This document shows, piece after piece, positions 1 to 64,000 of a stretch of DNA of 64,000 nt (position 1 is its first letter; each line of letters starts with the position of its first letter). The notes beneath the pieces were generated by a model that was not told the DNA's origin, did no database searches, and was given only the letters and a program-made list of their open reading frames with translations. Origin of the DNA: Hybos culiciformis (taxonomy: Eukaryota; Arthropoda; Insecta; Diptera; Hybotidae). The stretch spans positions 138,357,308 to 138,421,307 of the forward strand of contig OZ023273.1 of assembly GCA_964007475.1 (NCBI GenBank). Reading direction: 5' to 3'. The position numbers and the translations under genes are program-made.

Positions 1-129
1 GATATATAATATAATAAGTTTTTCTTTACGACAGGGGAATGACAAGAAAACCAAAGGACAACTTTAAATGTTATCTACGGAAAAAACAAATGATGGTATT
101 TCATCAATTGTTAATTTTTTAGGTTTATA

Positions 130-880
130 TGACAGTAATTAATAATTTCAATGGGTTGGGGTCTAAGTCCCGGAAGCCAAAATCCCGAGTACAAAAGCCC
201 GAAAAAAATCCCGGAAGATAAAATCACGGAAGCCAAAATCCTGGAAAACAAAATCACGGAAACCAAAATCCCGGATAGACAAATGCCCGGAAACCAGAAA
301 ACAGCAGGGATAAAATCCCGGAAATTTTAATTTAGAAGAAAAAATTAACTGCGGGGCTTCAGGGATTTAAACCTCCTTTTTCGCAACCTAACCGATGGCT
401 ACGCGGGCCAAAGTCTTTTCGCGTGTCCCTGCGGGGCTTCAGGGATTAAAACCTCCTTTTTCGCAACCTAACCCGTGGCTACGCGAGCTAAAGTCTTTTC
501 GTGTGTCCCTGAGGGGCTTCAGGGATTAAAACCTCCTTTTTCGCAACCTAACCCATGGCTACGCGAGCCAAAGTCTTTTTGTGTGTCCCTGCGGAGCTTC
601 AGGGATTAAAACCTCCTTTTTCGCAACCTAATCCATGGCTACGCCAGCCAAAGTCTTTTCGTGTGTCCCTCCGGAGCTGCAGGGATTAAAACCTCCTTTT
701 TCGCAATCTAATCCATGGCTACGCGAGCCAAAGTCTTTTCGTGTGTCTTCAGGGATTAAAACCCTATTTTTATCGCAACATAGTCCATTGCTACGAGAGC
801 TGAAGTGTTCCTGCGGGGCTTTAAATTAAAACCTCCGGGATTACGTCTTTTCGGATTTCAGGTTCCGGGATGTACTTTCA
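130..880. repeat. Composite minisatellite element, copy 1
   Basis: It opens at about 150 with short units around AAAATCCCGGAAGCC and then changes at 351 to about five and a half copies of an exact-length 80-bp unit (starts at 351, 431, 511, 591, 671) containing CTCCTTTTTCGCAACC and CAAAGTCTTTTCG. It ends with GGGATT-type units in the opposite orientation. The unit is much richer in G+C than its surroundings. It is not coding: 80 is not a multiple of three. Confidence 0.85.
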
Positions 881-1691
881 AACCATGAAAAAAAAATAAA
901 AAATTTATATGGCAAACCAAGTACCAAACACAGAACGAACCCATTTTTTTCTGCAAATATGGAATTCTGTGTTTGTAACCTGAAGTGTAGCGAAGTTATA
1001 ACCTGAAGTGTATCGAAGTTATAAGGACATAGAAAATCGCTGTTTAGAGGAAATGACCCATTTATTGATTTATGTAACCAAATTATAAATAATGAATAGA
1101 AAAAGAATTGAAAAAAAACAAAATAAAATAATCAAATTAAAAATGCATAAAAAATTCAATTATACACTCGAAGCTGGACTGACCTACCAAGCTAGCGGAG
1201 TTTCACGATGGGCAGTGCCAAATCCGTTGTCTGAAATTTGAGTGTTTCCGTTAACCGAGCTGTTAACTTTTTTTTAAGCGTAGAAAATTTTTATAATATT
1301 AATAAAAATTTTGATTTCCCGGTCCTAAATTATTCCCAGTCACAGCGATATTTTTCTCACTTTATGCTCCACAAATTCATCAATAAATCAACAAAATTAA
1401 TTTTTCTTGTGCTCACTTTCAATACATACTAAAATTTGAATAATATACAAAATAATCTTATTTGGCTTGTCACAATCGACGATTTTTTCTGTATTAAAAG
1501 AGTAGCAGACAACTGAAAATTAGTTTAAAATATTACATGTAAAAAAATTATTTAGTATTTTGGTGCCCCCAAATCGTGGTGCCCTAGGCAATTGCCTAAT
1601 TTGCCTGCGGTGTAATACGCCGCTGCGAGAACCTAACAAAAATGAACTACGACCTAAAAAAAAAAATAAAATTTTTAGGTCCTACACTCTA

Positions 1692-2479
1692 TACCTTTTC
1701 AACTTCAAATTGGAAATAATCATTTTAAAATTGGAAATAATCATTTTCAAAATCGAAATAATCAATTTCAAATTGGAAATATTCATTTTCAAAATGGAAA
1801 TAATCCTTTTCAAAATGGAATTAATCATTTTCAAAATGGAAATAATCATTTTCAAATTGGAAATTAATTTTAAAATAGTAAGGTAGCAAGCCAGATACGC
1901 TCAAATAGTGTTTGAAGTTTTTTATTAGTTGCATCTTTGCCAAAAAGTGAAATACATAAAAAAAATGTCGTACATTATGAAATGGGAACCTGATAATGTT
2001 AAAAAGCAAATTTGTGCTTTATAAAACAACTTTCCATCCATTAACCCACCAATGTCGTTTTCACTCCTAAAGTTTTTGAGAGCGCTCTCCAATCCCCACC
2101 ACAATGTTGTGTAAAACACAAATTTTATTTTTAACATTATCAGGTTCCCATTTCTCAATGTACGACATTTTTTTAAACAAAAATATTTTTTTTATATATT
2201 GCATTTTTTGGCAAAGATGCAACTAATAAAAAACTTCAAACACTGTTTGATCGATCTGGCTTGCTACCTTACTATTTTAAAATTAATTTCCAATTCGAAA
2301 ATGATTATTTCCATTTTGAAAATGATTAATTTCATTTTGAAAATGATTATTTCTATTTTGAAAATGATTATTTCTATTTTGAAAATGATTATTTCCAATT
2401 TGAAATTGATTATTTCCATTTTGAAAATGATTATTTCCAATTTGAAAATTATTATTTTCAATTTGAAGTTGAAAAGGTA
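1692..2479. mobile_element. 788-bp foldback element nested in the left MITE
   Basis: Termini TACCTTTTCAACTTC and GAAGTTGAAAAGGTA form near-perfect inverted arms (about 1692-2005 and 2130-2479). Each arm holds a tandem array of a roughly 21-bp unit, GGAAATAATCATTTTCAAAA. Removing the element and one TA restores the uninterrupted host terminus CACTCTAGAAAATCGATAG, so the insertion duplicated TA. Open frames here (repeats of Glu-Ile-Ile-Ile-Phe-Lys) are products of the array and are not genes. Confidence 0.75.
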
Positions 2480-3233
2480 TAGAAAATCGATAGTTTTGGT
2501 CGTAATTTTACGTCGATTATAATGGTAATTTTTGATGTAATATTACCCTCGTTATTTAAGATTCAACTGATAAAGGCGTAAAAAAAATAAAAATCACAAA
2601 AAATTGTAAAATTGTAAAAGTTGTGTATTTTTTACATTAAAAATGAGGGTAAATTTATTCGTCTTTGTTTAAAAATTTACTCTTTTTGTATAAATTTACC
2701 CTTGTTGGCTTAAAAATATGCACTGCTTGGTTTAAACTTAAAATTTTTGACTTAAAAATATAAGCTCCTTGGTGTAAGCTAACACTCCTTGGTTTAATTA
2801 TCTGAACTCCCTGTTGTTAACTTTCATCCTGTGGCTTAATAATATGTGCTCTGATATAAATTTACATTATATGGTTAATGTGTACACTCCAGGTGTAAAT
2901 TTAAACTTTGGGTTTACTCTGATGTACTAGTCGTAAGTTGTAAGCATATTGTAAATCGCCAACACACCACACAGAAAATGTGTATACCAAATCTATGTTT
3001 TCAATAAGAAGAAATTAGAAAAGAAAATAATAATAAAAAAAAATTAACAAAAAATTAAAAAAAAAAAATTCAAAAGAAAAATAATTAAAAAAAAAAAAAA
3101 AATTCAAAAAAAAAAAAAAATTCAAAAAAAAAAAAAATTCAAAAAAAAAAAAAAAATTGCAAAAAAAACATTATAAAAAAATTCAAAAAAAGAAAAAAAA
3201 AAAAAATCCAAAAAATTTTTTATTTAATTTTTC

Positions 3234-3306
3234 TTATGCCGTCTTCGGGATTCGAACCTGCGTCCCTAGCATTGTAATCCGCCAACGCTACCACTAAGCC
3301 ACGGTA
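3234..3306 (-). repeat. tRNA-derived SINE head
   Basis: Read on the minus strand it has an A box TGGCTTAGTGG and a B box GGTTCGAATCC at tRNA spacing, then GAAGACGGCATAAGAA and A-rich sequence. No convincing acceptor stem can be drawn, so it is a tRNA-like SINE or tRNA relic and not a functional tRNA gene. Confidence 0.65.
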
Positions 3307-4028
3307 TTAAAATTTAAATATTTTTTACGTCTTTTTGGTGTAAATTTAAATTACAACCTTTAGGCGTAATTTTTTGTTTAATATTACGACTTTATGCTTA
3401 AATTTTCTCTATTGGAAGTAATTTTGCGTTAATTTCGCGTAAACTTTGATGTAAAATTATTCTTTTCTAGAGTAATTTTATGTTACACCAAAATGCGTAA
3501 ATATTTTGTGTTACACATGCAGAGTAAATTTACCACGATTATCGATGGTAATAAATTGCCACCGATAATCGTGGTAATTTTACATCAAAAACTTTCTAGA
3601 GTGTAGTTAATTTCGCTTTTATGTTCTTAGTTCATTTTTTTTAGGTTCTGGTCCATTTTTTTTTAGGTCCTAGTTCATTTAAAAAATTTTTAATTTTTTT
3701 TTAGGTCCTAGTTCATTTTTTGCTTTTAGATTCTACACTCTAGAAAGTTTTTGATGTAAAATTACCACGGTATCGATGGCAATTTATTACCATCGATAAT
3801 CGTGATAAATTTACTCTGCATGTGTAACACAAAATATTTACGCATTTTGGTGTAACATAAAATTACTCTAGAAAAGAATAATTTTACATCAAAGTTTACG
3901 CGATTAACGCAAAATTACTTCCAATAGAGAAACTTTAAACATAAAATTGTAATATTAAACAAAAAATTACGCCAAAAGGTTGTAATTTATATTTACACCA
4001 AAAAGACGTAAAAAATTTTTAAATTTTA

Positions 4029-4097
4029 ATACCGTGGCTGAGTGGTAGCGTTGGCGGATTACAATGCACGCAGGTTCGAATCCCGAAGACGGAATAA
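4029..4097 (+). repeat. tRNA-derived SINE head
   Basis: This is the same family as at 3234, with A box TGGCTGAGTGG and B box GGTTCGAATCC. It is the mirror copy within the right-hand MITE, and a few bases are missing before the B box. Confidence 0.65.
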
Positions 4098-4269
4098 GAA
4101 GAATTAAATTAATTTATTTTTAACATATTTTTATTGAATTTTTTTTTGAATTTTGTATTTTATTTTTTTCAAATTTTTTATTTTTTTTTTTTGTTGATTT
4201 TTTACTTTTTTTTTTTATTTTTTTTATTATTATTTTTTTTTCTAATTTCTTCTTATTGAATTTTTCTTT

Positions 4270-4341
4270 ATGCCGTCTTCGGGATTCGAACCTGCGTCCT
4301 TAGCATTGCAATCAGCCAACACTACCACTCAGCCACGGTAT
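4270..4341 (-). repeat. tRNA-derived SINE head
   Basis: This is a third copy, on the minus strand, with the same boxes. It faces the copy at 4029 across a T-rich stretch, so the pair forms an inverted repeat. Confidence 0.6.
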
Positions 4342-5160
4342 TGAAATTTAAAAACTATATAAAATAGAAAATATAAATTTGGTATACACATTTTCTGTGT
4401 GGTGTGTTGGCGATTTACAATATGCCTACAACTTACGACTCTGATGTACTTTTTTAAATCCCAAAGTTTAAATTTACACCTGGAGTGTACACATTAAACT
4501 ACAGAGTTTAAGTTTACACTGGAGGGTCTATCATTAAACAATAGAATGTAAGTTTACAGCATAGAGTATAACAGTATTAAACCACAGAGTTTAATTTTAC
4601 ACCAGAGAGCTTTCATTATTGAACCACAGATGTAAATTTAGACCAAGTGTGTACAATGTTAAGCAACAAAGCGTATGCTTACAAAACGGCGTGTATATTT
4701 TTAAACCATATAATGTAAATTTATATCAGAGCACATATTATTAAGCCACAGGAAGTAAGTTAACAACAGGGAGTTCAGATAATTAAACCAAGGAGTGTTA
4801 GCTTACACCAAGGAGCTTATATTTTTAAGTCAAAAATTTTAAGTTTAAACCAAGTAGTGCATATTTTTAAGCCAACAAGGGTAAATTTATACAAAAAGAG
4901 TAAATTTTTAAACAAAGGCGAATAAATTTACCCTTATTTTTAATGTAAAAAATACACAACTTGTACAATTTTACTAGTTTTTGTGATTTTTATTTTTTTT
5001 ACGCCATTATCAGTTGAATCTCAAATAATGAGGGTAATATTACATCAAAAATTACCATTATGATCGACGTAAAATTACGACCAAATCTATCGATTTTCTA
5101 GAGTGTCGTTCATTATGTCCTAATTCGTGGCGCCATAGTTTATACTAGAGAATTTGAGTA

Positions 5161-5364
5161 CTAAATGTTTAAATTTAATATATATACACATGGTCCAGTA
5201 GTGTCCAATGTATTATACAATTCTGTATCATCAGCCGGATAATCAATTTCCTTTTGAGTCGATCCACGTTTTCGATCCTGATAAATTTCACCAAAATTAG
5301 GACTTTCATTGAATTTTCCATATTTAGATATTTTCGCATCCATACGTTTTTTGCCAATAAATTC
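5161..5364 (-). CDS. Gene A last exon, copy 2 (duplicate terminal exon)
   Basis: This is a second, diverged copy of the exon at 7227-7021, with the same acceptor, GKKRMDAKISKYGKF, FGEIYQDRKRG and the same ILNLNI-stop ending. It lies in a tandem duplication of about 380 bp that also includes the flanking TAATTCGTGGCGCC motif. The conserved Arg of the FR motif is Gly here and several basic residues differ, so it may be decaying. It could be an extra repeat spliced after copy 1 (both are phase 0), an alternative terminal exon, or unused. Confidence 0.5.
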   Translation of the reverse strand, partial: EFIGKKRMDAKISKYGKFNESPNFGEIYQDRKRGSTQKEIDYPADDTELYNTLDTTGPCVYILNLNI

Positions 5365-5531
5365 CTGTAACATAATTATGTAAGTTTTAATTTTTTTTTC
5401 ATTTAATAAACATTTTGTGTCATACATGGGGAAATCACGGAAAATTTTTTAATTTTTTTTTAGGTCCTAGTTCATTTTTGGCTTTTATGTTCTAGTTCAT
5501 TAGGTACTAATTCGTGGCGCCATAGTTTATA

Positions 5532-7005
5532 CCACACGTTTTCCAAGTGTAATTCAGAAAGTATCAATTTTAGTTCAGAAAGTATCAATTGTAATTCAGA
5601 TTAGTCAATTTTAATTCAGAAAGTATCATTCATTCTTAATTCAGATTAGTCAATTTTAATTCATAAAGCGTCAATTGTAATTCAGATTAGTCAATTTTAA
5701 TTCAGAAAGTATCAATTGAACTGTAATTCAGAAAGTATCAATAAAAATCTCAACTGCATATTATTTTTTGAGGACACAATTTTTATTAACTCGTACCTGA
5801 ATTTGTCTGTATATTTCTATACTATTTTCGACACTCTCGTAGACCCACTTTTCGTCATCACAGCGAGCTGAAATTTGGCACACAGGTTCATGTCGCGTGA
5901 CAATTGAAGCTATCAAAATTTGAAGCGGAAATTTCCATGGAAAACCCGGAAAATCGGGAAAAATCATTTGAAAATTTCGTACAAATTTGAGTAGTGATAA
6001 ATCCGTTTTAGGAAAAATGCAAAGTTTTTTGATTTTTCCGAAAAAAATGTCCGGAAATTTCCGACTTTTCCGGAAAATTTTCCGGTAAAAAAGTTTTCTA
6101 AATTATGCAGGATCAAGTTCCCTATCAACTGGCATCATTACTTTCTCTCCGACAATGGTGAAAACTTGCAGAAAATTCATGTAAAACGCTTTTCCGGAGT
6201 TTTTCCGACCAAGGAAGCGTTTGAGCGTTTTGCAACCTGAGACAAAGTTGTAGAGCGAAATGAGTTGCATAAAGTTGCTTTTGCAGAAAACTCCATGGAA
6301 AAAGCGGAAAAATTTTCATCGACATGATTAGTCATAAAATTGTTTTCAAACATCTCCATGCAGCACATAATAACAATTTAGTTAACGTGAAAAAGGCAGA
6401 AAATAAAAATAAGTTAAAAACGAGTTTTCCAAAAAACTGAGGCCAGGCCGCATGAAAAAGTAGAAAATAACTTTTTCTTCACACACAGAGGTGGACTCAG
6501 ATTTTTTGATTAGGACTTTTCTCTTGAATATTCTTGCTCTTCAGGAATCAAATAACTTACTTCCCAATCAAAAAATCTGAGTCCACCTCTGTGTGTGAAG
6601 AAAAAGTTATTTTCTACTTTTTTATGCGGCCTGGCCTCAGTTTTTTGGAAAACTCGTTTTTAACTTATTTTTTATTATTATTTTTTTTTTTTTCAAATTC
6701 TTTGACCTATTCCTAAACATTAACAAAATTTAAATATATGATTTAATGTCGTTTTTTTAAATTCCATTCAGGCTTTCTGAATTACAATTGATATTTTCGG
6801 AATTACAATTGATAGTTTCTGAATTAAAATTGACTAATCTGAATTACAATTGACGCTTTCTGAATTAAAATTTACCAATCTGAATTACAAATGATACTAT
6901 CTGAATTAAAATTGACTAATCTGAATTACAAATGATATTTTCTGAATTAAAATTGACTAATCTGAATTACAATTGATACATTCTGAATTACACTTGGAAA
7001 AGGTG
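5532..7005. mobile_element. 1.47-kb foldback element in the duplicated 3' end of gene A
   Basis: The ends are CCACACGTTTTCCAAG and CTTGGAAAAGGTG, flanked by TA at 5530-5531 and 7006-7007. Both arms contain arrays of TGTAATTCAGA..AGTATCAAT-type units (about 5555-5750, inverted at 6780-7000). The centre (about 6405-6670) is a second, nearly perfect palindrome of about 260 bp. No coding sequence is visible. Confidence 0.75.
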
Positions 7006-7020
7006 TAGAGAATTTGAGAA

Positions 7021-7227
7021 CTAAATGTTTAAATTTAATATATTTACAGAGAGATCAGGTCCTGATGATATGTCCAATGCATCATCAGCCGGATATTTAA
7101 TTTCCTTTTGAGGCAAATTCACTGCGCCACGTATTCGATCCATATAAATTTCACGAAATTCAGGACTTTCATTGAATTTTGCATATTTAGATTCAATCGC
7201 ATCCAAACGTTTGTGGCGAATACATTC
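7021..7227 (-). CDS. Gene A last exon, copy 1 (module 3 basic segment)
   Basis: After a TTACAG acceptor this exon encodes the basic segment with HKRLDAIESKYAKF and FREIYMDRIRGAV, an acidic tail, then a stop at 7021. A GTAAATATATT donor at 7047-7046 would end the exon at 7048, and it aligns with the donor that closes the homologous exon of gene B. In B that donor leads, after 69 bp, to a further coding exon. Here the sequence after the donor runs only about 40 bp before it meets a foldback element at 7005. So either the protein ends by reading through the old donor, or it splices to copy 2 near 5364. Confidence 0.65.
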   Translation of the reverse strand, partial: ECIRHKRLDAIESKYAKFNESPEFREIYMDRIRGAVNLPQKEIKYPADDALDISSGPDLSVNILNLNI

Positions 7228-10200
7228 CTGTAATATAATTATGTAAGTTTTAATTTTTTTTCATTTAATAAACATTGAAGTGGTTTTTGTGTCATATATG
7301 GACAAATCACGGATATATAAACATGTTCGACTGTCGAACAAATTTCGTAGTAAAAACGTGCCCAAAAAATATCCATAGTTTATGTTACACCGCTAGGTTA
7401 AGACGTTTTCGAAGTTGAATAATATTTTTTTAAGGTCTATATAATACAATTTCCATTAAAAGTAAGTTTAGTGGAAGTTTGTTCGATTGTTATACCCCAA
7501 TATAAAAAAAAAATTTCCTGTTTACCTGCATTTTTATTCATTTAAAAATTTTACTTGATGATAAATTTCTCAAAACAAACTATTCCTAATTAATTAATTA
7601 CGTTTTAGTTTATAAATAAAAAAATGTAAACAACTAACCTAGCGGTGGTAAATAGAACTAGGCTTATTTTTTGGGAACAAAAAATTTGTAGTAGATAACC
7701 ATCCTGTTTATATATCCGTTCAGCAAATACATTTATTGAATTTATTGAACGCAACAATCACTCTTAGCCAGGCCCGGATTTACATAACTTTGCGCCCTGA
7801 GTTAATGTTTAGATCTTTATTTTTTAATTTATTAGAATTTTTTTCGTAATTTTATTGTAACAAATTTTTCGAAAACTTCTTCAACCGATATTTTGTCTAA
7901 CATTTTATTTTCTATTGTCTAACATTTTATTTTGTCTAACATTTTATTATCTATTTTCGATCGTAAAAACATTCAATTTTTCATCACGTAAGGTTGATCT
8001 CAAGTAAGTTTTTATTCTTCTCAGTGCAGAAAAAGACCTTTCTGCTGAACAATTGAACAATTGGATGCTGGAGTTGATAAAAATATTCTTAAAATAATTT
8101 CTAAATTTGGATAGACAGCCTGCATATTTTTTTCTTTAATCAATGAATACAAAGCATTTATATTCAAGTTATGCTCTTTTATAGTTTTTAAATATTCTCT
8201 AAACCCGATTCGAAAATTCACGGAACGAATTTTGCGCCCTTTTGAATGTTGCGCCCGTGGCGGTTGCCCCATTTGCCCATAGATAAATCCGGAACTGCTC
8301 TTAGCCTACGAAAGCATCCATGGAGAAAATTCCGACTGATAATATTTTGAAAGTTTCTAACCGATCATAATAAAATTTTGTATGAAAGCGCTTTCGGTAA
8401 AGACGAGTCATAGACTATTCGCCATATATGTGGTTGGGTCTAAAATGCAAAATCCGTGAAAAATTTATATAAAAATAAAATTCACTACTCTTATATCTGA
8501 TCATGCAAAAACCGGGAAAAATATGTAAAAAAAATTACATCCTTACATTCAATCGCAGACTAACTTCTTATGTATGACTGTAGGATAAAATATAGTTCAC
8601 ACCAAGTTCGTGAATAATAATGAAACAAATAAATAAGGAATTTTTTTTTCTTTTAATATATCTTTTATCCGTCCATTAATTACGGAATTTGATGTATTCA
8701 TTAAGCATCGTAAAGTATAAAAAAATACAAAATTATAGTCTTATCCCTGGGATAAACTGATTGCAACGATGTCGGACGGCGAGAAATATCAAAATATAAA
8801 TAATCGCCAACGTTAACTTCGAAACTAGTCGCTTTTGCAAACGTTCACATATGTATATATTTTAATATTACTTGAGTCACATCCGTCGCGTTTAGTTCAT
8901 TCCAGAAGTTATGCTTACTCACAATTTCTATTGGTTCATCCGGTGTATATAAAAATTCTTTATCCAATTTTTTATCTTTGATTTCTCTTTAAAAAAAAAT
9001 TAATCTTTGCGTTAAAAAAACATCAATAAAAAAAAAAATATTACTGTTCTTCCATCATGGCAGCCATCGCTCTATGATCATTGTTACAAAGTCTCACTGC
9101 CGTTTCTAATCGTTCCAAAGCTTTTTTATTTCTTCGATCACGAAGATTATCTTTAAAAGTTTGAATAAGTGCCAAACGTGCTTTCATCTTATTTTCCAGC
9201 TGTATTGATGTATTGAATATATAATAAATTTAAGTTAATTTGCAACAAAAAAAAGAAGAAATTTAAAAAAAAAAATTTTTTTTACATCACTTGGCGTATC
9301 AAACTTTACATTAGCCTCGAATTGTTCCAAATCATCATATAATAATTCCCTCGTTCTTGTTAGTGGTCTTGTAAACCATGGTATTTTAACTTCAGCACTG
9401 GGAGAATCCATAAATTCTTCCTCTGAAGTTGGGATTTCGGTGTCATTGAAGGAACTTGTACTGAAAAAATATTAAGTTTATAAAATCTAAAGCCACTATC
9501 AAGATAAAAAATATTTTAAGTCTATTATATTATACGATCTTCGAATCTTCGAATTTCCGAAAAAACAGTGTAAAAACCTAAAAAAAAAGGAAAACAGTAA
9601 CAATTTCCCACTTATAACGAAATTTTTGACGCTTTTTTCGCATTTAGAGTAGGGTTGCCAAATGGTCTCTTTAAAAGAGAACATGCACTGAGCCAAAAAA
9701 GGCGTACTAAATTTTAGGACTTTTGGCATTAAATCAAGTTCTAGTATTTTTATACACAAAACAACAACAAATACATTTTTTTTATTAAAAAAAAAAATAT
9801 TTTATTAAAAAAAACAATATTTAAGTTCTTTCGGTATCATATCAAGTACAAACTGCGCTAAAATCGTAAAATTAATGCCCAGAGGCATAATTTTTAGTAC
9901 CAACAGAATTAATGTTATTCCAAAAATTCTTGAATTAAAATATTTGAATTTTAATACTATGGCTGAATGGTAGAGTGATGGAATGAAATGCTAAAGACCG
10001 AGGTTCGAATCCCGACGAAGGCATAAGAAAAATGTATACGCTATTTATATTTTCTATTTTATGTACATGAATAATTTTATTACTATGGCCTAATGGTAGA
10101 GTGGTCGATTGAAATGCTAAAGACCGAGGTTCAAATCCCGAAGAGGGCATAAGAAAAATAATAAGAAATTAGAAATAAAATAAATAAAGAAATAAATAAA

Positions 10201-13200
10201 AAAAAAAAAAAAATAGAAAAAAAAAATTAAAATTAAAAAATTTTTTTTTCTCCTTTAAAAAATTTTAATCCCAAAAGGCATTGATTTTAGTAAAACCGTC
10301 ATTGGACGGTTTTTGTTGCGGAAAATACATGATTTTATGCATTTTTACATGATTTTAGCACGTTTTTTATCTCAGTGTGGTCTCTTTTTTAGCTTCACTC
10401 TTTTTTTCTCTTTTTTGTTTTTCAAATGGTCTCTTTTAGTCTCTTTTTTAGACTTTCATTGTTTTCAAGCTATGTATTTTAAATGTTTTCGACAAATTGT
10501 CAGATATGAAGTTTTTTTATTAGAAACTAATGACAAACTTTGAAAAAGCTATAATCTAGCTTAAAATCGTTTCAATTCTTCAAACAATGTTCTAGTTCTG
10601 TACTTATAAAAATAGCTCAATTTTTTTTGTAATCCTTGGGCAAAACGCAAACGTTTAGCGAGTAAAGAGCAAAGAGAGAAATAGACTTACTCCTGAAACT
10701 GTAAAAGGAATAATGGCAGTAGTATACAACTTGAAGAATATCTCGTGTAAAGATTTTTACTGCCTAATAAAAAATGACAAAAAATTCTTAAATACAGTTT
10801 CTAGCTCAGGCAAATATTTTCTCGTTCAATAATTTTTGTTTAGTAAATGGGTTTTTTTAATATGTCTATCGGATTTATAAATTAATATATAATTTCTATG
10901 AAATTTCGCAATAAATAATTAAAATTCAAAATTTTTGAAATTTATCTTTGTACAAGTAAATATGTTAAAACGAATTGGTTTATCAGTTATGTAACGTTAC
11001 TAACTCAGAGAAATTTTATTGAAATCATTTTTGTTCGATAAATTTAATTTTGTTATATTTATGTACTAATAATACAATCTATAATTTCTATGAAATTTTG
11101 CAATAAATAATTAAAGTTCGAAACTTTTTGAAAACTTTTTGAATTAAGCTTAGTACAGGTGACAATGAATTACTTCATTTTTTATGTGCATCACTGAAGT
11201 ATTTATATTAATGTATAAAAAAAAAACTGAATAAAAACTAAATTATATTTCTTGGTCTCTTTTTGATCTTTTTTTTTTCACCCGAATGTTCTCTTTTTTC
11301 CAGATTTTTTTTAAAATGTACTCTTTTTTTACTTGACTCATTTGGCAACCCTAATTTAGAGGGATCTTTAATGTTCATTAAATTTTATTTTCTGAAAGCC
11401 TAATTTTAAGCCTTTACATTTCAAATGGCTTTAGTGGTAAAAAGTTTGTACCTAAATCTTCTGATATTTTGTATTAAAACTAAAAATTAATACTTACTCT
11501 GTTTCGGTTTCTTGATCAGTCTGCGAAAAAAAAGGAATTATTATCAATTTATAAGCGAACACTCATGTAAAATCAATTAAAAAAAAATTTAAGGTAATAT
11601 ATATTATGTATATTTATTATATTGTTTGTGTATTTCTGAAAAGATTAATATCAAATCTAAATTCAAACAGAATTCTCTCCAAATTTATTAAATCTTACAT
11701 CAAATATTGTTTTTTCACGTGTTCTCATAAACTCAACCAAAATTTTATTTTTGAATTCGTCTCTAAATTTGTCATCTTCTGCATATCTTTTATATTTTCG
11801 TACTATAGCTCTTCTACGTTTAGAAAGTATCAATTTCTAAAATCAGGAAAAAATATATAATATATAATGTGTTTGTTTTTTAATTTATACATTCAGGGCT
11901 GGCTCTTCCGGCCACCAATAAAAGCTTCTATGCAATTTTTTATCTAAAATTTCCAGATCCGTTAAAATTTTAGCTTCCTCTGCAGGTGTTATATTCACAT
12001 CTTTAATAACATTAAGTCGAGCCAATGCTTTAAAAGCATTTTTACGTTCACAATAATTTTTAAAATTTGCCCGCACATCTGCTACATTAATCTCTTTATT
12101 GAGTTTCTACAAATGATTTTAGATATATTTAAAATTTAAAAGTTTTTGTTTCAATAATCTATTGTGATTTTACTTCAATTTTATCTTCTAAGTTTGTCAC
12201 TTGGAAACGTTTCTCATATTTTCTCAATTTCTCATGTCTTTTTGAAAGTGGAATTTGAAGAGGGTTTTTCATTTCCTGAGAAGGTGGACTTGAAAAATAT
12301 TCCAATTCAGAAGGCGGAATATCATATTGATAAACTGAACTACAATCTGACACAATGTCCGGACCCGGTTCATACGTTGCATTTAATCTATTTAATGCTG
12401 GCTCAATAAGATCATACGTTCCATCTAATCCCCGATCCTGAGTTCTATTTAATGCTGGCTCAATAAGATCATACGTTCCATCTAATCCCCGATCCTGAGT
12501 TCTATTTAATGGTGGCTCAATACGATCATGCGTTGCATTTAATCCCCGATCCCGAGTTCTATTTAATGCTGGTTCAACAGGATCATGCGTTGCATTTAAT
12601 CCCCGATCCTGAGTTCTATTTAATGCTGGGTCACCTAACGCGGACTAGAATATTAAGATATTTTTAAAGTTTGGTTAGGTACATCATTTACTACAAAAAA
12701 AAATATTAAATAAAAGACTGGACTAAATTTCTTACCACATGAGAAGCTTCACAAGCAGGATCCTCCTAAAAAACAAAATATAAATTAATGGTATAATTGC
12801 AATTTAACTTTATAATACTTATGTAATCTACTATTTAGTGTAAAGAAAAAAGAAACTGAATAAAATATTTGAATAAATTACTTACTTCAGCTTCAAGATT
12901 ATAATTTTCATATCCCGCAAATAAGGCGGCAGTGAGTATTCTACATATGTATTCGTCTCTGAAACATTTATCTACGGCATATAACTGGAATTTTCTTTTT
13001 ATTGCATTTACCCTTTTTCTCAGCAATTCTTTCTGCAAAATTATTTTATTTTAAAATTTTATATATTACAAAAATATTATAAATTTTTTTATACATAATA
13101 ATGCGGTTCAGTTTCTTCATAATAATAATTTCTATTCAATTTTTTATCATAAAGTTCGATTTGTTTAAAAACTTCTGCTTCCGCCCATCTATCAGAAAAA

Positions 13201-14077
13201 TCTGCAGATTCAACAAAGTACAATCTCTTAAATGCTTTCACTATGCGTTCTTTATTTAAAAACGAATGATATTCTAAAATTGTATTAAACCTTTTATAAC
13301 GCTTGAGCCTTTTCTATAATAAATAAAAATGTAATATATTTTTAATTATTTGCGTATGTATTGTTTTAACATTTTAAGTGAACAATTTAATTATTTCACC
13401 ATATCAGGAGTATCGCTTTCTTTGATTTGGTGTTTACTTATGGCATTTATAAATCTAAGTTTTGCTTTAGTTATTGGTGGTACATAATTTTGAACCTCTG
13501 AATCCTTCTGGCATAATTCACGGTCACTAAAAAATTCATATTCAGATTCTGGTACCATGCTTCGAAATGAAGAATCGCTCTTATTTTCTAAGCATTGATC
13601 AAACTCTCCTTTTGCAAATTCTGGTTTCTAAAAAATAATTTTCAATTAAATTAAAAACAAACTATATAAATAAAAATCAACTTGAATATTTACATTTACT
13701 CTTCCAATGTTTAAGAAATCAGCAACTTCTTCATCAAGAAGATAATCGTCCTTAAGCCAAAAACAATATTATATTGTAACATAAAAATTATAATAATGAA
13801 AATTAATTTACCAATATAAGTCTAGATACATTATCATTAAATCTGGACGGCCCTAATTCTAGGCCCATTTCAAAATCATCATAACCGTACAGACGACTTT
13901 CAGAACTTTTATTTGACAGACGACTTTCAGAACTTTTATTTGTCAAACGACTTTCAGAACTTCTATCGAAGAAACTTTCAAGTGCAGTTTGATAATGCGA
14001 CGAATTCTCGAAACTAAAATTATAAAAAAAAATTTAAAAAATAAAAATTCTTAGAAAAATAAATAAATTTACCTCAT
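7021..14077 (-). CDS. Gene A: unrecognised three-module protein, about 15 exons
   Basis: Spliced model on the minus strand, in transcription order: 14077-14073, 14013-13812, 13750-13700, 13627-13400, 13313-13095, 13032-12886, 12765-12736, 12644-12174, 12106-11891, 11836-11699, 11520-11498, 9460-9286, 9199-9045, 8986-8923, 7227-7021. Every junction has GT..AG and the frame stays open for about 776 residues to TAG at 7023-7021. The protein repeats one module three times (about residues 87-284, 400-569, 570-768), each with an acidic P.SE.E segment, a helical segment ending DKKL.R.FY, and a basic KY..Y....FR.EY segment. It has no signal peptide or membrane helix and few cysteines. Gene B has the same exon order and phases, which supports both models. 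I do not recognise the family. The exon chain is well supported; the 3' end is uncertain because the last exon is duplicated and flanked by a transposon. Confidence 0.75.
7311..7717. mobile_element. Short TIR element in a gene A intron
   Basis: GGATATATAAACATG at 7311 and CTGTTTATATATCC at 7704-7717 are inverted. Inside them, CACCGCTAGGTTA at about 7390 mirrors AACCTAGCGGTGG near 7640. It lies in the intron between gene A exons 14 and 15. It is non-coding and its superfamily is not assigned. Confidence 0.55.
7775..8285 (-). pseudogene. hAT transposase C-terminal remnant (ZMYM1-like)
   Basis: On the minus strand the frame gives YPNLEIILRIFLSTPAS, then, after a broken stretch, SFSALRRIKTYLRSTLRDE. 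These are typical of the hAT C-terminal dimerisation region of the ZMYM1-like lineage. The piece is interrupted: the SERSF core is frameshifted, and the end is disturbed by three copies of a TCTAACATTTTATT repeat (7895-7950). Flanks with GCCCGGATTTA and GCGCCC are common at edges of such copies. It lies in an intron of gene A. Confidence 0.7.
8923..11520 (-). CDS. Gene A module 3 acidic and helical segments (exons 11-14)
   Basis: Exon 11 is a 23-bp microexon (11520-11498, TDQETET plus two bases). Exon 12 (9460-9286, 175 bp) carries SSFNDTEIPTSEEEF and PWFTRPLTRT. Exons 13 (9199-9045, 155 bp) and 14 (8986-8923, 64 bp) together make 219 bp, or 73 codons, the same length as the single helical exon of module 1, so a phase-2 intron splits this copy of the segment. 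Exon 14 ends DKKLDKEFLYTPDEPIEI. Exons of 175, 155 and 64 bp recur at identical lengths in gene B. The intron between exons 11 and 12 contains a 1.7-kb hAT-type element. Confidence 0.75.
9951..10027 (+). repeat. tRNA-derived SINE head inside the hAT element
   Basis: A box TGGCTGAATGG, B box GGTTCGAATCC and trailing GGCATAAGAAAAA match the SINE family at 3234-4341. It is about 128 bp from a second copy in the same orientation. Confidence 0.65.
10079..10152 (+). repeat. tRNA-derived SINE head, second copy
   Basis: The A-box region is TGGCCTAATGG and the B box GGTTCAAATCC, followed by GGCATAAGAAAAATAATAAG and an A-rich tail. Together with the copy at 9951 it may represent a dimer. Confidence 0.65.
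11699..12106 (-). CDS. Gene A module 2 helical and basic segments (exons 9-10)
   Basis: Exon 9 (12106-11891, 72 codons) ends with DKKLHRSFYWWPEEP and is followed by a GTATAA donor that mimics a Val-stop. Exon 10 (11836-11699, 46 codons) reads KLILSKRRRAIVRKYKRY then FRDEF, and ends at the donor GTAAGA after Phe-Asp. Gene B exons 8 and 9 are the counterparts at 219 and 138 bp; exon 10 of A is also 138 bp. This pair shows the highest visible protein similarity between the two genes (SKRRRAIVRKY is shared exactly). Confidence 0.75.
12174..12765 (-). CDS. Gene A exons 7-8: minisatellite linker and acidic segment of module 2
   Basis: Exon 7 (12765-12736) is a 30-bp phase-0 microexon. Exon 8 (12644-12174, 157 codons) starts with about four and a half copies of a 57-bp, 19-residue repeat containing LNRTQDRGLDGTYD, and two neighbouring copies look identical, so expansion is recent. 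It then continues with the acidic segment of module 2 (DIPPSELEYFSS) and a KLRKYEKRF stretch. In gene B the matching linker is a different repeat (EPEY) inside the preceding exon, and its exon 7 lacks the 57-bp units. The linker seems free to vary in length and sequence. Confidence 0.7.
12886..13627 (-). CDS. Gene A module 1 (exons 4-6)
   Basis: Exon 4 (13627-13400, 76 codons) holds the acidic segment around VPESEYEFFS and PPITK. Exon 5 (13313-13095, 73 codons) holds the helical segment ending DKKLNRNYYYEETEP. Exon 6 (13032-12886, 49 codons) holds the basic segment with NAIKRKFQLY and FRDEYICRI. All three introns are phase 0. Exon 5 appears to run into a stop (Val-stop), but that GTATAA is the splice donor; the following exon opens with Lys-Glu-Leu-Leu in frame. 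Gene B exon 5 is also exactly 219 bp. Confidence 0.75.
13700..14077 (-). CDS. Gene A exons 1-3: start microexon, serine repeat, acidic leader
   Basis: Exon 1 carries only five coding bases (ATG AG, 14077-14073) before a GTAAAT donor. Exon 2 (14013-13812) starts with T, completing AGT (Ser), and encodes three tandem copies of a nine-residue SSESRL.NK-like unit (27 bp, about 13975-13898) and then an acidic stretch. Exon 3 (13750-13700) encodes DDYLLDEEVADFLNIGR. Gene B has the same arrangement, with a 20-base coding exon 1 in the same phase and an exon 3 of the same 51-bp length, which is the main reason for choosing this ATG. B lacks the serine repeat. Confidence 0.65.
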
Positions 14078-14399
14078 AATTTACTTATTATAAATTTTAA
14101 TATTGTATTTATGCGAAAGTATAATTTGATAATAATTTAGAAATTTTATAGAAATATGATAGGTACTTTGTAATTTTTATTTTATTGACTTTTTTTATTT
14201 TGATTTTAAATTATATGAAAACTTCTCGTCTTTATTTTAATTTCAAGTTAACTAAACACAAAACTTTAAGATCAAATTTACACAATTTTATGAAAATACA
14301 GAGATTTATGATGTTCATTATTATTTGCAAAGTTCAAAAAATAAAGTTCAGAAAAAATTAAAGATACATTTTTTGTTTAAACCGGTTTTACATTCATTC

Positions 14400-15490
14400 A
14401 TGGATGGGTTGGGGTCTAAACCCCGGAAGCCAAAATCCCGAATACAAAAGCCCGAAAAAATATCCCGGAAGATAAAATCCCGGAAACCAAAATCCTGGAA
14501 AACAAAATCCCGGAAGTTCAAATCCCGAAATGACAAAACCCTGGAAACCAAAATCCCGGAAGGACAAATGCCCGTAAACCAGAAAACCGCAGGGACAAAA
14601 TCCCGGATATTTTAATTTGAAAAAAAAATGGCGATACTACAGTTTCCTTGAACCACTCAGAATGGGATGATACTTGGAGGGGGGTAGAGGCGGTTGCCAA
14701 ACCCCCAAAACTAAAATCAGTTCTTGGGGCAAAGGCCTCGTTTTGGATAGGGCCCCCAAAGTTTTCATACATTTTTGTATGGGAAATTTTTTTTTTGCCC
14801 GAGTGGCCCTATTTTTTGGAAAAGGATTAAGGGGGTATCCCAGAACGAGAGGGGGTGTGGGAGACGGCTGGCGGGCGAACTGGTGGTTGGTCAGTGGAAT
14901 TTGCGGCTGACCAACCACCAGACCGGATTAAAACATCCTTTTTCGCAATCTAATCCATGGCTTCGCGGGCCAAAGTCTTTTCGTGTGTCCCTGCGGGGCT
15001 TCAGGGATTAAAACCTCCTTTTTCGCAACCTAACCCATGGCTACGCGGGCCAAAGTCTTTTCGCGTGTCCCTGCGGAGTTTCAGGGATTAAAACATCCTT
15101 TTTCGCAACCTAACCCATGGCTACGCGAGCCAAAGTCTTTTCGTGTGTCTTCAGGGATTAAAACCCTATTTTTATCGCAACATAGTCCATTGCTACGAGA
15201 GGTGAAGTGTTCCTCCGGGGCTTTAGAGATTAAAACCTCCGGGATTACGTCTTTTCGGGATTTCAGGTTCCGGGATTTAGTGTTTTCGGAATTTTGACTT
15301 CCGGGATTTCGTCTTTCCGAGATTTCGTCTTTCCGGGATTTCGTCTTTCCGGGATTCTAACTTCCAGGATCTCAGAATCCGGGATTGTGATTTCCGGGAT
15401 ATAAGCTTCCGGGATTGTGATTTCCCGGATTTTGTAAACGGCAACAAATATTCCGGGATTTCGTGCCTTCGGAATTTTTGACTCCGGGCA
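14400..15490. repeat. Composite minisatellite element, copy 2
   Basis: It has the same architecture as 130-880: units around AAAATCCCGGAAACC at 14405-14615, then about three and a half 80-bp units (14930-15230), then inverted-sense units TTCCGGGATTTCGTC (15240-15480). Compared with copy 1 it carries about 300 bp of extra G+C-rich sequence at about 14630-14925. Confidence 0.85.
14880..14921. repeat. Perfect 15-bp stem hairpin
   Basis: CTGGTGGTTGGTCAG (14880-14894) and CTGACCAACCACCAG (14907-14921) are exact inverted repeats around a 12-base loop. They sit at the right edge of the extra block in composite element copy 2. Confidence 0.75.
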
Positions 15491-15559
15491 TTGGATCGGC
15501 TCCCTGGGAGTTTTTGTTAAGTGTGAAATTAACTAATCCGCTGAATCCGCTGAATAATG

Positions 15560-16922
15560 TTTTGTGATTTGAATTCTGGGAGGATGTTTATGCTGAAGAA
15601 AATATTTCGTCAGCTTTTGCGATCTGTCTAAGGTAGCTGAAATCTCACATAGACAACTGGAGTTACAGAGCTCGCCTAATTTCAACGGAAAAGAGGCTTA
15701 AACAGTGGTTAAATGGAGTCTTCTTCAGAAAAGAAGGAAAAAAAAAACAAACTTCGATTAAAGTGTATCAGACATCCTCTAAAAACATTACACTAAGTTA
15801 TGTAGGGAACTGAGGAGAGAGATTTCTCATTGTCGTGAACTGGACAAGAACAGGGGTAATATTAAAAAGGAATGGAGGGTCGTTAACAACATTTTAAATA
15901 GGTTGCCTGCAGCCAATAAACCTATTACTCTAAATATCAATAACTTTACTATCCGGGATCCGGCTCAGGTGGTTAACGAATTTAACAAATATTTAGCTTT
16001 ATCTGCTGAGGCTCTGCAATCAGCTAATCAATCTTGGCCTTGCAACTGTTCTAATCACTTGGATGTTGCGGATGATTCAAATCAGTGTCGTAGTTTTGTT
16101 TTTGACGAGATTTCCTCCTCAGAAATTTTAAACATTATCAGGTCACTGGATAATTCAAATTCTTGTGGCAGCGATGAGATTCCTAGCAAGTTGTTAAAGA
16201 GGATTGGTCTTAATGTAGTTGATGTGCTGACACAGAAGTATATTACTGGGAGTCTTCCCAATTGATCTTAAATGTGCTCTTGTCGTACCACTGCTTAAAA
16301 AGGGTGACTCAACTGATATCAAGAACTACAGGCCTATCTTTCTCTTATCCTCTTATTTCTCTTATTTTTTAAAAGGTTGTCAAGGCCCGAATGTTGAAAT
16401 TTTAGTACTAATTTTCTCACTGAAAAACAATTCGGTTTTCTAGCTAAATTATCTACTGAAGGTGCTCTGCTGGATTTTTGTTCGAATTTGTACAAGGGAC
16501 TTGATAAAAAAATGTGCTGCGCTGGGCTTTTCGTGGACATTACAAAGACTTTCGATATGGTTAACCACGATATTCTGCTCGACACACTTTACAATGCCGG
16601 TTTCGGAGGTTTTATTTTTGATTGGTTTAAGTCATACTTGCAGGAAAGGACTCAAAAGGTCAAAATTGGTTCTAGTCTCAGTGGTTCGAGCTGTATTTCA
16701 CTTGGTGTTCCTCAGCGCTCGGTTCTCGGTTCTATTCTTTTTTTAGTGTATATTAACTCTTTATTCAAACAGAAATTTAAGTGTAATTTAACTGCTTTCG
16801 CTGATGATGTTGGCTGTGCTTACTCTTGTAGTAGTCCGCTGAATTTAATTGCTGATATTAATCACGATTTGTTTATTTTTAGGAATTGGTTTGCCAGTCG
16901 TAAACTGATTGTCAAAACGACA
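15560..16922 (+). pseudogene. Non-LTR retrotransposon, broken reverse transcriptase (Jockey/CR1-like)
   Basis: Frames in the plus strand give a linker region (open 15903-16265), then RT blocks: LLKKGDSTDIKNYRPI, GLFVDITKTFDMVNHDILL, GVPQRSVLGSILF and the catalytic FADD in TAFADDVG near residue 103 of the 16488-16925 frame. It is broken by a stop after 16262, a frame change near 16350-16440 and a premature stop at 16923. The endonuclease end is fragmentary (15560-15780) and no 3' tail is seen. It is a dead copy between genes A and B. Confidence 0.88.
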
Positions 16923-17236
16923 TAAAATATATGTTTGGTAGACATTGTCGTCAGGGCCGCCGCGTAGCCAAGGGGCGGCACAATTTCTATTTATTATGCA
17001 TGAAAAAATAAAATTAAAGAACTCTAAAAAAAAATGTCGAACAAAGTCTTGATTTTAACGGTCAAAAATTTACAAATCATTTTTGTCCGAATTAAAGATA
17101 AAAATAAATAGGTAGGTATTTCTTGTTTTGATGATATTTTGAAAGTTCATATTCTAAATAGCAAAATATAGTTTTTATAATCGACCCTTTTTCTAAAAAA
17201 TCGTTTTTTTTTTAAATAAGCACACAGTAGGCTTAG

Positions 17237-17410
17237 GCTTTTCGAAACTAAAATTAATTAAAAATTATTTAAGATTCACAACATCACAAGAACGTTTGGT
17301 AGGGTTATCTGTAATATCTATAGAAAGCTCTGTTATGGACACTTTATATATGCGTTGGTTAATAGAAGCTTTTGTTGCTTTAAAAGCCAGACGGGCGAAA
17401 ATTTTGTAAT
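17237..17410 (+). pseudogene. hAT transposase C-terminal remnant
   Basis: The frame FSKLKLIKNYLRF..TSQERLVGLSVISIE is the C-terminal end of a ZMYM1-like hAT transposase and ends at TAA. Upstream coding sequence is missing. Flanking G+C-rich words near 16955 (GGGCCGCCGCGTAGCC) and 17505 (CACGCGGCGTGCC) may mark the insertion edges. Confidence 0.7.
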
Positions 17411-18497
17411 TTTTTTTTATTTACAAAATATATTTTTCTTTAAATATTTTTATTCACTCAGTTGAAAGGGCGGATATTTTTAAAATTTGCACAAGGGTGG
17501 CTCACTTGCACGCGGCGTGCCTGATTGTCGTGTTTTCATATAAATTTTTTTCATAGCCACATTTAGCCGGTCACTGTTTCTAAAACCGGTTCCAAACTCA
17601 ATAGAAATCTTCCTAAGACCATACCAATATATGATCTAAATATGTGTCGATTGGTCCAGTGGTTTTTGAGTTTTAGATAAAAATATATTAAAATTAGATG
17701 TTTTTTCATACGCTACTAGTGCACTACGCTTAAATATTGAAAAATTTTCAAAATTCTTTCTAAACCATCTCAGTAAAATGCAATAGTTGTAACAGTTTCG
17801 GAGTCTCCAAGTAACACATGACATATTGACCGACATTTATATGAAATGACATCATAATTCCAAAAAAAGCATAAGATAATATATGGAAATGCGGTAAAAA
17901 AAAAATTTGTATTGAAAAACAAAAACTTTACCTACACAATAATCGGTCAAATTAATTTTCGGCAGAAAAGATGCCGACAGAAGCATTTTTTAAAAATGGA
18001 ATATTTTATGTCATAAAACTTATTTGCTGAAATTTTCGATAAAATATAAAAATAATAAATCCTTTGATGCAATATTTTGTACTAGAAATTAAGATAAACA
18101 TTTTTTTTAGTTCCTAAAAGCTATGCTTTTATTAAATTTAATAGAGATAAAATAAAAAACTGTTAAAAGAATTGTTTTTTCATTTAAATATTGTTTTTTC
18201 ATTTAAATATTTTTTAATAAGTATAAAACTATGACTAAATTGACAAAAAAAACCAAATATTATCAATATGTTGACCTTATTTGTTCTTTTAAATAAAGGA
18301 CAAATACAGGACAAATAAAGGTTTTTCGCACACTACAAGCTACAAGAATTCAACTTTTAATTACATATTCAACAAGCCCAAGAACTTTAAAAACATCAAA
18401 GTTTTCTATATGTTTGCGAAACACTAAAAATGTTCTGTATTTGTCCATGGTCAGCCTTAGTATCTAAGCATGAAACTGTATTGATTACAATTCTCCA
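17411..18497. other. Spacer downstream of gene B
   Basis: It is AT-rich with no convincing exon. The phrase TGTCGATTGGTCCAGTGG at 17645 resembles text common inside insect transposons. The 3' end of the gene B transcript must fall here, but no single polyadenylation site can be chosen. Confidence 0.4.
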
Positions 18498-21400
18498 TTA
18501 AACAATATCCTTGACAAATCCTTGGCGAGCGATATAAAATGCTGTGATATCATAAAGGTACAAACTAGATTGTTGATCCCACACGCCTGATAGATTATCC
18601 ATTATTGCTGGTGCTGATTCTCTGAATTGTTTACAAATTCCTTTTTTTTTCGATTCACGTTGACGCTCTTTTCTGAATTTATCTGGAGTTAATGAATATT
18701 TTTCATACCACTGGAATAAAATGGTTTTATGCACTTGAGAATTTGGCAATTGAGTAAATGTTTATATTTAATATATTACCGATATCCTAATAAATTTAGC
18801 GTCCTTTCTTTCCTCAAAACTTTTCCACGAAAATTCTTTGTCTTCATCATCAAATTTAAGTTCCTTCCTCTTAGGCAATTGCACTGCGGCACGTATTCGG
18901 CGTTCATAAGTTTCACGAAACTCTTTACTTTCCTTATATTTTTTATATTTTTTTGCAATTGCATTTAAACGTATATTAAGGATTTTTTTCTGCAATACAT
19001 CAACCATTGAAAAGTGTTTGTAATTGCATGCGTATTGTAGGATATAATTTAAAAAAAATCGAGAAAAAAAAATAACATTTAAAAAATATTTAATAAATAA
19101 TTAAATAAATAATTAAGGACGTTTTCTTTTATATTACAAATAAAAGTGTACATTTAAAAAAAATACAAATAGAAATGTACATTCACTTTTATTTGTCATC
19201 ATCAGATTGGTATCTTATCATTGATTTGTTCATACTGATTTGACTGTTCGTAAACCTTTTGTCTGTAAGCACATTTGACCAAACTTATTTGTTCTTAAAT
19301 TTTTGTTCGTGAAATTTTTTTCGTAAATTTATTTGTTCGTAAATTTTATTTGGGACGAAAAAGGGATTTAAGAAAAAAAAAATACGAATAATACTCTTAC
19401 GGACAAAAGTTCTACGAACAAAAACAAAAAGCCACGGAAAAATATTTATGGTAAAATTAGCACTCAAATCATAGTAATTCATCTTATCATCATAACAGCA
19501 TTTGATGTTCATTTAGTGGCGCTTAAAAATACAAATATAAAATAATAATTTACTCACAATTTCTGGTGGTTCATTCTCCTGGTAGTAGAATTTTCTATTC
19601 AATTTTTTATCCTCTAGTTCCCTTTAAAAAAAATTTATGATTTATGTTTCAAAGAAATATACACATACATTTTTTTTTTGCTCAAAATAAAAATATTACT
19701 GTTTTTCCATTAAATATGCCTTCACTAAAACGTCATTGTTGCAATGCTTAGTTGCCTGTTTTAATCGTCGTAAAGATTTAAGATTTCTTCGGTAAGCAAG
19801 ATTATCTTTATACATTTGAATAAGTGTCAAGCGTTCTTTCCTCTTCCTATCCATCTGTGATCATATTTTTGAATACATAATAAATTTTACTTTATTTAAA
19901 AACAAATTTTAAGAACAAAAGTTTTTACCTCACTTGGGGTATCATTTAAGCGATCAATCTCAAATTGTTCCAAGTCTTCATATAATAATTCCTTTGTTCT
20001 TGTAAGTGGTCTTGTAAACCATGGTAATTTAATATTAGTACTGGGGCAATCCAAAAATTCTTCCTCGGAACTTGGAATATCACTGTCGTTAAATGAACTT
20101 GCTCTAATAAAAAATTACCATATTAAAATACCATTATAAAATGAATGAATTGTAGCGAATTTTGATATTTTGAATTTTTAATCACTTAAACTTTCATCGA
20201 AACCTTTTACATTTTCTTTCATATAAATTTAATTTTTAAAATTTTATTGGCTTTCAACAGCGATTAGTGCACTACGTATAGGGTTTAGCCAAGGATGATC
20301 ATCGCCTATGCACTTGTACCACATTTGTTATTGTAATCCCACTTTGTTTATATGAATAATAAAACAGAATAGGAAAAAAAAAACCCTATGCACTTCATAT
20401 ACACTTCGTGCTTATGTAAGTGCATGAAAAAAAATATTTGTATTTCGTCTTCGCACTTCCCATTTAAAAAAAAAAAATCATTCGCACTTTGAATAGGGAG
20501 AAAAAAAAAACATTTTTTCTGTATTTATTTTTTTCCTTCTTTTTTGTGCATGCACTGTAAAATGCGAAATTCTTATTTATAATATTTTCTGATCGCAATT
20601 GTGTGATTGATGTATGAATAATGTAAATAAAAATAAAAGGACTGCAGAAAATTAATGTTAATTTAAAAATTAATATGAAGAGGATTATTTATTTGCAATC
20701 AATTTTAAAGCAATTATCTCAGAGCTTGATTTGCTTTGTAATTATTAATCGTATTTTCAAAAAAATTTTAAAAATAAATTTTCAAGAAGAAAAAACAGAA
20801 GCTTATTTTTGGATTTTAAACGAAAATTCTAGAAGAGGATGCTAAAAATATTTTAAATTACATTTAAAAATACAAAACTTGACTTTAAATGTAAATAAAT
20901 TCGAGCAAGAGCCCAATCAAGTTGCTTCATAATATGTTGCATATGTTGTTTTTTGGAAAAGTGTTTTGTACGTTGTTATTTATTATATTACAAGACGAAA
21001 AATTAATTTTTAACTGTGTATTTTTTCCGTGTATTAATAAAACATGCCAAAAATTTATGATGATGGTAGTAAATGCACGTTCAATCTTAAATTTTGGGCA
21101 TCACAGGCACAGGATATCTAAACAAATGAATATCCACTTGTTATATAATCCATATAATTTGGGCTACATGACATAACCGCGAATGTCATAACCGCGAATT
21201 TTTTTGTCATAACCGCGAAATAAAAAATAAAAGTGTCATAACCGCGAAAAATGTTTTATATTTTTTTTTGTCATAACCGCGAAAAAATATGGCAAAAATT
21301 GAAAAAAAATCGTTTCGCGGTTATAACATTGTAAACAATTTTCAAGCATACTATTTACTTTCTCTTTCAGACATATGAAACCTGTGTATAAAAATTTCCA

Positions 21401-21607
21401 ATCCATTATTTTATTCTCGATACGGCGAAGGTTATGTACGTTTCAATATCCTGTGGGTGCAGGTAAAAAAAAAAGAGTATTTATGTAAATTCTCCAAGAA
21501 GAAAATATGCATGCATAGACTTTTGTGATTCTATTGCGTTATATCTTTGATTAAAATAAAAATACTAATACTTACTCCTCTTCAGAGCTTGATTCTTTTA
21601 CATCAGT
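18498..21607 (-). CDS. Gene B module 3 and C-terminal tail (exons 10-15)
   Basis: Exon 10 is a 32-bp acidic microexon (21607-21576). Exon 11 (20103-19929) carries DIPSSEEEF and PWFTRPLTRT. Exons 12 and 13 (155 plus 64 bp) form the 73-codon helical segment ending DKKLNRKFYYQENEP. Exon 14 (18989-18780) gives RLNAIAKKYKKY and FRETYERRI. Exon 15 (18710-18498) follows a 69-bp intron and encodes a tail that starts WYEKYSLTPDKFRKE, an extra partial copy of the KY..FR motif, and ends at TAA. The tail exon has no counterpart in gene A within this window. Confidence 0.7.
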
Positions 21608-24600
21608 CTGAAAAAAAATGAGTTATGTTAATTCAGACACAATTCTCTTTAAGAACCCTCACTGTGGAAAATGGGTCTTGTTTTGTTTTGATTGTAGAGT
21701 TAATACAATATCGACTGAAGTGTTTTTTTGATATGTTAGAGTAACTGGCTCCAGGAATAGTAAGCCGGATTTTTTAAATTTTGAGTGTTTTGGCTCAAAT
21801 TGGCCTTTGAAAAACTTGAATATATTGAGATATTGAGATATATTGAGATTCTGAAGTAAAGGAAAAAGATAATAAAATATCTCAAAAGCAGAAATAAAGC
21901 TAAAATATCACTCTCCAAGGCTGGTGGCTTTAATTTTCTAAACAACTTTTAATTAATTTCATTTATTTCTAAGTATTTTTTAATTTTTTTAATAAATTGC
22001 AGTTTCTGCACAGAAATAAAATTCAAATACAGTTTTGTGCTTTTCTGGTAGAGGTATTTTACGTACTATTTTTGTCGCATTTTTGAGTGAAATAAAACAA
22101 AAAAAACACACGAAAAATTTTTGGTCAGATAATCTTTATTTCACCAGAGCTCCCTATTTTGCAATTTTTTTTTGTATATTTTGACTTGGGACGACCCTAA
22201 CCGTGGCTCCCAACCCAAAATTTTTGGTCAGATAATCTTTATTTCACCAGAGCTATCTATTTTGAAAACAATTTTTTTCTTGTATATTTTGAGCCGGGAA
22301 GACCTATTATGAAAAAAAAAAATTTAATCTATATATGGGACAAAATCAAACCTAAGGGAAAATTGTGTCGGCGGTTTTTGAAAAATAAAAAAGTAATAAA
22401 AAAAGTATCAAAAGAAATTCTTATATCCACCAATATTTAGTTTATTTTATTGTAAACCTAAATATTGATAATTATTAATAATTTTTGGAAGAAATCACTT
22501 TTTTTTTTAACTTTGAAAAAAAGCTTCCAGTATGTCTCTCTCCATACAAAATTCGTTGTCGGCAAAAGAAAATTTTGAACTATGTAAGTGCAATAAATTA
22601 TATTTTTTTAGCTTAAGTACAAAAGTAATTATTGGACAGTGTAAAATTATTTGTTCTATTTTTATGATCAAATTTTGGTGTCTGGTTGTCCCTTCATTTT
22701 ATCTGTTTTTTTACTGTTTTTGGTTGTCGGTGTTTTTTCTAGCTCATGATATTATAAGTTAAATATGCATTTTTAGTTAAAAAAGAAAAACAAAAACAAA
22801 AATAAATTTACAAAACGGTTACTAATTTATATAAAAAATTAAATCCATGTAAATTTTGTTAAAAGAAAATTTTTTTTTTTTGTTTTTGAGAACAAAAATG
22901 GTTAAGTAAAGTTTTTGATTGTCAGGAGTGAGAATATATTTATTTGATAATTTATGCAAAAAAAAAAAGAATATCCGAAATTAAAACACAAACGGAGGTC
23001 GTTTATTATTTAAATCATGACCATGTATGTCAACTTTTTCAAATTATTCAAAATAATTAGTTAATTTTATTGATTAAAAAAAATGCATGAAATGTCATGA
23101 GTAAGAAATTTTAATAATAGGAAATTTTTATACATTTCATAGACCAAAAATCGAAAGCAAAGAGGAAGCAATATAATACCAAATATTTGGCGACAATAAA
23201 ATATAAATCCGGAACGTTACGAGAAATTTAAGAACAAAAAATTTGAAAACAAATTTATTTTGAGATTTATTCAGATTCCGAGTCAGACTAAATTTTTTTT
23301 CTCTAATTTATAATGTAATTTTATTATATATATAATAATTGCAATAAAAAAATAAAAAACATTGAATATAAAAATTTCGAGATTTTTCTCCTTTTTCTTT
23401 TCTAGCTCATGACAAATTTTTCAATTTTTATTTAAAAAAAAACAAAAAAAATTTTTTTTTAGATAACCATCAAATTATTAAGATAGTGAACTAAATTTTG
23501 CACAAGATAAGACTATTTTCAGTGCTTCTGGTGTTTTTTTATTTTTTAAATTTTTTTTTTGCTTTTTTCCACAAGGTTTGATTTTGTCCCATATATAAAA
23601 CCGAAGTTGTATGTTTGTCTGTTTGTATGTTTGTATGTTTGTCTGTTTGTAGGCTCCTAAACCGCTCAGCCGATCGTTTTCAAACTTACACCATGTCTTT
23701 GTGTCAGGTCGGGGGTCCTTATAGGCTATTTTAAAATATGATTGGCCTCCTACCCAGGGACTTCCCCGGGGGCGGACTTCAAAAGTTCGTCCGATTTCAT
23801 TCAAATTTAGTACGTAAAAAGAGGAAGTGATTACACACAAATTCCGTAACAAAAAAATTGTTGACCTCCTACCCAGGAACCTCCTACCCAAGAACCTCCT
23901 ACCCAGGGACCTCCCATTGGGGCCTCCCATTTGGGACTCAGGGACTTCCTACCCAAAGACCCTCCTGGTGGCGGACTTTAAAAGTTCGTCAGATTCCATT
24001 TAAATTTGGTATGTAAAAAGAAGAACTGTTTACGCACAAATTTCATAACAAAAATTTTGTTGACCTCCTACCCAGAGACCTCCTACCCAGAGACCTCCTA
24101 CCCAGAGACCTCCTATGGGGCCGGACTTGAAAATTCGTTCGATTTCATTAAAATTTGGTATGTAAGAAGAGGAAATATTTACACACAAATTTCGTAACAA
24201 AAAATTTGTTGACCTCCCACTCAGCGACCTCTCCCGGGGGAGGATTTCAAAAGTTCGTCCGATTTCATTCAAATTTGGTATGTAAAAAGAGGAACTGATT
24301 ACACACAAATTTCTTAACAAAAAATGTATTGACCTCCCTAGGGAAGGACTTCAAAAGTTTGTCCGATTTCATTTAAATTTGGTACAAAAAAATGATTAAA
24401 CACACGAATTTCGTAACAAAAAATTTGGCTCCCTCTCTTCGAATATATAGAAATCAATTTCTTTATTACTAATAACTACAAAGTATTAAAAACTAAACTA
24501 CTCAACCGATCGTTTGGAAATTTACACAGTGTCTTTGACTCGGAAAATTTGAATGGCATCCTACCCAGAAATTGGCTCTTACTGAAAACTAAAAAATGCG

Positions 24601-27600
24601 TTAAAATTAACGAAAATTTCGTTGATATTGCACATACGAATACGAACATTTCGTTGAAAAAAGAACGTTGTTCGTTAAGAAAGTTCGTTATACCCCAAAA
24701 CCAAAAACTTTCAAATTCTTCAGCAAAAACAACTCAAATACAAAAAAAAATTTACTAGACTATTTTTTTTTTTTATTTATTTAATTTTTTATTTTATTTC
24801 TTTTATTTATTTATTTTTTTACTTTTTTTTTTTTTTATTAATTTTTTTTAATTTTTTATTTTTTTTTATTTTTTATATTTTATTTTTTTTATCTATTAAT
24901 TTTATTTATTTATTTTTTAAAAAATTTACTAGACTATTTTTTTTTTTTATTTATTTAATTTTTTATTTTATTTCTTTTATTTATTTATTTTTTTACTTTT
25001 TTTTTTTTTTATTAATTTTTTTTAATTTTTTATTTTTTTTTATTTTTTTTATTTTATTTTTTTTATTTATTAATTTTATTTATTTATTTTTTAAATTTTT
25101 TTATTTATTTTTTTTTAATAATTTTTTTTATGCCCGCTTCTAGATTCGAACCACTGAGCTATGAACTAAATTTACGGCAATGTGTAAAATGGAAAATATA
25201 AGTTCTGTATGGATTGAAATGTTTCTTTCCCGTATTTAACGATTAACGAACTTCTTTAACGAGTACTAAAAAAGGATAGTTTTTCTGTAATGTGAAAAAA
25301 TACGAAATTTACGTTATGAAAATCTGCATATTCTTAAATTTTCGTTATTATAACGAGACTTTCAATAACGACCTTTTTGGCGTAAACGTTAAGACCTTAT
25401 TTTTCTCTGTGTATTTTCCTAAATTTATAAAATAACTAGCTCCTATAATTGTTCATCAATTTGAAAACAAAAATTTCACTTAAAACGTGTGTTCCACAAC
25501 AACGTGTGTGCGGGTACAGCTAGTTTTAAATAATTTGTAAACGAAAGACTTTTAAAAAATAATTTGAATTTAAATTTTTCGCGCCAAATTATTTTCTTTT
25601 TATAAATGACAAATGATTTTCACTCATTTTTTTGAGTATTGAAACGTCAAAAAACAATGTCGCGTTTTTCGAACTCGAATTTCGAATGAGTCTACGAAAA
25701 TAAATTTTTACCCCCTACAGAATAACTTAATTATATCATACAACGCGCATAAAGAAGATTAATTTCAAAAACTGCAAAAATAGAAAACAAAGAAATATTT
25801 TAATGCGTTGGGGATCGTTATGTTGTATTTAGTGCTATAGAATTTAGATCATTAAATGGAGTATTATATGCGTCAATACACATGCAATCATTTAGATGCA
25901 TCTACGTAAATAATGAAAAAATTTAGATGCATCAGCGTATATAATGAAAAAATTTAGATGCATCAGCGTAAATAATGAAATCATTTAGATGTTTCGTATT
26001 GAATATTACGTAATACCTAAACAAACATAATATCTCTCACAATATTTCAATGCAGCCAAATACAAAAAAAAAAATGAGAAGAAAAAATATTCTCTCTTTG
26101 CAACTACCTCTCCCCTACGCATTAAAACTGTATATTGGATATGTAAACAAAATTTGTTATACAACTCGTTCTGTATTTACACAAAAATACATTGACACTT
26201 GTCAATTTTAATCACTCGACCTTCGGTCTCGTGATATAAGTATTGACTCGTGTCAATGTATTTTTGTGTATACAGAACTCTTAATTAATAACGAATTTAG
26301 TTTACATATACAATCATCTACTATTACAATTTCACGTCGAGGGCTCTTAAATGTATTAAATCTTACATCAAACATTGTTTCTACATTTGTTTCATAAAAG
26401 TTAATATAAACTTGTTGAATGAATTCCTTTCTAAATTTGGGATCTTCTGCATATCTCTCGTATTTTCTTACAATAGCTCTTCTACGTTTAGAAAGGATCA
26501 TTTTCTGAAACAAAAATTTAGTATAGAAAATATTATATTATTGTTTCTGTTTATTTATACATTAATAAGTGGTTCATCTTCCCACCAGTAATAAGATCTA
26601 TGCAGTTTTTTATCCATGATTTCAAAATCTATTAATCTTTCAGCTTCTAATGCAGGGTCCATAATACCTTCACTTTTAACTGCTCTTTGACGTGCCACTG
26701 CTTTACAAGATTTTTTACGTTCACAATACATATTAAATTGTGCTCGTAGCTCTATTAAATTAACCATTTTTCTGTTTCTCTGAAAAACGGTTGAAAAACA
26801 TTTTAAAATATTACATATATTTTTAATAATCAATTGCCTTTTTACTTCAAATGTGTCATCAAGTGGTGATATTGCAAAACGCTTCTCAAATTGTCTTAAT
26901 TTAAATTGTTTAGTTGATTTTGGTACTACAGTAGGTAATTTCATTTCTTCTGTAAGTGGAGATGAGAAATATTCTATCTCAGAAGCCGGTATATCAAGAT
27001 CATAAATTGAACTACAATTTGAGTCATCAGATCCAACGTCAGAATTATCCTAAAATATAATATATTAGTTGTTCTAACTTACTTTATAAAGATTCATATT
27101 TAAAATTTTGCCATGTATTTTGTTTTTGTAAATAAAGTTTGTAAATATTAGATAAATGTTAAAAAATTATAAATTTTTTTTTTTATTATTCACAATTCCA
27201 CTTTTATTGGAATTATTTTTTTAGAAATTAGTTCTCTGGGAATTGTTTTTTGGGAAGAGTCCTAGAATCTTAAAAAAATTGCCCTAATTAAAATGTATTT
27301 TAGTTTTTTAAATTAATTATAACTATGAATTTTATGACACGTTTTCGATTTTAATTATTCTAGAATTCTAGATTAAGCTTTAAGTTAAAATTGATACTTG
27401 AATTGAATTTATCCTATATTGTTATTTTATCTCTATTTAATGAATTTTTATATATTAGTTTTAAAAAAAAAATCTGTAAATTTACATGACTGATAGCAGA
27501 TTAAATAAATAAATAAATATCTTATATCGGAATATAAAAATGTTAATTCAAAATCTTGAGTACAATCATTTAGGACATTTATGTTTTTCTGTTAAAAATA

Positions 27601-29208
27601 TGAGGAACATCTTTAAAATATTTGATCGACTTTAAAGCATTTTATTTATTTTTCTTGATGTTATGAAGCTTTTTTTAATTTTAAATTCAACTATTATAAT
27701 AACTGAAGCATTTTCCGACTTGCATACGACTTCATAGCTTAATTGTATTAATTTATAAAATATAAGTTACAACCAGTGAAATTTTTCATTTTCATCTTGC
27801 TTTTATAAAATTACCGTTTATTAGACTAATGTACATAATTTATATGAATAAAGTAAAAAAAAGATTCATATCATCCAGTTGTGTAATAAAAAAAATTTAT
27901 AAATTAAAATTATGAAGCTTTATGAAGAAAAAAAAAGCGACTTTTACAAAATTGGTATTATTAAAATTTAACTTAAATACTTAAATCAATTTCTTACTGC
28001 AGGGTGAGATGCTGGTTCAGGTTCAAGTTCAGGTTCAGATTGATATTCATGTTCAGGTTCATATTCAGGTTCATATTCAGGTTCATATTCAGGTTCAGAA
28101 TCAGCTTCTTTCTCATTACAGGCAGCGGATATTATTCTTCCTTCGTACTCTTTTCTAAAACCAGCATCTAAGGTATATAACTCATATTTTCTTTGTACTG
28201 CACGTATCCTTTTTTTTAATAATTCTTTCTAAATATATAAATTAAATTAAAAACTTTAAATACTAACTGTAATAAAATCAATCTATACATAATATTGTGG
28301 TTCAATTTCTTCATAGTAATAACCTCTATTCAATTTTTTATCACATAGTTCCATTTGCTTAAGTACTTCTGCTTCCGCTTCTATATTTGGAAGTCCTTGG
28401 GATTTGGCAAATTGTAATCTCAAAAATGCTCTCATGACTCGCTCTTTATTAATTTTCAAATTATATTCTAATATTGTATTATATCTTAAAGATCGTTTTA
28501 GGTTTACCTATTGTAAAAAGTGTAACATAACATTAGTTTACATTATGTACGAAGATGAATTATATTATTAAAGAGAAAAATATAAGTTTCTCACTGCGGC
28601 AGGAGTATCTTTTTTTTTTTTGATTTTTTGTTGATTAAGAGCTTGAACAAATTGAACTTTTGTCTTAGTTAATGGTGGTATATAATTTTTCACCTCTTCA
28701 CTTTTGCATAATTCAGTTTTTGAAAAAAAACCTAATTCAGAATCAGGAATTAAACTTTGAAATGACGCATTACTAGTTCGATTTTCAATAAATTGAAGAA
28801 GTTCTTCTTTTTCAAACTCTGGTTTCTTAAATGTTAATTTCAATTCAATTAGAAATCAAAAAAATTAAAATGAAAATTTATATTTACTCTTCCGATTTGT
28901 AAAAAATCATCAAGTTCTTCCTTGAGCAGATAATCTTCCTGAAATAAAAACCAAACTGAAATAGAAAAAATTAAAATATAAAATTTAATTTAATTTACTA
29001 TTTGCGTTATAGATTTTTCGGCACATGGAACACTTCTCCTTTTGCTATGGGATGAATTTTAAAAATTAAAATTATAAAAATATTATTATCACATTTATTT
29101 AGTTTTTAACGGCTAAGTTTTTATTTAGATATAAAAACAATATATAGTTAACAAAGAAGTCTTACAAAAAAAATTAAAATAAATTTACCTCCTCCTTCTG
29201 GTTGTCAT
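18498..29208 (-). CDS. Gene B: paralogue of gene A, three-module protein, 15 exons
   Basis: Spliced model on the minus strand: 29208-29189, 29044-28999, 28938-28888, 28825-28595, 28507-28289, 28228-27998, 27049-26846, 26779-26561, 26504-26367, 21607-21576, 20103-19929, 19854-19700, 19621-19558, 18989-18780, 18710-18498. The reading frame is open for about 735 residues across 14 GT..AG introns and ends at TAA (18500-18498). Module positions are about 40-231, 267-453 and 454-665, followed by a 70-residue tail. Most introns are short; the intron 26366-21608 is about 4.8 kb and full of repeats. Exon lengths of 51, 219, 138, 175, 155 and 64 bp are identical to those of gene A. The protein family is not recognised. 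Function is unknown; the basic start and absence of a signal peptide suggest it stays inside the cell. Confidence 0.78.
21170..21327. repeat. TCATAACCGCGAA repeat cluster
   Basis: Five copies of TCATAACCGCGAA in direct orientation (21170-21284) and one reversed copy (TTCGCGGTTATAAC at about 21312) lie in the intron between gene B exons 10 and 11. The repeated CCGCGAA stands out in DNA of this base composition. Confidence 0.6.
22105..22300. repeat. Direct repeat of about 105 bp
   Basis: TTTTTGGTCAGATAATCTTT and the following CACCAGAGCT occur twice about 107 bp apart (22110 and 22217), each followed by a T run, TTGTATATTTTGA and a GGGA.GACC word. It lies in the largest intron of gene B. Confidence 0.6.
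23587..25524 (+). mobile_element. Helitron-like non-autonomous element (limits approximate)
   Basis: The left part has (TTGTATGTTTGTCTG)n followed by GGCTCCTAAACCGCTCAGCC, a combination usual near the 5' end of insect Helitrons. The right part ends GCGGGTACAGCTAGT, a typical Helitron 3' end with CTAG at 25520-25523 preceded by a short hairpin. Inside are about five copies of a unit with TTCGTCCGATTTCATT and GACCTCCTACCCAG (23700-24440), and a tandem duplication of about 160 bp of T-rich DNA (24755-25110). No Rep/helicase frame is present. It lies in the 4.8-kb intron of gene B. Confidence 0.5.
25129..25168 (-). repeat. Truncated tRNA-like SINE fragment
   Basis: The minus strand reads a short TAGCTCAGTGG-type A box joined directly to GGTTCGAATC and GGGCATAAAAAAA. 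The region between the two boxes is deleted. It belongs to the same general class as the copies at 3234-10152. Confidence 0.45.
26178..26270. repeat. 93-bp inverted-repeat element
   Basis: CACAAAAATACATTGACAC and GTGTCAATGTATTTTTGTG are inverted around a smaller hairpin, ATCACTCGACC..GGTCTCGTGAT. It sits just downstream of gene B exon 9, at the start of the large intron. Confidence 0.6.
26367..27049 (-). CDS. Gene B module 2 (exons 7-9)
   Basis: Exon 7 (27049-26846) holds DIPASEIEYFSSP and LRQFEKRF. Exon 8 (26779-26561, 73 codons) holds a CERK helical stretch and ends DKKLHRSYYWWEDEP. Exon 9 (26504-26367, 46 codons) reads KMILSKRRRAIVRKYERY then FRKEF. Intron 26845-26780 stays open in frame and could be mistaken for coding sequence, but gene A places a GTAAAA donor at the same codon. 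The exon 9 donor GTAAGATTTAATA is nearly identical in the two genes. Confidence 0.75.
27998..28825 (-). CDS. Gene B module 1 with EPEY-repeat linker (exons 4-6)
   Basis: Exon 4 (28825-28595) carries IPDSELGFFS and PPLTK. Exon 5 (28507-28289, 73 codons) ends DKKLNRGYYYEEIEP, then a GTATAG donor that imitates a stop. Exon 6 (28228-27998) starts KELLKKRIRAVQRKYELY with FRKEYEGRI and continues without an intron into an acidic low-complexity tail of EPEY and related tetrapeptides (about residues 232-266). The tail comes from a 12-bp tandem repeat at about 28010-28100. In gene A the corresponding exon ends before any such tail. Confidence 0.75.
28888..29208 (-). CDS. Gene B exons 1-3: basic N-terminus and acidic leader
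   Basis: Exon 1 has 20 coding bases (MTTRRR plus AG), exon 2 46 bp and exon 3 51 bp. Together they read MTTRRRSKRRSV, then a short linker, then EDYLLKEELDDFLQIGR. The Arg/Lys cluster at residues 4-10 resembles a nuclear localisation signal (inference). The EDYLL..E..DFL.IGR exon matches exon 3 of gene A in length and sequence. Confidence 0.65.
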
Positions 29209-31929
29209 TTTTTATATTTTATTTTTGCGAAAGTATAATTTTGAAAAATTTAGAATTTTTTTAAATTTTTTGGGATTTTATTTTTGGAATTTTAATTTTG
29301 TAATTTCTGAATTTTGATTTTAAACTATTTGTAAACTTCTCAATTTTTAATTTCGATTTAAACTAAATGCAAAAGTTTTTAGAATAATTTACACCTATGT
29401 ATTATATTAAGTTAATGATATAAAATTTACAATCAAAAAAACATTGCTATTTCCAATATTTTTTTTTTTCGATTCGAAAAGAATGATAAAAACATTTTCT
29501 AATTACAATTACACTTCTTTCATATGGCAAAAATTGTAAAAGAAAATTAATTAAATAGATTAAGTTGATTTTGTTTCGCTCGCAAAATTTTGACTTAAAA
29601 AAAATTACTATGAAAATATCATCATAAAGTCCGATCTATATTTACTATTTCCTAATCTTGACATTTATAAATTTAATCCGTTCAGATTAGGAATTTCCCA
29701 AACTGCCGAGAAAATATGTTTAATGTGTATTATTCATTGTCCATAAATGTAGATCAAAAAACCATTTATTGCTAAATGGATTATTAAATTAAATATTGAA
29801 AAATAAATATATAAAGCATTTAATAATAAAATTGTTAAGTGGTTGGCTGATTAACGTATCAATATGTTCATAGTAAAACAAAAATTAAAGGTATATTGTA
29901 GCAAGTCTCAAAATTTGTTGTGTTATGATGTATTTTTATTCAAGGTACTAAAAGAACGATAGATAGATCCAATATTATGTTATATTTATAATATGTAATA
30001 TGTATTATATGTTATATGTATTCTGTATATTTTGTTAAAACTAAAATGATCAAATTCACAAAATATAAATATACCGAATTACGCGAATTACTGATTAGAT
30101 TAAATCTTGATTGTCATAAATTTGAATAAAACATTAATAGCATTTTTGAGAAGAAACATAAAATAAAATTGCTTACATACAAACATCACATAATTTAAAC
30201 ACAAAATAAATTGCAGAAATAAGCATTCTAACTATTTACCATATTTATTATTATATATATGACTTCATCTTTTTTATAAATAAAATAGCCAAGCTATTTT
30301 ACGACTTCCTTTTTACTTGCACTAAAATGCAACGACAAGCTTGCAAAACAAAAATTTTATCCACCAAAACAGTTTAGAGTCTATTTTTACTATACAGTGA
30401 AAAACAGTTTTTTTTTATACAACAATAATTTTCGAAATTTTGTACAGTATTATTATTGTTTATTACTCAAGATTTTTAAATTGTAGATGAACCTACTTAC
30501 TTATTTTGTTATAATTAATTTCAATGAAGATACAAACAATATAGATACATAACTTTATTTAACAAAAAAGAATTGAGTATAATATATAAAGTAATAATAA
30601 AGAAAAACTGGGGTATAAAAAACAACAATGTATTTTTATTATTTTCTCTCTCGGTCTCGGCCGTAAAAATAAAAAGTAAAAAGCAAAAAAAAAAAAAAAT
30701 GGGAAATAACATTTTCAATTTATGTTAAAATTATTATTATTATTATTATAAATTTTTCTTTTTGGTTTCAAAATTTTAGACACACATAGTGGGTTCTACA
30801 AAAAACTCACAAAATTTTGAAAACCAGTCAGTCTGTTAACAATATGAATTTGAATTTAACTAATAAACATTCAAGGCGAATTGAGGCAGTCCCACTTGTC
30901 TAGCGATAGTAACAGGAGCACATAAATGGATTGACCATGAAACAGAATTTAACTTAAAAAGCATAAAGCAGTGTGTACAAAAATTATAAATATCATAAAA
31001 TATATACATATATATATATACACTATGATGATATAATAAAAAATTTTCAATAAGAAATGCGTTCAATAGTTTTTGAAAAACATAAAAAATTTTTTACATT
31101 ATGCCCAAACCGAAGGTTTATGAATGGTAAATACATAGTAAATTTTTTTTTAATTGCATATTTATTGAATAAAACATTTATTGGTATTTTTGGACAAAGT
31201 TAAAATTGTATATTTAACTCTTTTTTTTATCCATCTAGAACTAGAGAATAATGTAAAATTGCAAAATGTTTTTAATTTTAAACTGTAATATTTACATATT
31301 ATTTTTAATTTTATATATAATTAATTAAATATTAAGTATAATTAATTATATTTGACTGCGAGTATATTTTTGATTGTGTTTCTATTTAAGTGAATTTCTA
31401 AAAATTAAACTTCTAAAAGAGGAAAACATTCAAATAGTCAAATCTTATTCAGTCAAATGAACTTATAGTTAATATGCTTATAGCCAAATGAAATACAGTA
31501 AAATTTTCGTTTTTATTTATAAAATTTAAATTTCTCATTGTCATTATTAATTTTATAAATTTTTATTTAATTTATACCTAATCCAATTACAATAGTTTGA
31601 TATTGGCAGTAAAGTATATTATATTATAAAATACGTAATAAACACCCTAAAATTAAAGCATGTGTTTTTTGCATTTTGCTCAAAGCTTACCTGGCTTTTA
31701 TACTGTGAATTTTTTCTGAAAATAAAAATTAATATCTTCAATGAAATCTCCAATGAAAATTATTTCCTGTCAAAAAACAAACTAAAAAACTAAAAACGTT
31801 AAAAACAAAATATAAGGCATAAAAAAAGAATAAAAACAAATTTACACAAATTTAATTTAATTTAATCAATTTTAATTTTATTTTTTATTGGAACTAAAAT
31901 CGAGATTTTAAGCTTGACATTGAAATATT
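29209..31929. other. Upstream flank of gene B, no gene seen
   Basis: It is AT-rich non-coding sequence. The promoter of gene B should lie at the low-coordinate end (just above 29208), but no core element can be named. A cluster of AGTCAAAT words lies at 31430-31505. Confidence 0.4.
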
Positions 31930-32321
31930 AAGAGGATTTGGTACCAGTTTGGAGTTTTTGTCCCAAAATTTGATTGTAGAGCCGTTTTAGATTATTTTAA
32001 AGTTTAATTTAAAAAAAGCATTTCATTCACAACCTCAGGAATGTTTCATAGTTTAAAATGACATAAAACTTTTTAGAATCGGTTAAGGATAAGTGCTCGA
32101 AATCTCTTCAAAACCATTTTGTGACACATAACAATGGTTTTGAAGAGATTTCGAGCACTTAGCCTTAACCGATTCTAAAAAGTCTTATACCCTTTTAAAG
32201 TATCAAACAGTTCGGAGGTTGTGAATGAAATGTTTTTTCTAAATTTAACTTTAAAATAATCTAAAACTGCTTTTCAAAAAAAATTTGGGACAAAAAATTC
32301 AAACTGGTACCAAGTCCCCTT
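31930..32321. repeat. Long palindrome of about 390 bp
   Basis: The left arm (31930 to about 32108) and right arm (about 32129-32321) are near-exact inverted copies. Examples are GAAATCTCTTCAAAACCATT against AATGGTTTTGAAGAGATTTC and TTTGGTACCAGTTT against AACTGGTACCAA. The spacer is about 20 bp. It is non-coding and probably a foldback MITE. Confidence 0.75.
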
Positions 32322-32322
32322 A

Positions 32323-32560
32323 AGGCTGGTATTCAACTGAAGATAAAGTACAAGATAAATTTTATCTTGAAAAGGAACATTATTGAGTGGGATAAAAATT
32401 GACACATGACTTTCTGACTTATGTACTTGACACTTGACATATGATTTTAAAAATAACAATAATTATTTATTATCATAAGTTTTCTGATTTTTGTTTGTTT
32501 TCTTCCAATGAACTTATATATAAGGAAGATTATATTATTATTGCAAGTCAAGAAAAGAGT

Positions 32561-32616
<56 letters not shown>

Positions 32617-32992
32617 TACCATATTTGCCATAATTACTGGCGATGAATTACTGGCGATGAATTGCTGGCGATGAATTACTGGCGATGAATTACTGGCGAT
32701 GAATTGCTGGCGATGAATTACTGGCGATGAATTACTGGCGATGAATAGCTTGGCGATGAATTGCTTGGCGATGAACTTTTTGACGATGAATTGCTTGACG
32801 ATGAATTGCTGGCGATGAATTGCTGGCGATGAATTGCTTGGCGATGAATTGCTAGGCGATGAATTAGCCTAGATTCATTTCCATTTATCTTCAGTTGTGG
32901 GTACCGATAAATTAAATTCACTCAACTAAAATTTATCTCAGATAAAATTTTATATGAAAAAGTTGATTTTATCTCCAGTTGAATACCGACCT
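32323..32992. mobile_element. 670-bp MITE with TTA target duplication
   Basis: TIRs AGGCTGGTATTCAACTG and CAGTTGAATACCGACCT are flanked by TTA on both sides (32320-32322, 32993-32995), as in PIF/Harbinger elements. Inside are a T run of about 50 bases (32563-32612) and about 16 copies of a 14-15-bp TGGCGATGAATTGC repeat (32638-32865). Confidence 0.75.
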
Positions 32993-32995
32993 TTA

Positions 32996-35900
32996 CTAAC
33001 AAAATTAAAAAAAAAAAACAAATTCATTTAAATTTAAATCGTCTTAAAACATTATCAGTATGAACGCTAGGTTAATGACGATGCCATCTATACACATTAT
33101 AGATATACAAATGTATTTATGTAGTATGTACACACATCGCAGTGATTGAATTTTTTTTTATTTGGTTATTCGGGGTGTTTATCAATAAAAAATGTGACAA
33201 AGGACGTTAGAATAAAAAAAAGAAGGTTTTCAAAGCGTATAATATTCTTCGATTTGAAAAATTTTGAAATTTTCGGGAAAGGGAGGAGAGAATGAATATA
33301 TTGTATTTGATCAGATTCATATTATAACATGAAGTAGAATTTATTTTTATTTTGTACTATAACTATTTTTGTTTTCTTTACATAAGGGTGTGGAAAGTTT
33401 CATTGTAATCTTGTTTTTATACACATACAGTATGCACAAAAATATCTCTTGATTTTATAGCAGAGAAATTACAAAAAAAAGGGTTCTTTCTTTTAGAATA
33501 ATTTTACAGACAGTGGCAGTATAAAAAAAGTGTGTTATATGGGTGTTATATTACTGTTATACAAGTGTTAGTAAAGGAAATTTTTACTACACATTATAGA
33601 TATAATATTTTAGGGCAAATAGATATATATTGTACCTAACATTGTGTTCCATATTTAAGGCGGTAAGCTCAAATTTATCATTCTCAATTATTTTTTGCTA
33701 AAACAAACAGTGATGAACTGATTATTATTATTAGAAATTTTGTTTACTTTATTTTAGATATTTAAATAGTATAGTCTGCATAAATAAAATAGAAGTTATT
33801 ATAATATTCAGACTTCTTAGGTATATCCTTAATACCTAATTACCTCAATAACTAAAATAAAATTATTGAAAAATTTAGTGTTTTATATACATAAAAACTC
33901 ATTTTAGAAATCACAAACCATTTTATTCTTAACAAAGCATTTTCTTAAGAGTAACTAACTTAAAACAAAAATATACCTATTTAACAGTATCTCATAAATG
34001 AAGTAATAGCCTCGTTTTCAATATTTTATTTAAAATACTTCCCGCAATTTGTTTTTTGTAATATTTCTACAATCACTTTCTATCCATAGTAGTACGGTTT
34101 GATCTTGAACTTTCATTGAAAATCGATGTCTCAATATTGTTCTTAAATTCCTTCAATCCGACATCTATTACCGATTATCATAGAAACCCATTTTCTGATA
34201 TACATACATTTCTTGTTTTAGTTTTCTCTAATCGACATCCACAAATCCGCATACAAATTCAGAATACATTCAAAGTTTAATTAAAAAATTAAAATTATAT
34301 ACATAATATGTATATATGTAAAATGTAAGTATGAAAATTTTTCCAAACTTGTGTGGTTTAGAGCTTCTAATTCCAGAGTCTAGACTTCAGATTAAATGAA
34401 AGTCATAGAAATTGCTTATATTTTAGAATTCTAGCGATCGAATGAGGAGTTTAATAGTCATGTTACTAATTTCGGTTTGAGACAGACGAACAAACGCACG
34501 TAAAGAAAATAATGTAAAACGAGCTAAAAAAACAAAAATATTTTCTCTTAATAAACTTTAAAAATCTAAAAAATGAAGATACACTGATCTAATAATTAGG
34601 TATATTGTTTAATATTTTATAATTATGTTATTACAAAAATGTTAAAAATACGTAACAAATACCGTTACACGATTGACGATAGTAAAAACAAGGAAAATAA
34701 TAAAAATATAATTTTTATTCATGCACTTACTTATATGTATATAGCTAATCTGATTTTCACATCTGTACACACAAGAAAAACAACAAAACGTATATGGGGA
34801 ACATTTGTTGTGTGAAATATTGATAGTGTGTTTCATCATATTTCATTAGGAAAACAGAATTTAATAAAACAAAAAACAATATTTTAAAAAATATTGTATA
34901 GGTGTATATTAATCTTTTTTTTTTTAACAAAAAAAATTATCAGTAAAAAACAGAGATATTGAAAACATATCCCAGAAATTTTGTATAATTATTATTATTA
35001 TTATTTTGCCTTCTTTATAGGCGGTTTTTATTATACCGCCCTAAATTTAAATTAAAGAACATTATAAATAATAACAAACACTAAAATTAAAAATTTTTTT
35101 TACAGAAATTATTTCAAATTTTCAATTAATAATGTATAAATATAGGTATAGGTATGTACACTGAACTATATCGAATTATAGTGATTTCATAATTTAATAA
35201 TAAGATATATATTTATTAATATAGGTAATATATATAAAATATTATAATATTTAAAAATATATATAAAATTTTATATACATAAAAATACAAAATTTAATAG
35301 ATTCGAACAAAATGTAAAAAAAATATAAATTAGTCATTTTTTCACACATTGCAGAGTGTTAATTAATTGAGAGAAAAATTAATTACTAAAAGTATAGTTT
35401 TCAGATGTTCACATTTTTTAAAAACTAAGAACTATTTAAATACAAAAAATAGGACTATTATGGCAATTTGCAGATTTTAAATGTTAACAATTTAATTTTC
35501 TAGCTTTTATGGTTTGATTCAAAGCTACACCATTTTTTATTTTTATTTTTAACCAAATTATAGGATATACATATATGTAACTATGAAGCTGTTTAAGTCA
35601 CTACGAATAAAACTGCGTGTGCGTATACTTAACTAAAAATCTAAAATTTACAAGATGTCTTTCACACTGTGAAATACAGATTTTGCTGCTTAGGAAATAA
35701 ACGTTATGAAAATAATAAACAAATCATAGTTTTAAAAAGATGTAACAGAATGTCGAAAATAAAGATTATTAATGTAATTTAAACATGTTGTTATTTTTTT
35801 AATTAATATGCATAGCGGATTTAGATGAAAATAAGTATTTACGACTATGATAAAAAAAAAGAAAATCGTAATTTAAAAAAAAAAGTCAAATGAAATACAG

Positions 35901-38324
35901 TCAAATTAAATTCAGCCAAATGAAGTACAGTCAAAAGAAATACAGTCAATTGTATTTACAGTCAAATGTATTTATTTACAGTCATTTGTATTAACAGTCA
36001 AACGTTCTTACAGTCAATTGAAATATAGTCAAACGGTCCCCTTCAGTTTTTTTTAAGTAGGTATAATTTTAATTTTTAGCTCTTAAATTGAATTATTTCA
36101 TCCTTAATATTGCGTTTATAAAAGTTTTTGAACTTGTAGCTGGTTCATAGCTCATTGAATCTAACAGTCTGTCAGCACTTAACTATATATGAAGCATATA
36201 TTTTTTAAGTAATAGGCAGACCTTTTTTTGTTTTTATTAATGAGCATTAAAACTGTTGGTCAATTATATATACGGGGTTTGTTTCGCTTATTAAAAAAAA
36301 ATGCTTTATCAATTTTCTGCTATTTTATTAGGGTTGGATAAAAAATGTCAATACAAAAAAAATATATATGTGTACCTATATAAAAACCCTGGACCTTGTT
36401 ATAAAAAAATTTCCAAATAACAGAATATCAGCATTTAAAATTGTGAACCATAAAAATTATTGTATTTTCTGAAATGCATTTGAAATATTTTGTGAAAAAA
36501 AGACTTCTGAGCATAAAATAGTTGAAGTGATGCCTTTTTTATTATCTTAAACTACCCCCTTTTATGTAGTTCAGAAATTCTAAGTGTATATTATGTTTGC
36601 TATGTAAGTAAAAAATATAGATATGGTGGATAAATGTACTGAAAAAACAAATATAATAATATAAAAGTAGATATAATTTCTGTATATGCTTTTGCTATGT
36701 AGAAGCGTCAAATCGAACTAGACTTTAACAAAATTAGCTATTCATCAAAGCAATGAAAATTTGTATTTTTTAAAATATCCGTCCATGAGTAGGATTATGT
36801 TGGACATAAAAATTTAAAAACTCATTATGTATAAAAAAAAAATAAAATTTATATTTTAATTTCGGTAGAAAAAATAATTATGACAATTATTCATTCAAGA
36901 CAATTCATTGTATACCTATTTAATAATAAATGCAATATTTTGAGTATATATAAAAACTGCCAGAAAATTCGAAAGAATTTGATAATAAAGTTATTTCAGT
37001 AGAGTGGACTGTAAAAAAACGTAAATTATGGGACGTCAAAGAGTAATAATATTAGCTAAAAATAAATGATTTTCAAAATTTTAAAAATTTTCAAAGATTA
37101 TTCTTAACTTGTAGCTAAGTTCGTGTTCCCATAAAAGCGTGATACTATAATATGTATGTATTCACCATTCATATAATACACACAAATTTGTGTTTTGAAT
37201 TTTTATGAATTTGAAAAATTTTAGTAAAATCGGTTCGGGAGAAATACCTTTGTAGTACTGCATTGAAATTCTTTATTCTAAGCGCAGGTACTTATTTTCA
37301 ATTTCCATCAAAGTAGATTTTAAGAAATAAAAAAAAAATCATTTTATTTTCATTTAATTTTTAATACACAGAATATTATTTACAACATAAATCGTACCTA
37401 ACGTGTATGCATTGGGAAAATTGGCTTTTTCTTTAATATTGTTTTTGATAGCCATTGGAAAATCTGCAAAATATATTCATTCATATTTATTTTACCCCAT
37501 TAAAAAGAAAAAATAATTTTTTATTTTATTTTATATTGTACATTATAACTTTATTATATTTATATAAATATAACATGTAGCTATATCGTATCATATATTA
37601 TACAATTACAAATATTTTTATTACAACAACATATTTCGATTATACTGCATAAGTATAACTATATATTTCATATATTTCATTTTATTTTAATCGTACCCTA
37701 TAAAAACATTCAATATCAATAATATCAAAATATTATTTTTTAATCCTTTTTTTTTTTTTCAATTTTCCCGCTTATTTAATTATATGCACAGACCATCAAT
37801 GAAAGAAAATTTTCTACCCAAGAAAAATTTTCTTTAAAAAAGAGAAAAATAAAAAACAAAATTTTTCGTTTTAAGTTTTCTGTTTTTCTATTTTTCATAT
37901 TCAATATTGAAAATCTACGTACGAATTTTCCTCAATTTTTTTTTTTTTTTTTAACAAATTTTCTTTTAGATTTTCTTTTGCTATTAAGTGTATTAAGTAA
38001 TCGAGACGTCAATAGCTTTTCTCGATATTTCACCAGGATTTCATAATAAAATGTAACAAATACGAAAAATATATTTAACTTCTCTCGTCCCCCTTATATG
38101 TTCGAAAAGGATTTTCATTTGCCCGACTAAAAATAAAATATAAATCAGCTTAAAAGCAAAACAAAATATATTAATAAAAAAAAAAAAAAAAATCTATAAA
38201 TAAAAATTTATTTTGTCTATTAAAATGTGCATAGTTCACCCCTCACATCAAATGAAAAAAAAAAAATAAAACACAAGAACACCATTTCGAATTCCAAAAA
38301 TAAATCCATCTGCAACATAATTAC

Positions 38325-38359
<35 letters not shown>

Positions 38360-39251
38360 CAACAAACAATTTACGATATGTATTCGAAAAATTGCCACCC
38401 AAAAATAGATCAAAGAATATGCATGTAGGTACATATATGTATTATGTTAGCATATGCACTGTACATATTTTTATATTCATGTTTAATACATATCCATTCA
38501 TACAAACACAAGGGGATATATACATTTAAAACGTAAAAAGGATAAAGTATTAAAATTCAATTTAACATTTAATTTCACATGTTATTAGGGAAAATAAGTC
38601 TGTATGGTCTATGGACATATTTTACATAACAAAAAAGTAGAATAGTCTTCTTGAAAATTACAAAAAAGAAATAAGGTAGGTACGACTTTTTGACTAAAGT
38701 TAAGTTTACGATAATGATCTTAAAACTAGATAATAGATATTCTTTTAAATGTTTCGCTAGATAACAATGAAATCATTTTTTAACTCTAAATTTAAAAATT
38801 TTTAAATTTGATTACTTACAATTAGTCAAAAAATATTCATTTTCGTTTCTATACAAATTTAAAATTTTATTTTTTACATATAAAAATTAGAATCGTACAT
38901 GCTTCAATTTATTTTTATAATTTTAATTAAACACTAAATTTAATTAAACACTATATTTAATAAATTAAAAAAAAAATTAGATCAAGGACCCAAAATTGTT
39001 TTATAAATATTGTCAGATTTGTCAAAGAAACAAAACATAGAAAATTTTCTTACATATTTTAAGAATAAATAATAATTATCAATAAAAAAGTAAATTAATT
39101 TTTTCCCATTATCTAAATAAGCTTGAGCTGCAGAAAATGTAAATGTATAAAAAAGAAATTTCAAAAACAATAGATATGTACTTTCTAAATCATATATAAA
39201 ATGTCAAACATAAACCAATAAGTTTTAGTGCAATAGAATTTATAGATAAAA
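32996..39251. other. 6-kb AT-rich non-coding stretch
   Basis: No exon can be supported. It contains an array of TACAGTCAAATGAAA-like words (35885-36040), (AAT)n at 38322-38355 and several short ATT runs. The Ile- and Asn-rich open frames over the (AAT)n tract are composition artefacts. Confidence 0.5.
35885..36045. repeat. CAGTCAAATGAA degenerate array
   Basis: About ten spaced copies of a 12-16-bp word based on ACAGTCAAATGAA end in AAACGGTCCCCTTCAG. Related words occur at 31430-31505, so the two sites may be pieces of the same element. Confidence 0.55.
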
Positions 39252-39579
39252 ATAAATAAATAAATAAAAAAAATAATTTTAAAAACAACGTTTTTATAAC
39301 GGAATAAAATAACTAAAAAATAAAATATATAATCAGATAATAATTGATAACCTCATACCGATTTCCCTGAAAATTAATTATCACGAAAAAGGTGGGGCGC
39401 GTAAAATTGAACAATATCGTTTATCACACGCGCCCCACGTTTTTCGTGAGAATTAATTTTCAGGGAAATCGGTATGAGGTTATCAATTATTATCTGATTA
39501 TATATTTTATTTTTTAGTTATTTTATTCCGTTATAAAAACGTTGTTTTTAAAATTATTTTTTTTATTTGTTTATTTATT
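39252..39579. repeat. Near-perfect palindrome with 150-bp arms
   Basis: The arms are 39252-39401 and about 39428-39579 with a 26-bp spacer. The inner ends are G+C rich, GGTGGGGCGCG against CGCGCCCCACG, and the outer parts are AT-rich. It is non-coding. It may be a foldback MITE or a hairpin-forming RNA source. Confidence 0.8.
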
Positions 39580-41270
39580 TTTTCTTTTTTAATCTTATTT
39601 GAATCGAATTAAGCCATGAATAAAAACATAAAATTTTTTTATCTATTTTACGTATGCTAAAGCTATGAAATCCTAATCCAGCTATGAAATCCGATATCCA
39701 GTCTTTAATCCAGGTATTTCGATCCAACACTATAACATTTTATCGGATTATACGTAAATTCCAAAACCGGCTTCTAAGGTAGCCCTCCCATCGGGGCCTC
39801 GGATCAAAATTTCTAATATTCTATAACCATCTCGGATCCCAATGCTACTTAAGTTCAAAATTTCAGCCAAATCGGTACAGTGGCGTGATTTCGGAATCAG
39901 TGGAACCATGGATGGAACCGTGGAACCACAAAAATTTTTACATTATGTTGTATTGTCATCCATTTCTGACCTATGCACCAATTTTCAAGCCTCTATCTCA
40001 TCTAGAAGTGCCTGAAAAATTGATTACAAAATTTGCCCCGGACAACAAAGTGAACTAATAAAAACGTTTTAAATAAAATAAGAATTATTTATTCAGTTTA
40101 TAAAATTGTTTTCCTTATAAAGATGGACTGTCATCTTAATAATATATGATTGAGGTTAAAATAAAATGTGTCCTTCCTATATAAGAGTAGAACAAGTCCT
40201 AATGATATTATAATTAAATTATAGTAATACATAATAATAATATTAATCAATATATATTAGCATTATACATTTATAATTCTATTTTTTTTATTACTAGAAT
40301 TCTTTAAATTAAACCGAAAACACTCCAGCTCCGCATAATTTTTATTTCAGAAATTATTATTATTATCTTACTATATAGAAAAAAAATGTTTATTCCAGAA
40401 ATTATTATTATTATTATCTTACTATGTAGAAATATTATTAGGTGCAAAGAAAAAGCCATTAAAAACAAATTTACAATTTATTATACTATTATATAGTTAT
40501 TATTATTATTATTATTTTTATTATGTGTTATTATTATCATTATTGTTATTATTATTATTAAAAAAAATAATAATAATGACAAGAAGCAAAATATTGTAAA
40601 CACAAATAGCACGTGCGCTCTCTGCAATTAATGTTTCCATCTATATATACCAACCATATTCATTCACATAAAATTTTATTTTCATCTTGTACAAGAAATT
40701 CACATAACAATTTTTTTCATTCATGAATTTATGAAATAAACATAATACAATATAGTTATACTTTTAGTATTAGCAGATTGTATTTTAAATATAAAAGGAA
40801 TAAATAAAATATTTCAAACATTCAAATGTTGTCACCAAATCTAGTATGTATATTATTTTCAGGAAATAGTTTTATCCTAAAAAATATTATTGTTAGATAA
40901 TTATTATGCAGCAAAGAATAAAATAACTTAAATTATTTGCAGTCAGTTGTACATGGGAATTCCGAACATTTTGTTTCGACGTCGAAGAGTAATATTTTTT
41001 TAAGGGAATTTTTCGATTGTATGATTGCAACAGAAGTCTCTAAACCCCATAAAGCAAAGAAAATTGAAGAAATTCTTAATTTATTTTTATAATATTTGAA
41101 TATACCATTCATTATACTATACATATATTATATTCCAATTTCACACAAATAAATTATTTTTAAAATATTCTTCAGTTAAAAAAATAATTAACTTATTCTT
41201 ATTAAACTGATACAACTAGCAGTTATACTTAATCAAAAATTTAAATATAAATTTGCTACATTATCAGCCT
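39580..41270. other. Non-coding stretch with microsatellites
   Basis: (ATT)n tracts lie at 40375-40440 and 40495-40570. Text at 39720-39920 (CCAAATCGGTACAGTGGCG) resembles degraded transposon sequence. A less AT-rich island at about 40935-41050 is open on both strands and cannot be assigned. Confidence 0.4.
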
Positions 41271-41272
41271 TG

Positions 41273-41972
41273 ATTTTTTTTTTTTTTTTTTTTTATTAAA
41301 GTTACCAAATCACTAGGTGGGATACCTTTTATACTTAAACAAGTATGGATTTGATAATGGAAAGGAGGTTTAGATGGGATTTAAAAGTAGGACAGTTAGT
41401 AGGTAATCATGTACACTTTTCTTAAAGCGGCACAAGTCGTAAGTCAAACGTGCGCCAGCTGTCGGGAACAATTTTAATGGGAGAGCATTCTACATTCTCG
41501 AGGTGCGAACTGAAAACGAATCTCCGAAGCTCGTTCTATCACATGTGGGAATTTTGACGAAATATGGGTGTGACGTTGAAGCAGTACGTGTTTGGCGTGA
41601 AAATACTTGGAGTGGAGGAAGTAGGGCCTTTACTTCCAGGGAACACGTATCCGTTCCAACAAGGTATTTATAAAAAATTGAAAGTGAACCTACATTGCGA
41701 CGGTGATTGAGTGATGTTAAAGAGCTGGTGGTTTGGGGATCGTTGATTAATCTAATAGCCCTTCTCTGAACTTTGTCCAGGTACTCAAGATGGGTTTTAG
41801 GGGCACCAGCCCATATATGAGAATTATATTCTAATTTCGGTCGTATGTAGGATTTATAAATAAACAAACAATATTTTTGGCTCATGAATATTTGTGAAAG
41901 TTGACAAAAATTTCTGTCGATAAAAAAATTTTTATGCAAAAGAAAACAATAAGTCATTGAATATTCCGTCAT
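41273..41972 (-). pseudogene. 5'-truncated non-LTR retrotransposon with poly(A) tail
   Basis: The minus-strand frame 41972-41490 encodes the C-terminal part of a Jockey/CR1-type ORF2: YKSYIRPKLEYNSHIWAGAP, HLEYLDKVQRRAIRLINDP, LNHRRNVGSLSIFYKYLVG and PYFVKIPTCDRTSFGDSF. A stop breaks it after TSRM; the same frame continues with NALPLKLFP and ends near 41370. A tail of A on the minus strand (41273-41297) closes the copy. The RT catalytic region is missing, as in dead-on-arrival copies. Similarity to the 15560-16922 element is likely but the two do not overlap. Confidence 0.88.
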
Positions 41973-41996
41973 TGAATATTCATTCCTACGTGCAAT

Positions 41997-42859
41997 GCAA
42001 CGTAAACTCCTAGCAGTGCTGTGTCAAAAAACAAATGTCAATAAAGGTACCTGTCAAAATAATTTGATAATTTTTGGAAAAGGTCCGGAGAAGAGTTTCC
42101 TTATTTATAAACTAAGAAAAAAAACTTTTGGAAAAAAGTAAAATGAATAATTTAAAAATATTTATTTCAAGAAATAAATTTTAAGATGTATTATAATTCA
42201 AAAATTAGGAACTCAAGTAAAAACCGTAAAAACTTAACGTAATAAGCCACTTCAATCAAATAAGCCACTTCTCAATCAAATTTTCTTCTCTTGGGAACTT
42301 AAAACATGTTCTCTGGCTGTCAGTTTTTCCTTTTTTACTCGGATTTAAGTTAGTATTACAACCAGGAACACAACATTTTCTTACCATTTTTCTTGAAACT
42401 AATAAAATTTGAAGAAAAAAAACCAATAAGATTTTGTAAATTTTATTTCAAAAAACAAATAAAGTAGTAAAAACAAAATAAAGTATAATAAAAAATTTAC
42501 TATATAAATAAATTTGTACTTAATTAAATAACAATGAACGACTGATTTAAAAGTTTACTATTTATCAATTCAATTTCCAATAGGATTTTTCTTGTTTCTG
42601 TAAAATTTTAATTTTTTAATTAAAACTGTTGACTAATGTATCTAAAAAAATATTACAAATTATTTTAAATTTATTAAAGAATAACATACTTACTTGTGAT
42701 ATTCTTAAGTTTTTATTAAATGTTATAATTTTATAGATTTATTCGTAAACCTATAGCTATTTTGCATTTTTCCATACAATTTATATAAAAAATCGTGTTT
42801 GACAGGTACCTACTTACACAAACATAATTTGACACAGCACTGCTAGTAGTTTACGTTGC
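41997..42859. mobile_element. 863-bp TIR element
   Basis: TIRs begin GCAACGTAAACTCCTAGCAG and end CTGCTAGTAGTTTACGTTGC; both continue inward through GTGCTGTGTCAAA and its inverse, and a second inverted pair AGGTACCTGTCAAA lies inside. There is no coding sequence and no clear target duplication. It abuts the truncated retrotransposon at 41972. Confidence 0.7.
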
Positions 42860-45800
42860 TTTGATAAAATATAATGTATTTATTTTATTATTATATAAAG
42901 CTATTTGTTTTTGATAAGTACTATATGAAGTTTTTGAGATGCATTACTAAGTTTATTTATTCTGTTAATATTGTGGGTTCCAACTTAAAAAATAAATTAA
43001 AAAATTAAAATAACTACCTAACAACAAGTAACTAAGAAAATTTATTGTTCAAAGAAAGTTTAACTTCATTTTCATCGAAATATCTGGGAAAATTATTTAG
43101 TAGGTACAATGCAGTTATACTTTCTTTTCAATTTTTATGCTATTTCTATGCTTTAAAAAAACTTTCTTAAAAAAATTTTATTTTTAAAATTTGAGTTTTC
43201 TTTTTAAGGAAATTAAATTTATTTTTCGAAAATCACAAGCGTCAAGAGTTAAAATTAGAATTTTTCTATATTTGGCGGGAAATTATAATATATTTTATTA
43301 ATTATAAAAACATTAAAAACACAAATTTGTGGGGGTGAATATTTTTTTTAATTTATTTTTCTCTTAAGTATAATTTTAATTCGAGATTATTTTTTAACCG
43401 AATTTTTTGAAAACCTGAAAATTCTTTTTAATTTTCAATAAAGTTTATTTTTATGATAATTTTGAAATTTTTTTGATAATTTTAAAGAGAATTTTGAAAC
43501 TTTTATTTTTGTGAAACATTCCGATACACATTTTTATGCAAATAATTTTGAAAACAATATATTTTAATTATTAGATGTTCATAATAATAAGAAACAAAAC
43601 TTAATTCTTTCAAATGAATTTTGAAGTATCTTTTATTTTGAATGGAAATTTCTCTTTCTGGTTATTAGATTGTAAACATTTTTATAGTATACACTAACTA
43701 TACAGTATCATTATGTGGCGAGTGCATATAAAATGTTGTTATAATTATATACAAAAAATATGAGTATTTATTATGAAAATATATATAAATATTGAGGAAA
43801 ATATTATAGAATTTGTACAGAATCGACAAAAAGGGTATATCATGAAACTCTTAATCATCTCTTTGAAAAATAAGTAATAAGGAAATTTCAAAATAAACAT
43901 TTTTTGTTATTATAGTTAATTTCCTTTTAGAATAAAAAGTTATTTCTTATAAAAAATTCAAACATTTTTTTTTTTTAATTGTCTTTGAGAGTTTTTGTAA
44001 TATGTTTTAAGTTTTAACAAATCTGTAGTCATAAACGACAAAAAAATTCTACAAAATTCAACCAAGTACCTAAATAGGTATAGCAAGAAAAAATTATTAC
44101 TCATAAATTTAAGAAACAACACTTCACTGATACAAAACATTCAAAGAAATTTAATGTTTATCTGTACCTACCTATAAATTGAACGTTATCGAAGACCTTT
44201 TTTTTGATTGTATACGTGTATGAAAAATTTTGTGTACAAAAATAAAATTTACACCAATTTGCACAAACACAATTGAAATTTTTTTTTTATTATAATCAAT
44301 TTGAAAGATAGATAAACCTTTCATAACTTAATACCTAATTAAAAAAAAAAAAAAACATGATTTCACAATAAGTCGAAATAATAGAAGTTGCAACAGATTA
44401 TTAGTAATTTTATAATATTCATATTTAAGACTACAAAATCTAAGAGTATATTGAATACTTTAATTAATTTTTGGGACAACTCAGAAAAGAACATTTTTAA
44501 CAGAAAAAGTATATGTTTTTGTTCGAATATATTTTAAAAGTTTTTCTTAGCAGAGAAGATACAAACTCTTTATTGGGTAACAACTGTGACGACACCTTTT
44601 CTAATCAGGAGAACATGTTGCACCAATATCGGAATAAAATTTTAACAAATAAAAATTATTTTATAAATGATATTTAAAAAAAAAGCGCCATATTTTAATA
44701 AATTTGATATTAAGTTTGAATATGTTACAAATTGTCAAAACAATTCCAAATAATGTGTTATAATTATAATTTAAAATCTTATAGGATTCAAATAATAATA
44801 AAAAATTATACTAAGGCTTGTATTAAAAATTGATAAAATTTACCATGTCATTTAATATATTTTAAACCATTCATCGCAGAGATTTAACAAAATTATCTTA
44901 CCTAGAATCAAATTAAATATGAATTATTTTTTTATTATATCTGCCACACAACTTGCCCATTAACTTACATAAGTATATCACTGCACATTTAAATGTTTTG
45001 CCTTGTATTTCGGAAACTGGAGTGGAAACAGAGGAGCCGCAAAAGGATTTTTGGGCTTATTTCAACAGTATTTTCGAATAAAAATTCAAAAATCAAGAAA
45101 ATGGAATATCATCGTTTTAATAAATATTTGTTTTTATCTTGAAAAATGTAACACAATCCGAAAAGAAACTAAAAATATTTCACCACAAGAAATTAAATTG
45201 GCATTGTAATAAAAAGCAATAAAACATATTTCTTATAATTATTATCATGTACCTAGTACCTATATTACCTACCTATATTTTTCTGAAGTTGTATTTTCCT
45301 CACTTTTATATTTAGATTAAAGAAAAATCATTAAATAAAATTCAGTTCCTGAAAAATTTTTATTCCCTGGTAGTTTAATGTAGGTATTCCAAGACAAGTA
45401 TTGCGAAAAAAAAATTTCGAATATGTACATACTTTTTTATACATAAAATACTTATATTATTATTACACCTTAAGCATAAAGAATGTATCATACACACACA
45501 TATGTATTTGTTTTCGCAGTGTTTCTAATGATCGAATCGAAAAAACGATATAAAAGTTTTTTGGAAATTTAAGCGAATAAGAACATTAGGTCAGGTCAAG
45601 GCTTTAGGTTCGTAAATAAACAAAAATATTTCAGTTCTGTTCCGAACTTTCGCAGATTTCTTATAAGCAATTATTTTGCAACTTCTTTTTTACTTCAATT
45701 GTTGCCTATTTTGATTTCTTTTTTTTTTTTTTATTATATTTCCTACTTTTTTTAACCCATATTACCGCAATTTAACATGGTTCTGTTTTTTTGTAAAACT

Positions 45801-47644
45801 AAAAAACAAAATTCTTTCATACTACAAAAATTTTTTTTAAATTTCTTGAAAATGGAAAACCTAGAAGTTCAAAACAAATGTTTGTAAGTTTTCTTTTAAA
45901 TTTATTAATTTTTTTTGATTGTTGTTTTCTTTTTATCATAAAGGATGCATGTATAGTAAGTATATTATTGACTGAAGAGATTTTATCTATCTACATATGT
46001 CTTCAATCGGTTATTGTTTCCTCCATAAGAGTTATTTTTCTCTTTTACTCTTAAACATTGTCAGACACTTATAATGTGGCATTGATATTATTTTTTTTAT
46101 TTAAAATTGATAAAAGAGTACTGTTTTCGGACTTAAGAATACTCTAAAATTGGTATTACTTTCCAGTTAGATTTCAAGACTTATATATTGTACTTATTTT
46201 ATTGACGATTGACGAACATCAAAGTTTCCTTAAAAGTTATTTTCTCATGAATGAAAAAGAACAATATTTATTACAATTACTTTGAAATTCTTAATTTGTT
46301 GGGACAATTTTAGCAAAGTTTGTAAATTTAAGATATTAAGATAATTTAGATACGTATTTACTCCAATTCTAACTAATGTTTTCTACAAAAAAAAAAAATA
46401 TTGAATGAAAGAAACATAAAATATACACAGTATACAATTATTTTGTAAATAATATATTTCCCAATTTTTTTTTTCAAATTTTGCTGTTGTATCATCAAAG
46501 AAAATGTTTACGGGAGGGATTTATTTTTCAGCATACTTCGAAGAAAAATTTAAATTTATATTTATGATAGCCTAATATTATACTAGCGAGAAAATTAATA
46601 AAAAACATGTCTGCTTGAGACAAGCCGATGTACGGACAGATTGGTTTTTCTTAGGAACAATTTTTTACTTATGTGTATGGTATGGTTCTAAGCTACTCTA
46701 CATAACTTGGGATTCTATACATTATTTTAGCCTTCTTAATTGTCTCCAACGTAAACTTTAAAATATCTTTAAAATTTCCGTGCTAAACTGATACAAAAAC
46801 ACTTCTTTTGCCATAGGGATGTATATATGGTGGTGTTGTAGTGTAATGTGTTCACATCAATCATCTCGAGACACAAAGTTGCTGTTAACGCCTTAGTTAG
46901 ATTCTGATTTTTTCTTCGTTCCTATGACTCAGCTAAGAAAAAAAGTTAAATTTCTCATATGAAAATAGCCTAAAATTCATAAGTTATAAATTTTTATTCA
47001 AGCTTTAGACTAGTTTTCAAGCTTTTTACTTTCATGGTAGAATAAATTTCCCAAAGTCTGTGTGTTGTTAAAATATAAATATGTATTCCGATATTTAATA
47101 TAATTATATGATTACGAACTAGAAAATAATAACTATTTTTGTTAAAAGGTTTTATTGGAAAATTTGATTTAAATTTAAATTTCGAAGATAACGATTAGAA
47201 ATACATTCAACAACGATACGAAATTACCTGTTTAGAGTTGACAGTAAAAGTTAAATGTATAGTATATAATTAATTTTAGTAAGCATTTTGAATTTAGTAT
47301 TATGGTGAGGGGATAACCAATTTCAGTTCCATTCTAATTTTCGTGCAAAATTAAATTCTTTCATACGAACAAATTTTGGCATAGATTATAGAATTTTGAA
47401 CTGATAAGATAATTGATAAGATAACTGATAAATTGATAAAATCACTGCGATGACCATATATTTCCTTACTCAGACTATATATATCTACTAAAAAGCTTCG
47501 TATTTGTAATAATGTAATAGAAAATTCTGTTATAAAAAATAGAAGTTGATATTTTACTAAGCAAATTCTGTACCCTCTCCTCTATATAGTACGCCTTCTT
47601 TTTAACTAAATTCCATACATTGTATATTGATTAAAGCATTTAAC
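42860..47644. other. 4.8-kb AT-rich non-coding stretch
   Basis: I see no supportable gene. A less AT-rich patch at 44998-45080 is open in several frames on both strands, so openness there is not evidence of coding. Confidence 0.4.
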
Positions 47645-47647
47645 TTA

Positions 47648-48051
47648 TGCCTTGTTCAGACAACGACTAAATCATGATTTCGTAATCGTGATTTGCGTAG
47701 ATAATCATACTTTGAAAACCTGTGTGAACACGATTATGAACGAAAACAAAAAAAGTAAACAACATGAAAGCAAACAAAATAAAAACATAAATATTATTTG
47801 CTACTCAATTTTTTTTTGTTTTGTAAATAAAGAAAATATGTCAAAAATAAAAGTCAAAAATAACTAGGGATGAGTGGAAATGGGTAACATGGATGGTAAA
47901 AAACTATAAACTCATCCCTGAAATTTTTCATGATTTTCGATAATCATGATTTCCGATGACACTTTTTTTGTATGAGCAAATCATGAAAAAAAGAATGATA
48001 ATCACAAAAAGTAAAATTATCATGATAAGATTTCATTGTCTGAACAAGGCA
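47648..48051. mobile_element. 404-bp MITE, TTA target
   Basis: TIRs TGCCTTGTTCAGACAA and TTGTCTGAACAAGGCA are flanked by TTA on each side (47645-47647, 48052-48054). Further inverted words with AATCATGATTT lie inside. The 3-bp TWA target suggests PIF/Harbinger. A related element is at 58060-58488. Confidence 0.75.
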
Positions 48052-51000
48052 TTACAGCTAATTTCTAATAAGTTAATTAGAGAAAAAAAAAGTTATTTTA
48101 CAGGACAGTCAATCAAAGTAAAAATAAGTTAAATAAAATAGAGATCTTTAATTATCCTATCACCAACAATCCTTTGCTAAATTTATTTAATATTTTAGAC
48201 AAAAAACAATATATTGTTATTCTTTGAATTTATGCACACACATAATATGTATTATTATGTAAATAATAAAAAATGTTTTCTATTAGGCAAACGCAAGGTA
48301 TCAAGTTCCCGAAAGTAGTATTAATTGTATATAGATGATTTGTTATATCATGTGAGTATTTTAAGTTCTGTAGGTTATTAATTCTATACATTCTTGTTTT
48401 ATGTTCCTCAATGAAGTTCTATCTGCTAATAATCTTTGATGGGCAAAAAGAGGAGTATAAAGTCAATTTTTATCCAAAATGAAATCAAATCATTGTCGAG
48501 GTCATCAATTATGCAATCTTCCTTTAAGGCTTTTGAAAATTTTTGGTAGAAGTGGTGGAGTACTCTGAAGAAAAAAGCGTGCTTATAGTGTCCTGAATAC
48601 CGAGATACAAAAAATTAAAATTTTACATACATTTATAGATGTAGTTATTTTTGTGCTGTTTCTAATCATAAAATTTAAATTAATTTTCGATTTTTTGCTT
48701 TTTCTTCTTTTTTCTTTTTCACTATTTTGAGATTCCAGTAAATGTTATTCACAAAAATCTTTTTTCCTCTAAAATATTTCTGTTTTCTCATAATGTAATT
48801 TTTTGTTGTAAAATAATGTTTTTATTTTGTTTTCAATAAGAAAGAAAGAACAACCAAAGGTTGTTTTCCATTATGGGAAAAAGATGATCCTTTTTTATGG
48901 TGGTACTTTTTTTCTTAAATTTTCATAACATTACCATTAAGTGCTTCTTAAAAAAAAAACACTCACAATATATTCGAATTTAATCGATTTTTAGTTACTA
49001 CTACTTCTGATTGCCTTGCATCGAACAACTAAGAAAATGTCGAAAATGTTATTGGAATTCCCACGACAAAAATTTTCCCACAGTCTTTAAAAGTTCTCAC
49101 AGAAAAAAAATAAGATTAAAAAAAATAAATATAAAGCATTACATACGTTGGTACAAAAAAAAAAATACACACCATCTACCTACCTACCTGTCTAACTAAC
49201 TTAAATATATTTTGTTCAGGCGGGACGACCGAAGAAGACACACAATATTCAATTTGTTATGCCAATTTATTGAAATCATTTGGAATTACTTAAAATGTTA
49301 GCTTATATTGGATTAAAAGAAAATTATGTTATTAACTAGGGATTCTTCAAATTATTTATATCACAATTTTAAGAGTAAATAAGATACATAAACTTAGTTT
49401 CAAATCTGGTTACTGCACATCTTAAAAACTTCAATACCAAATTTTCAAGAATATTTTCCAGTTATACACGCAGTTAATCATACATTTTGTTCGTCCCCAA
49501 TTCCTTTATGACATTTCATCATTCATAATTTTCCCATGTATGTACATATTTTGGTTGTCGTTCACATATAATTTCAAAAAAACTATAACTAAAATTATCC
49601 TAAAGTAACTTAGAACTGCTATTGCATATTTTAATATAAGAGAACAGTTTACGAATTTAGCAATTTTTTTTTATTTAGTGTTCAATAAAAATAAAAATAC
49701 AGGCTTAATTCTAATATAGTACCAGAGAATTATAATAATGTCGATAATATCGAAGATTCCACAACCACATATCTTGAAAACGGTATCAACATTGGAATTT
49801 AATGCTTAATTTTATTAAATGATAATCATATAAAAATAACCGGATTTTGCACATTTCGGGATAACAAAAATAATTTTAAATTTTGTAGTGTTGTTATCTT
49901 TTATCACACTTACTTAAAAACTTAATTTTACATTGAGTTTTAATTTTCAAAAAAAGTTGAAACATTTTCTGTGCATAAAATATTTGTCTTATGAAAACAA
50001 GAAAATGTTTATTTAAGCAAATTAAGAAAGAAAACCATCCTTTTTATTCGAACATTATTTTCTTATGATGGTAAAAACTATTCATGGAATTTATTCCTAA
50101 TCTGCGGGAAAAATAAATATTTTTTATTTAACAATTTTCAATCTTTTTTCAGATTTAGTTCATATGCCTCCTGATCGCCTAACCGAAATAAATTCAAGAA
50201 ATTCTCGAAATATTTTTCGTAACTTTCTTTCATTGAGTTAAAAAAAAAAATCTATAAGAATTTCATTTATTTTTTACGTACGAAATTTTTGACATTTTTG
50301 TATTTTTTTTTTTTTTTCAAGAATAGATTGAAAACAGAATCTTTTTATGAAGTTAATTTATAAATTGAATTTATCTAATTCATTTTTAAGGTTGTGCTCC
50401 CCCAATGTATTTTTTTATATAGATAACACTTGAATATAATTTATTAAGCATATGTACGCATGAGGTATGCAAAAGCATTGCAAAGGATGAAATAATTATT
50501 TCTACAAAAGAATTCTTGGCAGAACTTCCAATTAGAACTAAATCATATACAATATACTGTGCTTTTAGTTACATTATAATAGCTGTCACTTTAAGTTAGA
50601 ACTTAATAATGCAGTATTGTATCAATACTTCAAAATACTGCATAGTGGTATAATATAATATATCTATATTATTAGGTATAACTTTTTAGGTTTTATTTAA
50701 GAAGATAATGAAAATCTGTGTAACTATAAACCCTTCAACTCGCGGAATTCTGCACTCAATAAGATCGGTTTATCATCATTTTTGCTTACAATTTTACTGC
50801 CCCTTACACGGTTATTTATTTTTCTTTACAATTCTATGAAAATAATGCTATCGCAAAATACAGTCTACTACTAATTTCATAATATTTACTTTTATTTAGA
50901 AATATACATATATATGATTTATTTAAAAAAATGCTTGTTGAAATAAATTTTTATTTTGGGTACCTGTTAATCTTATCATTTATTAAGTTGCGAGGTGACG

Positions 51001-52084
51001 TTGTGTGCTTATTTGTGTTAGCCTGTTATTAATGTGTTTTATATTTGGAAACATCTTGTTTTATATTTTCTAAAGTCGGCAGGAACCCAAAGTAAATTAT
51101 AATAACATTAAATAATTTTTATATTATACAAATTTAGTTTGTCTTTTGAGTTAGTTGTAAATAAACACCGTAATAACTTCAGCTTAATAATTCCATCTCT
51201 AACAAAAAAGCATAAAACGGATACATAATAACTTTCACTTACAGGGTAGAGGTACGGATTTCAATTATAAGATCTTTTCACTTCATGGCAAATTAAAAAT
51301 CAATCGAAAAATGTTGGAATTAAAGTACCTACAAATCGATTCAAATTCAAAGACAATAAATATAGTTATTGTTGAATTTAAAAAGGAGTTTTAGGTCTGT
51401 AATAATTTCGTTTTTATTTTGTTAATAGTATTTTGACATGATGATCATGCTTTTTCTTCTATTTTCTATACTATTTTCAATGTTCAACAAAACTGAATAA
51501 ACTTTTAAAAATTTATGAATATTATTATACCTAGTAAAAAATTTACGTATTCATCCCAATTTCATTAGATCAGTATTCCGTAGGAATATTATCATTAGTA
51601 AGTAAAATATAAGTTTAGTAATATAATAATAAATAATAATTACGATAAAACTTTTCATAATACATATAAGTAAGTGTAGATATAACAGGCAAACAAGCAA
51701 GTAAGTAAGTTACTATCTTTTTTAGCTTTAAAAAAATGTAAAAGCCGTCTATTGTTTTATTGGGTGAGCATCATTTTATAGTAGAGAATATCATATAAAT
51801 AATACTGACGGCATCATAATGTCGTATGTGTATTGTATATCTATTTTTTTTATATATATCTAACTACTATATTACAATGTATATTGTATCCAAATTACAA
51901 TACCAATATTTTTATACACAAGTGAATATCATAAATTTATGTATTATCTATAAGTTAATATATGTTTTTAGGAACACCAAAGCTCTAAATAAAATTAAAG
52001 AATTTATTATTATAATGATATTCAATACTATATTATTGTTAAAAAAATTTCGTATCTTTGGTTATAAATTTAAATATGTACATA
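48052..52084. other. 4-kb AT-rich non-coding stretch
   Basis: No gene can be supported. A stretch at 48824-48861 resembles the possible exon at 57189-57240. (TACC)n is present at 49180. Confidence 0.4.
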
Positions 52085-52092
52085 GGTACAAG

Positions 52093-52931
52093 TAGAGATT
52101 GCGATTTCCCGACATTTTTCATGTCTCGAGAAATCGAGACTTTTTTGACTCGCTATATTTGTTGTCTCGAGAATACGAGATTTTTTTTTTCTATGTCTCG
52201 AGAGTCTCGAGATTTCCCGAGACTTTCATAAAATAAAATAAAATTCAAATAATTACAAAAAATATTGGAAAACTATTAATTTTATTTATAACTAATTCAC
52301 TAATATTAGGAAAAAAAAAAATTGAATAATATATTACTCTATATTATTAGTAGGAACAAAAATATTGTTAGTAGGAACAAAAATATTGTTAGTAGGAACA
52401 AAAACAATATTAATTAATATATATGCTTTAAATATACTTGTATATTTTTTGTAAAAAAAAAGGACTTGTCAATCAAATAAGGACAGGGCTATAGCTATCA
52501 AGACACTCTTTTAAAAGTGAAAAAAATAAAATTTATAAGGAAATGTTTTTCATAAAAAAACATTTTAAAAAACAAAGGGCATCTATAGTTCTATCTGATA
52601 GACGACTCCTTTTTTTGGAAACTAAGTTTCCCGCTGTCCAAAAATTGCGTTCATTCTGAGTAGGCGTTGCTTTATTTCAAATATTATAAGTTATTACCCT
52701 TTAGGAAATTTGATTGCAATATTAAAATTACAGAATATAAAATCCAAATTCAAATAAGCATAAACATTTTGGAACAGAATTTATTTTTAAATTTCTCGAG
52801 ACAAAAAAAAAATTCTCGAGACTACGAGAATTCCCGAAACATGAATATTTAAATTTCTCGAGACTCGAGACATTAAAATATGTAAAAGTCTCGAGATTTC
52901 TCAAGACGGGAATTCTCGATCACAATCTCTA
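52093..52931. mobile_element. 839-bp hAT MITE with 8-bp target duplication and CTCGAGA arrays
   Basis: The ends TAGAGATTG and CAATCTCTA are flanked by a perfect direct repeat GGTACAAG (52085-52092 and 52932-52939). Both subterminal regions carry arrays of TCTCGAGA-like words in opposite orientation. The centre has a triplicated TATTGTTAGTAGGAACAAAA unit (52345-52405) and a transposase remnant at 52525-52672. Confidence 0.88.
52565..52672 (-). pseudogene. hAT transposase C-terminal remnant inside the MITE
   Basis: The minus strand reads TPTQNERNFWTAGNLVSKKR followed by SRLSDRTIDALCFL. This matches the S.ER.FS.AG.....KR.RL....V..L.FL signature at the C-terminus of hAT transposases. It shows the MITE is an internal-deletion derivative of an autonomous hAT element of a lineage different from the ZMYM1-like copies elsewhere in the window. 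Confidence 0.7.
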
Positions 52932-54250
52932 GGTACAAGCTATCAGCATCATAGATTTATGTGTATACGCAATTACATTTATATTTTTAGTTTCAATTTC
53001 ATTGAATGAAAAGGAAAATAAAATCGCACTTTTTCGAACACATTTCTACAGCAATTACCCGTAAATGAACTTTGATCGGTCTAAAACTTAAGGAATCTTT
53101 TTTTTTGTACCTGAGACCTTTATCAGTGATTTGAAGAGTACTCTCATACAAAAGTTCGTATTTGTACCATTTTTATCATACACTACAGCTGTCCTAAATC
53201 GAATTATAATCTCCACTCAGCTTTTGTTGTAAAGCACTCTAGGCCAAAGTTTCAATTCAATTCAATCAGCCAAATAATTTTTGAGTGAATCTTCTACATA
53301 CAAACAGACAGACAGCCATTCATTTCATTCATATAGATATGAAAACAAAAAAAACTTTAAATTTAAATAAATTTTATAAATTATAATACATATCTAGTTA
53401 CTTAAAAAACTATTTTAATAATATTCCAATCAAACCAACTTCAAAGAATGAAAAAAGGTTTTGTTATAGGTATTTAAACTTATTTTATAAACTTTTGTTG
53501 AATTCAATTAAATTTCGTAGTCTTAACTTATTGGCTTTTTGATTCGTTATTTTTAACTCTTCTATTTGCATATTGTACGAATTTTTTTTTTTTATCAATT
53601 TACGATTATTGACTAACTTTTTAACTAAAGTTTCTTTATTATAAAATTATTTTATTCGTTACCTTGACATTTTTAAATCAACGTACAGCATACAAACAAA
53701 ATGTGCGATATTTTTAGGTTGCGTCGCAATTTAAGAGTTGCGTTTTATAATTTTTTCACGTTTAATATCGTATTTTTTTTTTTTTTTTTTTCAAAAATAG
53801 CAATAGTCATGTGCTTAAATTAGTACTTTTCTATTATAAAGGACATTTATTTTAAAATTACTTAACGTTATAGTAAAATTTACTTTATATTCATACTATT
53901 ATTTCCTGAATATGCCAAAACAGGTTCACCAGGTCATCGTAACATCTACAAAATACTCTTTTATGACATAAAGTTTGAGCAACAAATTAAAACTTTGAGA
54001 GAAAATAGAAAAATTTGAAAGTATTTGCCATCCAACGAAATTTGATCTTTTTTTACAAAATTGTATCATCTTAAGATAGGTAATTTTTTTAATTGATTTA
54101 AACTGATTTAATAGTATATTACTTAACTAGAGCCGTAATGAGGTAATTACAGTCGAAGTGAATAAAATGTCCGAGGGCGGTAGCCCGAGGAAATTTTATC
54201 CACTGAGACATTAATTACCGCCTTAGACTCGAGTTAAGTATGTTACTTTA

Positions 54251-54519
54251 TATTATTTCCGCCTATAAGAGACCATTGAAGCAAATAAAAAGCAATTTTA
54301 AGTAGTGAATTTCAAATAACGCGCCACACAATTCAAAACAAAACAAACAGATGATATTGACACTTGTTATTCAATATTTCATCAATTTCAATACTACATC
54401 ATGACACAACTCGATTGTAATAGACCAATTACAGCACTCTTCCCCAATATGAAAGTCCACTGTAATCAGTCATTTACGGCACGCTTTTTGCATTCATAAA
54501 ATTATAGGCGGAAATAATA
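54251..54519. mobile_element. Small TIR element
   Basis: TATTATTTCCGCCTATA (54251-54267) and TATAGGCGGAAATAATA (54503-54519) are inverted. Just outside, at 54120-54235, a second structure with CCGAGGGCGGTAGCCCGAGG could fold. It is non-coding. Confidence 0.55.
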
Positions 54520-55064
54520 TAAAAATTGTTATAATATTAAATTAAAAAAAAATTTAAACGCCTTTTACGGCTTGACGAGGCAACTCCCGCAGGATAGCCC
54601 CGACAAATGATCCCTATTCTCAGCCCTAAACTTAAAATGATGCCATAGTCAATTCGATGCCATAATCAATTCGATGCCATGTAATTCAATTAGTTGCCAT
54701 ATGATTGAATAAGTTGCCATATGATTGATTTCATCTAATGCCATCATCATCTTTTGAGTACCAGCTGCACATTATTCAAAATAATTTCTTCTAAAAATAT
54801 TGATATAAAAAATTTGTTGATTAATCAGCTCTAAGACCATCCATTGCAGAATTAAAACCTTAAAAAGTATTAAATACTTTCAATGTAAAAAAAAAATAGA
54901 GCAAAAAAATCTGTTGAAATGAAAGGTGAATGTAGCATAATTAGTATGAAAATTTTAATATAATTCTCGGTTTTCCAATTCATTTTGTATTCTTAGAAAG
55001 CAGTCGCATCACATAGCGTTTTAATTTTTTTTTTTTTTATTTTCATTAATAAAAGAAATTTGTT

Positions 55065-55170
55065 ATGATAAAATATGAAAAATTTCTTTTGCTAAATTTT
55101 GATTTCCTAGCTCTTTGGAGTGTCATAAGTTTTGCGCAAATAACTGCGGCATCGCATACTTGTCGTTTAG
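55065..55170 (+). CDS. Possible first coding exon with signal peptide (partial gene)
   Basis: ATG at 55065 opens a frame whose first 35 residues have a charged start (MIKYEK), a hydrophobic core (FLLLNFDFLALWSVISFA) and a small-residue region QITAAS, which is a classical signal-peptide layout. The exon would end at a good donor, TTTAG|GTACGT, at 55170/55171, leaving one base of the next codon. The open frame continues a further 25 codons to 55247 without splicing. No following exon could be joined, so this would be the start of a secreted or membrane protein with a long first intron. It could also be chance. Confidence 0.3.
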
Positions 55171-57188
55171 GTACGTTACAGGGGATTTTTTCTATACAAA
55201 AAATATACTGTTTTCTTGTTGTGCGACTGTTACGTTTTTTGTTATGACAATTTCTTGCACAGGGTCACAACGTCGAAAGTATATTTTTGCTTGGAAAATT
55301 CATTTATGAACATGGAGAAAAAATTATAATTTGTAGCTGCGCCTTAAATGAAGAAAACAACTAGTAGCGTGACAGAAAATAACGATTTTTTAACGTTGTT
55401 GCATAATGAAAAGTCGGGAAATTCAATTTGCGAAAAAACAAAAATTAGAAATTTGATTTGAAAATTAGTGAAAAAAAAATTAAAAATTTCATTTAAAACA
55501 CGACTTGGTAGACCTTAAAATAAAGGACTAAAAAAAACAAAAAAACCGCAAAAATTAACTTGGCATTTTTGAACAGTATTTTTAAAACCTACACAAATAA
55601 TTTTCTGTTAAAGGTGATTTTTTTTAAATCATTTTGGTAAATTTTATTGACCTAAAATTTCTAATATAATAAATTCTATTTTTCAAACTCGAAAGGTATG
55701 ATTTTGGACGCAATGAATTCAAACTATGATTTCTTAAATATATTGACATCTAACTAAAGCACCTAATTCTAAAATTGAACTCGATTAATTATAAGGACGA
55801 GCCTTGATAACAAAAACTACCAAAACAATTTTTTTTTGCTTTAACTATAATATTAAAAATGTCTATCTATCTATACCTTGTACAGAATATACTTTAAAAT
55901 TATAAACTGCTTGCAACATGCATGTTATAAGAAAAATTTCCCGCGTAAAATTTAAAATACAAAATTAAAAACTGGTCCATGATGCTGAATTTTTTTTTTC
56001 TTTAAACACAGAGATTAAATACTCTAACTCAAACAGAATACAGCATCCATATTATATTTTGGAATTTTTTTTTACAGTTTGACATAAAACCCTGGCAAAA
56101 TAAAATTAAAAAAAAACAAACAAAAATATTCGAAAATAAAACTACTATAGTCCAACAAACAACGAAACTAATCTAGAGCAGGAAGAGCATCATTTAGACC
56201 GGAACATTATTAGGCGATCATGCGAATTAGATCGCAAATATGTAGAAATTGTATAAATTGAAAAGAAATCAAACAACAGGTTCTTTATTTTATTTTGAAC
56301 GGGTTGGTTGGCTGCATTTTAAATTCAAACAAAATGGGGAAAGACGACGACAGTAGCTAGCTACCAATAATAATCGCAAGTTGTTGCCAAATCGTTTTCT
56401 TTTTCAAATTACAAAAAAAATCATATCAATTTGTGACAAAAATTTCCAATTTGTCCTATGAAAAAAAAAAAATAAGAGAAATTTTTGCTGTTTATAAAAT
56501 AAGTTTTTTCAAGTAAAAAAAATCACTTGTTTGTTCGTTTTTCGTGTTTTTTATACTCGGATTGAAGAAACCAAAGTTAGTAAAATATAAACAACAAAAT
56601 AAATTAACAGAAGTTTATAAAGAAAATAAGTTTATTAATTTTTATAATAGTCAGCAGTAAATTTTAAAGTTGGAATAAAAATTATTTTTATTAGTTGGTA
56701 GAAATTCGCTTTTAATTTTGTAAAGGAGCACAAACAAATTTAAATGAATTATTATATTCACATAATGACAGTTTAACAAAAGTGTTGTTATAGTCAACGA
56801 GGCGACAACAACATTACCATTTAACTTTTTTACAATTATTTTAGTAATTATGGAAGCTGTGGTATTCGCTTCGCATTCTAATCCAAACCTGGTCTTGTGA
56901 TTTTATTGTTAAAATTAAATTACCATCCTGGTCTATTTAGATTTAGAAAATTTTGAAAAACTAAAACTATATTACCAATATTTTATTTAGATTAATTCAA
57001 ATGAACTAGCCTACGTAATTCTGATTATGTTTACATTTTTAATATATTTATTTAAAATAAAGTCATATGCAAAAAAAGTACCATTATACTTTCAAATAAA
57101 AATTTTATAGATTGAGTCATAGTTTATTTTTTTTATTTATTTGCTTCTTAATTCTTATGTTTTCCAATACGAATTCTCTCTTTTTCAG

Positions 57189-57240
57189 AAAATAAATTTT
57201 GTTTTCAAAAAATCTAAGCACAAGAAAGAACAACCTGAAG
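57189..57240 (+). CDS. Possible small internal exon
   Basis: A strong pyrimidine tract and TTTTTCAG precede a 52-base segment reading KINFVFKKSKHKKEQPE plus one base, followed by GGTATGC as donor. It is basic and open in one frame. No partner exon is certain; its phase fits a candidate terminal segment at about 60132-60237 (SAYDDSADDLDQIG, then TAA). The whole chain is speculative. Confidence 0.22.
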
Positions 57241-58059
57241 GTATGCTATGGTTGTGATTTTTACACAGAAAAGTCAGAAAAACTTCAAATTGACACATAA
57301 GTATCTGAAAAATAAAAAAGAATTGTTGTAGGTCGGTAGTTGCTTTGCTTGCAATATGCAAGCGTGTAAAAAATTTAAATTTTTACTTCTAGGAAGATGG
57401 AAAAATTGTTTTTTTTTTTTATTTTTAATGTTTATTGCGGCGATATACGTCAAATTAAAATAATAAAACCATGCTGTAAATTAAAAAGTGGTTTTATTTG
57501 TCAAAAATTCAAACTTATTTTACCAGGAAAACATAAATTGATCAAAACAAAATAATATGTTTAACATTGAATGTAGTCTTTTTTTTTCAAGATATATTAA
57601 AAAACAAAAAAGATGAAAAGTGAATGTGAATAATAATTTTTAGTTTTAATGCGTTTATTATTATTATTATTATTATTCAATTCAAAACAAGATATTTTTT
57701 AGATAAAATACACACAAAAAAATATTTGTTTTTTTTTTAATGTTTTGTAAGAGCTTCTATTTTTTTGTAAACATCCTTCTAAATGTCAAAATAATAGCCG
57801 AAGAATAGTCAATTGAATTTTCTTTATTTTTCCTAAATTCTCATTTAAATGTTTACGTAGAAATTAGTTGTATATTATAGTTTTAATCGATTTTAATGCT
57901 AATTTTTTTAAAAGAAAGATACAAAACAAAAACTATCTTAATAAGAAAAACACACATAAGGATTTAATACTAAGGTTCGACAGATGAATTGAAATAAAGT
58001 TGAATTTTCGTTGAGTTGAAAATTTAATATTAATACGTGTTCGTCTATTCATTGTGTAA

Positions 58060-58488
58060 TGCCTTGTTCACACTTCGCTAATTTAACATGTTCGAAAGGA
58101 GTTAAACATCTTTGGAAAATCGACCGTTCAGACGATGTTTTTCGTATCTTAACATGTTTAGCTCTGTCAGATAAAAAATTTCAAATAATATATGAAGTTG
58201 TGTCAAGGTTAAGAACTCGCGCGTCATTTATCATGAGTGTATCTCCACCTTTATAAAATTTTAAAGTCAAAAATACCAAGTAAAAATTAATGCATACTGA
58301 ATATTGCCTAACAAAATATTATTCAAAAATTACTCATTCATCCCTGAAAATTAACATGTTTTTGTAGAAACATGTTGAAGAACGTGTTTCTGTTTTAATT
58401 TTTTTACTATGAAAAAACAACATCAAAAACACCAACGGAACATGTTCGTTGTCCGAACATGTTAAATTAGCTAAGTGTGAACAAGCTA
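58060..58488. mobile_element. 429-bp MITE, TAA target
   Basis: TIRs TGCCTTGTTCACAC and GTGTGAACAAGCTA extend inward through TTCGCTAATTTAACATGTTC and its inverse. TAA flanks both sides (58057-58059, 58489-58491). The terminal TGCCTTGTTCA is shared with 47648-48051, so both are probably one PIF/Harbinger MITE family. Confidence 0.72.
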
Positions 58489-58932
58489 TAATATGTATAT
58501 AATTATTATAAAAGTGAAGATACAAATGGATTAAAAAAGTTGACAAAAATTTTACAAAAAATCGAATACAATTATAAATTATTGTAAAAAATGAGATGTA
58601 AATAAAACAAGATCATGTAAAAATTATTCTGATGTTTGATATTTTTACACAGTGTATTTAAAGTTCTTGAGTAATAATTTATTATATTCGTATGATGCTA
58701 TTAGAACAACAATGTAGAAAAAAAAAGATATTCTACCTAAAGTTGTGGCGACCCTGACTAATAGGCTGTAACAACAATAATAATTATTTCTACCGTAATA
58801 TAGAAAGTTAAACTGGTAGCACCTAATTTGACAACTTCGTGATTGAACAGATTTTTGATAAGCCCTTTTTCTTTTCCCTTACTCCTTTTACATACATTTA
58901 TGTACAATCCAACAGAGAAAATACGGCGAAGT

Positions 58933-59271
58933 GCAATAACTCATCGGTACTTAACTCATCGGTCGATTTTGGATAAGTTATATCCATTTTAACTCATCCG
59001 AAAATTGGCCGATGAGTTATATCCTTTGGAATGACATAACTCATCCACCTCAATGCTTATTTGTGACAAACACTACGGTAAATGTAATGTATTTATCTTA
59101 TCGGCCAATGAGTAAATACCCAAGTTTTTGTCACAAATCACAAATAAGCATTGAGTTGGATGAGTTATGTCATTCCAAAGGATATAACTCATCGGCCAAT
59201 TTTCGGATGAGTTAAAATGGATATAACTTATCCAAAATCGACCGATGAGTTAAGTACCGATGAGTTATTGC
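58933..59271. repeat. Palindrome built of ACTCATCGG words
   Basis: Left arm 58933 to about 59067 and right arm about 59138-59271 are near-exact inverted copies (GCAATAACTCATCGG against CCGATGAGTTATTGC). ACTCATC-type words recur within each arm. The spacer is about 70 bp. It is non-coding. Confidence 0.75.
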
Positions 59272-62200
59272 GCGGACCCAGAAAATACCTATCAATATAT
59301 TTTTATTATAATTCTAATTTTTTTTTGCTTGTAATATTTTAGAATAAATCTTTTTTTCTTAAGTTTAAATATTTTATTTTTCGGTTGTTTAAAAAACAAA
59401 GCGTAATATTTATACTGAATATGAACGATTGCATCGTAAGCAACTCTCATTGTTTACATTTTTCAATATGAATTCATACATCAAATTTTGTATCTAAAAA
59501 CATTTTTATGAGACGTAATAATGACAATAAATTTTCTGAATTAAAAAAAAAACGAAAATAAAAAAAACAATATTGTTTACAAATTTTGTATCTTTTTTTT
59601 CTGCACAAATTTCATTGCATAGGAACTTCAAAAAATCAAAAAAAAAACATTTAGGTCCAAGGATTTCTAGTCCCCTGGTTAATTTCTTTTATATATTAAC
59701 AACACATTCTATTATTCCCCATTTGTTTGTTGTTGTTTTTTCTTAAGCTAAATAAACAACTTTTTTTTAAGGAAAATAAATAAATAAATAAAAATATCGC
59801 CATGCCCCTTTCAGATTTTTATTAGTTGCGGAATATCAACAATAATAAAGATGTGTACCCTAAATTTGTATACAAAAATATAATTTTTGTTTTTGTAAAA
59901 ATAAATGTACAAAAGTTTTTGTCTGTACACCTTGTTTGGGTTGGAAAATTATTAAAACAAAATTAAAAACAAAAAAAATTAAATAGTTTTATTTTTTTTT
60001 CAGTGATGGCTATAAAAGTTTTTGAACAAGAATTCAAAATAAATAAAGAAGTAAATTTTTGCATTATATATTGAAGCAACGATTTTTGTATAAAAATTAA
60101 TTTGCTTAGAAAAATGTAGATAAAAGTCCATAGTACTTACATCTGCATACGATGATTCTGCAGATGATTTAGATCAAATTGGGTCCTCATCAATTACGAC
60201 CATTATATTACGAAACTACAGGATGTACAGGATTTAATAAACGGCTTTGTCAACATATATCTCGTAGTCACACAAATAATTAACATCGAATAAACATCAG
60301 ACAGAGGATTAAATTTCTTTTTAAATTTTATTATATTGTTTAAAATTTAATATATATATACACTAGGTAGAAAAAGTTTGCGTACAGGCTCGTTTTCTTA
60401 TTTTTTGTTCGACATGTTCCCAGTTTTTGATGTTATTTAAAAGAACTCTATAAAAAAAGTTTTTTTGTGAAAAAAAATTTTTTTTTTTAAATTTAAATTT
60501 TGAAAAATCTCAATTTTTGGAAAGTCTGCGTACAGCCGTTTTTAATGCCGCGTATCAGAAAGTAATTAGTGATGTCATTTGAAAGGCAATTGAATGTAGA
60601 TAATTTTGCATCATATAATTTTATCCCTACGATAAGGGAAAGTGTCAAAAATTGTCTTTATTTTTTTTATTTGTTTTTTCTAATATAAGGTATAAGATCA
60701 AAACATAAGATCAAACATGGAAATGGTATGGCGTAATAAATTTTTATAGATGCATACGAGAAAGCACCAGTGGCCAGATCCGTATTCTAAAAATATAATA
60801 ATTTTTTGCACACAATCAATGACTTCAAATTATTTTTCGAGTATATTCCAATCGTAACGAAAAATAATTGTAACAAAAAAGTTTTGGAAATTTTCAAGTT
60901 AATTTTTATAATATACGAACGTAACAAACAACTCATTATGTTAAAATTAGTAAATTCACAGTTTCACAACTTTTGTGAATTATATTTTTAAAATTTTAAA
61001 AAATACCAATAAAACTTCTGAATCATAAAAGAGTTGTCAGGGAGAAGAAGAGAACCAAGATCGGAAATATGTTTACACAGTGCTATATGAAATATGAATA
61101 TGGTAAACATATTGAAATGCTACATTAATTATGAAGACCTATAAAAATATAAAACCTTAAAATTGTTTAATGAAAAGGAACCGCATTTTTATTTTTTTAT
61201 TCACTTAAAAATAATGGATAAGGATAGATAATATGGCATATAATAAATAATAACTTAATTTTAGTCACCTTCTGTCATTGGCAAAACAAATAATAACCTT
61301 TATTCCAATTAACTAGACATATTTCTAAATTCTGCGACAAAAGATCCTGTAAAAGTAACCAAAAAAAAGAATTTTCTCAAGCTTGTCAAAAAAACACATA
61401 CATTTTTGTTTTTTTTTCCATTTTTTTCTTCTGTTAAAATTAATTTTGTTTGTAAACATTTAAAATGGAAATATTATGTAAATGCCAGTATGAGGAACAG
61501 ATAATCATAAATTTAGGAAGAAAAATAACGTACAGAATTTTATATTCATTATTATTCGTATCTAAAATTTGTACTCAAGATGCAAGAAAAAACACACAGT
61601 TCATATAAACCACATTACAAATTCCCTCTCTGTTATTAACATTTTATTATAATAATAAAATAATAAAGTTTTTCTGTAAAAAAACAAAAAAAAAAAAAAA
61701 AACAAACATTTTTTTTTTATACTATTTTAATTCTAAATTTTTGTTTTTAATTATGCTAGAGAAATATGATAAGGACTGAAATTAAACGATGGTTTTAAGT
61801 TATTCATTATTTTCGGGATACAGTTAAGGTGATATTTGTTCAAAAATCCCATTTTTCATTTTGTTCGATTAAATAAAAATAAAATTATGCTTATACCATT
61901 AAATTATATCGAAATAGAATTTTAGAATTAGAATTTTCTGCGAGTGAAACCAATGGTTCAAGATAATCTTAATTATCAGCATTTGAAATTCATTAAAATC
62001 ATTATTAACAGAAAAAAATTCAATATCTAAAAAGGAAATACTTTACTAACCACTCTACATTCAAGCTCTATAAATATTTTTCAATAAAAGTCCCATTTGA
62101 CAGATATCTAAAAATAGTTATTCTTTGACGAAACTTCATTTTTATTCACATAAATTACAAAAATAAATAACAGATAAAAAACAAAAAAAAATATCTAGAA

Positions 62201-62823
62201 TCCCTAAATCAATCATCAGTACTTATAGCAGGTAGAGAAGAATTTCTTTTACCTGAATTTTTTTATTTTCTAGGCTATGAGTTTTTCGTTTTTTTTTTTG
62301 TTTTCACAAAATTCTGTGTAAGTTGAATGAAAAATCTCCTTTTTTCAAGAATTAAAATTAAAAACTAAAAATCAATCATCATTTTTATACATGCACCTAT
62401 GTTTATTAAAAAAGGAAAAGAAAGGAATGTATGAAAAATTCCAACGATGTCGACAGATTTTTACGGAATACAGTGTATTCGGTTACCATAAGAACACAGA
62501 AAGTAAAAATAAACTAAATAATTTTAAATTTTATATAAATTGAAATTCCTTTTCATTCAACTTAATATATGTACCTACTTTTTTTTTTATTATTATTATT
62601 TAAATGATGTTTTCAAATTTTCCGACAAATTATTTCATGATGCTTCTACATTTCTACACACAACATAGGAGAATATTGTGTGAAATGTTGAAATTGTTAA
62701 AATTATTTCAATATTCTTGGATATGATTTGAAAACTTGCAAAATGCTTGAAAACTGAATCTGTTGCTGTAGGAATAAATAAAAACGGTTCGTTTGAGGAC
62801 AAGAGACGAATTTATCACCACCA
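59272..62823. other. AT-rich non-coding stretch
   Basis: At about 60361-60540, CACTAGGTAGAAAAAGTTTG, then TACAGGCTCG and a second AAAGTCTGCGTACAGCCG, resembles one end of a Tc1-like element, but the other end was not found. No gene is supported. Confidence 0.35.
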
Positions 62824-62935
62824 CAGGCCCGGTTTTAGGCATAGGCCGATTTATATGTGGGCGCCAAATAGTTTTCCTTTTTTTGTCAATTAGATTAAAT
62901 TTAAGAATTTACAAACTTTCTATAAATATACAGAT

Positions 62936-63312
62936 TTGCAATATATTTCGTCAAAGAAAATATTAGAAGATTGTCTTAAACTAGAAAATTTTTTACGGCA
63001 CGACGATTCTAAAGATATTGATGGTACAGATTTATTGAACGAATTGATATTTATAGCTACACATATTCCGAAAAACTTATTACCGGAAGATGTATTTAAT
63101 TATATTTCTAAAAATAATATAGTGGACAGCGTTCTAAATATAATTGTTGATTTGTGAATTTTATTAACTCTACCAGTTTCTGTAGCAAGTCGTGAACAAA
63201 GCTTTTCGAAGCTTAAATAGATCAAAACTTATATAAGATCTACCATGTCACAAGAACGGTTTGTGGGATTAGCAATGATGTCAATGATATATAGACACGA
63301 AGTTGATTCTTG
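62936..63312 (+). pseudogene. hAT transposase C-terminal remnant (ZMYM1-like)
   Basis: The frame gives DSKDIDGTDLLNELIFIA and LLPEDVFNYISKNN; then, after a frameshift at about 63150, VSVASREQSFSKLK, an in-frame stop, and IKTYIRSTMSQERFVGLAMM. This is the standard end of ZMYM1-like hAT transposases. A CAGGCCCGGTTTTAGGC word upstream (62824) resembles the edge of the copy at 7775-8285. It is inactive and lacks the N-terminal and catalytic regions. Confidence 0.8.
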
Positions 63313-64000
63313 AGGAAAATGACAAATTACATAAATAAATAAACGTAAATTTTGTGTTTTTATGAATTGAAATATTTTTAGATTCTTTGATTGTACCCTG
63401 TATAGATAGTTCAATAAACACTACCAAACGGTATCAAATGTTTTATTTTTTTTTAGCATAAGGCTTGTAAATATTTTGAAAAAATTTAATTTATAAAACA
63501 ATAAGCTCGGCAATAAGTATTTTGATTCATACAAATTCGAAGCAATAATATAAATTTAAAAAAAAATTATATCTTATTATACGCCTCTAGTTTTAAAAAG
63601 CTTACAAAAGACATATCGAATACAACAAAATAAACATAAAATAAATGTAGTATACCTACGCCACACAAAATATTTATTATTTATTGCAGAAGAATAAAAA
63701 AAATCGCACACAAATTATGATCAAACATTATATAGGTTTATTTCTTCTCTTTTCACTCCTCCTACTAAATTTTATATAAACATTTTATAGATACCACTAT
63801 CTGAGTAGTACACACAATATTATATTGTTCTTTTTTCGAATACAATTTTTTTTCTCCACCTACATAAAAAACATCTTAAGTACCATTTAAACTTTTTAAA
63901 TTTACTTTAATAAAATTATTTATTAACAAATAAATATGTTTAAAAGTTTTGCTTAATTTTATTTTTAATTAGAAAATAAGTAAACAAACATAGAGCAGTT
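63313..64000. other. AT-rich window end, no feature seen
   Basis: I see no open frame of note, no repeat and no recognisable transposon end. Confidence 0.4.

Follow-up and report, generated by a model that had tools for sequence, protein, structure and literature searches.

Two neighboring genes on the minus strand of chromosome 1 of the fly Hybos culiciformis are predicted to encode proteins in which one module of ~190 residues occurs three times. This three-fold repeat is far beyond chance, and within the reach of searches of Pfam, the PDB, Foldseek and a set of 5.8 billion proteins, no description of the module exists. We tentatively regard the two genes as paralogues of a local, fast-evolving hybotid family that acts as intracellular multivalent adaptors or scaffolds, a reading in which we have somewhat less than even confidence. 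The window, i.e. the whole 64,000-nucleotide stretch analyzed, corresponds to C1:138357308-138421307 of chromosome 1, and positions given herein without a prefix are window coordinates. Gene 1 and gene 2 both lie in the window; F1, F2, F5 and F6 denote further paralogues. According to an extract of the genome report (PMC12744202), the genome totals 342.56 Mb over 568 scaffolds, with 152.39 Mb and 25% GC for chromosome 1, and in September 2025 it was counted as the first genome for the genus as well as for the family. The GC content of the window is 23-34% in 4-kb blocks.

Exon chains of the two genes

A previous sequence-only reading had proposed two minus-strand chains of about 776 and 735 amino acids (aa), and both were reproduced with intact frames when the exons were joined. 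Gene 2 (29208-18498) consists of 15 predicted exons that join in frame into 735 aa, and gene 1 (14077-7021) likewise of 15, which yield 776 aa in frame if read to a stop at 7021. The six equal exon lengths named in that reading (51, 219, 138, 175, 155 and 64 bp) were all found in both chains, as were the matching phases: a 23-bp exon in gene 1 and a 32-bp exon in gene 2 leave phase 2, and the 175-bp exons restore it. Moreover, blastp of the open reading frames (ORFs) revealed strong paralogy exon by exon (e.g., 67% over 64 aa, 3e-32, and 62.5% over 72 aa, 2e-29). The chosen ends carry AG at 28 of 28 acceptors and GT at 29 of 29 donors; since they were placed by the AG/GT rule, these counts show only that such in-frame ends exist. 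Both chains, with exons ranging from 5 to 471 bp, are predictions from sequence, least certain at their initial exons (gene 1, 5 bp; gene 2, 20 bp and 46 bp).

The part of gene 1 inside the window (7021-14077, minus strand) was delineated by splicing and by paralogy with gene 2. An uncertain first exon of 5 bp, ATGAG (14073-14077), is followed by a 202-bp second exon with SSESRLxNK repeats (13812-14013) and, by paralogy with gene 2, a 51-bp exon that precedes module 1 (DDYLLDEEVADFLNIGR; 13700-13750). Each module contains three segments, A, B and C, which were located with module HMMs. In module 1 these lie at 13400-13627 (A), 13095-13313 (B) and 12886-13032 (C). A 30-bp linker exon (12736-12765) leads to an exon at 12174-12644, in which a linker containing a 57-bp-period (19-aa) tandem repeat precedes segment A of module 2; segments B and C follow at 11891-12106 and 11699-11836. 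The repeat itself, at 12330-12671, reads ALNRTQDRGL... and is listed as five overlapping 114-nt copies. Beyond the 23-bp linker exon (11498-11520), module 3 is made up of segment A (175 bp, 9286-9460), segment B in two parts (155 bp, 9045-9199; 64 bp, 8923-8986) and segment C, 180 bp up to a conserved donor (7048-7227).

Gene 2 (18498-29208, minus strand), delineated by splicing and by paralogy with gene 1, encodes three modules and a C-terminal tail. Its first two predicted exons, one of 20 bp with the ATG (29189-29208) and one of 46 bp without an aligned counterpart in gene 1 (28999-29044), are uncertain; the 51-bp exon ahead of module 1 (EDYLLKEELDDFLQIGR; 28888-28938) is paralogous to that of gene 1. 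Module HMMs placed segment A of module 1 (IPDSELGFFS) at 28595-28825. Segment B (DKKLNRGYYYEEIEP; 28289-28507) holds predicted helices 1-2, and segment C (27998-28228) predicted helices 3-4 followed by an acidic EPEYEPE linker, in both cases according to the HMMs and AF2. Module 2 occupies 26846-27049 (A), 26561-26779 (B) and 26367-26504 (C), again by HMMs, and a 32-bp linker exon (21576-21607) sets the phase ahead of module 3. The latter comprises segment A (175 bp, 19929-20103), the two parts of segment B (155 bp, 19700-19854; 64 bp, 19558-19621) and segment C (18780-18989), all matched by the HMMs. The last exon (18498-18710) encodes the tail with FRESAPAIMDNLSGVW and the stop, and likely homologues of it were aligned in gene 1 and F5.

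Gene 1 probably extends beyond the window, with its last exon ~5 kb before the window start. The exon at 7227-7048 ends at a GT that corresponds in position to the donor of gene 2. A candidate last exon at C1:138352320-138352093 has an AG acceptor and the right phase. Its match to the last exon of gene 2 is modest (41% over 34 aa, E 2e-4); with it, gene 1 would encode 843 aa. The intron between 7048 and this candidate contains a recent second copy of the last C exon of gene 1 (5188-5364, minus strand, 177 bp), 87% identical over 135 nt to 7127-7261, in frame and with an AG acceptor and a GT donor. This copy may be an extra exon, an alternative exon or a relic. A 41-bp minisatellite (TCTGAATTACAATTGATA...) at 5543-5755 and 6756-7001 adjoins each copy of the C exon and looks as if it had been involved in the copying.

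A module repeated three times

Three motifs characterize the module: (I/V)PxSExE(F/Y) in segment A, DKKLxRxYYxxxEP in segment B and KRxRAIxRKYxxYxxDxxFRxEYxxRI in segment C. HMMs were built for each class, i.e. module 1 (six copies), module 2 (four) and module 3 (three), and each matched the other two classes at E values of 7e-6 to 3e-33. The weakest cross-class match was module 2 of F2 (7e-6), and all others reached 4.9e-16 or better. The best E values obtained with shuffled sequences were 3.7e-4 (of 2,100), 0.096 (of 2,700) and 0.019 (of 3,000). Thus, the proposal that each protein repeats one module three times is borne out by profiles that cross-match between classes far beyond the shuffled controls. 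The P, S and E of segment A, DKKL, EP, and some R, E, A, K and F residues are identical in 12 of 12 aligned modules; the alignment took 12 of the 13 modules, and the omitted one is without two of these identical positions. In a tree of all 13 modules, the sequences split by position (module 2, 100/100; module 3, 95/93; module 1, 85/94, of which the first value lies below the tree program's mark for strong support). Since the modules group by position, the three-module gene probably predates the gene copies, i.e. the triplication appears older than the gene duplication.

An AF2 model of segments B and C (134 residues, 16 rows) had a mean pLDDT of 79, with helix cores at 92-97, and the two segments are predicted to form a small four-helix bundle. 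Segment A reached a pLDDT of 30-50 in the one model that holds it together with the bundle, and given this low confidence, docking is unsupported by the model. Both models kept a translated intron, which in the B+C model joins helix 3.

No Pfam domain reached the cut-off for either protein, for the separate segments or for the 12 modules; 13 families fell below the cut-off in the scan of the 12 modules, each matched by one module only. Among the candidates rejected, TSGA13 (PF14994; cut-off 27 bits) was the only row for one joined B+C segment, at 13.4 bits (E 0.047), and none of the 12 whole modules, the same copy included, hit it at E<=1. EXOC6_Sec15_N (PF20651) scored 14.1 bits in gene 1 against a cut-off of 27.2 and matched one of 12 modules at E 0.0046. 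Trypan_PARP (PF05887) scored 18.9 bits against a cut-off of 100 (E 0.0016) on the EP-rich linker at residues 228-265 of gene 2. A sequence search of the PDB returned one row at E 0.64 for the whole gene 2 protein and none at E<=10 for two profiles. The failure of the first reading to place the protein in any known family is therefore shared by Pfam, PDB sequences, Foldseek and the 5.8 billion proteins. The structural comparison proposed in it yielded a predicted four-helix bundle, and Foldseek against the PDB and viral models gave nothing below E 1.

Neither the whole chain nor the module profile found a relative among the 5.8 billion proteins, so that the search led to no well-described family. 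A B-exon profile found P0002 alone (41 aa, E 1.4e-8). At the protein level it retains DKKLHRAYYYGEDEP, after which, at the expected donor position, comes a V (codon GTN). Its best match in the H. culiciformis genome is 59% identical, and for that reason P0002 comes from elsewhere or from an unsearched part of the genome. The family may accordingly extend beyond H. culiciformis.

The local gene cluster and its evolution

Whole-genome searches covered 342,369,924 bases in 509 contigs. A module 1 B+C query gave at least 18 matches at E<=1, and 18 of 18 lay within C1:138287605-138617897 (330 kb), with no match outside this stretch among the matches listed. A transposon-encoded protein would be expected in dispersed copies, and was rejected on this distribution. 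The stretch contains six module 1 copies in five or six genes. The cluster boundary derives from genome queries with the C exon, module 1 B+C and P0002, together with tblastn of 260 kb; tblastn found no family member in C1 138.20-138.28 or 138.68-138.72 Mb, and C1:138430001-138590000 and 138640001-138680000 were covered by the three whole-genome queries only. Of the claim of a lineage-specific family, the multi-copy local family is supported in the one fly genome searched, and restriction to a lineage holds only in part, given P0002, a relative absent from this genome. Absence from the 5.8-billion set argues only weakly for a family confined to one lineage.

The paralogues differ in content. 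F1, on the plus strand, has module 1 only plus extra acidic repeat linker exons, and F2 has three modules with stop codons in module 3. F6 carries module 1 and, after it, a 33-bp array; next come modules 1-3 of F5, for which no first exon of its own was seen on inspection; F6 and F5 may be one four-module gene. The array, directly after module C of F6 (C1:138616534-138617431), repeats its 33-bp unit 27 times in frame (SPAADSNLSRK). The description of the family as expanding holds in part: the recent copying of one exon and a possible fourth module in one gene agree with it, but F2 has stops in module 3 and F1 shows module 1 only.

Several other elements occur in and around the cluster. Three similar tandem ORFs lie between F1 and F2 (C1:138313851-138319803); the one scanned is 2-Hacid_dh by Pfam, and we take the three to resemble glyoxylate reductase. 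The left flank holds a GMC oxidoreductase gene (C1:138265983-138268000; Pfam scan of the first 269 residues), and the right neighbor is eIF3h (Pfam). A reverse-transcriptase remnant (RVT_1, E 7e-14) lies on the plus strand between gene 1 and gene 2 (16398-16925). Repeats at 3228-3327, 4262-4361 and 9935-10168 contain a tRNA T-arm-like stretch near GGGATTCGAACC and are possibly a tRNA-derived short element; ARAGORN found no tRNA in the window.

For segments A, B and C only, dN/dS was 0.56 between gene 1 and gene 2 (548 codons, Nei-Gojobori) and 0.51-0.76 in all eight pairs. The value of pS exceeded that of pN in each of the four pairs tested (Fisher p 9e-7 for gene 1-gene 2, and 1.3e-5, 3.0e-3 and 2.4e-3). 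Counter-examples are exon C2 between gene 1 and gene 2 (dN 0.28 versus dS 0.25) and segment A between F1 and F2 (pN 0.25 versus pS 0.20). Eleven exons of gene 1 and gene 2 share 69% identity over aligned positions (1,759 of 1,771 columns, the other 12 being gaps), and seven short introns share 66% (57% counting gaps), as compared to 54% (42%) for shuffled introns. When the ratios and the Fisher tests are set against the two counter-examples and the nearly equal exon and intron identities, purifying selection on the family is real but weak. The gene copies may also have exchanged sequence.

Possible roles and known systems

The anatomy of the proteins suggests how they could act. A unit would consist of an acidic, probably unfolded segment A with a near-fixed IPxSExE(F/Y), followed by the four-helix bundle of B and C, and three or more such units per chain would be separated by flexible linkers, often acidic or repeat-rich. 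The conserved charged residues of the bundle (DKKL, R, K) would bind one partner, with IPxSExE(F/Y) as a peptide that docks on a second. The number and spacing of units would set avidity, and copying of modules, linkers and genes would retune it. A constant peptide in the least ordered part of a protein is the usual mark of a docking motif, which is how we read the most constant peptide in the least ordered segment here. Charged residues kept in the bundle besides hydrophobic ones suggest a binding face. The serial arrangement of three units, joined by linkers that vary (57-bp-period repeats in gene 1, the array of 27 33-bp units in F6, exons with acidic repeats in F1), suggests avidity. From the docking peptide, the binding face and avidity together we infer a multivalent adaptor, a function deduced from anatomy alone. 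N termini that by eye are without a hydrophobic stretch suggest an intracellular location; this location, multivalent binding and any partner are all presumed.

A motif that is near-identical within a fast-changing, low-confidence segment points to an unchanging partner, and it offers a direct handle on what this orphan family does. A wider reading, which we consider unlikely, takes the self-repeating unit of peptide and four-helix bundle, known to date from a single fly and one unplaced fragment, as an undescribed domain family. It would evolve as a multivalent scaffold that is tuned when entire modules and linkers are shuffled, possibly in the context of germline conflict or of defense within the cell. 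The phenomenon itself is not new, as orphan gene families in tandem are common.

The family could instead belong to the male germline (testis or sperm), e.g., as a structural part of sperm tails or germ cells kept changing by sexual selection. This would be compatible with a scaffold and would supply a tissue, and we regard it as doubtful yet worth serious consideration. Tandem, quickly changing, lineage-restricted fly families without a signal peptide are often testis genes, a pattern that this local tandem family fits, its N termini having been judged by eye. The sub-threshold hit of one B+C segment to TSGA13 (testis-specific gene 13) is a non-significant hint that none of the 12 whole modules repeats. 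Axonemal doublet chains stand among the top Foldseek rows at a non-significant E of 2 or worse; these are long helices, however, and may rank for that reason alone. The cluster also lies on chromosome 1, which an extract of the genome report (PMC12744202) gives as one of three autosomes. An intracellular factor that restricts viruses or transposons or defends against them, with fast-changing repeated recognition modules and varying copy number in an arms race, appears quite improbable. The presence of several copies, one of them broken, and the dN/dS of 0.51-0.76 would agree with it, and the complete lack of Pfam domains at cut-off argues against it.

The stop codons in F2, the single module of F1 and the close exon and intron identities (69% versus 66%) raise a further question, namely whether the cluster is decaying, with frames that are leftovers and genes that make no protein that matters. 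We judge this very unlikely, since frames are open through 15 exons in both gene 1 and gene 2 at a dS of about 0.6, the exons are nearly gap-free, and pS exceeds pN in the gene 1-gene 2 pair. Many short exons and fast evolution also recall the effector families with micro-exons known in plant-feeding insects, and H. culiciformis is described in part of the genome report (PMC12744202) as predatory, which might suggest a secreted feeding effector of venom or saliva. The absence of a hydrophobic signal-like stretch by eye, and the length and charge of both proteins, make such an effector hardly credible.

Among small four-helix bundles in the PDB, the best Foldseek rows, the designed binders 9dir_A and 9div_A, score E 2 or worse, a level usual for common helical arrangements. 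Another comparison is with the bicycle proteins of aphids, which carry an N-terminal signal peptide and are defined by paired cysteine-tyrosine-cysteine motifs. Here, the predicted N termini (MSFENSSHYQTAL... and MTTRRRSKRRS...) have no hydrophobic signal-like stretch as judged by eye, and cysteines, in counts only, number 9 in gene 1 and 10 in gene 2. Like the present genes, the bicycle genes form a fast-evolving insect family that is hard to recognize by sequence, as stated in an extract of their description (PMC9168663). The same extract presents their products as putative plant-gall effectors, whereas the hybotid genes, with exons of 5-471 bp, encode a three-fold helical module.
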